Part shown: positions 1 through 64,000 of the stretch, piece by piece | Layout: each line of letters begins with the position of its first letter | Position numbering within the stretch: the stretch's first letter is position 1 | Assembly: GCA_001600635.1 (NCBI GenBank) | Contig: BCKL01000021.1 | Coordinates: forward strand, 186,001-250,000 | Length of the DNA: 64,000 bases | Direction: 5' to 3' | Source of the DNA: Leucosporidium creatinivorum | Taxonomy: Eukaryota; Basidiomycota; Microbotryomycetes; Leucosporidiales; Leucosporidiaceae | Made by a program: the position numbers and the translations under genes | The notes under the pieces: generated by a model | Told to the model about the DNA's origin: nothing | Database searches by the model: none | The model's input: the letters and a program-made list of their open reading frames with translations, nothing else

Positions 1-573
1 ACGAAAAGATGTGGAAGAAGCGAGAAGGAGAGAAGGGGCGAGGTAGGATAGGGCAGCGGTGGGTCTGTGTGATGTTGTTCAAAGAGGGTAAACAGCTATA
101 GTACAGTACATGGAGTCCTCGATTACCCTCAAACAGGCTATACAGAGCTGTAGGAGGCTTGTTCGGCGCTCGGCGTTGCCGGCCTGCTCGACTCAGCTCA
201 CTTTTGCCCCTTCGGAGGGAGTCGATTGACTCGGGTCGTTCGCTCAGCTGTAGCTTGCACTCCCAGAAGTGTTGTAACAGCTTGTCAGCCTGCCGAATAC
301 CAGCACTGACCTGCTACAGCTCTGCCGAACGCTTCGCTAGTTGAGTCGGATCACACTGGACTTGGCTCCTTGAGACGGTCAGCTCCTGTGGTCTGTGCGA
401 TAATGTGAGACGCGGGTTGTGCACATCCATCACAGTCTGTGCTCGTTCTTGAACGATGCTAAGCCCGAGCTGGGAAACTCCGAGACGAGCGAAAGTCCTC
501 CGCCGAATCGCTCTCTTGCTCTCTCTCCTTCATCCCTCGTCGCTCACTCTCTCGTCTCGTTCTGCACCTCATC
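1..573. promoter_or_regulatory. Divergent promoter region of cassette copy 1 (window-truncated)
   Basis: This stretch holds no gene. It is near-identical to 52957-53530 and to the reverse complement of about 27382-27960, which in those copies lie between a Rec114-like gene and a homeobox gene. The first bases match sequence about 20 nt upstream of the Rec114-like ATG in the other copies, so a minus-strand Rec114-like gene probably lies just outside the left edge (inference). An imperfect palindrome, GAGTCGATTGACTC, sits at 219-232 and is kept in all three copies. The right end is a CT-rich leader before the homeobox gene. Confidence 0.6.
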
Positions 574-2166
574 ATAGCTCCAAAGGGTGAGTATAGCTGC
601 AGAGCTTCTTACACGACATCGCTGACCTTTCTGCACCCTTACGACAGTCCCTTCCACCGCTCACCGTCGCATCCTCGAGCAGCTGCTCGTCGACTTTCCC
701 CGCCAGCGCTCGTTCGAGAAGCAAGCGCGCGAGCACCAGTCGCTCAAAAGCCTACCTACCAAGAGTATCACTGCATGGTACACCGAGCAGGAGCGCCTCA
801 AGACGACCCCTTCCAACACCGCTCGAGCTCGCCCCGCCCTCCGTCCTCGTCCGCTGGTCATCACTTCGTCGTCGTCGTCGGGCGGTGCAACTCCCATCTC
901 CGCTGGCTCGGTCGGAGCTGATGAGCAGGAGAAGCAGCTCACGGTGGACATCAAGATGGAAACGCCTCCCGCTACCCCCATCACTCCCTGCGGAGGAGGA
1001 GCGAGCGCCGAAGTCGTGCGACCTTCGCCCATTCGCTCGTCGCCCAAAAAGTACAGCCCGACGACCCTCTGCCATCCCGTCGAGTCAAGGGATGTGGTTG
1101 GCGATCTGGAGTCTATCGTCGAGCAGAAGGAGCCTCAGCTCGTGCCCGTTCACGCTGGATGCGGAGGTGAGTTGTTCGGTGTTCGTTCACCGGACAGAGC
1201 GCAGAGAAGCTGATCTCTTCGCTGCTCAACCACTATAGAGTGCGTCCGACTCAAGCCCGAGTCCCTCACCGTCGGAGCCTGGAAGCGCGACAACAAGCCT
1301 CAAGCCCCGCTCAACGTCTCGGTCGAGTGCTCGGGCGCCATCGAGATCACGACTCGTGAGAGCAATGTACGCTGAGCTGCTGTTCTCGCTTTGAGGAGGT
1401 TATTTGACGCTCGCCTATCTCGCTACAGACCCTCTACCGCTTCCATATCCCTCTCGCCCAGCTCTCGCACCTCACCCTCCAATCTTCGCTCCTCACGCTC
1501 AACCTCCTCCTCCCTCCCAAGTTCTACCAACGCCCGATCAACCCTCCTGGCGCGCTCAAATCACAATGGAAGCCCTGCAACGACTTTACTCCCCACCACG
1601 AAGCGACCTACAGCTCCATCTTCCTCCTTCGACTCGACTCCGGCCATCGCTCCATCGCCGAGCTCGCTCGAAACGCTCTCCTCAAGCCTTTGATGCTCGT
1701 ACTCCCTCCTACTCCGACCGAGATAAAGTCGGACTTTCCCACCTTCCCCATCGTCACCAACAGCGCCAGCACCCACCCACCCGCTGCCGTCTCGAACGCC
1801 GGAGGAGCGCCGACTTCTCGACTCTTCCTCGCCGCTCACTCGCAAGCCGTCGCGCAACGGACCGCCTTCATCCAGTCTCAACCTCTCCAGCTTCAGCATA
1901 CGCACTTACAGCCTCCTCCTCTCGTCTACGCTCCCCCTCACACCTACAACTGTCCCTCGTGCCCTCCCTCACCTTCACCTTACCGTCAGCCGGCGTCTCC
2001 TACTCGCCGGTTCGCTTCCATCTCGCCTCACGAGGAGGAGAGGGAGTTTGAAGCGTGGTACAACTCGACGGGAGGGCGAGTTGAGGCGATCAGCGAGATG
2101 GAAGTCGACAGGATTTGGAACTCGGTGATGGATGAGGAGAGGATGAAGATGGATCAGAGGTGGTGA
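574..2166 (+). CDS. Homeobox transcription factor paralogue, copy 1 (start codon lost: ATA)
   Basis: Predicted DNA-binding regulator in four exons: 574-586, 648-1166, 1239-1366 and 1429-2166, 465 codons if started at 574. Residues of about 8-55 look like a homeodomain: a helix with ILEQLLVDFPRQ, then a recognition helix with the I-x-x-W-Y motif (SITAWYTEQERLK). Exons 3-4 encode a second conserved block (VGAWKR, a run of beta-like segments, RFHIPLAQLSHL, then W..C.DFT) resembling the C-terminal domain of fungal Phx1-type homeobox regulators. Copy 3 at 53531 is near-identical. The codon matching the copy 3 ATG is ATA here, exon 1 has no other ATG, and the first in-frame ATG in exon 2 (956) lies beyond the homeodomain. 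Copy 1 may therefore be silent or N-terminally truncated. The rest of the frame is open. The stop is at 2164-2166. Confidence 0.7.
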
Positions 2167-2526
2167 TGAGCTCTTAGTGAGAGTTAGTGAGAGGGAGGAA
2201 GATTGGGAGATGGAGTAGAGCGGTGGGAAGAAGTACTTGTACAGCGAGTGGCCGCGCCAGCAAGCAGCGGCGGTCTTTCGGGGGCTGAGTATCGCCCTCT
2301 TGTCAATTTTCTGTAGTTTGATCAAGTCAAAAGCACTGTATCTGCGGTCTGTAAAGTCATCTCAATTGAAGCAGAACTCTTGGAGCACAGGAAGCGAGAG
2401 TCGAGAGGCGAGAGCTGATAGTGAGCAAGGAGACTTCACCGGCGAGCGCTCTCGTTCGCCCCGTCGCTCTGCTCGTCATCCAGGGTCCCTTCCTCCTTTC
2501 ACAGATCGTACAAAGATAAGCCCAGG

Positions 2527-3626
2527 CTACGTCTGGGAAGCGAAGGAGGTAGCGAACTCGTAAGACTGCACCCTGTGATATCGAAAGTCAAAGTCAGCCC
2601 TGCGCCGAGCTTCCCCTCGTGGGTCAAGGAGCCGACATCGAGAACGCACAGGTAGTCCACTCGCTCGTTGACTTCCTTTTTGTGTCTTTGAGGCTCCATG
2701 GCGCGGGAGATGGCTTTGCAGGCGGGTGCTTTGAGGCGGTACAGCTCAAGCAGCTGCTCGTCGTCCTCGGCCGAGAAGGGTTGTTGGGGGGTGGAGGTGA
2801 GCTTGTAGGGGTTAGACGAGGTTATCGACTTCTCGAAAAGATGCGAGGCCGGATCAATGGATCCAGTGGGACCTGGAAGGGGCGACCGAGCAGCGAACTC
2901 GTTACCTGCGATTCGGAGAAGTTGTTGAGGGGTGGAGAAGTTGTTGAGGAGTCAGCGAGCTGCCGACGTGCACACAGATGCGGGAGAATTGACTAACACC
3001 CGGTGGTGTCGTCTTCCTCCGTTGTTGATCTTCTGTGGCAGCTCGGCACTTCCTTCCTCCATCGGCTGGCGCAGGCCTGTCCCGAGCGCTTCGGACTCAG
3101 AGTCTGTCCAATACGCTCCCACTGCTCGGTCGTCAGGTTTGTAGACCCAGAGCTCGATCTAGCGCCCTCCACCTCTTGCTTGAGCTGATTACAGCTCTGA
3201 TTGTCCCAGAATGGCGCCGAGTCCTTGGGCTGCGCCGGGCGACTTGTGTCTGTAGAGGAGAAGCAGGGATCAGCCCGGCTCGCAATCAGAGCAATGGCTA
3301 AAGTACGCACTCATCCATGATAACCTAGAAGCGCACTGGTGCGCTGTCCTCGCCGGCGCCGGGTCCATCGGACAGCGACGAGCCAGCTCCCTCGCAACCT
3401 CGTCCCAATCCACTGAGTTCTTCCGGTAGCCAGAAACGAGCTCGTCGTACACTTCAATCTCTTCCTCCCTCCACCAGTACCCTCCGCGAGCTCGCTTCTC
3501 GGGCGGTGCGAGACTCAGAGGCTGTGCTCGCTCCGCCGTCGACTCGTTGTCGCTCGCTGGAGCTGAGGAGAGCGGAGAGGAGGCTGAGGAAGTAGCTGTA
3601 GGTGTGTTGATGTCGTCCGCTTCCAT
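2527..3626 (-). CDS. Triple Myb/SANT-like repeat protein, SANT-b copy 1
   Basis: Putative nuclear DNA-binding protein of a family with seven members in this window. Repeat 1 has the pattern YWWREEE..VYDELV..VDWDEVARELARR..ARTAHQC. Repeat 2, after an intron whose donor is GTGCGT, has LTTEQWERIGQTLSPKRSG then CASRW. Repeat 3 has FSAEDDEQLLELYRLK then RAMEPQRHKKEV. Each keeps the spaced W/F, L and C/R-W residues of Myb helices. The protein ends soon after repeat 3 with a short last exon, so it lacks the C-terminal coiled coil and the L..AL..L..PW motif of SANT-c and SANT-d. The start at 3626 was chosen because it matches the start of copy 3 (MDLYDSNTP against MEADDINTP). It converges on the homeobox gene. 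The family has no function I recognise. Confidence 0.65.
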
Positions 3627-3728
3627 CGTAAGCAAGGCGAACTGTCGAGATGAAGACGAAGCGAGAGGCGGAGGGAGAAAGGCGAAAGGCCGAGCAGCGT
3701 CGGGTTGGCTGCTCCTCGGAGTTGAGGT

Positions 3729-3864
3729 GGTCCGAGCTCAAGTTGTAGGGAGGTGTTTTCGCCGCTGTGGTTGGGCCTTTTGCCTCGCGAGAGAGATTCT
3801 GCAAGGCTTTCCAGTCACAAGTGGGCGCTGTCGGCCGCTCCACCGACTCGAAGCCATCGCCGAG
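3729..3864 (-). promoter_or_regulatory. Shared SANT promoter blocks upstream of SANT-b copy 1
   Basis: Two blocks lie about 100 and 225 bp upstream of the ATG. They are GGTCCGAGCTCAAGTTGTAG at 3729-3748 (plus-strand reading) and CGAAGCCATCGCCGAG at 3849-3864. The first block is identical over 20 nt to one upstream of SANT-c (5290-5309). Related forms precede SANT-d and SANT-b copy 3. Similar position and order suggest a common promoter (inference). Confidence 0.5.
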
Positions 3865-3932
3865 TTCGCATCCTCTCGCACGTCCCACAGCGGTCGACTA
3901 GAGACGCTTCAAAGCACAACTGTGCCTCATTA

Positions 3933-5204
3933 CTAACATTTCCAAGGCTTCTCGAGCTCTTTCAATGCCTGCAGCGCTTGCTCCAACGTCCCAGCGGGCG
4001 CCTGCCTGCCCTGGGTGATCGTGTCGCGCCGGCGCTCTTCCACCGAGTATCCACCTTGCGTTTCCCTTTGCTCCCGCTCGCTCAATCTAAACATTAGCAC
4101 CTCATTCTCGCGTCTGAGCCTCTTCAGCTCCTCATCCATGCTCGCCCGCCGCCGTCGCTTGGGAACGTCGGATCCGGTCCTCGGCGCGGGTGACAGCCTG
4201 TTGAGGAAACAGCGTGAGCTCGGCCTTAGACAGAAGCAATGGAAGCTCTTACAACTCCAGCAGTCGCTGCCTGACCTCGTCTTCGTGCCGCCGGGGGTTC
4301 ATCATGTGCGAGATGATGTCGTAGTGACGAGGGACTTTGGCGTTGAGGCGAAGGAGCTCGGCGTCGTCCTCGGTGGAGAAGGGTTGATCGGAAGCCGAGA
4401 CACGAGATGGGTCCGGAGGAGGAGGGAGGGGAGCTTTTCGCGCCGCCGCGGGAGGAGGCCTGTCGCGTTCGGGAGAAGACTCGGAGCGATCCGCCATGTC
4501 GAGGTCTGAAGATCCAGGAAGTCAAGCTCGGCCGAGAGAGCGCGGCTGAGAGTTCCATAACATACCAACAGAGTCTTGCGTCCCCGAGACTGGCTCCAAG
4601 TCTTCGACACCCGTGCTGGGCGGTCCTGATCGAAAGCTCGGCGCTCCCAATTTCCAACGAGCCGAGCACGCATGGCCGGTACGTTGCGGATCCAACAGTT
4701 TTCCCACGCTCTCCCACTGCTTGCCCGTCAACGATGACGAGCGGGAACTCTTCAGCTTGTCGAGAACGACGCTCTTAAGTTGCTCCCAGCGGGGCTCGGT
4801 CCATCCAGACGGGTTCTCCCACGTCGACTTGGGGCGGGGGCTCCTCAGATATCGGTCTGCAGCGAAATGAGTCAGTTTCCTACTGCTACATCAATTCACG
4901 ACTGCGAGAACGTACGCTTCTCGGTGCACTGATTCGGCGTTCTCGACGCGAATCCAAAAGGCGGAGGGCACTGCCTCTGCAGTTCGTTGGCAACCTCCTT
5001 CCAAGCAATAGGGCGCCTTTCGTAGGTAGCTACAAGCTCGAGAAGAAGCTTGATCTCGGGTTTCGTCCATTCGTGTTTTCGACCCTCCAATGTCAGGAGC
5101 GGTGCTGTTGCACCTGTTGAGGCGCTGGGGCCGGCAGCGCCACAAGAGAGGCCTGTAGGAGCTGACAAAGTGGCACTCGATGAACCCGAGCTGTAGCCGT
5201 CCAT
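3933..5204 (-). CDS. Triple Myb/SANT-like repeat protein, SANT-c
   Basis: Family member with the complete layout. Repeat 1 contains EWTKPEIKLLLELVATYE, IAWKEVANELQRQ and a downstream NQC. Repeat 2 contains GWTEPRWEQLK, LTGKQWESVGKLLDPQRTG and CSARW. Repeat 3 contains FSTEDDAELLRLNAKV then HMMNPRRHEDEVRQRL. After a basic patch (PKRRRRAS) comes a short coiled coil (MDEELKRLRRENEVLMFRL) and the family C-terminal motif TLEQALQALKELEKPW. Exons join in frame through GTACGT, GTATGT and GTAAGA donors. It lies between two same-strand paralogues, SANT-d upstream and SANT-b copy 1 downstream, as expected of tandem duplication. A role as transcription factor or chromatin protein is inferred only from the repeats. 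Confidence 0.7.
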
Positions 5205-5289
5205 TTGAGCGAGGACGATCCGGACAAAAGTCGAGATGAAACCAGGAGGACAAAGGGCGAAAGCGTCGAGTGCTCTTTGAGCCCGACGT

Positions 5290-5426
5290 GGTCCGAGCTC
5301 AAGTTGTAGCGAGATGCTTTTACGGCCTTTTTCAGGGCTAAGAGCTTTGCAGGACTTATTTACTATGAACTTTGGGTCACAGAGACGTCTGTCTGACCTC
5401 TTCGCTTACTCGAAGCCATCGCCGAG
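5290..5426 (-). promoter_or_regulatory. Shared SANT promoter blocks upstream of SANT-c
   Basis: GGTCCGAGCTCAAGTTGTAG at 5290-5309 is 86 bp upstream of the start codon. CGAAGCCATCGCCGAG at 5411-5426 is about 205 bp upstream. Both blocks match those of SANT-b copy 1 in order and approximate spacing, although the sequence between them has diverged. Confidence 0.5.
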
Positions 5427-5499
5427 CTCGAGCCGGCCACTTCTCCTCGCGCCCCGTAAGGCTCGAATGTCGAGTTCCAAGGGCCCATATACAGCTTCA

Positions 5500-7240
5500 T
5501 TACCAATTCAAAGGCTTGCTAAGCTCTTCCAACGCCCCCAACGCCTCCTCCAAGCTCCCCGCGAGCTGTCGCCCGCTCGCCCCTTCGGCGCTGCTCCGAG
5601 TCATCGCAGGGCGTAGTACACTCGCTCGTTCTGAGCCTCCAGCTCCACCCTTCAGCATCTCAACTTCCTTCTTCAGCGCCTGCACCTCCCTCCTCAGCCT
5701 CTTGAGCTCCTCTGCGCTGCCCGGCTCTATCTCGGGCTCGGCTGCCGAGCTCGGCTCCTTCTCCTCGACGGCGAAGGCGAGGTGTTGCTCCTGCTGCTCC
5801 ATCGAGGTCGATGCTTGACGCTGCTCGTTATCGTCGAGCTGAGGCTCCACAAAGGAGGGTGGTGGAGGAACAGGAGGCGAACGAGAGGGAGGAGATGAAG
5901 GTGAGGGTGAGCGCCGAGCGATCTTGAAGGGCGGTGGACGGAACGCTTCGGCGCGCGAGGATGGGCGAGGTCGTTTGGAGGTGATGTAAGCGAGATGAGG
6001 AGTAGAGCGGGAAGTAGCTGGCTCTCGAGAACGAGAAGCGAGCCTGCAAGGAAGAGAGGATCAGGTCGGCGATCGATAGGACGGGAGGGGAGTCACTCAC
6101 AGCTGCTCCAAGCGAGCTTGAACGTCCTTCTTGTGTCGACGAGGGCTCATAGCACGTGAGATGGTCTTGTAGAGGTACGGATTCTTCGAGTGGAGGCGAA
6201 GAAGTGTCGCGTCGTCGTCGGCGGAGAAGGGCTGCTCGGCGACAGAGGCGAGGGATGGGTTGGCGAGAGAGCTCGGAGGAGGGTGTGGCGCGGTTCGGCT
6301 AGCGGAGGGAGGAGGGGAAGGCGCCGGGGAAGAGGACGAGGAAGCTGGAGTCTCGGCGCCTGAAGCCAGAGCAGGTCAGCGCGAGCCGAATCAGGGCATT
6401 AGTGAGCGAAGTTACGTACCCATCAATTTGTTCACTGATTGTCGGTTTGCTAGCGCAGCTTCCCGCGATAATCTGAGGCGTCGTCTGTCCGCTTTGGAGT
6501 ACGGCTTCTGTTGAAGGGGTGCACGATGCCCGGGGTGTTCATGACTCGCTGTAGATCGGTGGAGCGCGTTAAGTCATGGTCTCGGCTCTTGTATGAGTAC
6601 TCACCGCGCGGTGCGGTCCGCTTCGGGCTCTTTTGCGTCCAAGCCGGCCGCCTTCGGCGATCCTCTCTCGGCGCGAGATGGATCTTCCAACGGGTCCAAC
6701 AAGCGAATCCGGTGCGCTGTGGGTCCAACGTCGCTCCAAGCTCCGCCCACTTGGGATCCAGGCTCTTGAGGGGTCCACTAGACTTCATAACGCCTTTCAC
6801 AGCGGCTCGAAGCCGCTTGTCGTTCGCCTCGTCCCATCGGTGCAAGTGCTTCCCTCGCCGGTTGCCCATGGGATGCGCGACTGCGCCGAAAAGGTCAACG
6901 ATCAACAGAGTTATATGCGCCAGCGCAGCCGATGCTTACATGCGGCAGCTCGCCTCTGCTGACAATCCTTCGCCGACCTTGCCTCCGCCAGCGACATTGG
7001 AAGCTGCCTTGCTAGCTCACTTGCGACCATTTCCCAGTTGATAGCAGCAATGCCAGCTTTCGGAACAAGCTTTTCAAGAAGCTGCACCTCCTCTGGCCTC
7101 CATTTCCACCCGCCTTTGCCATTCTCGACCAGCGGCGAAACGATCGGGTTCGGCTGCTTCTGAGCGCCGTTCGACGTCGAGACGACGACGGAAGAGCTTG
7201 ACGAAGCGTCACTTGAAGCGTCTGAGCCGCAGTCCTCCAT
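5500..7240 (-). CDS. Triple Myb/SANT-like repeat protein, SANT-d
   Basis: Longest of the upstream SANT genes. Repeat 1 contains GWKWRPEEVQLLEKLV, INWEMVASELARQ and KDCQ. Repeat 2 contains HRWDEANDKRLRAAV, PKWAELGATLDPQRTG and CWTRW. Repeat 3 contains FSADDDATLLRLHSKN then RAMSPRRHKKDVQARLEQL. A Ser/Pro- and Arg-rich linker follows, then a coiled coil (AEELKRLRREVQALKKEVEM) and the C-terminal motif SLEEALGALEELSKPL. The start at 7240 opens an acidic, Ser-rich leader like that of the paralogues. All five introns join in frame with GT-AG sites. Repeat 3 is closest to that of SANT-b copy 2 at 24272. Neighbouring paralogues lie on the same strand. Confidence 0.7.
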
Positions 7241-7331
7241 TTGAGCCGAAAGCGAGCGATTGATGTGAGAGTCGAGGTGAGAGCAGGAAGGAAAGAGGCG
7301 AACGGCCGAAAGGAGCGCACTTGAGTAGGGA

Positions 7332-7474
7332 GGTCCGAGCTCAGCATGCAGGGAGGTATGGACCCGAGTTACGTTCAATACATCTCGATGTATAAGGGAT
7401 ATTCCGAAGGTCTTGGCATCATCAAACGAAGGCCGACTGAGTGCTCTCAGCGAGCGAGAGCCATCGCCGAGCTC
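7332..7474 (-). promoter_or_regulatory. Shared SANT promoter blocks upstream of SANT-d
   Basis: GGTCCGAGCTCAGCATGCA at 7332-7350 is about 92 bp upstream of the ATG and shares its first 12 bases with the block of SANT-b copy 1 and SANT-c. Its GCATGCA end is shared instead with SANT-b copy 3. GCCATCGCCGAGCTC at 7460-7474 is the second block. Confidence 0.45.
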
Positions 7475-8779
7475 CCCTGCTTGCTCTTCTCAGCACCGCT
7501 GTACAGCTTCGAGACTGGTTCACAGCAAGCAGAAGCTACTCTGAGATGACTGAGAACCGGCTTTTACTTGCTCGACCCGTTCCGACTCCAACAGCACGAG
7601 GGAAGACCGCATACACCGAGCCTCCTCGCGGAGCTCGCTCTTCCCTCTGCAGCTCGTTCGCCACCCTCGGTATCACCTCTAAATCCCCAGCAACCTTTGT
7701 TATGCATACTCAGTGACTCTGGCTCCGCTCACTGTCCCTCGCAGCGCCTTCCGAACTTCTCGCCACACCTCGGTGCTCGGCGCTCGATCTCCTCCTCCTT
7801 CCTCCCTCCTCCTTCCCAACTTACCGCCGTACAATTGCCTGGAACCTCCCCCTACCCCTGAAACGAACTGAAGATCAGCAAGAAGCAACTTGGAAGCCTG
7901 TACATCACTCCTTGGACGCTTCTTGCTCAGTCCGGCGAAGGCACGAGCGAGGCGCCGAGCTGGGCTGGTGAGGGGCTTGTGTAGCTCTGTAGCTCTAGGC
8001 AAACGTGCTGGGGACTGTGGGAGGATATGGAGTTGTTACTGAGCTGCAGAATAGGCCAGCAAAGCAAGCGAGGAGGAGCGAGTGACTGCGCTGCGAAGAG
8101 GGTCGAGTCAGGCGTTTGAAATTGGGCTGAGAGGGTGGCTGTTCGGTGGGGGAGGGGCTTAGATGTAGCAGAGTAAGATTAAATGTCAGGAGAATGTAGC
8201 TATATAGCTGTCAAGAGACTGCAGATCCGAGGTTTGCGCAGGCTTGGAAGGGTCGAGGCTGAGCGCTGAGCGAGGTCGGGGTCCTTCTCCTCCTTCTTCG
8301 TGCTCGTCTTCCGCTCTCTGGACACGACCCTCTCTTCGTACACGGATACAGCGCTCTTTCCCGGTCTACTCCTCCTCCGCCCCTCTTCGTCCTCTTCTCT
8401 GTACGCTTCCAAAGGACTCGCCACAGTCGAGTGACTCGCACCAAGCAGTGAGTGAGATGCTCTGCTCAGCCAGTTCGGCCTCTTCAAGTCGACTAAGCAG
8501 CACATAGCTGACTCTTGTTCTCTATTTGCCACCTACCGCCCTACACACCTTCCTCTCTCCCCTCTCTGCTCTCTCCCTCGTCTCTCCTCTTGCGCGCGTC
8601 GACCCAATCTCAGCCCAGCCCTCTCTCGCCACCTCTTCAATCCCTCTCCACCAACAGCCCAGCATGGCCTCCCAGCGCTGCTAAATCATCTTCCTTCTGT
8701 GCATACCCTACTACAAACGAACTATCAACCCTACGCCCTTCACGACTCTTCTAATCCAATCCCCTTCGCCTCGTCAACA
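7475..8779. other. Gene-poor interval
   Basis: About 1.3 kb between SANT-d and the MUB1-like gene. Short open frames occur on both strands but none shows a domain, a plausible intron structure or agreement with a paralogue. The right half (8240-8780) is pyrimidine-rich on the plus strand, as expected upstream of a fungal gene. I see nothing else in it. Confidence 0.5.
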
Positions 8780-8811
8780 CCCCCCCCCCCCCCCCCCCCC
8801 CCCCCCCCGCG

Positions 8812-8871
<60 letters not shown>
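8780..8871 (+). repeat. Poly-C tract in the leader of the MUB1-like gene
   Basis: Two cytosine runs, 29 C (8780-8808) and 59 C (8813-8871), are separated only by GCGA. The tract ends 43 bp before the start codon at 8915, so it lies in the promoter or 5' leader. The complement is a long G run able to form quadruplex structures. It could be a true homopolymer or a sequencing or assembly artefact. Confidence 0.8.
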
Positions 8872-8872
<1 letters not shown>

Positions 8873-8914
8873 CCCTTCTCTCCTCTGTTTCTCTCAACTC
8901 AAACCCCACCAGCA

Positions 8915-11396
8915 ATGCGCGAGTCCAACTTCAACCTCCCAGCACAAAATCGCGCCTGCGTTTGCATCTCCCAAGCACTCTATGACCGACGAGGTGAGTT
9001 CTTCCTCTCCCTCGACTCAGATGCGTTGTCTCGGTCGGGCTTGTGGCGTAAGAGGGTTGATTCCCGAGTAGGAGAGGGCAGGGGAGGCTACAGCAGGTAT
9101 TATTGCAGGGAACGGGAGGGCTACAGAGGGATGCGACGGTCCCGCAATGGGTCATCTTTCGAGACGACGCTGCCGAGAGAGACCCTTGACGAGGGGTCGG
9201 CCCTGATGGCCTCCTGCGTTCAAGCGTGCCGGGGTGGAGCAGAGTAGTGTCTATCGAGCTGCAGGATTGAATTTCCACTTTCCGATGCCCAACGCACACA
9301 CAGTCACACCTCAACGCCGAACTCACGCTGACCAACCCCCCCTCTCCGCCACAGCCATCGACGCTCCCGCCCCTTCCCTCCCCCTCGTCAACTCCCTAAC
9401 GCACCTCTCCTACCTCACCGCCACCTCCCCCCGCATCCGCGAGATCCTCTCCATTGACGGCGGCCTCGAGCGGTTGGTCCGGATCCTCAAAGCCTGCGCT
9501 TCGAACAGCTCGGGCGGAGCGATCGAGGAGAACCTCTCCCAGCTCAAGGGCAAGGGAACCACCTTGGCCAAGGGAGCAAGGAAGAGCCCGTTCAAGTCAT
9601 TCGCGGAATATACGCCTACCATCGACGACTTTGTCGGCTCGGCCTCCTCCTCCGATCCGAGCATCCCCCGACCACTCCCTCTCGCTCTCCCCTCCCCATC
9701 GCCTACTTCCTCCAAAGCCAAGCAGCTCCTCTTCACCTACACCCTCGCCTTCCAATGTGTAGTCAACATCGGCGTGCGGGGGTCCGAGACGATCCGAACC
9801 CGGGTAGTCGAGGCGGGGGCGTTGGACGTCGTGGTGAACGTGTTGGAGAGGTATTTGGAGGAGGCGGCGAGGAGGAAAAAGAAGGTGGAGGGGGGGAAGA
9901 AGGTCGTCCTCGCTGTCGCTCCCTCCTCCGCCGAGACAGAAGCGGGAGGACCAAGAGTCGAAGTCATGCTCTCCCTCCCCCTCACGCAACCCTCGCTCGC
10001 TCGACTGGAAGCTACCGCCTCTTCCTCTTCCACCCGGACCGTCAGCGCATCCTCGTCTTCCACCTCCCTCCTCGCCCCTCCCGCTCGAGTCTCCACGCCC
10101 GACACGGTCGCCAGCAGCATGGATGAAGCCGAGAACGACGGCGACAACGGCTCGTCCTCGGGACAGGAGGGGGATGAGGTCGTCGTCATGATTGAGGTTG
10201 AGGGAAGTGAGAGGAGGGTGAGGAATGAGAGCAAGGCGATGGTCGATCGGGATGGGGACGTCGTTATGGACGGCGAGGGATCCTCTTCTGCACCTCCTAC
10301 CGACGTAGACGAGACGGCCCCTCCTCCCGCACCGGCGACGGCGAGGCAGAGGAGTAACTCCCGACGACACCACCATGCGCCTCAGCCGACCCCGCCGCCA
10401 CCGGCGCCCACCCCCGCTCCGACGACCGAGGAGGGAGGAGGACTCCAATACCGCGATGAGGACGTCTTGCTGTCGTTGCAGTTGCTCGCTTATTTGAGCA
10501 AGTACCCTCACGTCCGGTCGGTGTTCCATTCGCCCGCCGAGCTGCTCGACGACGCCGAGGACGATTGCTCGCATTCCCACTCGCACTCGCACTCGCACTC
10601 CCACTCCCACGGCAACAAATCCTCCGCACCATCCACCTCGACCACCGCCGAGTCGAAGCACCCCACCCCCACCCTCTCCTCCAACGTCTTCTCCCTCGTC
10701 GAATCCTTCACTCACCGGCCACCCACATCCGACTCCTCCACCCCTCGGCACTCCAACGAAGTGCAATACTGGGCGGGCGTCATTATGCGCAACGCCTGTC
10801 GCAAGGACGAGTCGCGCGGTGGGATTCGACAGTGCGCCAACATGCAGTGTGGAGTGTGGGAGAAGTATGCGAGGGAGTTTGCCAAGTGCAGGAGGTGTAG
10901 GAAGGCAAAGTATTGTTCCAAGGGGTGTCAGAGTAGTGCGTGGGGGAGGGGGCATAGGTATTGGTGTGCTAAGGCTGCGCTGAAGGAGGGTGGTGTGGGA
11001 GTCGAGGGTGGGGAGGGAGCAGAGAGGAGGAGAGGAGGGGAGGAGGAGGACGATGAGGAGGAGGTCCTCCGCTCTACCACCGGCATTAACACCAATACGG
11101 CTACTTCGACTCTCCACCTCCCCCTCGACGGCACTCACACTCCCACCGACCCTCCTCCTCACCCTCGGCTCCGAGGCCTCACTCCCCATCGCGCCAACGC
11201 GGGGATCCCGCCGCTTCATGTCCCAGGAGCGGGGATGAACGTGCCGGGAGGACCGAGGATCAATGTCGAGGGATTTGGGGAGGTGGATTTGCTTGGTGGA
11301 GGGGGAGGGGGATTGGGCGGGTTGGATGAGATGGCCGCGGCGAGGGAGATGATGGGTGGTGGAGTCGTGTTTGGGGTGGGGGAGGAGGGGGTGTAG
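8915..11396 (+). CDS. MUB1: MYND zinc-finger protein, MUB1/SamB type
   Basis: Probable adaptor of the Ubr2-type ubiquitin ligase; in yeast Mub1 works with Ubr2 in Rpn4 turnover, and SamB affects growth polarity in Aspergillus (family knowledge). Exon 1 is 8915-8993 and exon 2 is 9355-11396, 706 aa. The splice restores the family N-terminus: MRESNFNLPAQNRACVCISQ, ALYDRRAID, then LPLVNSLTHLSYLT and DGGLERLVRIL, as in Mub1/SamB. Near residues 520-570 a MYND finger is visible (CANMQC, then CRRCRKAKYCSKGCQ, then H..WC). The middle is low complexity with acidic and Pro runs and a Ser-His repeat near 10570-10610. A long antisense open frame over the same region is a GC-content shadow. Confidence 0.85.
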
Positions 11397-11686
11397 GATT
11401 GTTGTGTGTTGGATCGTTCGTTTGTGGTCTTGTAGCTCTCGTTCTCTACTCTCCCTCGGCGCAGGGAGGCCTTTAGCTCCTCCTCCCCCTCTCTTCTACT
11501 ACACCTCGTTCTGTCTTTAGTTTTCGCTCCCTCTCATACACCGTTTGCAAACACCTCGTCTTAACTTTTTAACCTGCCTCGGTCCAAGTTACAGCGAATT
11601 GAGTCTCGGCCAAATCGCAAGCCGACTTGCGAATCCGTCGTCACCAGCTCTCCCTCAGCCCCCTCGCTGCTCCCGACTCGCCGACT

Positions 11687-14049
11687 ATGGCGCCCGCCTC
11701 AGCACCGGACAAAGACGACAAAGAAGAGATCTACAACACGGGCATTACCTCGCACGCCTCTTTCGCCTACCTAGCCATCCGAGCGCTCTTCCTGTGCGTC
11801 TGCCTTCGCTCTCCTTGCCTCCGAGTCTTTCGCTGACCTCGGAGTGCGAGGGAGCAGATTCGTCCTCAAAGTCTTCTACTCCAACATTGTCGTCGAGGGA
11901 GTGGAGCATATCCCCAAGGATGGCACGCCGTGTATCTTGACGGCCAACCATTCCAACTCGTTGACCGATGCGCTGTTGTTGGTTACTACCGTGCCGAGAT
12001 GGGTGAGTGAGATCCACAGAGGGTCTGAGAGCTGCGGGAACTGCCGCTCGGAGCTGTAGAAGGGTAACGAGCCAGCTCGGCGTGGTTGACGGTCCTCTCG
12101 CCCTTCTCCCGCTCCCTTCTTGCCGAACCGTCTCGCTCGCCCGCTCACTCGTACACGACAAAACAGCGCCGCTCCCTTCTTCGCCTCACCGCCAAATCCG
12201 GCCAATTCAACCGTGGCACCTTCACCTCCTGGCTCATCGCCAGCGCCGGCACCCTTCCCATCCAACGTCCCAAAGACCACGCCGGCAAGAAAGTCGACAA
12301 CGCCATCGTGTTTGAGAAGCTCATCCACAGCTTGGAGAGAGGGGATATGGTGTGCATGTTTCCCGAGGGGATGAGTAGGTATTGGCCTGAGATTGCGCCC
12401 CTCCGCCAAGGCGTGGCGAGGATTGTAGGCGATACGATGGCGAGGAAGAAGGATGTGAGGGGGTTTCAGATTGCGGTGCAGACTTGCTCGATTACCTGTA
12501 CGTTTCTCCCCCTCTCCAAGCGCTGAGCCGAGCTGACATCCCGCCGAGCTCCGCTTTACAGACCTCCACCGCAACCTCTTCCGCTCGGACGTTCTCGTCA
12601 CTTTCCATCCTCCCTTGCTCGTCTCCGCCGCTACCCACCCCGGACTCATCACCACCCCCGCCTCCGAGCCCACAATCCGCGCCCTAACATCCTCCATCGC
12701 CTCCTCCATCCGCTCCGGCATCCTCGACGCCCCTTCCTGGTCCCTCCTCCGCTGTGCGCACACCGCTCGTCGGCTGTACGCGCCATTGGGAACGAAATTG
12801 GGGCTGGGAGAGCACGTGAGGTTGACGCAGAGGTTTGTGGAGGGGTTGGGGGAGGAGAAGCGGGCGGAGAGGCCTTGGGAGGAGGAGGGGGAGGGAGTGA
12901 GGAGCGTCAAGGAGGTGCTCAAGACGCCGATGGTGGTGGAGAGGGAGCAGGGGGACGGGTATTTTGCGAGGAATGAGCAGAGGGAACAGGGCGAGGTGGA
13001 TGTCAAGAGCTTGGTTAGGGATTTGAAGGTGCGCCGAGCTGGCTCTCTCTCGGTCGACTTCCCGCTGACCCTCGCTTCGACAGATCTACCAAGACCTCCT
13101 CTACCTCCATGGCGTCAAAGATGATCGAGTACGCAACCCTCGTATGCTGCGTCGTCGAACCCTCTTCAAGAGGCTGTTCGTTCGCCTCGCTGGCGCTTCC
13201 TTCCTCTTCGTCATCTCCCTCCCTGGGCTGGCGCTGTGGATGCCTATCTTCTTGGTCGCACATCATTACTCGGAGAAGAACAAGAAGAGCGGTCCAATTT
13301 TCGAGTGAGTTGAGGAAGAGGCGCAGATGAGCGTCGAAAGCTGACCTTCGTCTTCGCAGCACTTACGACGAGGGTGCGCTTGCCCTTCCTCTTGCGCCAA
13401 GCTCAAGCTGACACTCCTCTCACCCACAGTCGCACAAACCAAAGTCACCTACGGCTTCATCACCGGCATGCTGGTCTACGCCCTCTTGCTCCTATTCACC
13501 CTCCCTTTCCTCCCCATCTCATTGCCCCTCTTCCCCATCCTCCTCTGGCTAACCCTCCGCTGGCTCGAAGACCTCACCTCCTCCCTGCGCGCCTCTCTCG
13601 CCCTCTTCCGCCTACTTTACCTCGGGAAAACCCAGCTCGTTATGCTCCGAGCGATGAGAGAAGGGTTGCGGGAACGGGTCGAAGAGTTGGCGGTGAAGAG
13701 GTGTGGGTTGCCGAGAGATGCTGAGAGGTACTTTCTGGCGGAGGAGAAGAGGAGGCCGAGGTGGAAGGAGGCGAGTGGGTTCTTCAGTATTAGGAGGAGG
13801 AGGAAGAAGGGTGAGTTAACGCTGGAGAGCTCGGCGCCGAGCTTGAGCGGGATTCGCTGGGTCATCTCCGGCCGTCGCTGACCTTTCTCTCGCTGGCGGT
13901 GCGATTCGCATACAGATTGGAACGAAGCGCTCAAGCTGTGGGACGTCACTTCCTATCCCGACTTGGAGGAGTTGCCGACCCCCGCTCCTCCAGCTTCGTC
14001 GATAACGGCGGCGACGAGCTCGCAGCTCGAGGTGGTCAAGCAGGACTAG
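11687..14049 (+). CDS. Glycerol-3-phosphate / lysophosphatidate acyltransferase family membrane protein
   Basis: Predicted ER enzyme of glycerolipid synthesis, closest in layout to fungal Sct1/Gpt2 glycerol-3-phosphate acyltransferases (inference). Eight exons (11687-11793, 11858-12002, 12167-12497, 12562-13028, 13084-13304, 13360-13373, 13430-13810, 13916-14049) sum to 599 aa. PlsC block I is ANHSNSLTDALL (H-x4-D). Block III is MFPEGMSRYWPEIAPLRQG. An N-terminal hydrophobic segment (FAYLAIRALFLFVLKVF) and two C-terminal membrane segments (LFVISLPGLALWMPIFLV and a Leu/Pro-rich stretch near 13470-13560) are visible. Exon 6 is only 14 nt. The start at 11687 gives a short acidic leader. Lysophosphatidate acyltransferase activity cannot be excluded. 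Confidence 0.8.
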
Positions 14050-14256
14050 TTGGCCCAGTGTAGAGATATATTATCGAAGCTGTTAGATAGCAATCTTTAG
14101 CTCTGCAAAGGCTGTAGACCGAGTCAAGCGAAATGAGTGCATCGACAAGGGAGAGCTGGAGAAAGATGCGAGATGTCGTCGCCGTCGGTTGATCTCCTAC
14201 GACCACCTCCTCTTCCGCTCTCCGCACTCGGCTCCCACTCTACCAAGCTACAGAAC

Positions 14257-17083
<2,827 letters not shown>

Positions 17084-17396
17084 ATTTCGCCCTCCCTCTC
17101 CACTCAACCCCCTCATAAAAGACCCCTTCACCTCCGCTTACCACCCCCTTGATTAGTTCCACGAGCAAGGGATACGATATAGCCCGCTTGTATGCAACCT
17201 TACAATATTACAAGATTGCTCGGGAGAGGAGGAGAGCTCGGCGACGGAAGGGAGCTCGGCGTTCGTATTCGCTGGTCGACGCGCTCTCCAGACGACTCCC
17301 TTTGCTACGAAACTGATTTTAAATCGCTAGATGAACTTCACTGCAGCTCCTCAAGTACTCGACTACACCTCCGCCTCCTCACTCGGCGCTCGCTTG

Positions 17397-18869
17397 TCAA
17401 GCCTTCGTCATCAACCGAAGGCGGATCCCCCTCTGCCTACACTCGATCTCTAAATCAAGCGCTTGCAGTTGGTCCTCCACCATCAGCTCCTCCAGCATTG
17501 GGAGCGTCTTCACCGTCTGCAGCAGGACTTCCCTCGCCCTCGGCACGAACCAAGCTCCCACCGCCGGCTCGTACCCTCCTCCCCTCTTATACTTCAACCC
17601 GGTCCCCGCCTCGGGAGTGACATGTAGGACTTGTATAGTAGACGGCAGAGCGCCATAGACGTGAGGCGCGCCCGAGAAGACTGAGAGCGGCGCCGTGAGC
17701 TTCTTGAGCGCCTTCGGATCCCTCCAAGGCGATCCGTGGACTGGACAGTTGAAGTTCCCGAAGCTCGTATAGTTTCCCGCGATAGTGAGCTCCTCCATGC
17801 TGGCGCAAGAGGAGCTACGACCCCACCCCACTCGGCAAACGGCGGTGATGGCGTGGAGCCCGCCGAGGTTGGTGAGCGAGAGGTGGGTGATGCCCGAGTG
17901 CGCTTGGATGAAGTAATAGATACTGTGGTCGAGGTGCCAGGGGGTGTAGATGAGGTCGGGGATGAGGGAGGTGAAGCTGTAACGAGGAATGGGGGAGGAA
18001 CGCCGAAAGCCGATGAATTTGAAAGGGTTGTAGGGAGAGCGAAGGAGGGGCGTTGCGTCGAGGAAGCGGGCGTGTGAGATATCTGAGGATGCCAAGGGTC
18101 AGCGAGCGATGCAAACAGCGTGTAGCGGCGACTCACGAGCACCCTTCGGCAGCCACTCGAGCTCCCACAGCGCCATCTTCATGAAGTCGACCTCCTTCAG
18201 TCCCGGTAGCTTCCCCAGCACCTTCTTGGCCATCCGAGTACTGAGCTCCACCTCCTCCGAATCGACGGCAGCCCTCTCGTTATGTACCGCCCACCGAGTC
18301 GTCCCGCCAAACCTAACGCTCCGAGTCCCTTCAATCAACGCCGAGCTGCAGTGGCCGAGACCGTGGAGGAAGAGACGATAGTTACTTAGAGTGATGTAAG
18401 CGTTGCGAAAGAGGAGCTCCTGCGCGGCGGGGGTCTAAGAGCGATGAACGAGGGCGGCAGAGCGAAGGAAGGCTTGGACTGCTTGAGCGCCGAGGGTGGT
18501 GTCCGAGCTATACTGCTGCAAAAGGTCGGCGACAGCATCCTCGAAGATTTGAGATAGAAGCTCTGGTGCTAGAGCATGCTGTAGCTCTGCGTAATGAGCC
18601 TGCATAGTGGCACTGGCTTCAGCTCTCTTCAGGGCGCTGGCTGTTGGCGAGTGTAGCAAGCCTTGTAGAAGTCCCAGCTGAGCTGTGACGTGGGTGGGAG
18701 AGCTCAAACGCAGCGTAAGTGCTGAGACGAGCCGACGAAGACGAGGGAGAAGAGAGAGCAGCTCCCGGTCAACTTTTTCTCTCGCTCGGCTCTCAGAGGG
18801 CGCGCCCGATTCCGGAAGCCTTGTCGGGTTATGTAGCCCAGCAGGGAGTTGGAGATCGGCTTTCAACAT
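17397..18869 (-). pseudogene. F-box/LRR-like hypothetical protein with an in-frame stop
   Basis: The N-terminal part contains an F-box-like stretch (LAPELLSQIFEDAVADLL) followed by a helix ending ALVHRS. The next codon is TAG (CTA on the plus strand at 18435-18437) where the neighbouring paralogue at 20699-21876 has Trp in SSSWRPLAQDLL. The frame then continues with PAAQELLFRNAYI, a GTGAGT-CAG intron (18134 to about 18090), and a long C-terminal region ending QRGIRLRLMTKA, similar to the ARGIRLRSSVGA end of the paralogue. A single nonsense change in a former F-box adaptor gene explains this best. A sequencing error is the alternative. The N-terminal start is uncertain. Confidence 0.5.
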
Positions 18870-19309
18870 TTCCGCTCGATACGATGGTCGAATGAAGGCG
18901 CGCGACGAGTTGAGCCGAGCCGAGACCTGCCCCGAGCTTTGGCATCCCTGCCTTCCTTCGCACTGCTGCAGCTCATTCGGGCAGCTGTAGCTGCGAGACA
19001 GAAGCACAGCATCGTGTGTACGTCCTCACACCTCGTCCGCAACACAAAAGCACTCGGACAGAGCTCAGTGCGCTCCTCGAGCGACTGGCCTCCTTCGGCG
19101 ATGACTTCTCGGCGCTCGTTCTCGCTCGTAGAGGTCGGAGAAGACGCGCATACCGTCTGAAGAGCTTCTGCTACAACTACAACGCACTACGAGACCTCCT
19201 CGATGTCGAGCTGCAGCAGCGCGAGTTTCGCTCGAGGCCGAGAAGACGAGTCGACGAGCTCGAATCGTCTCTTGCCCTCCCACCACCACCTGCTCGCTCG
19301 CTCCAAGTC

Positions 19310-20307
19310 ATGTCGCAGCCCACTTCGCAGACCGCTCCTCAGCCTCCTCAGACTCAAGGTACCTCTGGTACCATCGCTTCCAAGCTCGAGTCTACTGTCA
19401 TGTCGTGAGTGCTCTTCCTGCAGCTTCTCGTCGCCGAGCGAGGGAGACAGCTCGTCTCACCCTCGCGTGGGCTCGCTCAAGGCTCGGAGCAGCTGTAGCT
19501 GACCTCTAGGCACCCCGCAACGACTCACAGGATGAACCCCATCAAGGAGATTCACCAGTACCTCGTCGGCCTTCACTGCTACTCAGTCGACCGCTCGCGC
19601 GCCGTTCCCTCGCACCACTTCTGCTCGGCGTCGCCCACCAAGGGAGTCAGGCAGTGCATCATCTACGACTCTGACAAGAGCAATGCCAGGCTCATTGGCA
19701 TCGAGTATGTCATCGACTCGGCCGTTTTCGAAGGCTTGCCCGAGGGGGAGAAGAAGTTCTGGCACTCTCGTGAGTCGTCGCTCGGCTCGGTCGCAGGCTG
19801 TGGGGCTTGGCTGACCCTTCTCTCTCTACCAGACGACTACGAGGTCAAGAGCGGACTCCTCCAGCTCGGCACTCGCTCGATGGTCCCCTCCGGCATCGAG
19901 GATCAAGCCGAGCAGGCGACGATGAAGGAACTCCAGACGACCTACGGCAAGGTGCGTGCTCTCTCTGCTCTCCTACGGCTCGACACTGATCTTTTTATAC
20001 TTCACCACAGACCATCCACACCTGGGCGGTCGACCAGAACGCCGCGCTCCCTCTCGGCCCTCCCTCGCTCATGGACGCCGTCCGCGCCTCGGACAACCTC
20101 TCGCCCTTGCTCGTCTCGGGCTACGAGAAGGCTCGCGGCAGTGGAGGAGACATCAAGCACAAGGCCGAGCTCCGCTCCAAGTACCTCGACCCCAAGTACG
20201 TCGTCAAGAAGGGCGCCGACGCCGAGAAGGGCATCCAGTTCGAGGTCAAGGAGGTCGATGCTAAGAAGGGAGAGGTCGTTTGGAAGGGAGAGGGTGAGAT
20301 CGCTTAG
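19310..20307 (+). CDS. OBAP / DUF1264 family protein
   Basis: Homologue of oil-body-associated proteins (DUF1264), found in plants, fungi and bacteria and linked in plants to oil-body stability. Its activity in fungi is unknown. Four exons (19310-19404, 19510-19769, 19833-19951, 20011-20307), 256 aa. Family signatures include YLVGLHCYSVDRSRAVPSHH, the HFCS stretch, GVRQCIIYDSD, ARLIGIEYVI, KKFWHSHDYEVKSGLL, TYGKTIHTWAVDQ and LPLGPPSLM. Exon 2 may instead begin at 19532 at a second CAG, removing seven residues. Both options stay in frame. It lies between two minus-strand F-box-like genes. Confidence 0.88.
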
Positions 20308-20698
20308 CTTGTAGCTCTTGGATGAGCGTAGGGATGGCTTGTTTGATACTGTGGAACTCGATACGCTTCGCTTGGACCTCGCTCTTGCCGAGAGGGATGA
20401 GGAAGCGAAGGCGCGCTGAGAGCACCGAGCTGAAGGCAGGCGGATCTTCTGCTCACCATCTATCAGACGCCTCTCGACTCTGACCGCCTGCGCTCGACTG
20501 CTTAGCATGGCTGTCTCAAATTTCACCTGTCACCGAACGACGACCCCGGCTCCCGCGACTTCACCTCTCCACTCGCATATCTCGTCGCTCACTCTGCGCG
20601 TCGAGAAAACCTGCACTCTTTCAATTTCATTCACCGCTGCATGCGCCCTGCCATCCAGCGCCATCGACCAGCAGCTTCAGCCTCCATCCTCCCCCCTC
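20308..20698. other. Intergenic interval, convergent 3' ends
   Basis: About 390 bp between the OBAP stop and the stop of the F-box-like gene on the other strand. I see no coding or structural signal beyond general GC richness. Confidence 0.4.
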
Positions 20699-21876
20699 TC
20701 AAGCGCCGACCGAGCTCCTCAGCCTAATGCCTCTCGCCTCGCACTCTTGCTCCAGCTCGCCCCCGTGCAGCAAGTCCTCAACAGCGAGCTCCTGAGGGTG
20801 AGAGAGAGCCTGGACTGTAGCGAGGAGTATGGCGGTAAGATCGGCGAGAGAAGGGATGGCGTCCGATCGCATGGGTGTGGTCGAAGCGGTCGGCGCAGCC
20901 TGGGTCGAGCATTCGGGGAGTAGCGTGAGGATACGGAGTGTCGAAGGAAGAGGGTGAGGGGGACTGGGATAAGGGGGGAGGAAGTCCTCCAACAGGATCC
21001 TAAAAGGGGCGCGGAGGGTTTCGAGGGAGGTGAATGGGGTCCAAGGCGATTTCCATGAACTCGTCATGTTGCAAGCGCTCGAAGCTTCGAGGGAGAGGTG
21101 TTTTACGTCGGCAAACCCCCATGTGGAGCCCGTCTTGAGGATGAGGAAGAGTTGAAACTCGATGCCGCCGAGACCTCGCCAGTGTAGCGTATTGAAGGCG
21201 TGTCCCTGCAGCGTCGTCGCCGCGAGGCCTACCCTGTCCACCTCCTCCAGTGCCGACGATGGTAGCGGCCAGAGAGTGAGACTAGGACAGTTGGGGCGTA
21301 GGTCGCCGGCGCGCAGGCTCAGCAGGCCCGAGTCGAAGAGATGGATGTTGAGAGGGCCTAGGACGAAAGCGACGGTAAGCATTCGCTAGCACGTAGTCAC
21401 TCAAAGACTCAGGACAGCTTACGTGTCCGCTGCATCAGCATGGCTGAGCTCTGAGCGAGGACTCGGACGAGCTCAAGGTGCTCGACACCCGGCAGTAAGG
21501 CTAGGGCGCGCTCCAGAAGTCTGGTGGTGTTTAAGACCGTTCTGTAAGGCTCTCCTTCATTGCTCCCCATCACCGGCACCGCACGGTCGCCGACCATACG
21601 AAGCGAACGGATGCTGTTGGCGAAAGCGGGTCCTCGCTCTTGGATGTAACCGATGAACGCGACGCAATTGTGCGTAGTTATCCCGACTCGACGCAGAAGG
21701 AGATCCTGAGCGAGAGGGCGCCAGCTGGAGGACACGAGCGAAGCAGCGAGGAGGAGTTGGCGGATGAAACCGTCGGCGGCGAGTATGTCAATCTCTGGAT
21801 TGTCCCAGTCAATGTAGCTGTCCAGAGCGTGCTCAAGGATGTGCTGAGTGAGCTCGGTGGGCAGAGCAGGGATCAT
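20699..21876 (-). CDS. F-box/LRR-like hypothetical protein
   Basis: Starts MIPALPTELTQHILEHALDS, a typical F-box opening (LPxEL..I), continuing to AASLVSSSWRPLAQDLLLRR. A substrate-recruiting role in an SCF ubiquitin ligase is inferred from this motif alone. The C-terminal part, from about 21382, has irregular Leu-rich segments and ends QECEARGIRLRSSVGA, like the broken paralogue at 17397-18869. The visible GTAAGC donor (21422) and CTAG acceptor (near 21385) do not join the two halves in the same frame; the result is off by one. Either a less obvious donor is used or this gene also carries a frameshift. Confidence 0.55.
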
Positions 21877-22557
21877 GGCGGGCGGTTGAGGTAGGGCGAG
21901 CTTTGGGAAGGGAGGAGCTTCTGCAGTCGATCCAGCTTCGACGGGAGGTCGTCAGGGCGTGGAAAGGGCGTAGAGTAGTCGAATGAGCTTCTCCTAGTCG
22001 TTCTGTAGTAGCAGCTTCCGTCCGAGTAGTCGGCGAGTAGAAACGAGTGATGCAAAGGAAGCCAAGAGCAGTTCCAGCTCGCTCGCCCTCTTTGGCCGAG
22101 AGGACGGCGCCACCTCTTCAACCCCTGATATTGTACAGAGGCTGAGGCGAGCTGCTACAAGCTTGTTGTAAAGTCCCTAGCTTGATTTTGTTGTTCTGCA
22201 CCTCATTGGCTCGGTCATTGACCTCCGGCGAGGCATCGCCGAGGTGCTCTCGTGAAGCAGGAGCTGGCCTGCATCTCAACGACAAATACAGACGATCAGA
22301 ACATAGCAGAACTGTGCTGTTGGAAGGCTACGATTGAACATTGTCAAAACTGACCTCCTCAATCCTCCGGCTACTCGCTCGAGGAAGCCCGTCTCAGGCT
22401 CTCGCTCTTCCCACGTTCATCACTTGCTCGTTTCGACCAGCTCAGCACCACTGCGTACAAGCAGGTCCGCCTACTACTCGCTCGTCTACTCGCCAACAGC
22501 ACCCGCTCACTCGCCAACCGGGCCCCACCAAACCGCCGTCACCATCTCAGCCAGACG
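21877..22557. other. Intergenic interval upstream of the HADH gene
   Basis: About 680 bp separating divergent genes (F-box-like on minus, HADH on plus). It probably holds both promoters. No open frame with a recognisable domain and no repeat were seen. Confidence 0.4.
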
Positions 22558-24020
22558 ATGCTCCTCGTCCGTGCCGCTGCTCGCTCTCTTCCAACTCGCG
22601 CCTTCGCCCTTCGTACCATGTCGACCTCTCGGCCTCTCGGCGCTGCCATCAACACGGTTACCGTCTTCGGAGTGAGCTCGTAACGAAGGAGCACGCGGAA
22701 CTGGACGGGCTCAGCGAGGCTGACTCGTTGACCTACTACAGGCGGGCTTGATGGGTGCCGGAATTGTTCAGGTAGCAGCTCAGAATGGGCTCAAAGTCAG
22801 TGAGTTGCGATAGTAGCTTCCACGCACTCCTCGGCTCGAGCTGACCCCGCGTACTCTCCACTCGTACACCTCAGTCATGACCGACGTCTCGGACGCTGCG
22901 CTCGATAACGGTCGCAACATCATCACCAAATCGCTCACTCGCATCGCCCGCAAGCTGCACCCCGACTCCGAGTCCTCGCAGCAAGAGGTGCTTCGCTCAA
23001 CCTTCGCCAACATCACTACGACCACCTCTGCCGCCTCTGCCGTCGAGAAGACGGACCTGGTCATTGAGGCCATCGTGGAGAACCTCGAGACCAAGCAGGA
23101 GCTCTTCCGAAGGCTGGACGAGCTCGCGCCGAAGGAGACGATCTTCGCCAGCAACACCAGCTCGCTCAGCATCACGAGGATCGCCGAAACGTGTTCGGAG
23201 GAGAGACAGACGAGGTTCGCTGGCTTCCACGCGTTCAACCCTGTGCCGCAGATGAAGCTGGTGCGTGTCTACTGCTCGGCGCTGGCGAGGCCGAGCTGAT
23301 ACTGTTCGGTCCACAGGTCGAGGTGGTCCAGGCAGACAAGACGACAGATGCGACTCGCGATGCGCTTCTCGAGCTGTGCAAGACGATGAAGAAGACGCCC
23401 GTCAACTGCAAGGACACGCCTGGGTAAGCTCACTTTCTCGGTGGGGCTGGAGGCGTCGTCGACGAAGGCTGACGACCTTCTCTCCTCAAACAGTTTCATC
23501 GTCAACCGCCTTCTTGTCCCCTACATGCTCGAGGCGATCCGCATGGTCGAGCGCGGCGATGCTTCGGCGGAGGACATCGACACGGCGATGAAGCTCGGCG
23601 CCGGATTACCCATGGGTGAGTGCTCGTCTACCAGCCTTCCACTAGGCATCTCCGCTGACTCTCCTCTTTCGCCGTTCGCTTTGTTCCAGGTCCTCTTGAG
23701 CTCTCCGATGTAAGTTCGTTTCTCGGTCTCGGTCGAATAAGCCTTGCACTGACGTCGCATCGCCCTTCTCTCCGCCCGTACTCAGTTCGTCGGCCTCGAT
23801 ACTCTTTCAGCCATCGCTCGTGGCTGGCGCGAGGAGCGCGTCTCTACCGGCGAGCTGGAAGCCAAGTCGGTCGAGGAGGTTCAGATTCTCGAGAAGCTGG
23901 TAGGAGAGGGCAAGAAGGGCCGCAAGAGTGGGGAGGGGTTCTTCAAGTGTGAGTTGCGTAGGTTTTACTACTCTCCTCGACGCCCGAGCTGACCTGCTTT
24001 CGCTCACTCGTGCAGACTGA
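22558..24020 (+). CDS. L-3-hydroxyacyl-CoA dehydrogenase, mitochondrial type
   Basis: NAD-dependent oxidation of 3-hydroxyacyl-CoA in fatty-acid beta-oxidation. Eight exons (22558-22671, 22742-22799, 22875-23260, 23317-23423, 23494-23615, 23690-23709, 23786-23948, 24016-24020) sum to 324 aa. The first 20 or so residues are Arg/Ala-rich, with no acid, like a mitochondrial presequence. A Rossmann motif spans [20 protein letters not shown]. Family motifs are [27 protein letters not shown], the catalytic-His segment [31 protein letters not shown] and [20 protein letters not shown]. The final exon is only 5 nt, completing Tyr and the TGA stop. Short length and no hydratase domain make it a monofunctional enzyme. 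Confidence 0.92.
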
Positions 24021-24271
24021 GCAAGGGGAAGCGCGACTCCACCGCTGAGCTCGGGGCGACACCACGGGTCGAGAACCACCTGAATATGCAACAAATTGAA
24101 CGTCGTACAGATCTATAGCGAAACAACGCGGAGGCGAGTCGACCGAAGTCGATACATGCACAGCTCGGACCTCTCTCCGAGGAGCGGCCAAGTCGATTCT
24201 TTTCCGTCTCTCCCTCTTCTCCTTCCCGCTCGCGCTCTCGCTGCATCACGACACTCCGGCCATCGCGCACG

Positions 24272-25757
24272 ATGAATCTAGAGGATTCGGATACGCTGTC
24301 TTCCGTTTCCTCCTCCCTCTCCTCCGCCTCAGGCTCCAGCATCCGCTCGTCGTCGGCCGCTCCCCGACCTAGCAACGCACCGCGCGCTCGCTCTACCCGG
24401 ATTTCGGGCACCAACACGGGCTACTGGTGGAGAGAGGAGGAAGCGCTTCTGTGCGATGAGCTGGTCGCTGCTTACGGGACCGATCCCGTCGACTGGAAAG
24501 AGGTCGCGAGGGAGTTGGCAAGGCAGTGCCCTATGGACCCCGCTCCGGCGCGGACGGCACAGCAGTGTTCGGCCCGAGCAGGATACTTCAGTGAGTATTA
24601 GAGACAGCTCAGAAGCGGCGGAGTAGCTGACGAAGTTCCGCCGGAACAGGGAACCGCCGGGCGCCGAAGCGAGCGTACGGGAGGACCTTCTGGGATCTGG
24701 CTTCTTGGACGCAACTCGAGATTCAAGTAATCACTATGAAGAAGAAAAGCGGATCCGAACGTGTGACGGCCGCACAGTGGATGGAAGTCGGCGAGACGCT
24801 CGAGCCGAAGCGCTCCGGGGTGGCTTGCTCACATCGCTGGGTCATGGGTGCCCCGAGCCGTGGAGTCTACGTGCATGATCCTAGGGCTAAGACCAAGATT
24901 GATGAGGATCAAGGTGAGTCTCGACTGGTACTAGAGCAGATGTCCGAGGCCTGACTTGTCTCGTTTCTCCTTGCTCCACAGCTTCGAACCAACCCTCCTC
25001 CTCTACCCCTGCCTCCGTCTCCTCTGCTCGCCCTATGCGTAGCCTGAGTCCTCCCCAAGTCGAAGGTCTGATCACCGCCGCCGACCGCACCACACTCGTC
25101 ATCCGACCCTTCTTTGCCGAGGACGACGCCGAACTCCTTCGTCTTCACTCGAAGCATCCGCATCTTTACAAGACCATCGCACGGGCTATGAGACCTCAAC
25201 GCCACAAGAAGGATGTGAGGGCACGTCTGGAGCAATTGTACGAGATATTGCCGCCTCGAGCGAAGGCCGCCGAGCTGATCGTTCCCACTTTGCGTAGACT
25301 GGCCGAGGCTCCTCCCAAGTCGAGCACTCCCGCCTCTGCCTCGGCGAGCGCGTCCATGTTCCTGAAGCGATCCCTCTCGAGCTCCACCACCAGTCACCAT
25401 CCTTCGTCACCGCCGTCCAAGATTCCTCGTCTCTCTCCTCGCAACGATCCGGCGCCGTCTCCTCCACATTTCTCCTCTTTCAGCCGTGACGAGCGTGCAG
25501 CTAGGCGAGACCGCGCGAGGACGGGCACTCGAACAGTTGCGAAGGCGCGAGGTGGAAAGGAGAGCTCGGCGGAGGGCGGGGACATGGATTCGGAAGGGCT
25601 ACAGGCGGAGGTCAAGGGTTTGAAGAGGGAACTAGGCCAGCTCAAGAGGGTGCTGGGTCGGATGAAAGCTACGCCCAAAAAAAGAGCAGTAGGGAAGCCA
25701 GCTTCGCCGAAGGGCGGGAGCTTGCTGGGCCGTTGGGTGAAGCGTTGGTGGGGGTGA
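24272..25757 (+). CDS. Triple Myb/SANT-like repeat protein, SANT-b copy 2
   Basis: Outer gene of the 24-31 kb cassette. Three exons (24272-24590, 24650-24913, 24982-25757), 452 aa. Repeat 1 contains GYWWREEEALLCDELVAAYG, VDWKEVARELARQ and PAPARTAQQC, the last shared with SANT-b copies 1 and 3. Repeat 2 contains VTAAQWMEVGETLEPKRSG and CSHRW. Repeat 3 contains FFAEDDAELLRLHSKH then RAMRPQRHKKDVRARLEQL, closer to SANT-d. Unlike the other two SANT-b copies it keeps a long Ser/Pro-rich tail with a coiled coil (QAEVKGLKRELGQLKRVLG) and a basic end. It converges on homeobox copy 2. The gene is open throughout. Confidence 0.72.
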
Positions 25758-25964
25758 GAGAGGTGGACAAGTCCTCATGTAGTAGTATCGGAGCTGGATG
25801 CGTAATCTCCACTGCTGTTTAGGTCACTGAGCAGGTCAAAGCAAGTCGAGAGAGCAAGCGTACGCTGCTCATCTTCAGCAAGAAGGCGGCGGGTCGAAAT
25901 GTTGTCGGCGTTCCAAGTGTGCTTTCCAGTCGATTCCAGTAGCTTGACTCTCCCCCCGACGGAC

Positions 25965-27381
25965 TCAACCTCCTCCTTCGTCGGCCCAGAGCTCATCGAA
26001 CGAGAAGCGCTGCTCCATCAGCTTCACCTTGCCTTCCGTCGCCTTTCTGTACCAAGCCTCGAACTCCTCTTCCTCCTTCTCCTCATCCACAGGTAGTCTC
26101 GGCTGCAAAGGAAGCGCTCGAGGCTGCTTGTCGCCCGGTGGTGGATGGGCGTCGGTGCGAATTGCGGGAGGGTTGGCTTCAGCGTCCGAAAAGGGTGGCT
26201 GCTGGGCGCTCTGGCAAGTCAAGGACAAGCTAGGAGCCTCTGCATGGCTTTGTAGACTGTCGAAGGTGGCGGGACGACGAAGGAGGGGTTTGAGAAGCTG
26301 GTGTCGAGTGACCTCGGCGATGAGAGGATCGTCGGATTTGAGCTGGATGTGGAAGGCGGAGCTGTGGGTGGCTGCACGCTGGGCTGTGAAGTCGGCAGAG
26401 GGCTCCCATGGTGCTTTCGGCTCTCCGGGAATGGGTGCAGCTCGCTGGTAGTAGTCTGGGTGAAGTACGAGGTGGAGAGTGACGAGGGACTCGGAGTCGC
26501 GGAGCGTGAGGTGCGAAAGCTGGGCGAGGGGGATGTGGAGACGGTAGACGGTCTGTAGCGGAGTGCACTGATGTCAGCTAAAGCGGTGAGAGCAAACAGA
26601 GCGGCTAAGCTCACACGCTCATGACGAGTAGTGATCTCGACGGCTCCCGAGCATCCGACCGAGACGACCAGCGGCGCCTCGGACTGGCAACTGCGTCTCC
26701 ACTCTCCGATGGCGATGAACTCAGGTTCTAATACAATGCAGTCTATCGTTTCCCGAACGATGGGATGGTCAGCTCGTCGCTCCCTTCGACTCTTCGGCGA
26801 TGCCGAGCAAAGGCGACTCACCTTCGCACTCTTCGTGACCTGCGGCCAACTCCTGCTGCTCTGCGATCGACTCAAGGTCTTGGACGACGTTGCGTGATGT
26901 GGTGGCATGCTCGAGTGTCGCTGGGCTGTACTTCTCGGGAGACGAAGGAATGGGAGAGGGTCGCACGACTCCGCCAGCGCCGTCGCTGCCAGGAGAGGGT
27001 ACAGGCGGCGTCTCCAGCTTGACCTCCATCGCAGGGTCCTGCGCTTCGTCTTCACTGCTGAGCGTGCGGTCGGAGATGGCCGTCACATTGCCCGAGGCGC
27101 GGCGGCGAGGAGCAGGTCGTGGGCAAGTGCTGGCAGGCGTGGAAGATCTGCTCCTACGACGCTCCTGCTCGGTGTACCAGTCGCTAATAGCGCTCAGGGG
27201 TAGGTTCTTGAGCTTCTGGTGCTCCCGCGCGTGCTTCTCGAACGAGCGCTGCCGGGGAAAGTCGACGAGCAGCTGCTCGAGGATACGACGTTGGGCGGCG
27301 GAAGGGGCTGTTGCAAGGGAGCAGAAAGGTCAGCGATGTCGTGTAAGAAGCTCTGCAGCTATACTCACCCTTTGGAGCCAT
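25965..27381 (-). CDS. Homeobox transcription factor paralogue, copy 2
   Basis: Four exons (27381-27369, 27307-26822, 26742-26615, 26552-25965), 404 aa, intact ATG (MAPK). The first exon, first intron and homeodomain helix 1-2 region are near-identical to copies 1 and 3. From about helix 3 onward the protein is strongly diverged (recognition helix ISDWYTEQERRR). The second conserved domain is still recognisable: IGEWRRSCQSEAPLVVSVG, CSGAVEITTR and TVYRLHIPLAQLSHLTL. This makes it a genuine Phx1-like homeobox family member and not a decayed repeat. An acidic C-terminal tail (EEKEEEEFEAWY) is also shared. It is divergent from the Rec114-like gene at 27982 across about 0.6 kb. Confidence 0.75.
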
Positions 27382-27981
27382 GATGAGGTGTAGAACGAAA
27401 CGAGAGAGTGAGCGACGAGGGAGGAAGGAGAGCAAGAGAGCGATTCGGCGGAGGACTTTCGCTCGTCGTCTCGGGACTTTCTCAGCTCGGACTAGTTGCT
27501 GTCAGAGGATAAGCACAGACTGTGATGGATGTGCACGACCCGCGTCTCACATTATCGCACAGACCACAGGAGCTGACCGTCTCAAGGAGCTCAGTCCAGT
27601 GTGATCCGACTCGACTAGCGAAGCGTTCGGCAGAGCTGTAGCGGGTCAGCGATGAGCCTCTGCAGCCTGGTACGCTAGTACAATACTTATGGGAGTGCAA
27701 GCCACAGCTGAGCGAACGACCCGAGTCAATCGACTCACTCCGAAGGGGCAAAGTGAGCTGAGTCGAGCAGGCCGGCAACGCCGAGCGCCGAACAACTCTC
27801 CTACCGTTCCACACAGGATCAACGAAGGTGACAGAAGCGTGTTAGTACTCAACTACAACTCTTCATCCTTTCACGACAACATCACACAGACCCACCGCTG
27901 CCCTATCCCACCTCGGCCCTTCACCGCTTTTCTCCTTCTCCCTTCTTCCGCATCTTTTCGTCTCGCTCGCGACTCGCCAGG
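27382..27981. promoter_or_regulatory. Divergent promoter region of the 24-31 kb cassette
   Basis: Between homeobox copy 2 and the Rec114-like gene. Conserved over almost its whole length with 1-573 and 52935-53530, unusual for fungal intergenic DNA. The palindrome GAGTCAATCGACTC is at 27723-27736. No open frame worth calling. Co-regulation of both genes is inferred. Confidence 0.55.
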
Positions 27982-29085
27982 ATGCAGCCCTCGAGGACCA
28001 CGACTACCACCAAAGCTAGATGGATCCTCGAGAAGGTCTCCCGCTCCTTGTCGCCCAGCAGAGGCAGCAGAAACAGTCTCGACTCGCGAGGAGGCGGCGG
28101 CTTCAGCGAGGCAGCGCCAAAGCGAGCAGCTTTTGAGAGAATTGAATGGGAGCATCGGTGAATCTGAAGTAGCCTAACCCTGCTGCACGGAAGCTCGCTG
28201 ACGTCTCTGCACCTGTACAGCACCCAGAAGCAGCACTACCTCGAGCTTGAGACCGTGTCTGCCGTTACGGAGAACGGCTCGGCCCGCAAGCAGCTACAGA
28301 CGATGCACCTTCATATCCTCTTCGATTCGCTCGCTAGCTCGCATCCCAACAGCCCCTCGCCTTCGCATCAGCAAATCTCGCTTCTCTCGCTCGAGCTCAC
28401 CTCGTTCTCGTTGCCTTCCATCGCCGCTTGCACTCCTCAAGATCAGCTCCCTCTCAAAGCCGTCTACAAGGGATCGGTAGTCGGTATCCGCTACCTTCAC
28501 ATCCCGCCCGAGGAGCTGCCGAAAGGACGCCTCGCTGAAACCGAGTGGAAGCGGGTGCAGCTCAAGTTCGTCAGCGTTGAGGAGCGCAAGAGGTTCATCG
28601 AAGCTCTCAAGGGAGTCTGTCCTGTCAAGCTCGCCGATGGAGCGACCGAGGAGGATCAGCAGCTGCCCTCACCAAAGAAGTCGAGAGGGTCGAAAGAAGC
28701 AGAGGAAGGGCAAGCTGAAGCTACCGAGGACGATACTGCTATGCAGACTTCGCCCTCCGGGCTTGGACCTCCCCGTTCACTCGACCCGAACCCCCTCAGC
28801 ATCGAGCCGACGCCAGCTGCAGCCCACCCCGCCCCTCCTCGCTCGACCACCTCCTCGACCGCTTCTCAACCCTTCCCTCCTGCGGTCGCTGCTCTCCTTC
28901 CCAAGCTCGCCCAGACGCTCCAACCTCGAAGCAGCATTGAAGCTCTCGAGCGCACCTCGCGCGAGATGGCAGAGATGGATGAGGCGACTTTCGGCGCTCT
29001 GTTCGCCGAGGTCATCGCCGAGGACGGCTTTGACAAGCTGGTCGCGAAGGTGCAGGGCTGTCTGAATGCGAGGAAGAGCGATTAA
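27982..29085 (+). CDS. Rec114-like protein (open copy)
   Basis: Two exons (27982-28157, 28221-29085), 346 aa. After a basic, Ser-rich leader the region of about residues 55-185 reads as a PH-like fold: LELETVSAV, a beta-rich middle, LPLKAVYKG, then VQLKFVSVEERKRFIEALKG, ending in one helix. After an acidic, Pro-rich linker with KKSR, the C-terminus is FGALFAEVIAEDGFDKLVAK then VQGCL. This combination, an N-terminal PH-like domain plus a C-terminal helix with a ..DP/DxF..LV..V...L pattern, is the layout of Rec114/Rec7, which with Mei4 and Mer2 activates Spo11 breaks in meiosis. The match was made by eye; another PH-domain protein is possible. It is divergent from the homeobox gene and followed by SANT-a on the same strand. 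Confidence 0.6.
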
Positions 29086-29385
29086 TAGGTGATCGCCGTG
29101 GTTGAAATAGTTTTCGCAATGATACGGAGACTTGTCGAGCTACAAACGAGCGAGACCGGTGATAGAGAGGCAACAGACTGCCTTCTCGCTGCCTTTGAGA
29201 GGCAAATCTGAATCGTCTGCCGTCACCTTTTACCAGAGAAGCCCTGTTCTACCCTAGTTCCCATCGAATCGAAGTCAGCCCAAGGAGAACTGAGCGAGCG
29301 ATGACCCTCCGCTCGGAGCTCGAGCCGCTTCTTTGCTTCCTCCCGCTCGCTTCGCCTTTCCGCTTCCGACATCTCGCTGCTCGCC

Positions 29386-31164
29386 ATGGAGTCTCAAGAA
29401 AGCACAGGAGCCCCTACGACTCCTGCAATTACACGCTCCGCCTCCGCCCCCGCCACTCCTGCACAAACTGCTCCCTCGCCCGTCCCTTCGCCCGCACGAC
29501 CGCGCTGGAGGGACAAGGAAGCTTCTACGCTGGCCGAGCTCGTTGGGGAGCAGAACGGAAGCACTATCGATTGGGCTTTGATCACGAGCAAGCTCGCCGA
29601 GAGCTGTCCCCTACCGGCCGGAACGAGCGCTCGAACGGCGACCCAATGCTCGCACAAGTGGAAGAGACTGCAGAAAGACAGTGAATCTTCCAGCTGGTCC
29701 AGAGTGGAGTGGAGCCAGAACCTCATTGTCCGATTTACCATCAGAGCTAACGCCAGAGAAGCGCGCTTCATCGACCGGCGACCTCTCTCCTTCGCCTTCG
29801 AGGACTCGCAGCGTCAAACGACCCAGCACTTACGACGTCTACGAGACGAACCTGGAAGGACCGACGTTCAATCATGCTCTGGGCGCTCCTTTGAAGTGGG
29901 ACGACTCGGATAACGCTCAGCTGCTCTCGGCGTTGGCGAAGCTCGCGAAGCCGAGCGACTCGCTTGACGCAGACGAATGGGAGGAAGCCGAGCGACTCGC
30001 TTGACGCAGACGAATGGGAGGAGATTGGAGCTCAGCTTTTGCCGCCGAGATCTGGAAGAGCCTGCAAGATCAAGCTGGCTCAGTTGGAGAAGAGGGTCGG
30101 ACGCGGCTCAGGCGAGAATGACAAGAAGGAGCAGGGTAAGTCCTGTGCCGAAGCAAGCCCTTCCGCTCCAGTCCTGGCACTAACTGGCCTCTTCAGCCAC
30201 TCCCCAAGCCACCATCGACCTCACCACCGACGACACCCCTGCAGAACCGCCGCGCTCTGAGCTGCCCGTGTCGGTCGCTGACCAGCCCTTCACCGCCGAG
30301 GACGACCTCGAGCTGCTTCGCCTCAACGATGTCAAACCTGGGGGCTGGTTCAAGTGCATCTCGCGTCACATGAATCCCAAGCGCCACAAGAAGGAGGTCA
30401 AAGAGCGCCTCGAGCAGCTGTGAGCTTGAGTTTGCGATGCGACTCCGAGTCGAGTCGGCCGAGCTGACAGTGACACTCCTTTCGCCTTCCACAGACTCGC
30501 CCTTCGTGAGGATCAACGCCCAGCCAAGACTACCAGCTCGAGCAGAGGTCTCCGAGATGCTTCTTTGCCTTCCAAGAACCAATTGCCTCTCCTCCCTCGC
30601 ATCCAGATTGACGCTCCTTCGCCACCAAAGCGCCCTCGTCTTTCGCCTCCCTCGTCCACGACTTTCTCGATTTGTACGACTCCCAATGAGAAGATGATGG
30701 ACCTGCCCATCCAAGGAAGCGTGCTGGCCGGAGTCGGAGAGCTCTCTGGTGTCGAACCGAAGCCAGCTGAGGAAGCGATCGCAGGGCCGAGCGAGACGAT
30801 GGACGAGGACCTCATCTCCATCGAGCTTAGCAAGGGTACAGGTGAGCTCAGCAGCTACCGAATAGTCTCCGAGCTGATGCTGACTCTGCTCTTCCGTGAT
30901 GTAGCGCCTGGGCCCGATTCGAAACGCTCGAACGAGGCCAAGCTCGGCTCTGCACAGACCAGCACCACAACCACGGCTTCCGACCCGCTGAACTTGCCCA
31001 TCGGCTTCGTAGAGTCACTGCTCAACCTCGACAAGGTCGACTCGGATCCTCATACCGCCACCGACGACCTCGAGCCGACCGCCAGCGCCAACGCCGAGCC
31101 GAGAGTCACCCTTCAGGAAGCTTTGGCGGCGCTCGCGGAGCTCTGCAAGCCGTGGGAGGGCTAA
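29386..31164 (+). pseudogene. Triple Myb/SANT-like repeat protein, SANT-a copy 2, broken by a 37-bp tandem duplication
   Basis: Exons 29386-29680, 29745-30135, 30197-30419, 30495-30840 or so, and a last exon from about 30906 to 31164. Repeat 1 contains PRWRDKEASTLAELVG, IDWALITSKLAES and ATQCSHKW. Repeat 2 contains LKWDDSDNAQLLSALAKL, EWEEIGAQLLPPRSG and CKIKL. Repeat 3 contains FTAEDDLELLRLN then RHMNPKRHKKEV. The tail ends TLQEALAALAELCKPW, the family C-terminal motif. In exon 2, bases 29948-29984 are repeated exactly at 29985-30021. The intact paralogue at 49804-51531 has one unit. Adding 37 nt shifts the frame and stops translation soon after DEWEEAERLA. The remainder is otherwise open, so the break is recent or an assembly error. 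Confidence 0.65.
29948..30021 (+). repeat. Exact 37-bp tandem duplication
   Basis: Two identical 37-nt units, 29948-29984 and 29985-30021, each starting AAGCCGAGCGACTCGC. They lie in repeat 2 of SANT-a copy 2. The inverted paralogue has a single unit. Confidence 0.95.
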
Positions 31165-31450
31165 AAGTAGCATCAGCGGTCTGAAATGTGGATAGCTCCG
31201 ACAGAGCGGTCGAAGGCTGAGCAAAAGGGTGGTAGGACCTTGAAATCGAGTTCGGCGCACATGCGCAGGACGACGACCAGGCTGCTAGCTCTGGGATGAG
31301 CCTGTGAGTGACGTAAAAGGTGTTCTTGCTGCCGCCAGCCCTTTTCGAGGCGCTGCGATCGGTCGGAGAGCTTGCCGAAGAGGTGACTTTCGCGAACTCG
31401 CTGCGAAACGGGTTGCTCTCCCACCTTCACCTCGTCTTTCTTCGATCAGC

Positions 31451-33760
31451 ATGGCGTTCCGTCCGAGAGCTGTAGCTGTCAAAGCCAAGAAGGCAGCTGC
31501 ATCTGCAGCATCTACAGCATCGACTGCAACATCTCCTTCAACTTCCACCAGCGCCCTAGCTTCGACATCGACTACCAGCGCCTCAATCGCGGCAGCTCAG
31601 CGTGCAGCATCGACGAGCAACCCTACTACAGGCGACCTGGCCATGGCCGGCGATTCTGAGCCCATCGCAAGCACCTCTCGCGCGCTCGCCGCCGTCAAGC
31701 TGGATCACAAGGAAGAGCAGCGACTCGAAACTCTGCTATCGGTCATCGAATCATGTTTCTGTGACTGGGGACTCTCTGCACACCGAAGCTCAGGGCTGCT
31801 GGAGTTGCTTGAGGCGAGCAAAGACGACTGTGAGTTTGCGTCGCTTTCTGAGAGCTAAAGTTGGGGAGAAGCTGATCCTGGGTATCTTGCAGACGTTCAT
31901 CTACAACATGTGCTCAAGCTGCAACCTGTTCGAGCTCTCACCGACAACCAAGCCGACGTGCAGAAGGCGCTCAAGCTCCGTCCTTCGCCTTCGTTGACCG
32001 TGAGTCGCCTTGAACTCGGTTCTTGAGAGCTGAGCTGACCCTTCATACTCTTCACATCAGCTCCACGACTCTGGCTTCCAGCTCCGCCGCACCGTCACCC
32101 CCAATTTCGAGCGCCTGAAGCTGATGCAACCCGCCGACTGGGACGTTATGGCGATCTACCTCGTGAGCTCTATCGCTGCAAGATGTGCTCCCTAGCCTCT
32201 GACACCCCTCATACTGTACAGGAGAACATCCCCGCCGTCCCTTCCGCCCCGGACTCGCCCAGCTCTCTCTCCACCTTCCTCTCGGCTCTCCTCTCCTCTC
32301 AGCTCCAGCGGCTCGTCCTCCCACCAATCTACGACCCCGCCAACCCTCCAGCAGAACACAGCCAGCCTCAAACATCCGCCAACGACCAGTCCGAGGTATT
32401 CGCCAAGGCTCAGGCTGCAGCGAGTGGGAAGGAGAGCGTCCGCCGAGGTCTGGGACTGCCAACCGGCGGTGGACCCTTCCGAGGCTTTGCTTTCGCTGTG
32501 TTAGAGACGAAGGAGGATGCCGATAGGGTACTCCAGACATGGGCGTGGGAGAAGACCGCTGTGGAAGGCGAGAGCGACGCTGAGGAGGTCAAGATGGAGG
32601 AGGATGGCGAGGAGGGCAAGCCCGCTTTGACGGATCCGACGATCTTGGCGCGGAGGAGCGGTTTCCGCACGCTCAGCTAGTGAGTTTGCCTCCGTACTCG
32701 GTCTCGGTCTCCCATTAACTGACCTCTCTTGCTTCACAGCGCTCGCTGGCTCGACCTCAAGGCCGAGTACCTCGACTACCAGCACCACCTCACCACCCTC
32801 CGCAACTCGCACGACCGCGAGCGCAAATCTCAAGCCTATCAGCAGCGGTCTCGCCGCTCTGCCTCCCCTCCACGGCCCTCCCGCGCCGATCAGCACCGAG
32901 AAGCTCGCGAGCGCGAGGACAACTACGGCCCACCACCGCACCAATCCTCCTCTGCCAAGAAGGGCAAGCGACCTACCGACCACGAGGCGAAAGAGGAGCG
33001 ACCATCGAAGAAGGCGAGACGAGCCAGCGTGTCGGTGCCGGTGCCGGGAGGTCAGAGGCAAGGGAGGCCGGGGACGCCAGAGCCGCTGGGCGATGATGTG
33101 GCGCCGGATAGCGAGGAAGCGTTGGCCAAGAGAGGTGCTTTCCCGAAAGGGTGCATCTTGTGGGTGAGGAATGTGCATGAGAAGAGCACGAAGACCAGCT
33201 TGAAGACGGTTCTGAGCGGGCTGTTGGAGGAGCTGGAGGAAGGTAGTGGGAGGGGAGTCGAGTTCGTCGATTACGAGAAGGGTCTCGACGTAGTGCGTAG
33301 TCGCTCGCTATCCCTGTCTGCGCTCTGCTGACCCTTTCTATCCCAGTGTCATGTCCGCTTCTCCTCCTCCCACCTCGCCTCCGTCATGCTAGACCATTTC
33401 ACCAACTCGACCTGCACACACCTCGCACCGACCTACATCTCCTCGCCTCAATCCACCGCCACTCCTCCCGAAGGCATCATCCACGACCCTCACCGTCGCT
33501 CCATCGCCGCCCAACTCCTCGAAGGCGAGCGCGAGCGGCTCTACTGGCAGAACCTGCCGGAGAGTACTCGTAGGGGCGCTAGGAAGAGCGCAGCGGGACC
33601 TGTGGCGCTGGTGAAGGAGAAGAGGAAGCTCGAGGAGGGCGCCGAGGGCGAGGATGAGAAGAGGCGGAGGCTAGAAGCAGAAGAAGAGCAAAGGAAGAGA
33701 GAGCGGGAGAAGGCCAACGAGGAGGAGAAGCGACCGAGGAAGAAGCCTAGCAAGTTCTGA
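31451..33760 (+). CDS. La-module RNA-binding protein, LARP7/Pof8 type
   Basis: Six exons (31451-31829, 31893-31999, 32061-32162, 32222-32679, 32740-33292, 33347-33760), 670 aa. An Ala/Ser/Thr-rich leader precedes a La motif (LETLLSVIESCFCDWGL, YVHLQHVLKLQPVRAL, VQKALKLRPSPSL, GFQLRRT). Then RRM1 follows (WDVMAIYLENIP, then FRGFAFAVLETKEDADRVL). A basic Ser/Arg linker leads to a C-terminal xRRM-like domain (GCILWVRNVHEKSTKTSLK, VEFVDYEKGLDVCHVRF) and a charged helix. La motif, RRM1 and xRRM together define the LARP7 family. Its fission-yeast member Pof8 helps assemble telomerase RNA, and the human member binds 7SK. A telomerase role here is inference. The first La aromatic positions are weakly conserved. 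Confidence 0.72.
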
Positions 33761-33919
33761 GCTGCATTGTAGCACAGAGATGCTTCATAAGTCCATCTAC
33801 AGCGCCGAGAGAGCAGAACGAGAGCGCCGAACTCGAACATAGTACCGACTCCCCTCTCCGCTCTCTTCGGCGGCGGCGAACGATCTGCTGTATGGCTTGA
33901 CATCATTCTATTTCTGGTC

Positions 33920-34678
33920 TCATGCTTTAGGCAAGTGAGCACTTTCAAGATCCGGCAGCACCTCGCCCTTCGGCACTCCCTCGACCGGACTTCCCTCTGC
34001 CGACGCCTTGGCTGCGATTTCTTCCGGGGAAAGATAGACGTCCTTGGTAGCCTGGAGGAGCTCGTAAAGCTGTCCGATTTGGTCGGCCGAGAGCTAGCGA
34101 TGGTGAAGAGCGGTCAGCGCTCGAGGTCGTCTGTGGCTCGTTCTGCTAGGCCGTAACGCCAGCCCGAGCAGGACAAGCTACTCGATGATAGCAACAATCT
34201 GCTCACCTTCTCGAAGAGCGCCTCCTGCAGCTTCTGACCCTCCCGCTGCCTCTGTCCAACTCCTCCCTCCAGCTCGCCCGCGTCGACCGCTACCTGAGTC
34301 TCATGGAAGTCGAGGTACTTCTTCCACTCGCTCAGGAATCCAACAATGTGCAGTGGGTTGTCGGTGGTGCGAGTCCGGCGGAACTCAGCCTGCGGTGAAA
34401 GTCGGGGGTCAGCTCAGCTCGAGTGGCGGCCCAGGAAGCGTCTTGTAGGGCAGCAGGAAGCAGAGATGCAAGCTCACCTTGACATACTCATCGCCCATGA
34501 CCCTCATCTCGATCGGCAGAGCCTTGCGATGAATCCTCAGCAGCCGGCGATAAAGAGGGAGTGGTGGGAGGAGCTGCGAGGCGACTTCGGCGGTGGCGGG
34601 AGAAGTGAAGGCTGATGTAGTGAGTGCGGATTTGCTGGTTGCTGCTGCGTGGCGAAGGGCGCTGGGACGGAACGACAT
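33920..34678 (-). CDS. SDH7: Succinate dehydrogenase assembly factor 3 (ACN9/Sdh7 family)
   Basis: Three exons (34678-34478, 34389-34207, 34093-33920), 185 aa. A Ser/Ala/Arg presequence for mitochondria is followed by the LYR-type motif in [20 protein letters not shown], then [35 protein letters not shown] and a C-terminal helix ending [20 protein letters not shown]. This is the full SDHAF3 pattern. The factor protects or matures the iron-sulphur subunit of complex II in the matrix (family knowledge). Its 3' end converges on the La-module gene with about 160 bp between. Confidence 0.88.
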
Positions 34679-34959
34679 GGCGGCGAAGAGTGAGAGGGAG
34701 AGCCAGAAATCGACTGCTCGGCGCGAAGCAGTTCGCTAAATCGCCGTCTCCCAATTTCTTGCAGTCATTCGTAGAGCGTGCTAGCTGTGTGAGCTGCTAT
34801 ATATCACCTCGCCTCGACTTACGCTGCCGCTTCGCGAATGAGTCTTGCTCGGTGCTCGGAGAACCTTCGCATCGCATGATCACTGCGGCGCGCTAGCAAA
34901 GGCAACAACGCGGCCGAGAGAACGACGGTATACTGCAAATGTGCTCCAAGCTCTATCCA

Positions 34960-37586
34960 TCACCTCTTGCCCTTCTTCCCCTTCCTACTCTTGCCTCCGC
35001 CGTCAGCCGAGGGACCCTCGGCGAGGGCATGTCCTGTATCCTTGATGTGGGTGAAGAGCTTGGAGCGAGAGGGGAACGATGTAGAGCAAACATTACACCT
35101 CTGCGAAGGGAAGCATGTCAGGGCAAGTCGCTGCGGAGTGGAAGAGACGAGGCGCCGAACTCACCAGCTCATCCGGTCCTGCCGCCATCTTGGCTGCCTC
35201 GCGCAGTTTCCGCCTATCTCTCTTGCTCATCTCCTCCTCCTCAATGCCACCAGCGACCTCCTCCTTGACTCCCTCAGGCTTGACCTCAGGCTCCTCGCCG
35301 TCCTCGACCTCGGCTGCTGGGGTAGCAGTCCCGCTCCCTGCTGGCGTCTTGCCCTTTCCCTTCGCCCTCCTACTCTTCTTCCCCTTGACCTCAACTCCCG
35401 GCAGCTCCTCCTCTGCGGCTCCCTCATCCTGCACCTCCTCCTCCGCTGCTACCGGCGCAGGTGTCGGCGCAGGACTCGCGCCTCCCGACCTTCCCTTCTT
35501 CCCCTTCTTGCCCTTCCGCGCCATTCCAAGATTGGAAAACTCGTCGTCCTCATCGTCGGTGGGTGGAGCGAGTGAGACGAAGGTCGATTGAGCCGCTTTC
35601 CGCCGTTTGCCCTTCTTGGACTTGGCTTGCGGCACGAGCTCCTCCTCTTCCTCGCGGTCGCTTGGGTCTTCCTCCTCGGCATCGTCTTCGGCTTCTGGCT
35701 CATCGTTGGTGGTACCTTTCGAGACCTTGAAGGAAGCGAGGCCGCGAGCGAGGTCGGCAGCAGCTTCGGCGTTGGCGGAGGGAGTGGGAGAGGGCGAGCG
35801 AGAGGTTGAGGCGGTGGGAAGGGGTGAAGGGGTGTTGGCAGCAGTGGAACCGAGACCGAGCTCGGCGTCCTCGGCTTGCATCTCCTTGATGAGTCTATGG
35901 GTGCAGAGGTCAGCAGCGAATCGCAAACGAGAGAGACCTCAACTCACTTCTCGATGTTCTTCTGATGCTTCCTACTTCGCTCATGGTTCTCCCATGCTCC
36001 GCCACTCCTGAAGCCCTTCGAACAAGCCACACACCACTGTTCCTCCTCCTCTCCCTCGCTCCCCTCGCCCTCCTCACTTCTCTCATCCCACTGCTCGAGC
36101 ACAGCCTCAACGCCCCCTCCGCTGCCCTTCTGCCACTCCTGCGCCTGATAGGCAGCAGCTTGAGCTTCTCGCTCTTGTGCCCTTTCTTTGGCGGCGAGAA
36201 GTAGGTCGGCCTTGATGCGTGCGGCTTCGGCTGCGCGGAAGGCTTCGGGGTTGAGAGTCGATTGGGACATGGTGTAGCGTGGGTCACGGCGGCGGACGAA
36301 GAGGACGAGGTTCTGTGGATTCCTTGCGGTCAGCTTCGACTCGAAAGCACTTAGAGCGAGAAGAAGGGCTCACCCTAACGGTATCGTTGTAGTCCCTCCT
36401 CGCGGCGCTCCGATCCCGCTTGTTCTCCTGCTCAATAGCCCTCTTCATCCTCCTCTCCATCCCCTCTTCCACTCGATACTGATCCACCCAAGCAAAGTCC
36501 TTCTCTGTGGCAAAGTTGAGCCATGCAGCGTAGAACTGACGGATGTCGGTCGGCTGCGAAGGAGTGGAGGTGTAGGGGGATTTGGAGTCGCCAAAGGCGG
36601 GGTAGGCGAGAGGGGATTTGAGGGCCGCTTCTTCGGCGGCGAGGAGGGAGAAGAGGGCGCGGAAGGTGGTGAAAAAACCCTGTGGGAGAAGAGCGGGTCA
36701 GTGGAAGCCGAGTAGGGAGGGCTGAGAGACGAACTGAGGTCGTATCGTCCATGCCTCCCCACGACGAGGGCGCGAAGAACTTCATGAGCTGGGCGCCTGC
36801 GAGTGAAGATGCGTCAGTGACTGCCCTTCAAGGAAGAGGACCTCGCACACGCACTCGTTACACCCCGCTGACCCCTCGGCTTTGGCGCTTGCTTGCCTCG
36901 GCGGACATTGTCGAAGTACTCGGCGTCGGCAGCAGTGTCTGAGGAAGCTAGACGGTCAGTAAGGTCCTTTGAGGTACTGCGAGGGAGCCTGCCACGTACT
37001 GGCCGAGCCTCCGCCGCCCGAGATGTCGTCTCGGTGATCATCGTACCAAGCCCGTTCTTGCTCGTCAGAGAGGCACTGTGAGCCGAGCATGGTAAGCGGT
37101 GAGCATGAAGGCGATTAAGAACGCTATACCCACCTCGTAGGCAGCCTGAAGGACTGCGAAACGCTTCGTCGAGCCCTCTGCGAAGGGATCGGTGAGCTAC
37201 AACCGCCGAGTTCGACCCTCAAGATCGACTCACCGATATCGTTCGGGTTCTTGTCGGGATGATGAACGCGCGCGGATTTTCGGAAACTGCAGACAGAGCA
37301 CTGCAGGTCAGTGGCAGGTCGTGTCAGTGCAGCGAGAGGACTCACGCCTTCTTGATCTCGTCTGCTGTAGCGTCTGAAGTGATTCCGAGGACTGGAGGAT
37401 GTCGGAAGATACATTTTAGCTCGACTCGATGAGCAGCGAGCCTCTCGAGCCCGTAGCGGCTGCACACGAGCTGATTGAAGCAGAGGAAGCGGACGCACCT
37501 TCGTAGTGATCCAGCGGCCCAGCTGCAGCAGCTCCTTTCCCACCAGCACTGCCTCCTCCTCCCTCTGTAGATCCATTAGCTCCCAT
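34960..37586 (-). CDS. JJJ1: J-domain protein of ribosome biogenesis, JJJ1/DNAJC21
   Basis: Cytosolic Hsp70 co-chaperone acting on late 60S maturation (release of Arx1-type factors with Rei1) in yeast. A Gly-rich leader from the ATG at 37586 is followed by a split J domain: HYEVLGITSDATADEIKKAF, RKSARVHHPDKNPNDIEGST (HPD present), KRFAVLQAAYECLSDEQERA, WYDDHRDDI. Then LMKFFAPSSW and GFFTTFRALFSLLAAEE, as in Jjj1. A charged helical region starts MSQSTLNPEAFRAAEAARIK. Two C2H2 fingers are CVACSKGF..H..SRKH and, at the end, CNVCSTSFPSRSKLFTHIKD..H, with a Lys-rich tail. At least nine exons. Both zinc fingers and the J domain are complete. The stop is at 34960-34962. Confidence 0.88.
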
Positions 37587-37693
37587 ACCAGCTGCGACGA
37601 GTCGAAGAGAACAGCGACTATCTGAGACGAAGTCAAGAGAGGAAGCGAAGCCGTTTCTTGGGCTCCTGCCATTCGCTTCAGCCCGCCGACAAC

Positions 37694-39089
37694 ATGCCGA
37701 ATCCTCGTGTGTTTCATGATATCTCTGTAGAGGGTCAGCCCGTAGGCCGGTAAGCCCATGTCTCAGCAGCTCTCCGCCGCCCGCCAGCAGCTCACGCGTT
37801 TCGCTCTCCCAGGGTCATTTTTGAGCTGTTCGCCGATGCTGTCCCCAAGACGGCAGAGAAGTGAGTAGATACAGCTCGACTACCCGCTGCTTCGAGCAGG
37901 CCAGCTCTGGTGTAGTCACGCCTTCACCGCTGCTGAACTAACAGTGTCGCCTCAACCCAGCTTCCGTGTCCTCTGCACCGGATCGCAAGGCGTCAACACC
38001 GAGGGCACGCCACTTTGGTACAAGGGCTCTCCCTTCCACCGCATCATCGCTGGATTCATGGTGCAAGGAGGTGACTTTACGCTGAGGAACGGCAAGGGCG
38101 GAGGTGAGTGGTGCTGGGTCGCGCTCGGTGAAGGCTCAGCTGACCCCCTTACTGCCACAGAATCCATCTACGGCGGTACTTTCGATGATGAGGACCTCAA
38201 GCGCGAGATTGATTCGGAAGGGTGAGCCCCTCTGCCGCCCTCCTTCTTCGCCGTCAAGCTAACCCTTCGTTCGCAGCCTCCTCGTGATGGCAAATCGCGG
38301 CAAGAACACCAACGGATCGCAGTTCTTTGTCTCGCTTCGCCCATGCCCTCACTTGAACGGCAAGCACGTCGTGATGGGACGAGTCGTCAAGGGTGAGTTC
38401 GGCGCCGAGGGTGCTAGCCAGCCGAGGCTGACTCGGCGTTCTTACAGGCTACGACATCATTGAGGGACTGAGCAAGCTGCCCGTCAACGAGAAGGACCAC
38501 CCTGTGCAGCTCGTCACCATCTCGCATTGCGGTGAACTGGAAAGGAAGGGTGAGCCGTCGTTGTCCTGTTCTGCGCCGAGCTTCGTGATGCTCATCGCTT
38601 ACTTGCACGCTTCCCCTTACCATAGCACCCGCCAAGAAGGCTCGCTCCCCCTCGCCCGTTTCCGACCGCTCTCGTTCCCGCTCCCGCTCCGCCAGCGTCG
38701 ACTCTCGCTCTCGCTCCAAGTCCCGCTCGCGCTCGCCCTCACCCGACCGCAAACGCTCCAAGCACTCCTCCTCCAAGCGCCACAAATCCTCTTCCTCGCG
38801 CAAGCACAAATCCTCCTCCTCCCGTCGCAGGCGGGACCCCTCCTCCTCCCCCGAACTAACAGCCGAGCAAATCGCCGTTCTTGAGCAGAGGAAGATGGAG
38901 GAGGAGGCGGATGCTGCGCAGAAGATTGTGGAGGAGGAGAGGAGGAGGAGGGAGAGGGAGAGGCAGTTGGAGGAGATTAAGAGGAGGAATGAGAGGGATG
39001 CGAGAGATGGAGAGGGGGGGACGGTGTATAAGGGGAGAGGACAGATGAAGGCTCCTGGAGGGAGTGGGGGTGGGATGAGAGGCTGGTAG
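37694..39089 (+). CDS. Cyclophilin-type peptidyl-prolyl isomerase with SR-rich tail
   Basis: Seven exons (37694-37749, 37813-37860, 37961-38103, 38161-38221, 38277-38392, 38448-38549, 38626-39089), 329 aa. The cyclophilin domain covers residues 1-180: [76 protein letters not shown] and [20 protein letters not shown]. Catalytic Arg ([14 protein letters not shown]) and the Q of NGSQFF are present. PHLNGKH replaces the usual W-L-D-G-K-H block, which may reduce cyclosporin binding. The tail is rich in SR/RS and KHSS repeats, then a charged coiled coil ([19 protein letters not shown]). Such SR-cyclophilins (PPIG type) sit in nuclear speckles and bind splicing factors. The start lies close to JJJ1 (divergent, 107 bp). 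Confidence 0.9.
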
Positions 39090-39653
39090 TGAGGTGGTGG
39101 CATGGTGAAATGCTTGCTTTGTCGTATCATCTACGGCCTGCGGCTTGCTGCTCGGCGATCGTCGGTGCGCCTTCTTCTCCTCGTTCGAGCGGTCGTGGAT
39201 TTGGGACACGCACGGCAACACGAATAAACGTACCATCTGCTTTCTCCTGTACTTCAGCAAGCCTCTGCGCTGTCTGCTCCTACGCTACAGCTCGCTGAAG
39301 GCCGTCGAGTAAGCGCCGAGAGGCGGTGACCTCGGCCCCATCTTCGTACATCGATAAAACCCTCTTCTCGACGTCGTCGGGTGAAGCAGGCTGCAGGAAA
39401 CGCTGTGACACGTCTCTTCTCGTTGCAAAACAGCTGATGGTGTCGATCCTCCTGCCGAGATTCTTGCCGAGATTCTTGCTGCCCTTCGCCCCAACCCTCT
39501 TTCGCCTCTTAGCTTCCTACCACATCCTTCTCACTTGAAATCTTTCGTTCAAGTTCATCACTACACACTCGACACTCTCTCGTCGTCTACCACCCCTCCA
39601 GCTCTCCACCAGTCCCCACCTCCGAGTCAACCTCTCCGAACTCTCTCTTCGCA

Positions 39654-41961
39654 ATGGCTCCTCAGTACAACGCCGCCGCTCCTGGTACCACCGACAAGGT
39701 CACCTTCCTCCTCAATTGGCGTAAGTCCACAGCAGTACCACAGGCTCAGTCTTGAGAGCCGAAGAGCTGACCGACGACTCCCTCTCGCTCCCGTTGCCTT
39801 CTCTCTACGTCTTCCCCGGCTGCAGATGCTACACCTTATCACGCCCCTCTCTTCCTCGCTCAGAGCAAGGGCTACTTCGCCGACGAAGGCATCAAGGTCG
39901 CCATTCTCGAGGTGAGCTTAGTCGGACTCCGTTTCGGCGAGGCTCGGTCGCTAATCTCTGCTCTCTTAACAGCCCAACGACCCCTCCGATGTAACCGAGC
40001 TCATCGGTTCTGGTGCCATCGACATGGGAGCCAAGGTAACGTGTAGCGGGGTACAGCTCGAGTCGAGATAGCTGACTCTTTCGGATGCGTTCCCTTTCGC
40101 AGGCCATGGTGCGCCGCACCTGATTCCCTCTTCCACCTCTGTCCACAGCTAATCACCGCCATCACCAAGGTCCACACGATTGCCGGCAAGGCTCGCGGAT
40201 TCCCTGTTAAGAGCATTGGAACGCTCAGTAAGTTCGAGGAGGCTACCCCGCACTTCTCGAGCTGACCTTTCGCCTGCAGTGGACGAAGTCGGTCCCCCTA
40301 CACTCGCTACAGCAGCAGGGTAGAATCGGCAACAGCAATCTCCAAGCATCAACTTACTACTCCCAATGGGTGCGTCCCCTCAAGAAATCCTTAGTCTCTC
40401 GCGGTCGAAGTCGAGCTGTCCCTCTGACGGAGGGTTCAGCATCGTACTGAAACTCAGAGCAAGGAGGGGCGTCACTTCCAACATTGACTACGCGGGTGCC
40501 GAGTACCGAGCACTCACTGTCGTCCTCGCCTTTCCCTTCGTCGCTCTCCGGGCTTCGAGTAGGGAGAGGTGAACGAAGTGGTGCACCGTCCGGCTGAGAT
40601 TATACCGTCTATCCATCGGTGCCGATAATGCGGTCGTCGAGAGTAGTTGGCGCTGGAGCGCCTTTTCTCCTTGTCTTGCTTTGCCTTGGCCCGCCCTTTC
40701 GGCGTTGCCGTCGCCTCCTTCTACCGAGCTCGATGGCTGACCTGCTTCTCCTGTCGCAGCCCTTCACTGGTGTCGTCTACCTCGAGGGATCCGGTATTAC
40801 CACCGACTTCACCTCCCTTCGCGGCAAGCGCATCGGGTACGTCTCTTCGCCATTCTCGTCATCGCCGAACCCTCTCGTGCTCCTTGCCACCCGCTCCCGG
40901 CCTTCCCCGGTTCCACCTGCACCTCGTTTGACTGTAGCTGACCTCGCCTCCTTCCCTACACCCCACAGCTACGTCGGCGAGTTCGGCAAAGTCCAAATCG
41001 ACGAGCTCACTAAGCACTACGGCATGACCCCCGACGAGTACACGGCCGTGCGCGTCGGCATGAACGTCTCGGGCGCCATCATTGCGGGCGAGATCGACGC
41101 CGGGATTGGACTTGAGAACGTCCAGTGCGTCGAGTTGGAGGCTTACTGCGAGGTGAGTTCGGCGTTCGACCTTCTCGATCACGCCGGCATGGCTTGTCGC
41201 TCGTGGACACTCTGCTGACTTTCACCCTTCGTTACATTCGCACAGTCTGTCGGTCGCCCTATCACCGACGTCAAGATGCTCCGCATTGACGAGCTCGCCG
41301 AGGTACGTCTCCCACTCTCTCTCGACTGATGGCGAAGGCTAACGCATCGCATCTTACTACAGCTCGGCTGCTGCTGCTTTTGCAGCATCCTCGTTATCGC
41401 CAATGAGTCCTTCTTGGCTCGCGAGCCCCTCAAGGCCGCCGCCTTCGTGAGTTCCGACCCTCGCCTTCTCGGCGCCTCGCTAACCCTCCTCTACAGATGC
41501 GTGCCGTGCACAAGGCCTCCGTCTTCCTTAAGGCCAACCCCGTCCAAGCGTGGGAGGAGTACAAGGCGTGCAAGAAGACGATGAGGACCGCCATCAACGC
41601 CAAGATCTTTGAGCGCTCCTTCGCCTACATGTCCGTTGACAACTACAATGTCGCGAGGGATTGGGAGAAGGTGACGAGTTACTGCAAGAGGCTGGAGATC
41701 CTTGCTGGGGACTTTGAGCCCAACTACACCAAGTGAGTGCTGTCTTCCTCCCTCCCTTTCTGCCTCGGTTCGGCGCTGACCTCCGCATTTCAATTGAGCA
41801 GCGAGTTCCTCGGCTGGGCCCCCGAAGTCGAGCTCGTCTCGCCCGACGAGAACCAACTGCTCATCGCGGCCGAGCAGGAGAAGGTCAAGAACGGAGGAGG
41901 CTGCCTCAATGGCTGCCGCAAGGAGGTGCCCGCGGCGCCTGGGTTCAAGGTCGCTGCTTAG
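39654..41961 (+). CDS. THI5: HMP-P synthase (thiamine pyrimidine synthase), THI5/NMT1
   Basis: Makes the pyrimidine of thiamine from its own active-site His and pyridoxal phosphate, a single-turnover enzyme in yeast. Twelve exons (39654-39720, 39826-39911, 39973-40035, 40103-40108, 40170-40227, 40280-40287, 40760-40836, 40969-41152, 41246-41302, 41363-41446, 41497-41732, 41802-41961) sum to 361 aa. Signatures are [114 protein letters not shown] and the Cys-rich [12 protein letters not shown]. Exons of 6 and 8 nt are needed to restore the family alignment. The intron after the 8-nt exon (40288-40759) is 472 nt, several times the local norm, and holds a TPP riboswitch. Its donor GTCGGT is weak. 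Confidence 0.92.
40571..40650 (+). promoter_or_regulatory. TPP riboswitch (THI element) inside a coding intron of THI5
   Basis: The aptamer landmarks appear in order. GGUGC is followed by a small CC-GUCC-GG hairpin (P3), then CUGAGA-UU-AUACC (40594-40606), the conserved P2/J3-2 element. The other arm has GCCG-AUAAUG-CGGU (P5 with loop L5, about 40621-40634) followed by CGU, with UCG/CGA able to form P4. AAC/GUU can close P1 weakly. The left P4-P5 bulge is GU where GAU is usual. Ligand thiamine pyrophosphate would report end-product level to splicing of the THI5 pre-mRNA. Confidence 0.78.
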
Positions 41962-42783
41962 GCTTTCCCTTTCCCCCCACCCAAATCAAGTCTCGAGACG
42001 GCGTTACCTCAACTGTACGCCTGCTGGTTTACGGATAGTCGAAGAATCAAGTAGTGCAATTTTGGAAGGAGTGTCGATGAACTTGGCTCGGCGAGGGGTT
42101 TGGCCAAGGCGAGAGTGGACGGCGAGGCTGATAAGCACAGCCTTACAGCTCCTTCACACTATATTGGCTGTTCTGAGTGCTCTGCTCCCTGCCCCGCCTT
42201 TCAGTCGCGAGGTTGCCCTTCTCGAAACGGCGCGCGATCTCGACTTTCGCTTTTAGCGTCCTACCACACCTCGTCTTTCGCCTCAACACCTCCTCAGCAC
42301 ATTGCTACAGCTCCACCGCTCTCCTCTCACTCTACCACACCACCACACTCCAAGCTGGCTCCCCCCGCCCCCGCTCGAACCGCCTCGTCCTCCTCCTCGT
42401 CACACTCCTTCTCGCTCCCCTCCCTGCGCCTCCCATCCTTCTTCAGCAAGCGGAAAGACGTCCCAGAATCTACAACAGAGTCCAGCGCGGTCGACAGCCT
42501 TCGTGTAAGCACCCCTTCGCTCGGTATCGACCCCCGAGCGTGAGAGCTGACGAGCTGACGAGCGGAACAGCGCGTCGCTTCCCTCTCCGGAGCGGGGAAG
42601 GGAGGCGGAGGGAGGAGGAGATGTAGCAGTACTTCGACACTTCCGCCCTCGTTGCTACTATCCGCAAGAGCGAGTTTGGCGCCTACGAAGCTTGTCGTTG
42701 ACCCTGTTGAGGCGAAGGCGGGCAAGAGGCCGATCGCTGGGAGGAGGAGATGGAGCACTGAGGTACAGCCACAGCAGCGGGAG
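41962..42783 (+). other. Interval after THI5, possible 5' exon of the next gene
   Basis: A Ser/Pro-rich open stretch at about 42300-42486 ends at a good GTAAGC donor and can join in phase to an acceptor at 42570 (CAG|CGCGTC). That continues into the hypothetical protein at 42784-43584. No ATG lies in this upstream frame, so the first exon is unresolved. Otherwise I see nothing in this stretch. Confidence 0.35.
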
Positions 42784-43584
42784 ATGACGACGACAACGAC
42801 GAGTAGCCCGAGCAAGCAGCAGGAGCAGGAGCAGGAGGAACCGCTCTTCTCTTCGCCAGAAACCCGTCGTTCGGCGACCTCGACCACTGGCACCAGCGGC
42901 AGCGCCGACCCGCCTTCACCGCCCTTCTTCCCTCGTCTCCCCTCCCCACCTCACCGTCTCCGTCTCCGTCCACAAACATACCACGCCCCCTCCCCTTCCT
43001 ACGCCCCTCCCTCAGCTCCCACCTCACCGACCGAACAAGGAGGATTCGACCCCGAGTCGCGCCTCTCGCTCCTCGCTTCTTACGTTCTCGCTACTTTCCC
43101 AACGCACGAGGAAAGGGTCGAAGCGATGTTGGATGGTATGGAGCTGCTGGATGGGGAGAGGGCGATCTGGGAGGAGGAGAGGAGGGGGGGGTTGATTCGC
43201 ACGGCTTGGGAGGAGCGCCGAGGGAGGGAGAGGGAGAGGGAGGGGGAGGGGGAGGGGTTGGAGACGGTGCAGGAGGACCAGGAGGACGAGCTGGATGGGG
43301 ACTTACTGGACGAGCAGCCGCCCTGGCAGGGACACGCAAGGCGCTCAACTTGGGAGGACTTGCCGCCGCTGCCTCCTCCCCTCCCCTCGCAGTATTCGAG
43401 GAGTAGGTCCTCTTCGTCGATGGCAGCGGCAGGACCGGATGAGGCCAGCTGGATGCGGCGCTCTGAAGAGGGCGAGCGGGAGGGGAGGAGAGAGAGGGAG
43501 AGGGAGAGGGAGGGGAAGGAGAGGAAGGGCTTCTCGGCGTTGGCGATGAGGAGGAGGGTGGGGTCGGGCAGTTGGGCGGGGTAG
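42784..43584 (+). CDS. Hypothetical low-complexity protein
   Basis: Not recognised. From the first in-frame ATG (MTTTTTSSPSKQQEQEQEEP) it encodes 266 aa: a Ser/Pro-rich N-terminal half, a short ordered-looking segment (ESRLSLLASYVLATFPTHEE, then RVEAMLDGMELLDGERAIWE), then Glu/Arg-rich repeats. The frame is open upstream to an acceptor near 42570, so the real protein is probably longer, with an exon at about 42300-42486 bearing SLPSLRLPSFFSKRK. The charged tail with runs of Arg-Glu could be helical. No catalytic or binding motif seen. Confidence 0.45.
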   Translation: MTTTTTSSPSKQQEQEQEEPLFSSPETRRSATSTTGTSGSADPPSPPFFPRLPSPPHRLRLRPQTYHAPSPSYAPPSAPTSPTEQGGFDPESRLSLLASYVLATFPTHEERVEAMLDGMELLDGERAIWEEERRGGLIRTAWEERRGREREREGEGEGLETVQEDQEDELDGDLLDEQPPWQGHARRSTWEDLPPLPPPLPSQYSRSRSSSSMAAAGPDEASWMRRSEEGEREGRREREREREGKERKGFSALAMRRRVGSGSWAG

Positions 43585-44064
43585 ATGGGCGAGGGGCGAG
43601 GAGGCGTTTCGTTTGAGAAGCTTGTTGCAAATCGCGATGTACCCTCTCGTCAGGCTCGGAGGACTGGGAGTCGCTCGAAAGGGAGCGCCGAACTTCTGGC
43701 CGAAAGCTTGCTTGCTCTCTGATGCACACCTTCTACACCGTCCGAGCTCAAGGGTACAAGCGAAAGTACTCGCCTTCAATTGGGGAGCTCGTGGGACCAC
43801 GTCGGCCCTGTAAAGGTGCAGAGGACGAGCGAGCCTCGGCGGACAGCTCGAAAGGAGCTCAGAGGCTGCAGGTAGTTTCTAGTGTCCTACAGCTCACCCA
43901 GGAGCGCTTCTGAGGTCTCCATACTCTGCTAGAGCACTCCTGACTCCTGCTCTCTGCTCCCTTTCCTTTCACTCCCTCCACGCCTAGCCCGCGCGCGTCG
44001 TCTCTCTCTCTCTCTCGCTCCGTTTCTCACCTCGTCTCCCTCTCTCCTGCACAAACCCACAGCC
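43585..44064. other. Intergenic interval
   Basis: About 480 bp before the VanZ-like gene. It includes a pyrimidine-rich leader with a short CT repeat near 44009-44026, and a TCCGAGCTCAAG motif at 43741-43752 reminiscent of the SANT promoter block, but no SANT gene is adjacent. No gene seen. Confidence 0.4.
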
Positions 44065-45134
44065 ATGGCCCGCGGTTGGATTCGCCTCTCCAGCAGCTCC
44101 CCCAACGCACCCTGGTTCGCTCCCTTCCTCCGCGTGCTGTCGTTGCTCAAAGAAGCGCGAACAAGGGAAGCACTAAGGAAAGCAGTGATGAAGAGCTATA
44201 GAGTCGAAGGGGCGCCTTTGCGGGTTAGACCTGTGCGTTTCTTACTCTTTCTCCTCTCTCTGCTGTAGGACATCAGCTGACGACGAGGAATGAGCGAGAC
44301 AGGCCTTGATCGCTCTGACGATCCTCTCGCTCGTCCTCCTCTCCCTGCTGGGCTTTCACCCGACTCTGGCTCAGCATATCGCCCCTCCAAGCGTCCCCTT
44401 TAGCGACAAGATTCTCCATTTCGTCGCCTTTGCCCTGGCTTCGGGCTTGTTTTATGGGATTTGGGTCGTCGATGAGGGTGCTAGGAGAGTCTGGTGGTGG
44501 AGGAGGTGGAATGAGGGGTTGTCGGTTGGGGTGTGTACCCTGGCAGGGGGAGTGGGCAGTGAGATTGTCCAGGGGTGGTTGCCTTATAAGACGGTGAGTT
44601 GCTGGAGACGGGGGCGCCGAGCAGCGAGCAGGTTGGGGATGAGAGCTGACCCGAGTGATTATGACGTGCCAGTTCCAATGGGGCGATATTGTGGTACGTC
44701 TTGACTATCTCACTGTACCTTCCGCTGCTCTCCCACCCCGCTGACTCCCCGTCTCGGCGATGCAACAGGCCAACCTCCTCGGCTCAACCCTCGGCATCTA
44801 CCTCGCCTACAGCATCTCCCATCGGGCGCGTCAACGCGCCGAGCTGCGTCGTCTATACCAACCGGTCCTACTCTCCTCCTCTCCGCCCGATTCGGACTCG
44901 GAGGGCTCAGACGAAGAGGGGGAAGAGCTAGTCGGCGCCGGTCTGAATGAGATGGAGGAGGGTCGAGTAAGGGCGGAGGGACAGCTAGGGTTGGGAGACA
45001 GGAGACAGAGTAGGAAGGTCGCGAGGGTGGAGGATAACCCGTGGGATGAGGAGGATGGGGCGAGCCTTTTTGGAGTGGGAGAGGAGGAGGAGGATAGTGA
45101 CCACGAGAGGGAGGAGGCGGGGGGGAGGAGGTAG
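44065..45134 (+). CDS. VanZ-like domain membrane protein
   Basis: Four exons (44065-44232, 44303-44593, 44673-44693, 44769-45134), 281 aa. A basic N-terminus is followed by membrane segments ALIALTILSLVLLSLLGF, KILHFVAFALASGLFYGIW, VGVCTLAGGVGSEIVQGWL and ANLLGSTLGIYLAYSI. The VanZ-type signature is DKILHFVAFA, then EIVQGWLPYKTFQWGDIVAN and a Gly-rich last helix. Exon 3 is 21 nt (FQWGDIV). The C-terminal 100 residues are acidic and cytosolic in prediction. The molecular role of fungal VanZ-like proteins is not established. Confidence 0.75.
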
Positions 45135-45305
45135 ATAGTGTACTTAGGTGGAAGAGCAGGATCATAGACGATTTACAGAAGCGAGCGAGCCCCCTTGCCC
45201 TTGACCGAGCGAGGGTTGACCTGCCAGCTCCGAGATGCGAGCTGCCTGAGCTCTCCGGATCCAGGCTCTCCTTCCGCTCATCCTCCTCGACTCGACACTC
45301 GACTG

Positions 45306-46022
45306 ATGGCTCGTCGACTCGAAACTGCTCTAGCATCTCTATTCCTCCCTTCCAATTCCATCTACACCAAATTGGACGAGGATCCAGGACCTGCCTTCCC
45401 CTCGCCTAGAGCTACAGAAGCACCTCATCAGAGGTTGAGCACCACACGCACCTCGTCCTCGTCCTCGTCGCCACCTCGCTCGACTGGAGGGGACCGGCAG
45501 CAGCAGCAGATGGCACAGCAAGAAGAGGAGGAGGAGGAGGAGGACGATGATCCATTCGCTCCCGTTACTTCGCCTTCTGTACTCTCTCACACCAGCTCTC
45601 GCCAGGCAGCAACGACGCGCGATAGCAACCCTCCTCCTCCTCCTCCCTTTCCTCGTCTCTCGCCAGCAGCAGCAGCAGCAGCAGCAGGAACTGGAGCACT
45701 ACATGACTCGCATACAACGCCCTTCCACTCGGACGACCCCTTCACGCACTCGTCCCTCTCCTCCCACCCTCAGCGCGTGACTCGCCCTCCTCCTCCTCCT
45801 CCCCTCGAGGCCAGCTTAGCGGTCAGCAGCATAGGCAATAGGAGCTTAATTGGCCTGCTAGGTGGGACGAGGTACGATTTTCACGGTGGGCTTGAGATGG
45901 GAGGGGGGATCGAGGAGGAGGAGCTGGAGGAGGAGCTGGAGGAGGAGAGGGAGGGGATGGATGGATTGGCGGGGCTGAGAGCTGGTGGGAGGGCAGGGAG
46001 AGTAGGGGGCATGAGTTTGTAG
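45306..46022 (+). CDS. Hypothetical low-complexity protein
   Basis: Single open frame of 238 codons starting MARRLETALASLFLPSNSIY. It contains Gln, Glu, Ala and Pro runs (from CAG and CCT microsatellites) and an ordered patch near the end (SSIGNRSLIGLLGGTRYDFH). Then an acidic helix and a Gly/Arg-rich tail follow. It lies 136 bp upstream of ATG9 on the same strand and could be a separate short gene or part of the ATG9 leader transcript. No family recognised. Confidence 0.4.
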   Translation: MARRLETALASLFLPSNSIYTKLDEDPGPAFPSPRATEAPHQRLSTTRTSSSSSSPPRSTGGDRQQQQMAQQEEEEEEEDDDPFAPVTSPSVLSHTSSRQAATTRDSNPPPPPPFPRLSPAAAAAAAGTGALHDSHTTPFHSDDPFTHSSLSSHPQRVTRPPPPPPLEASLAVSSIGNRSLIGLLGGTRYDFHGGLEMGGGIEEEELEEELEEEREGMDGLAGLRAGGRAGRVGGMSL

Positions 46023-46158
46023 GTTCTTCCCTTCTTTCCCCCTCGCTGCTCGGTATCGGTCGGGAGATCAGATCACTCGAGCGCGACTGCTCTGCTCTGC
46101 TCTACTCGACGACGATCCGATCCGAACGCTCGCTGACCCTCGCGTCGAACCGACCGCA

Positions 46159-49100
46159 ATGAGCAGAGCCGAATCCCGCGCCCTCGCTTCCTCGCTTCCT
46201 CCTCCTCCATCCGCTCTCTCTCCCAGCACCTCCCCCTCGACCTCCGAAGACGAAGAAGAAGAAGAAGAAGACGACACCGAGCCTCCCTCGGACCTAACCT
46301 CTCGTCTCCCTCTCCACTCTCATCCTTCTCGCCCCTCCTCCCGGCGTCGTCCTCACCCCTCCTCGTCGCTCTCTTCCTCTTCACGTGGCTCACGGCGTCG
46401 AGGCGGCCCCATCGGCGGTCTTCTCAGCGGCGGGGGAGTCGGACGTCTCTCGGCCAGGGAGAAGGCCTTGTGGAGGTGGATCAACGTCGAGGATTTGGAT
46501 GGGTTCTTGCAGAAAGTGTACCTTTATTATGTGGGCAAGGGGGCTTGGACAATGGTACTTGGGAGGGTGGTGGATCTGCTGTGAGTTGCTCTTGCTTTCT
46601 CGGCGATGCGATGAGGTGCGAGGGAGGGAAAGGAGGAGCTGACCCGCTTGTGTCGATCGCGATGGGGGTAATTTTCGTAGGACGGTCGGATGGGTCATCT
46701 CCTTCTCTACCTTTCTGGTCGGGTGCATTGATTATAGCAGGCTTTGGGAGGCGAAGAGCTTGAGTGAGGTGGTGGTGCCGCAGTGCGTAGCTCGGTGCGC
46801 TTTCTTCTCTCCCCTTCTTTCTCCTCCCCTTCTCCTCCTCGCTAACCTCTCCGTCCCTCGCTGTATCGCAGCTTCTCCACCCTCCACACCCTCCTCTTCC
46901 TCTCCTTCTCCTCGTTCTATCTGTACCGACTTGTGACGTTTGGGTTGGGAGTGAGAGAGCTGTGGGAGATGAAGGCTTTCTTTGAGGAGTTGTTGGGAGT
47001 GGGGGAGGTGAGTTCATGTCCCTCGGCGGTGGTGGAGGGGGAAAGGAGATGTGAGGGAGCAGGAGAAGGAGAGGGAGCGCCGAGCTGACTCTAGCGTCGC
47101 CTCCTTCTCCCCCCTCCTCCACCCCTCCACCTCCACCGCCCTGTTCGCCACCTATATCGACACTTCAAACACAACACACAGAACGACATCCAAACGATCC
47201 CCTGGTCCCTCATCGTCACTCGTCTCTCCGCCCTGCGCGCTTCCCACCCCTCCGCTCTCTCCTCCCGCTCCCACTCCCACTCCCACTCCACCACCCAAAC
47301 GCAAAGGCTCGACGCCCACGACATCGCCAACCGCATCATGCGGGAAGAGAACTACCTCATCGCCTTGTTCAACAAAGACGTGTTGGACTTGTCGGTGCCG
47401 TGGCCTAGTTGGGCGCCGAGCTGGTTGCGCGAGAGAGCAGGAGGAGGGGGGAAGGGCATGTTGACCAAGACGCTGCAGTGGAATTTGGAGTTTTGTTTGG
47501 TCGGCTTCTTGTTTGGGAGGGATGGGCAGGTGAGGAGGGCGTTTCTTGGGGAGAGGAATAAGCGGGAGTTGGTGGAGACGTGAGTCGTTTCGGGTCTTGC
47601 TCCTCGTCTCGCTCAGAGGGCGGCAAGTGGGGAATGGGATGCTGATTGATAATGCTCGGGAACAGACTCAAACGCCGCTTCATCCTCATGGGCATCATCA
47701 ACGCCGTTTTTGCCCCCTTCATCGTCCTCTACCTCCTCATGTACTCCTTCTTCCGCTACTTCGAGGTTCGGTCTTTCCCTCCATCCTTCTCCCACTCCAC
47801 TAACCTTCACCAACCACACAGGAGTACCACCAAAACCCCTCCTCCATAGGCTCACGCACCTTCACCCCCCTCGCCCGCTGGCACTTTCGCGAATTCAACG
47901 AACTGCCCCACCTCTTCTCCCACCGGCTCTCCCTCGCCCACCCCCTCGCAGCAACCTACATAGCTCAATTCCCAAAGGCCAAAACAGCCCTCCTCTCGCG
48001 TTTCGTCGCCTTCGTCGCCGGCTCCTTCGCTGCCGTGCTCATCCTCTTCTCCCTCATCGACCCCGATGCTTTCCTCCATTTTGAGGTCACGAGGGGAAGG
48101 ACGACGTTGTTTTATATTGGCGTTTTTGGGGGCGTGCTCGCTGTGGCTAGGGGGATGGTGCCCGAGGAGCATAGGGTTGTGGATCCCGAGGAGACGATGA
48201 GGAGGATTGTGGAGCTGACGCATTATTGCCCTGAGGAGTGGAGGGGGAGGTTGCATAGCGCTGAGGTGGGTGGCCGTTTTCACTCGCCATCTTCGCCTTC
48301 GCCCGAGGGGGCCTGTCGAACGCCGAGCTGACCCCTTCCTCGCTCCTGCGCCGCGCAGGTCCACACCACATTCTCCTCCCTCTTCCCGATGAAACTCCTC
48401 CTCTTCTTCCAAGAGCTCTCCTCCGTCCTCCTCACCCCCTTCATCCTCTTCTACTCGCTCCCCTCCTGCGCCGGCCCCATCGTCGACTTCTTCCGAGAGT
48501 TCACGGTCCATGTGGATGGACTGGGGTATGTTTGTAGTTTTGCGGTGTTTGACTTCAAGAGGCATGGGGATGTTAGGGTGAGTTTGGTGGATCTGTTTTG
48601 AGCGTCGAGCGTAAGCGCAGAGCCGAACTGACCCTTCTTGCCGATCACAGTTCGGCGCGCCGGTACAGGTGCAGGATGAGCGGTGGAAGAGTGGGGAGGG
48701 CAAGATGGAGAAGAGCTTTCTCAACTTTGCTGCTGTACGTCTCTCGTCTCGACTCTTTGCGCTGCTTGCCTCGAATCTCGCTGACTTCCTCCACTCTTCC
48801 TCCCTTCACCTTTCTGCTGTCACTCACCACCTTTGGACTGAACAGCACAACCCCTCCTGGATCCCCCGCGACCAGACGCAATCCCTCTTCCTCAGCAAGA
48901 TGACCGAAGGAGGCTCGGCCGGCGCCCCTCAGCCTGCCTCCGCTCCCCCTCCCCGCTCAACAGCAACAGGCCTTCACCCCCGTTTCTCCTCCTCCAACCC
49001 TCATGCTCGCTCTTCCAGTCGCGGACAGCGCTACGCCGGCGGAGGGCTCGGCGCTTCCATTTTGGAGGAAGGGTCGACGTTCGGGAACCTCGCTACTGGG

Positions 49101-49523
49101 CTCAGCGCAGGAGGAGGAGGAGGAGGAGGAGGGGCGCCGAGCCTCCCCTCCTCTCGCATCCTCGAACCATCCTCAGCGCCTCGAGGCTCCCGCCTCCGGC
49201 CCTCCACCCTCATCTCTCCCCCTTCCTCCCGCCTCGGCGTTGGGTCTCCTCCGCACTCTCTCGCTCGTCCAGCACACTCACCATCCACCTCGAGGTCACA
49301 GAAGGAGGAGGAAGATCCCATCGTCGAGGAGTCGCACCTCGATGGCCAGTCCTTCGTGGCTCCTACTGAGGGTCGACCGTTCGGCTTGTCTTCGGCGGAG
49401 GAGGAGGAACAGGGGATGGGAGAGATTGAAGGGGAGTCGAGGTTGGGTGATGGAGGGGATGGGCAGCAGAGGCTGGGGGGGATGCTCAGGGAGTTGTATG
49501 GAATGCAGGAGAGGAGGTGGTAG
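46159..49523 (+). CDS. ATG9: Autophagy lipid scramblase ATG9
   Basis: Multi-spanning protein of Golgi-derived vesicles that seed the autophagosome and scramble phospholipids. Nine exons (46159-46580, 46681-46782, 46872-47007, 47182-47579, 47666-47765, 47822-48265, 48359-48577, 48651-48734, 48846-49523), 860 aa. Disordered N-terminus, then EKALWRWINVEDLDGFLQKV, membrane segment VGWVISFSTFLVGCIDYSRL, NDIQTIPWSLIVTRL, IANRIMREENYLIALFNKDV, FILMGIINAVFAPFIVLYLL, EFNELPHLFSHRL, AKTALLSRFVAFVAGSFAAV, FYIGVFGGVLAVARGMVPEE, YCPEEWRGRLHSAEVHTTFS and IVDFFREFTVHVDGLGYVCS, all typical ATG9 core blocks. The donor of intron 5 (GTTCGG) is unusual. The C-terminal tail is Gly/Ser-rich. Confidence 0.93.
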
Positions 49524-49803
49524 GCTGGTGTCGTGTCGAGATTTAGTGTAGAGCTGTGCTGTAGACTCGTCTTGTCGTTCAACTTGTGATACTCGCTCAG
49601 ATCCGTTCATTTCCATGCGTCGTCCGTCGAGATCGAGAAGTGGCCGGTCGGGGCTCGTCATTTAGAGGCAGTCGGCGGAGAAGCAGCTCGGCGCCGAGCA
49701 AAGCCGGCAGCCCGGGACGTGGCTTTCTCTCGGCTTGGCTATGCATTAGATCGACGAAGAGTCAAGAGTGTATTCCTATCTGCTACTGCAAGCTACGACC
49801 AGC

Positions 49804-51531
49804 TCAGAACGGCTGCGACAGCACTTCGAGCGCCAGCAAAGCTTCCTCAAGCGTTCCAGTGAGCTCGGCGTTTAAACCCATGAGCGGGAAAGGAGGTTGA
49901 GGACGGGTGGAGGTGGTCGCTTCGGGTGTAGTGGTATGCTTGATGTGCTGACGCACGGGAACATGCGGAGGAGGAGCGCTGAACACGCGAGTGAAGTCGG
50001 AGCTCGGCGCCGAGTCGAACTCGGGAGCGCTGGAACTCTTTAGCTTGGTCTCGGGCGCTTCTGTCCGGGTGACGGAGCGTATTCAGTGTTAGTAAAGAAG
50101 CCGCACTTCCAGAGCAAAGCTCACCTGCGGCCGGTTTGGGCTGCATCGCGACGGTGTCGGCCACCATCATTTCCCTCGTCGGGGGCATCGCTTGCTCCTT
50201 CGGCTCAGAACCGCCACGAGAGACCGCTCCCACGTTAAGGAGAAGCTCATCTCGGATTTGATGGTTGATGCATGCTTCCTCCGAGGTCGATTGGGCTTCA
50301 GTGGTGGCGAGAGAAGGCGAGAGACGACAGCGTTTCGGCGACGAGGGGCGGTCGAGCTCAATGGGGGAGAGAGCAAGCTGCTGCTGCTCGGTAGGAGGCA
50401 CGACAGGACGAGATGAATTGTTGGCGTAGCTGGGAGGCTGAGGCTGCTGCTGATTACGGCGGGAGAGTCTAGTGAAAGCGAGGAGGAGTCAGCTCAGCCT
50501 ACGAGTCGACTCCCATCGCACAGCTTAAGCTCACAGCTGCTCCAGACGCTCCGTGACCTCTTTCTTGTGGCGCTTAGGCGTCATCAGACGCGAAATCCTC
50601 TTGTACCGCCCGCCTGGATGCTTGGTGTTGAGGCGCAGAAGCTCGAGATCGTCCTCGGCGGTGAAGGGCTGGTCAGCGACCGACACGGGCAGCTCAGAGC
50701 GCGGCGGTTCTGCAGGGGTGTCGTCGGTGGTGAGGTCGATGGTGGCTTGGGGAGTGGCTGAAGAAGCCAGTTAGTGCCAGGACTGGAGCGGACGAGCTTG
50801 CTTCGGCACGGGACTTACCCTGCTCCTTCTTGTCATCCTCGCCTGAGCTGTGTCCGACCCTCTTCCCCAACTGAGCCAGTTTGATCTTGCAGGCTCTTCC
50901 AGATCTCGGCGGCAAAAGCTGAGCTCCAATCTCCTCCCATTCGTCTGCGTCAAGCGAGTCGCTCGGCTTCTCGAGCTTCGCCAACGCCGAGAGCAGCTGA
51001 GCGTTATCCGAGTCGTCCCACTTCAAAGGAGCGCCTAGAGCATGACTGAACGTCGGTCCCCTCAGGTTCGTCTCGTAGATGTCGTAAGTGCTGGGTCTTT
51101 TGACGCTGCGAGTCCTCGAAGGCGAAGGAGAGAGGTCGCCGGTCGATGAAGCGCGCTTCTCTGGCGTTAGCTCTGATGGTAAATCGGACAATGAGGTTTT
51201 GGCTCCACTCCACTCTGGACCAGCTAGAAGACTCACTGTCTTTCTGCAGTCGCTTCCACTTGTCCGAGCACTGAGTCGCCGTTCGAGCGCTCGTTCCGGC
51301 AGGCAAGGGGCAGCTCTCGGCGAGCTTGCTCGTGATCACAGCCCAATCGATAGTGCTTTCGTTCTGCTCCCCTACCAGCTCGGCCAGCGTAGAAGCTTCC
51401 TTGTCCCTCCAGCGCGGTCGTGCGGGCGAAGGGGCGGGCGAGGGAGCAGTTTGTGCAGGAGTGGCGGGGGCGGAGGCGGAGCGTGTGATTGCAGGAGTCG
51501 TGGGAGCTCCTGTGCTTTCTTGAGACTCCAT
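49804..51531 (-). CDS. Triple Myb/SANT-like repeat protein, SANT-a copy 3 (open)
   Basis: Open counterpart of the broken gene at 29386-31164. The first three repeats are near-identical to it (PRWRDKEASTLAELVG; DEWEEIGAQLLPPRSG; FTAEDDLELLRLN), with one copy of the 37-nt segment. After repeat 3 the two proteins diverge abruptly: this one continues LLSRRNQQQPQPPSYANN and ends TLEEALLALEVLSQPF, still with the family C-terminal pattern. All junctions join in frame (donors GTGAGT, GTAAGT, GTGAGC, GTGAGC). It lies 2.1 kb from homeobox copy 3 with the Rec114-like gene between, all from inverted cassette 3. Confidence 0.72.
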
Positions 51532-51832
51532 GGCGAGCAGCGAGATGTCGGAAGCGGAAAGACGAAGCGAGCGGGAGGAAGCAAAGAAGCGGTTCGAGCT
51601 TCGGAGCGGAGGGTCATCGCTCGCTCAGCGCTCCTTGGGCTGACTTCGATTCGATGGGGACTAGGGTAGAACAGAGCTTCTCTGGTATAAGGTGACGGCA
51701 GACCATTCAGATTTGCCCTTCAAGAGCAGCGAGAAGGCAGTCTGTGGCCTCTCTCACCGGTCTCGCTCGTTTTGTAGCTCGTCAAGTCTCCGTATCGTTG
51801 CGAGCACTATCTCAAACCACGGCGATCACCTA

Positions 51833-52934
51833 TTAATCGCTCTTCCTCGCATTCAGACAGCCCTGCACCTTCGCGACCAGCTTGTCAAAGCCGTCCTCGG
51901 CGACGACCTCGGCGAAAAGAGCGGCGAAAGTCACCTCGTCCATCTCTGCCATCTCCAGCGAGGTGTGTTCGAGAGCTTCAATGCTGCTTCGAGGTTGGAG
52001 CGTCTGGGCGAGCTTGGGAAGGAGAGCTGCGATGGCAGGAGGGAGGGGTTGAGAAGCGGTCGAGGAGGTGGTCGAGCGAGGAGGGGCAGGGTGGGCTGCA
52101 ACTGGCGTCCCCTCGATGCTGAGGGGGTTCGGGGCGAGCGATCGAAGAGATTGCAACCCGTGTGACGAAGTCTGCATAGCTGTATCGTCCTCAGTAGCTC
52201 CAGCTTGCCCTCCCTCTGCTTCTTTCGACCTTCTCGACTTCTTCGGCGACGGCAGCTGCTGATCCTCCTCAGTCGCTCCATCGGCGAGCTTGACGGGGTA
52301 TACTCTTTTAATCGCCTCGATGAACCTATTGCGCTCATCGACGCTGACGAATTTGAGCTGCACCCGCTTCCACTCGGTTTCAGCGAGGCGCCCCTTGGGC
52401 AGCTCCTCGGGCGAGATGCGAAGGTAGCGGATACCGACTACCGATCCCTTGTAGACGGCTTTGAGAGGGAGCTGATCTTGAGGAGTGCAAGCGGCGATGG
52501 AAGGTAACGAGAAAGAGGTGAGCTCGAGCGAGAGAAGGGAGATCTGCTGATGTGCAGGTGAGGGCGATTCAGGGTGGGAAGCGGCGAGCGAGTCGAAAAG
52601 GATCGAGGTGCATCTTCTGCAGCTGTTGGCGAGGAGAGCTGTTATCCGAGACGGCAGACACGGTCTCGAACTCGAGGTAGTGCTGCTTCTGGGTGCTGTA
52701 CAGGTGCAGAGACGTCAGCGCGCTTCCGTACAGCAGGGTTAGGCTACTTTAGACTCACCGATGCTCCCATTCGATCCTATCAAGAGCTGCTCGCTTCGTC
52801 GCCGACTCCCCAAAGCCGCCGCCTCCTCGCGAGTCGACGCTGTTTCTGCTGCCTCTGCTGGGCGACAAGGAGCGGGAGACCTTCTCGAGGATCCATCTAG
52901 CTTTGGTGGTAGTCGTAGTGCTCGAAGGCTGCAT
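51833..52934 (-). pseudogene. Rec114-like protein, copy 3 (frameshifted)
   Basis: Exon 1 runs 52934-52759 (MQPSSTTTTTKARWILEKVS) and exon 2 from 52695. It matches the open copy at 27982-29085 closely, including VQLKFVSVDERNRFIEAIKR and the C-terminal GFDKLVAKVQGCLNARKSD. Near 52601-52607 it has two bases fewer than the other copy (CACCTCGATCC against CACCTTCATATCC). The frame shifts and meets TGA within about 15 codons, inside the PH-like region. Past this point the original frame is open again to the end. A recent loss of function is likely unless the indel is a sequencing error. Confidence 0.6.
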
Positions 52935-53530
52935 CCTGGCGAGTTGAGAGCGAGACGAAAAGCTGTGGAAGAAGCGAGAAGGAGAGAAGCGGTGAAGGGC
53001 CGATGTAGGATAGGGCAGCGGTGGGTCTGTGTGATGTTGCAGTGAAAGGATGCCGAGTTGTAGTGGAGTAGTGCTAATCTTTCGCTGCGTTCGTTGATCC
53101 TGTGTGGAGCTGTAGGAGACTTGTTCGGCGCTCGGCGTTGCCGGGCTGCTCGGCTCAGCTCACTTTTGCCCCTTCGGAGTGAGTCGATTGACTCGGGTCT
53201 CTCGCTCAGCTGTAGCGTGCACTTTCAAACCTACTGTACCGGCGTATCAGCCTGCAGAACCAAATGACGAGTTACAGCTGTGCGAAACGCCTCGCTAGTT
53301 GAGTCGGATCACACTGGACTGAGCTCCTTGCGACGTTCCGCTCCTGTGGTCTGTGCGATATTGTGAGACGCGGTTTGTGCACATCCATCACAGTCTGTGC
53401 TCATCCTTCAACAGGGACTAAGCCGAGCTGGGAAACTCCGAGACGACGAGCGAAAGTCCTCCGCCGAATCGCCCTCTTGCTCTCCTTCCTCCCTTGTCGC
53501 TCACTCTCTCGTCTCGTTCTGCACCTCATC
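52935..53530. promoter_or_regulatory. Divergent promoter region of the 50-57 kb cassette
   Basis: Third copy of the conserved interval between Rec114-like and homeobox genes. The palindrome GAGTCGATTGACTC is at 53181-53194, and GAGTCGGATCACACTGGACT, shared with the other copies, lies near 53300. The last 100 bp before the ATG at 53531 are a CT-rich leader identical in layout to copies 1 and 2. Confidence 0.55.
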
Positions 53531-55123
53531 ATGGCTCCAAAGGGTGAGTATTGGTGCAGGGCTTCGTATACGACATCGCTGACCTATCTGCACCCTTACG
53601 ACAGTCCCCTCTACCGCTCAACGTCGCATCCTCGAGCAGCTGCTCGTCGACTTTCCCCGGCAGCGCTCGTTCGAGAAGCAAGCGCGCGAGCACCAGTCGC
53701 TCAAAAGCCTACCTACCAAGAGTATCACTGCATGGTACACCGAGCAGGAGCGCCTCAAGACCACCCTTTCCAGCACCACTCGAGCTCGCTCCGCCCTTCG
53801 TCCTCGTCCGCTGGTCATCACTTCGTCGTCGTCGGCGTCGGGCAGTGCGACTCCCATCTCCGCTCGCTCGGTCGGAGCTGATGAGCAGAAGAAGCAACGT
53901 ACGGTGGACATCAAGATGGCAACGCCTCCCGCTACACCCATCAGGCCCAGCAGCGGAAGAGCGAGCGCCGAAGTCGTGCGACCTTCGCCCATTCGCTCGT
54001 CGCCCAAAAAGTACAGCCCGACGACCCTCTGCCATCCCGTCGAGTCAAGAGATGTGGTTGGCGATCTGGAGTCTATCGTCGAGCAGAAGGAGCCTCAGCT
54101 CGTGCCCGTTCACGCTGGATGCGAAGGTGAGTGGTTCGGTGTTCGTTCACCGGACAGAGCGCAGAGAAGCTGACCTCTTCGCTGCCCTCATTCTACAGAG
54201 TGCGTCCGACTCAAGCCTGTATCCCTCACCGTCGGAGCCTGGAAGCGCGATAACAAGCCTCAAGCCCCGCTCAACGTCTCGGTCGAATGCTCGGGCGCCA
54301 TCGAGATCACGACTCGTGAGGGAAATGTATGTTGAGCTCCTGTTCTCGTCTTGAGGAGGCTATCTGACGCTTCTTTACCTCGCTACAGACCCTCTACCGC
54401 TTCCACATCCCCCTCGCCCAACTCTCGCACCTCACCCTCCAATCCTCGCTTCTCACGCTCAACCTCCTCCTCCCTCCCAAGTTCTACCAACGCCCTATCA
54501 ACCCTCCTGGCGCGCTCAAATCACAATGGAAGCCCTGCAACGACTTTACACCCCACCACGAAGCGACCTACAGCTCCATCTTCCTCCTTCAACTCGACCC
54601 CAACCATCGCTCCACCGCCGACCTCGCTCGCAACGCGCTCCTCAAGCCTTTGATGCTCCTCCTTCCTCCTACGCCAACCGAGATTAAGTCGGACTTCCCC
54701 ACTTTTCCAACCACCGCCACCACCTCCAGCGCGCACCCTCCCGCTCCATCCTCCAACGCCGGAGCGCCGACTTCTCGCCTCTTCCTCGCCGCTCACTCGC
54801 AAGCGGTCGCGCAACGTACCGCCTTCATTCAGTCGCAGCCTCTCCAGCTTCAGCAAACGCACTTCCAGCCTCCTCCTCCCGTCTACGCCATTGCGCACAC
54901 CTGCAACTGTCCCTCGTGCCCTCCCTCACCTTCGCCGTATCATCAGCGGGCCTCTCCTCCTCTCGAGTTCATCTCCATCTCGCCCCACGAGGAGGAGAGG
55001 GGGCTTGAGGCGTGGTACAACTCTACGGGAGGTCGAACCGAAGCGATTAGCGAGATGGAGGTCGATAGTATCTGGAGCTCGGTGAAGGATGAGGACAAGA
55101 TGAGGTTGGATCAGAGGTGGTGA
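53531..55123 (+). CDS. Homeobox transcription factor paralogue, copy 3
   Basis: Four exons (53531-53543, 53605-54126, 54199-54326, 54389-55123), 465 aa, with intact ATG. Homeodomain-like region at about residues 8-55 (RRILEQLLVDFPRQRSFEK, SITAWYTEQERLK), then a Ser/Pro-rich linker, then the Phx1-like domain (VGAWKRDNKPQAPLNVSVEC, GAIEITTRE, TLYRFHIPLAQLSHLTLQ, CNDFTPHHEATYSSIFLLQL). The C-terminal acidic motif is EAISEMEVDSIWSSV. It is near-identical to copy 1 along its whole length and like copy 2 only at the N-terminus. Predicted nuclear transcription factor; target sites unknown, with the shared palindrome upstream a candidate (inference). Confidence 0.78.
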
Positions 55124-55470
55124 TGAGCTTTTAGTGAGAGGGAGGAAGATTGGGAGATGGAGTAGAGCGGGGGGAGAAGTACTTGTACAGCGACTGGCCG
55201 CGCCAGCGGGCAGCGGCGGTCGTTCGGGGGCTGAGTATCGCCCTCTTGTCAATTTTCTGTAATTTGGTCAAGTCAAAAGCACTGTATGAGCGCTCTGTAA
55301 AGTCATCTCGATTGAAGCAGAACTCTTGGAGCACAGGAAGCGAGAGTCGAGAGGCGAGAGCTGATAGTGAGCAAGAAGACCTCATCAGCGACGGCTCTCG
55401 TTCGCCCAGTCGCTCTGCTCGTCCATCAGATTCGCTTCGTCGTTTCAAGAGAGTTCACAGATACGTCTGG

Positions 55471-56560
55471 CTACTCTTGAAAAGCGAAGAAGGTACCTAA
55501 CTCGTAAGACTGCAGCCTGAGAATCGAGAATCGAAGTCAGCTCTCAGCCGAGCTCATTCCTCGCCGGTCAGAAAGGTGGATTGGAGAACGCACAGATAGC
55601 CCACTCGCTCGTTGACCTCCTTCTTGTGTCTTTGAGGCTTCATGGCGCGCGAGATGGTGTTGTAGGCGGGTCCCTTGAGGTGGTAAAGCTCCAGCAGCTG
55701 CTCGTCGTCCTCGGGCGAGAAGGGTCGTTTGGCGTTGGAGACGAAATTGGAGGGCCCTGGTGGAAGTCGGAGTTCTTTTTGACTAGAAGCGATGGTCGGC
55801 TGAGCGGTCGACGAAAATGTCCCTTTGGCTAGGGAGGAAGTGAAGAGCCCGTCGTCTAAAGAGCGAAAGGGCAAGGTCAGATCGGGAGCGATGTGGACGG
55901 CACGACATAAGCGAGGGAGGCAGCTCACCGCGACCGTTCGACTGAGGGACATCGACTGCCACTGCTCTCGCAGCACCGTACCCGGGCGGCCCGCCGGTGG
56001 TCCACCGCAGAAGGCAAGCCTTCGCCGAGCGCTTCGGCACCAACGTCGCTCCGATGTTTTCCCACTGCTTCACAGTCAGCTCCGTCGTATCTTGCGAATC
56101 CATCAGCTTCATCGCCGCCTTCTCGAGCTGCTCCCAACTTGCGTGGCTCCAGAATCCGGGAGTCGTCCAAGTGTTTGAGCGCCGTTCTGCGAATTGAGGC
56201 GCCTTGGATCGGCAAAGCGGGGGACGGAGGCACGCAGCAGTACTCACATAAATTCATCCATCGTCCTGAGCACTGCTTAGCTGTCCTCGCCGGCGCTGGA
56301 TCCATGGGGCACAGCCTCGCCAGGTCTCTTGCCACCTCGTTCCAGTCGACAACGCTCTTCCCGTACCTCTCGACAAGCTCGAGAAACAATCCAGCCTCCT
56401 CATCTCTCCACCAGTAGCTGCCCTCCGCTTTCTTGACCGGAGTTGTCACGAAGCGAGGAGCGGACCGGCCAGGCGATCCGGGGCGACTGCTGGGAGCGGA
56501 AGAGAGCGGGGAGGAGCTTGAAGAAGCAGCTATAGGTGTGTTGGAGTCGTACAAGTCCAT
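55471..56560 (-). CDS. Triple Myb/SANT-like repeat protein, SANT-b copy 3 (possibly truncated)
   Basis: Starts MDLYDSNTPIAASSSSSPLS. Repeat 1 contains SYWWRDEEAGLFLELVERYG, VDWNEVARDLARL and PAPARTAKQC. Repeat 2 contains GFWSHASWEQLEKAAMKLMD, LTVKQWENIGATLVPKRSA and CLLRW. Repeat 3 contains FSPEDDEQLLELYHLKGP then RAMKPQRHKKEV. The short last exon ends QSYELGTFFAFQE, like copy 1, without the C-terminal motif. Joining the visible GTGAGT donor of exon 1 (after WMNLC codons begin) to the only nearby CAG acceptor creates an in-frame TAA. Either another splice site is used or this copy yields only repeat 1. The 3' region shared with copy 1 includes the end of the homeobox gene. Confidence 0.58.
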
Positions 56561-56659
56561 CGTTGGTCCTCGCGAGCTGTCAAGGTGAAGACGAGGCAAG
56601 AAGGGAGGAGGGAAAGAGATGATTCTTTGAGTGGGGCGGACGTCCTCGAGATGGGAGAG

Positions 56660-56798
56660 GGTCCGAGCTGAGCATGCATCGAGGTAGCAAGCGTGGTCGA
56701 GAGGACTCTACAAGCTCTGTATGGCTACTGAGAGGGTCTCAGCAAGCAGCGCGAGGTCGGCCGAGCTCCCACGCCGACTCCGAACCATCGCCGAGCTC
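56660..56798 (-). promoter_or_regulatory. Shared SANT promoter blocks upstream of SANT-b copy 3
   Basis: GGTCCGAGCTGAGCATGCAT at 56660-56679 is about 100 bp upstream of the ATG. CGAACCATCGCCGAGCTC at 56781-56798 is the second block. The first block has the GCATGCA end of the SANT-d version. The rest of 56561-56930 shows nothing else. Confidence 0.45.
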
Positions 56799-56930
56799 GT
56801 CGCCCCGTCGCCTCTCAGCTCCACCGTCTCTCCTTCTCAACCTTTGGCTCCCAATCGAACGAGCAAGAAGGAATAAGGGCTACAATACTACATCTCTCAA
56901 CACACCTAACGCTCATTACTCCATTCCCCG

Positions 56931-58647
56931 CTAGCACTCCACCGCGCTCCTCCTCTCGGGCCAAGCCGGCGCCCCCAGCTTCTCGTGCACCACCAAATAC
57001 GCCAAATAGTACCCCGAGAACTCATACAAGATCCTATCGACGACATCGTAGCGCTGCAGCAGCTGAGGGCTCAACAACTGCTTCATCCCCTGGTGCGCCT
57101 TCAATCTCGCCGCTTCGTCGTCCACCTCTTCCTCGGCATCGGAGGAATCGTCCATCGAGACGAAGAGCGTCATCGACAGCTTGGCAGGCTGGAAGATGTT
57201 GAGCACCTTCTCTACCAACTCGGGGAGGCTCTGAGGGCCCCTCGACCCGACGCTGCTTCCCCCTGAGGAGCCAGCGACCTTGCCTCCTCCGACCGACGAG
57301 TTGATGTCGAGGGAAGCGACGGATCCTTCCATCTCCTCCTCCGCGCTCTTGAAATCGACGTTGGTCTCGAAAGAGGCGTACGAATAATCCTCCTCTGGCG
57401 TGACGTGGATCGTAGCGTAGCGATCTCCCTGGACTGCGTTGGACGAGTAGCCGCAGGGGGAGAAGAGGAAGCTATCGAGCGTGGCGTCGGGGAGGAGGTC
57501 GGTGATCCCTAGCTCGGCGGAGAGGGCGTGGCCGAGGGCATGGGCGTCGGAGGAGCCGGGGTCGGTGGAGAGCAGGGGAGAGGTGTAGGTCGAGAGAGGG
57601 GTGGTCGGGTGGTAGAAGGCTGAGCAGGAGGAGGGGGACAGGCGGGACATCAGGATCTCGAGCGTCTGGTCGGGCCGAGAGGGGACCAATCGGCCTGCTG
57701 GAGTAGTCGTGCCCGTGTGAGTGTGGGTCGTGGAAGGGGTGGTGAAGTAGGAGGTGGGGGACGGAGAGGTGGAAGGCGAGATAGTGGTGGCGGGGAGTGA
57801 GGGGGAGGTGAGAGCTGTTGAGAGGGATTCGGAGAGCTCGGCGAGAGGGAGGGTCGGTTGGGCTGGGGGGAGGGCGAAGGAGGATGCGAGGGCGTTGGGT
57901 GCGAGAACGTCGTCCTGTGGTGGTGTGAGGTAAAGTAGCCAGTGATCGCCGTTCATGCGGCCGACGGTGTAGGCCGACGAGTTCTCTATAGGTCGAGGAG
58001 TGGACCGGTCAGCGAGCTGGCTTCCTTCCCGCCGAGGTGGAGTGGGCGGCGGGAAGGGCGACAACTCACCAAACAGCTTATCGAGGAACTCGGTTTCCTG
58101 TGCCCAATCTTTGTGAGGCCCTCGCTGGCGGTCGGGGAACATGAACGTCTTGCGCGAGTAGAAGCACCGCCAGACGCCGCCGAAGCCGCAGGTCTCGGAG
58201 GCGATACGGAGGAGGGAGGGCAGGCCGAGCAGGAGGGTGGTGGTGCCGCAGGTTTTGAGGATGAGTTTGTGGGGCCAGACGAACATGGAGGACTCGCTAT
58301 AGGAGGTTGAATTGGGTTAGCCGAGCTCGCGAGGGAGCAGCGAAAGCCGTTGCGAGGACTAACCTCAACAAGTAGGCATCGCACTCCTCGCCCTCGATGA
58401 CACTCAACACCTTACAGCACACCTCATCCAACATACTATCCCACACCTTCTTCTCCACCTGCCTCAACCCCGTCCACCTCTGCTTCCTCCTGCCCTCCTC
58501 GTCCCTCCTCTCCCCTTTGATCTGCAGCCCTCGCTCAGCTACATCCTGCTCCGAAGGTGCGAACCATAGCTCCAAGAGCTTCTCGGGCCCTTCGAACGGT
58601 CCGGGCGATGAATCGTCGAGGATGGAGATGGGCTCGGAGGTGCTCAT
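56931..58647 (-). CDS. SPE2: S-adenosylmethionine decarboxylase
   Basis: Pyruvoyl enzyme that makes decarboxylated SAM for spermidine and spermine synthesis. Three exons (58647-58364, 58296-58070, 57985-56931), 521 aa, longer than yeast Spe2 through Ser/Thr/Pro-rich inserts. The self-cleavage site reads LLSESSMFVWPHK, with Ser after Glu as pyruvoyl precursor. Other blocks are LILKTCGTTTLLLGLPSLL, FYSRKTFMFPDRQRGPH, NSSAYTVGRMNGDHWLLYLT, YATIHVTPEEDYSYASFETN and an early acidic FEGPEKLLELWF. The second intron is 84 nt, a multiple of three without a stop, so unspliced message would add 28 residues. It shares a 380-bp divergent promoter with DNA ligase I. Confidence 0.92.
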
Positions 58648-59028
58648 TTTGGTGCCGTTGGAGGGCTTTTAATGGGGGCGGGAAAGGGAAGGAAGGGAGA
58701 GTAGAATCTGTAGTTTGATGTACGAGTCAGCCGCTGTGAGATTGAGGTGTTGTAGAGCTTCCAGAGGAGCGAGGGCGGGCGAGGACGCAAAGAAATGGCG
58801 AAAAAGCTGGGTTGTCGAGTCGTGTGCTGGAGTACAGATGTGGCAGAGTGAAGTGGACCATACCTAGGGTGAAGCAGTATCCTCTGCTGTCCTTAGAAAC
58901 GAGCTCGGCGTTGGCTTGAGAGTCGACGAGCGAGCTGGAGAAGGACAAAAATCGAGAGCGGCCAAGTCTCAAGCGGAGTCGGCTCGCAGCGAGCAGCAGT
59001 AAGGCAGGGTTGGCTCTGTACCAACTAA
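58648..59028. promoter_or_regulatory. Divergent promoter between SPE2 and DNA ligase I
   Basis: About 380 bp between two start codons facing apart. I found no ACGCGT (MCB) element of the kind that drives CDC9 in budding yeast, nor another site I can name. A small upstream open frame for SPE2 was considered but not supported by a clear ATG context. Confidence 0.35.
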
Positions 59029-62000
59029 ATGCCGCCTAAGAAGACTATTGAGCGCTCTATCAAACAAAAGAGCTTGAATAAGTTTCTCGGATTACCAGCA
59101 GGACCTCCCGTCCAATCGACCCTCTCGTTCGCTGCAGCTTCCCCCTCTCCCTCCTCCCACATCTCTCGCTCGACTTCGCCTCACGGGGAACCAGCAGACG
59201 TAAAGCCCGACATGCCTCCAAAGGATCCTAATCACATGATCATCGACTCGGACGACGACCAGCCTCAGCAATCAGCTTCTGGTGAGCTACAGCTTGCTCT
59301 CTCCGTCGCGTCTGACGCGTCTACTGAAAGCTGACCAAGGAGCCCTTGTAACAGCCAACAAGAAGCGCAAGCAGGTTATTCCTCCTTCTAGTGATAATGA
59401 GGAGGAAGAACAGCCCGTCAAATCTACCACCAAACCAGCCAAAGGTGAGCGATCTTTACGCGTCGACGTCGAGCACAGGCTGAGCTCGGCGCTCGGCCTC
59501 GGAGGAAAGATGTAGCTATGCAGCGCTGACTCTATCCAACACACCAACTAGGTGCTACCGCTTCGCCCGACAAGAAGAAGCCCAAGCTCGACGATTCGGC
59601 TAACGGCAGCACCTCCAACGCGTCGACCTCCGCCTCTGCTAGCAAGTCGCCTGCTAAGCCCAAGGACAAAAGCGACAAGGACAAGCCCAAACCTCCCGTT
59701 TCATCCTTTTTTGCTCCCCGCAAGCCCGCTCCCGCCGCCTCGAGTAGCAAAGAGGAGGAGCCCGTGAAGACCAAGGCAACTGCGAAGGGCAAAGGCAAGG
59801 AGAAGGAGAAGGAGGACAAGGAGACGAGCGCTTCGCCTGAAGTAGTGGGAAAGAAGAATGGTGAGGAGGAGGAGGAGGATGATGATGAGGAGAGCGAGGA
59901 GGAGGATGAGGAGACGGCGGTGAAGCTGTGAGTGCTGAGTTCGGCTTGAGCGTGCGCGAGCTGCATAGAAGTATCGCTGACGATTTGACTCTCTTCCTCT
60001 CCTCCCTGCTCCAACCCTTCCTCGCCCTCGTCTCTTCGACCCTTAACAATCCGCCCCGCCGAACTCAGCGCCGAGATCTTCACGTCGAAGCGCTCCAAGG
60101 ACAGCAGCAGCGCCAAGGGCGTGAGCTGGAAGGCCGGCGATCCGTACGCCTCATCTCTCCCTCCCTGTCTGTCCTCCCTCCGCTAACCTCGCTTCTCCCC
60201 TCCCTCTCCTTGCTCGGCGCTCCCTCTCCACTTGTCCTCCCTCACCACCTCGCCCCCTCCCCCTCGCTGGCTTTCGCTCGCACACCGCCCAACAGCGTCC
60301 CCTACGCCGCCTTAACGCACACGTTCGACCTGATCCAACACACGACGAAACGCCTCGAAATCAGTCGCTACCTCACCGATTTCTTGATTGAGGTCATCGA
60401 GAAGACTCCGGCGGATTTGCTCAAGACGGTCTATCTTTGTATCAACCGAGTGAGTGGTCTTCGCTATCTTCTCCGACGTCTGCTGGCGAATGGAGCGAGT
60501 TCGGCGGCGCTGACTCTCACTCTCTCCTCCCTCCCCTGCCTTCTTGCGCCCCCTCTCCTCATCCCTTTCCCACTTTCCCACCACTCTCTTCACGCTCATA
60601 CTCACTCGGGAACGAACCGCAGCTCTGCCCCGACTACGAGCCCCTCGAGCTGGGCATCGGCGAGTCGATCCTCATGAAGGCTATCGGCGATTCGACGGGA
60701 AGGAAGCCTCAGCAGGTCAAGGATGAGTTTAGGAAGGTCGGGGATTTGGGGGAGGTGGCGCAGGTGAGTCTACTTGCTCCCCATCTCTCTGTTCTTCCTC
60801 TCGGCGAGGTCGGAGGCGCGGGGAAGGAGAGAAAGGGATGGGTGGTAGGCGAGCAGCTGACTTCTGGGACCATTGCAGGCCTCGCGCGAGAAGCAGAAAG
60901 TCCTCTTCAAGCCCAAAGCCTTGACCGTCAATTTTGTCTTTGGCAAGCTGACCGACATTGCTAAGGCCTCTGGAACCGGCGTAGGTCCTTCCTCTCTTCC
61001 TTCTCCTCTCTTCCTCCTCCTTTCCCTCGTCCCGCCTCGTCTCTTCTCGCTCTGCATCCTCTCCCCCCCCCTCGCCGAACCCTCCGCGCATTGCTAACGC
61101 TTTTCGCTCGCTCACACAGTCCCAAAAGCGCAAAGGCGACCTCATCCAAGCGCTCCTCGCCGCCTGCGTCGGAGTGGAGACCAAGTACATCATCAGGAGT
61201 TTGGAGGGCAAGTTGAGGATTGGTTTGGCGGAGAGGACTGTACGTCGCTTGCTGCCCTTCTTTCTCGACCATCGCCGAAGGGGAAGCTGACTCGTACCCT
61301 CGGCGCTCGTCACCTCGTGCAGGTCATCGTCGCCCTCGCGCATGCGGTCGTCAATGTCGAGATCACCAAATCGGGCAAGCACTACTCGAACGAGAAGATG
61401 TCGCGCAAGTTGGAGGAGGGGAGCCAGATCCTCAAGGCCGTGTTCTCGTACGTCCTTCGTCCTCCTCTCCCTTCTCTCCCCCGCTAGAATGAGGAAAGCT
61501 GATTGAGGATGGCCTTGATAGCGAGATCCCCAGCTATAACCTCGTCATCCCCGCGCTGCTGGACAAGGGAATCGCCAACCTCAAAGAAGCGTGCTCGCTT
61601 ACTCCTGGTACGTCTCGCTGCTTTCCTTCTTCCCCTCTCCTGCCTCATTCCCCCGTCTCGACTTCTCCCTCGCGCCTCCCACCCCGCCCCAAAGAGCAAC
61701 GAGCTGACCTCGGCGCGCCGACTCGCAACAGGCATTCCCCTCAAACCCATGCTCGCCAAGCCCACGAAAGCCATCTCGGAGGTGTTGGATAGGTTTGAGG
61801 GCAAGAGGTTTACGTGCGAGTACAAGTATGATGGCGAGAGGGCTCAGGTGGGTCGGCCGTTCCTTCGTCTCCCTGCGACGAGGTCGAAGCTTCTCTGTCG
61901 ACGGAAGGCTCTGCGCCGCTGCCGGCTTGCTCGATGAGCACGCGGATAGAGCGCTAGCCCTTGAGGAGATGGAGAACAGAGGCGATTGAGACACGGATGG

Positions 62001-63798
62001 CTGACCCTCCCGCTCGCTCTTGCAGGTCCACTATCTCGAGGACGGATCCATCAAGGTCTTCAGTCGCAACTCGGAGGACATGAGCGTCAAGTACCCCGAC
62101 ATCGTCTCCCAGCTTCCTGCGGTGAGCTCTCTTGCCCCGCATCCTCGCTCTTCTCGGCGACTGATCTCGTTGTCCCCTCACCCTCCCCTCACTCTACCTC
62201 TTGCCTCCTCGACTCTCCTACGAAGCTACAGGCCATCAACGCCTCCGCCCCCGGTGGCACCACCTCCTTCGTCATCGACGCCGAGGCCGTCGCCTGGGAC
62301 AAGGACGAGAAGCGCCTCTTGCCCTTCCAGGAGCTCAGTAGGAGGAAGAGGAAGGACGTCAAGACGGAGGATATCAAGGTCAAGGTTCACCTGTTCGCTT
62401 TCGATTTGCTGTACTTGAATGGGAAGGTGAGTTCGACTTGGCTCGGCGTAGGAGGAGGGAGAAAAGGGGGGCAACGGCTGGCTGACTCGCTCCTCACTGC
62501 GTTCTCTTCTTCGCCGATTGCTCGCTCGAACAGCCCCTCCTCAACGAGAACCTCGAAACCCGTCGTCAACTCCTCCGCCAGCACCTCCAGCCCGTGGAAG
62601 AGGAGTTCGCCTTCGCCACCTCAGAGGACGCGAGTAACGTCGAGGACATTCAAGTCTTCCTCGACAAATCCGTCAAAGAAGGATGCGAGGGATTGATGGT
62701 CAAGATGCTTGAGGGCGAGGGAGCGACGTATGAGCCGAGTAGGAGGTCGATCCATTGGTTGAAGGTGGGTTCGCGTGCTTCCTCGCAGCTCGCATAGGTG
62801 GGCAGAGCTGACCTTGACCGACTACCTACAGCTCAAGAAGGACTACCTCGCCGGCGTGGGAGATTCCTTCGACCTCGTCGTCATCGGCGCCGACTTCGGC
62901 GCAGGCAAGCGCACGGGCGTGTACGGCGCGTTCCATCTCGCGTGCTTTGACGAGGAGACGCAGGGATACCAAGCGGTGTGCAAGATTGGAACGGGGTTCA
63001 GTGATGAGGCTTTAAAGAGTCATTGGGAGAGGTTGAGCATGGGGCCTAAGAAGGACGAGGGCGAGGGAGAGGAGGAGAGGGAGGCGGGGTGCATGGAGCT
63101 GAAGAAGAAGCCCGGGGATTTGGATATGGGCAAGGTCGCGAGCTCGAACTTGCCTGGTGAGTCGACTTGGGGCGCCGAGGGTGAGACGACTCGGAGCGAT
63201 TGCTGACCTTCGCCCCTCGCCTTGGCCCCCTACACTCTTCTCCCCTTCTTCCGCCTTCTCTCGCTCGTCTTCGCACTCTCTCTTTCCCATCTTTCGGATC
63301 CGCACGCCTCTAGACGTCTTCTTCGATCCCTCGACCTCGATGGTCTGGGAAGTCCTCGCCGCCGATCTCTCCAAGAGTCCCGTCTACCCCGCCGCCGTCG
63401 GAAAGGTGAACATGACGTCCTTGTCTTCCTCCGTTCTCCAACCTCACTTTCCTCGAGCTGGAGCTGACCCGTTCGCTCGCCCCTCCCTCGCTCAGGTCGA
63501 CCCCGAGAAGGGAATCTCGCTCCGTTTCCCTCGCTTCATTCGCATCCGCGACGACAAGAACCCCGAGCAGGCCACCGACTCCGAGCAGGTGCGTTCGCCG
63601 TCTGGCTTCAGTCTCTCCGCCCGCTTCTCTTCCAGGCATCGATCGCCGAGCTGACTCTTCGCTCTCCCCGCGCCTCTCCCCCTTTCTCGCCTTCTCACTC
63701 TACCACAGGTCGCCGAGGCTTACCGTCGTCAAGCTACCACCTCTGCGCCGGGCAAGTTTGGCAAGAAGGGCGGAGGAGGGGACGACGACTTCTGGTAG
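59029..63798 (+). CDS. CDC9: DNA ligase I (ATP-dependent)
   Basis: Seals Okazaki fragments and repair nicks. About 18 exons giving roughly 920 aa. Near the N-terminus QKSLNKFL fits a PCNA-interacting (PIP) box, and VQSTLSFAA is a second candidate. A long Lys/Glu/Ser-rich disordered region follows to about exon 4. Then the DNA-binding domain ([60 protein letters not shown]). The adenylation domain has motif [15 protein letters not shown] with the nucleotidyl Lys, motif [14 protein letters not shown], then FDLLYLNGK, motif [12 protein letters not shown] and motif V WLKLKKDYL. The OB-fold has [20 protein letters not shown], and the protein ends in a Gly-rich [13 protein letters not shown]. All catalytic motifs are complete. 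The C-terminus matches the usual ligase I end. Confidence 0.95.
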
Positions 63799-64000
63799 TC
63801 GCTTCGGGCCGTCGCCGAGGTCGTATGACGTTGCTTGATTACTTGCTTCTGAGTGCTGCTCGATGTAAAGAGATACCCTCTTCGCTTCCCGACATGCTGA
63901 GGTGCAGAACTGGCGAACGGGTGTGCTGCGAGGGAGAACAAGGGGGAAGCGAGTGCGGTTCGCCTCTTCGCCTTCGACCACACCTCGTGTTCTCAGCGCA

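Follow-up and report, generated by a model that had tools for sequence, protein, structure and literature searches.

Three copies of a homeodomain-like/PH, SANT and small-protein gene cassette on one contig of Leucosporidium creatinivorum

In basidiomycetes, the HD1/HD2 locus is characterized by a divergently transcribed homeodomain gene, which occurs in diverged versions within conserved flanks. A gene cassette found in Leucosporidium creatinivorum, in a stretch of 64,000 nucleotides of contig 21 (here called the window; contig coordinates carry the prefix C21), resembles this arrangement in its divergent homeodomain gene, its diverged versions and its conserved flanks; it differs in that the partner gene has no homeodomain match, so that a divergent HD1 and HD2 pair is not present, and in that the cassette copies are paralogues within one genome. 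An HD1/HD2-type pair with Mating_N is located on contig 24, for which reason the reading of the cassette as a copy of the mating locus was rejected, and a STE3 receptor is encoded on contig 25; both support a basidiomycete. The second system to be considered is that of the HOY1/Phx1-type proteins; Phx1 has 942 aa, with the homeodomain at residues 167-227, according to the excerpted text of PMC3438059. Among the literature matches listed, a cassette of this kind was not described.

Organization of the cassettes and of a fourth, partial locus

Three cassettes (A, B and C) are contained in the same contig, with the genes in the order SANT-a, homeobox, "Rec114-like" and SANT-b (Table 1); the names are those of a first-pass annotation made from the sequence alone, and one of the three cassettes is inverted. 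That annotation had recognized two full cassettes and a third one cut by the left edge of the window, and had proposed that the linked families were duplicated jointly. The copies were confirmed by self-comparison, far above chance, and joint duplication is supported: B (26287-30468) aligns with C in inverted orientation (54648-50488) with 83.5% identity over 4.2 kb, and A aligns with C with 88.5% identity over 4.3 kb when the contig to the left of the window is included. Cassette A was completed from the genome sequence further left on contig 21, its Rec114-like and SANT-b genes lying at C21:183.6-186.0 kb, just outside the window; thus, A, B and C have order and orientation in common. Each of them contains one damaged gene and none of the three is undamaged, although the lesions may be assembly errors. 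The second SANT-b repeat of B carries a frameshift, caused by a 37-bp tandem duplication at 29948-30021. Of the 73 ORFs in the window that reach 150 aa, 20 were scanned and none of these gave a transposase; no Rfam family reached threshold within the window.

Table 1. Positions of the cassette features and of further SANT genes in the window
Feature	Cassette	Position	Strand	Remarks
SANT-a	A	2649..3482	-	three repeats (span = repeats)
Homeobox/PH gene	A	574..2166	+	465-codon frame, start codon lost
Divergent interval	A	1..573	.	part within window only
SANT-a	B	24272..25757	+	repeats 24419-24583, 24688-24843, 25107-25241
Homeobox/PH gene	B	25965..27381	-	hand model; 4 exons, 404 aa
Exons of homeobox/PH gene	B	27381-27369, 27307-26822, 26742-26615, 26552-25965	-	splice sites conserved in A and C
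Divergent interval	B	27382..27981	.	CACAGAC sites at 27514, 27558, 27885
Rec114-like gene	B	27982..29085	+	one 63-bp intron (28158-28220), 346 aa, frame open
SANT-b	B	29386..31164	+	repeats 29503-29670, 29931-30080, 30286-30420
SANT-b	C	50534..51531	-	5' end through third repeat
Rec114-like gene	C	51833..52934	-	frame broken: 2-base deletion near 52603
Divergent interval	C	52935..53530	.	87% to B
Homeobox/PH gene	C	53531..55123	+	465 aa, frame open
SANT-a	C	55593..56416	-	repeats 55593-55724, 55999-56154, 56249-56416 (span = repeats)
Triple-SANT gene	outside cassettes	4252..5072	-	repeat scan, repeats only
Triple-SANT gene	outside cassettes	6100..7111	-	repeat scan, repeats only

An interval of ~600 bp separates the divergently transcribed homeobox and Rec114-like genes, and from it the homeodomain/PH protein and its partner would be co-expressed. 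A genome search with the interval gave four matches with E of 1 or less: those in A, B and C, and one at C21:252798-253209 (407 of 612 bases, 81% identical), belonging to a fourth locus (D), which is incomplete and begins just beyond the right edge of the window. A pair of CACAGAC sites (27514 and 27558 in B) is spaced by 44 bp in all four copies. Behind its 81% identical interval, locus D has a very different coding sequence, with a relative of the homeobox gene devoid of a recognizable homeodomain; the PH part of this relative matched only PH_fung_RdRP in Pfam (E=0.07). The genome search gave no Rec114-like match in D, where a SANT-a gene takes the Rec114 place, so that the set is not always found together. 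SANT genes also occur free of cassettes.

Features of the encoded proteins

AlphaFold predicted the first 50 residues of the homeobox/PH protein with high confidence (mean pLDDT 94-96), with helices at 3-15, 19-28 and 37-53, i.e., the three-helix fold with a long third helix of homeodomains. Foldseek gave 16 PDB matches, all with E of at least 2.2: five homeodomain structures, two POU-domain structures and nine that are neither. The recognition helix lacks WFxNxR and contains WYTEQER instead in A, B and C; the Pfam homeodomain models gave no match to the cassette proteins even with E allowed up to 10, and a comparison of profiles with those of seven homeodomains was not significant. The homeobox label of the first-pass annotation is supported by the predicted homeodomain-like fold, but not by the signature motif or the Pfam models. 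The homeodomain-like fold is followed by a weak PH-like match, to PF24818 PH_TRF2_HOY1 (E=0.0014; score 19 bits, cut-off 24), in 3/3 cassette members, all of which are paralogues. The homeobox exon is present in three copies, all on contig 21, the nine other matches listed having E of at least 0.07; the PH exon is present in four copies on contig 21, with one further match on contig 8 (E=0.004, 30%, internal stop). A Pfam search of the genome with PF24818, in which the target genes are split by introns, gave no match, and in the canonical homeobox gene that lies on contig 4 the same PH domain was not found among the pieces scanned. A collection of viral contigs, a poor place for fungal genes, contained no relative of the homeobox exon. 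The protein is most likely a divergent HOY1-type factor, which would bind DNA.

The Rec114-like gene is likewise present in three copies, all on contig 21, with seven other matches listed at E of at least 0.018. Its product had no family match in Pfam or NCBIfam and no match to Rec114 by PDB profile search; hhalign against the PH domain of mouse REC114 gave a probability of 0.1%, and the AlphaFold model, with mean pLDDT 40, is uninformative as to the PH fold and the Mei4-binding helix at the C-terminus that characterize Rec114. None of these analyses supports its identity as Rec114, and the argument for a meiotic-break-like protein, which was built on the label, falls along with it. The profile was built from three near-identical copies and is weak, so that a remote homology to Rec114 could be missed. 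The genome search with PF03525 gave no match, but these genes are split by introns and the search matched no control either, so that this negative carries no weight; a collection of genome contigs, again a poor place for fungal genes, contained no relative.

For the SANT genes, single-frame pieces were taken without alteration from SANT-a (B) and SANT-b (B and C) and compared with Pfam: 7/8 matched a Myb model, three above cut-off, and the proposal of Myb/SANT proteins is supported. In SANT-a of B two of three pieces matched below cut-off and the middle one did not match; repeat 1 of SANT-b of B matched Myb_DNA-bind_6 above cut-off (E=2.8e-6), and all three pieces of SANT-b of C matched, two of them above cut-off. 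From their domains, the proteins may bind DNA or chromatin. A repeat scan, with a profile seeded with the SANT-a repeats of B, revealed 18 clear R3 repeats in two clusters of contig 21, indicating that these genes are not bound to the cassette. The second cluster (371-422 kb) is without a cassette, and 16.5 kb of it gave no convincing homeobox/PH match; the homeobox profile picked up one stretch at E=0.016 (0.81 for its best single domain), which Pfam assigns to Myb. In a joined-repeat tree of 11 genes, SANT-b of A, B and C form a group (89/88) and SANT-a of A, B, C and D another (84/82), both below the strong-support mark. The single-repeat trees disagree with it: in the R3-only tree (18 rows) SANT-a of B pairs with a cassette-external gene (88/88) and SANT-b of A is apart from B and C, and in the R1-only tree the SANT-a genes have no resolved grouping.

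Mosaic divergence and its possible origin

The middle of the cassette (the interval and the Rec114-like gene, 2.2 kb) is alike in A, B and C, whereas the bodies of the outer genes have diverged. The homeobox end of C resembles that of A, and its SANT-b end that of B, with about 95% DNA identity between C and B in the first 800 bp of SANT-b. Unique sites number 293 in B, 26 in A and 25 in C for the homeobox body, and 351 in A, 30 in B and 25 in C for SANT-b. Synonymous divergence between A and B is 0.82 in the homeobox gene versus 0.24 in the neighbouring Rec114-like gene (Fisher p = 1e-14 for the homeobox after codon 50), and within the core the unique-site pattern changes along the sequence, being as uneven in 0/2000 shuffles. 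The dN/dS ratio is about 0.28 for the Rec114-like gene (A-B), 0.31 for the homeobox gene between A and C and 0.52 between A and B, which indicates coding constraint. The alike middle and the pairing of C with A and B on opposite sides would be explained by exchange between cassettes. The copies do not stem from a single recent event: one recent segmental duplication, the counter-reading named in the first-pass annotation, does not fit the mosaic divergence within this genome.

The explanation that we favour, with modest confidence, is a locally amplified regulatory gene cluster that undergoes concerted evolution and may in part be decaying. A block comprising SANT-a, the homeodomain/PH gene, the divergent interval, the small-protein gene and SANT-b is present in three copies on contig 21; ectopic gene conversion or crossing-over may have kept the middle 2.2 kb alike, with divergence of the outer gene bodies. 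By analogy with the HOY1/Phx1 proteins known elsewhere, the cluster could serve hyphal, sexual or sporulation development.

Plain decay, in which segmental duplicates are becoming pseudogenes and the shared middle reflects recent copying only, would account for the one damaged gene in each of A, B and C and for the absence of a homeodomain and of a Rec114-like gene from D; it appears rather unlikely, however, as the Rec114-like branch of C keeps a low dN/dS (about 0.17, by rough subtraction), A and C retain open homeobox frames of 465 codons and some lesions could be errors of the assembly. The low ratio and the open frames suggest that any loss is recent in each. That a Rec114 meiotic-break protein and its regulators form one unit in a sexual or genome-conflict role is improbable: the promoter is divergent, the layout of the protein, judged by eye, goes from strand-rich to helical, and the genome contains a weak SPO11-like match (E=2e-4), all of which agree with it, but the Pfam, PDB profile and hhalign searches and the structure model give it no support. 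Very improbable is a combinatorial recognition locus, in which diverged homeobox and SANT-b types around a conserved core are shuffled like HD specificity alleles, or, equally so, a specificity system outside the mating locus whose conversion-prone, promoter-bearing core would let recombination make new combinations such as C: two homeobox and two SANT-b types do lie beside a near-identical core, with C as a mixed copy, and D has its own coding sequence behind the conserved interval, but the HD1/HD2 mating pair is elsewhere and none of the segments counted reaches a dN/dS of 1.

In the favoured reading of concerted evolution, several unrelated regulatory families would have been copied together, the core then being homogenized as the ends diverged. 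Weak matches aside, only this contig of the genome yielded the families, which makes it a place to watch new regulators form and decay. Were the types to segregate in populations, the locus would qualify as a candidate for a recognition system; failing that, it serves to illustrate concerted evolution.

Comparison with described systems

The likeness of the small protein to Rec114 is an impression, given by a strand-rich N-terminal part and a helical C-terminus, without a match in any of the sequence tests and with an uninformative structure model. The homeodomain/PH proteins resemble the HOY1/Phx1 type (PF24818, matched by 3/3 cassette members) in that a homeodomain-like segment of three helices at the N-terminus precedes the weak PH-like match; they differ in scoring below the PF24818 curated cut-off, in a third helix without WFxNxR, in a length of 404-465 aa and in a homeodomain-like part that begins at about residue 6, compared with the position reported for Phx1 in the excerpts of PMC3438059. 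As a mode of evolution, the locus resembles the tandem homeobox arrays of the mammalian PRD class, as presented in the excerpts of PMC8208926, in the local duplication of homeobox genes accompanied by loss and conversion; unlike the arrays presented there, the cassettes co-duplicate several unrelated families and have a homogenized core in common.

Cassette organisation and copy number

The repeats were recovered by self-alignment of the sequence and, once the contig to the left of the window was added, all three copies of the block (cassettes A, B and C, with C inverted relative to B) were found complete, with a common order and orientation: SANT-a, homeobox/PH gene, divergent interval, Rec114-like gene, SANT-b. 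The first-pass annotation had described gene families recurring in fixed order and orientation, with the homeobox and Rec114-like genes diverging from one conserved interval; both points are borne out in A, B and C. For the homeobox and Rec114-like genes, manual modelling relied on splice sites conserved between copies. It gave a homeobox gene of four exons in every cassette, 404 aa long in B and 465 codons in both A and C, and a Rec114-like gene of two exons, coding for 346 aa in B and 348 aa in A. For the SANT loci it is the repeats that are settled.

No cassette is intact in the assembly sequence, since the homeobox start codon is missing in A, a 37-bp tandem duplication (single unit in C) causes a frameshift within the second SANT-b repeat of B, and a 2-base deletion disrupts the Rec114-like frame of C; the homeobox and Rec114-like frames of B are both open. 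Ordinary genes lie between or beside the cassettes, which are thus dispersed local duplicates and not one contiguous array. Another local duplication near them covers 3 kb with a DUF1264 gene in it (92% identity).

Positions of the features (bare positions are window coordinates; window = C21:186001-250000, C21 being contig 21)
Feature	Position	Remark
MYND protein	9.2-11.4 kb	ordinary gene
DUF1264 stretch	17382-20412	matches C21:150436-153457
Interval, B	27382-27981	
CACAGAC pair, B	27514, 27558	
Tandem duplication, B	29948-30021	
NMT1/THI5-like gene	40.6 kb	ordinary gene
SAM decarboxylase	56931-58286	ordinary gene
DNA ligase parts	59.9-62.7 kb	ordinary gene
Locus D	C21:251.3-254.9 kb	right of window
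PH exon, D	C21:251795-252145	
Second SANT cluster	C21:370-422 kb	
Homeodomain matches	contig 13, 384720 and 406751	

Searches of the genome (27.7 Mb in 63 contigs) returned three copies of the Rec114-like gene, all on C21 (11 matches listed, seven others at E of 0.018 or worse), three of the homeobox exon (12 listed, nine others at E 0.07 or worse) and four matches to the interval. The PH exon has a fourth relative in the partial locus D; with that of B as query, further matches fell on contig 8 (E=0.004, 30% identity, internal stop) and contig 1 (E=0.23). Among the SANT matches listed, 20 of 20 in one search and 18 of 19 in another (the remaining one at E=0.66) lie on C21, both counts being minima. 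Scanning 134 kb for the repeats, together with three further stretches totalling 16.5 kb, yielded 54 hits; five were weak (E above 0.2) and 49 fell into two clusters, the first with nine triple genes and the second with nine third repeats (R3) within the 16.5 kb read, where no convincing homeobox/PH or Rec114-like match was found. Only part of the SANT genes sit within cassettes.

Mosaic relation of the cassettes

Sequence identity between the cassettes changes abruptly from block to block. In the bins spanning 27235-29419 it is 79-97% for all three pairs. Across the homeobox gene (25867-27234) it is 83-95% for A-C, against 46-70% for B versus either; across the initial kilobase of SANT-b (29420-30403) it is 86-96% for B-C, with A at 51-74%, beyond which B-C identity also drops, to 45-64%. 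Sites unique to a single copy number 293 for B in the homeobox body (26 and 25 for the others) and 351 for A in SANT-b (30 and 25), and in the core, where 317 sites were counted, their pattern is not constant from one end to the other (chi-square 73, none of 2000 shuffles as large). A-B synonymous divergence is 0.82 for the homeobox gene versus 0.24 for the adjacent Rec114-like gene. A single recent segmental duplication, the alternative named in the first-pass annotation, does not fit such block-wise identity and unequal divergence, which no duplication of one age accounts for; exchange between cassettes explains the pattern, and C resembles a hybrid between an A-like and a B-like cassette. 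By one simple counting method, dN/dS is below 1 in every segment counted (about 0.28 for Rec114-like A-B, 0.31 for homeobox A-C and 0.52 for homeobox A-B).

In the joined three-repeat tree of 11 genes, SANT-b of A, B and C group together (89/88), as do SANT-a of A, B, C and D (84/82), both below strong support. The R3-only tree (18 rows) places B SANT-a with a non-cassette gene (88/88), A SANT-b outside B and C, and SANT-a of A, C and D with two second-cluster genes (98/95); SANT-a is not resolved by the first repeat (R1). The SANT genes themselves may be mosaic, so that these trees do not fix the age of the whole cassette.

Protein families

The homeobox exon is predicted to form three helices (mean pLDDT 94-96 for the first 50 residues, the remainder poorly predicted), the third reading WYTEQER. 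Foldseek against the PDB gave 16 matches (best E=2.2): five homeodomain (Pdx1 target TM 0.66), two POU-domain and nine neither. Pfam homeodomain models did not match, and profile comparison with seven homeodomains aligned the tryptophans at a non-significant score. In all three members the PH-like part has a sub-threshold match to PF24818 (E=0.0014). Taken together, these results look like a divergent HOY1-like architecture.

The Rec114 label was not borne out: no family matched the protein (apart from Ssr4_C, E=0.077, for one copy), the PDB returned two chance-like chains only (E 0.17 and 0.19), the mouse REC114 PH domain did not match, and the predicted structure averages a pLDDT of 40. Unaltered single-frame SANT pieces matched Myb models in seven of eight cases, three above cut-off.

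The divergent interval and possible role

In locus D the interval retains 81% identity, and from it starts a PH-domain gene with no recognisable homeodomain, whose PH exon is only 26% identical to that of B and whose PH part has PH_fung_RdRP as sole Pfam match (E=0.07); a SANT-a gene occupies the Rec114-like place. All four intervals (A, B, C, D) carry a CACAGAC pair 44 bp apart, one member lying in the palindrome CACAGACTGTG, and these intervals account for 11 of the 23 occurrences of the motif over 134 kb; because the intervals are homologous, the pair is only a candidate control element. The common divergent interval suggests that the homeobox/PH gene and its neighbour are co-expressed.

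Elsewhere in the genome, two divergently oriented homeodomain genes, one of which carries a Mating_N domain (contig 24), a STE3 receptor (contig 25) and a weak SPO11-like match (contig 2) fit a sexual basidiomycete. On contig 13, two homeodomain matches with 461-aa open frames each, in opposite orientation and 22 kb apart, are perhaps another inverted local duplication.

Hoy1 has a role in hyphal growth. In fission yeast, Phx1 functions in meiotic sporulation as well as in long-term survival (PMC3438059). By analogy with these two proteins, a developmental or sexual role would be reasonable, but is unproven.
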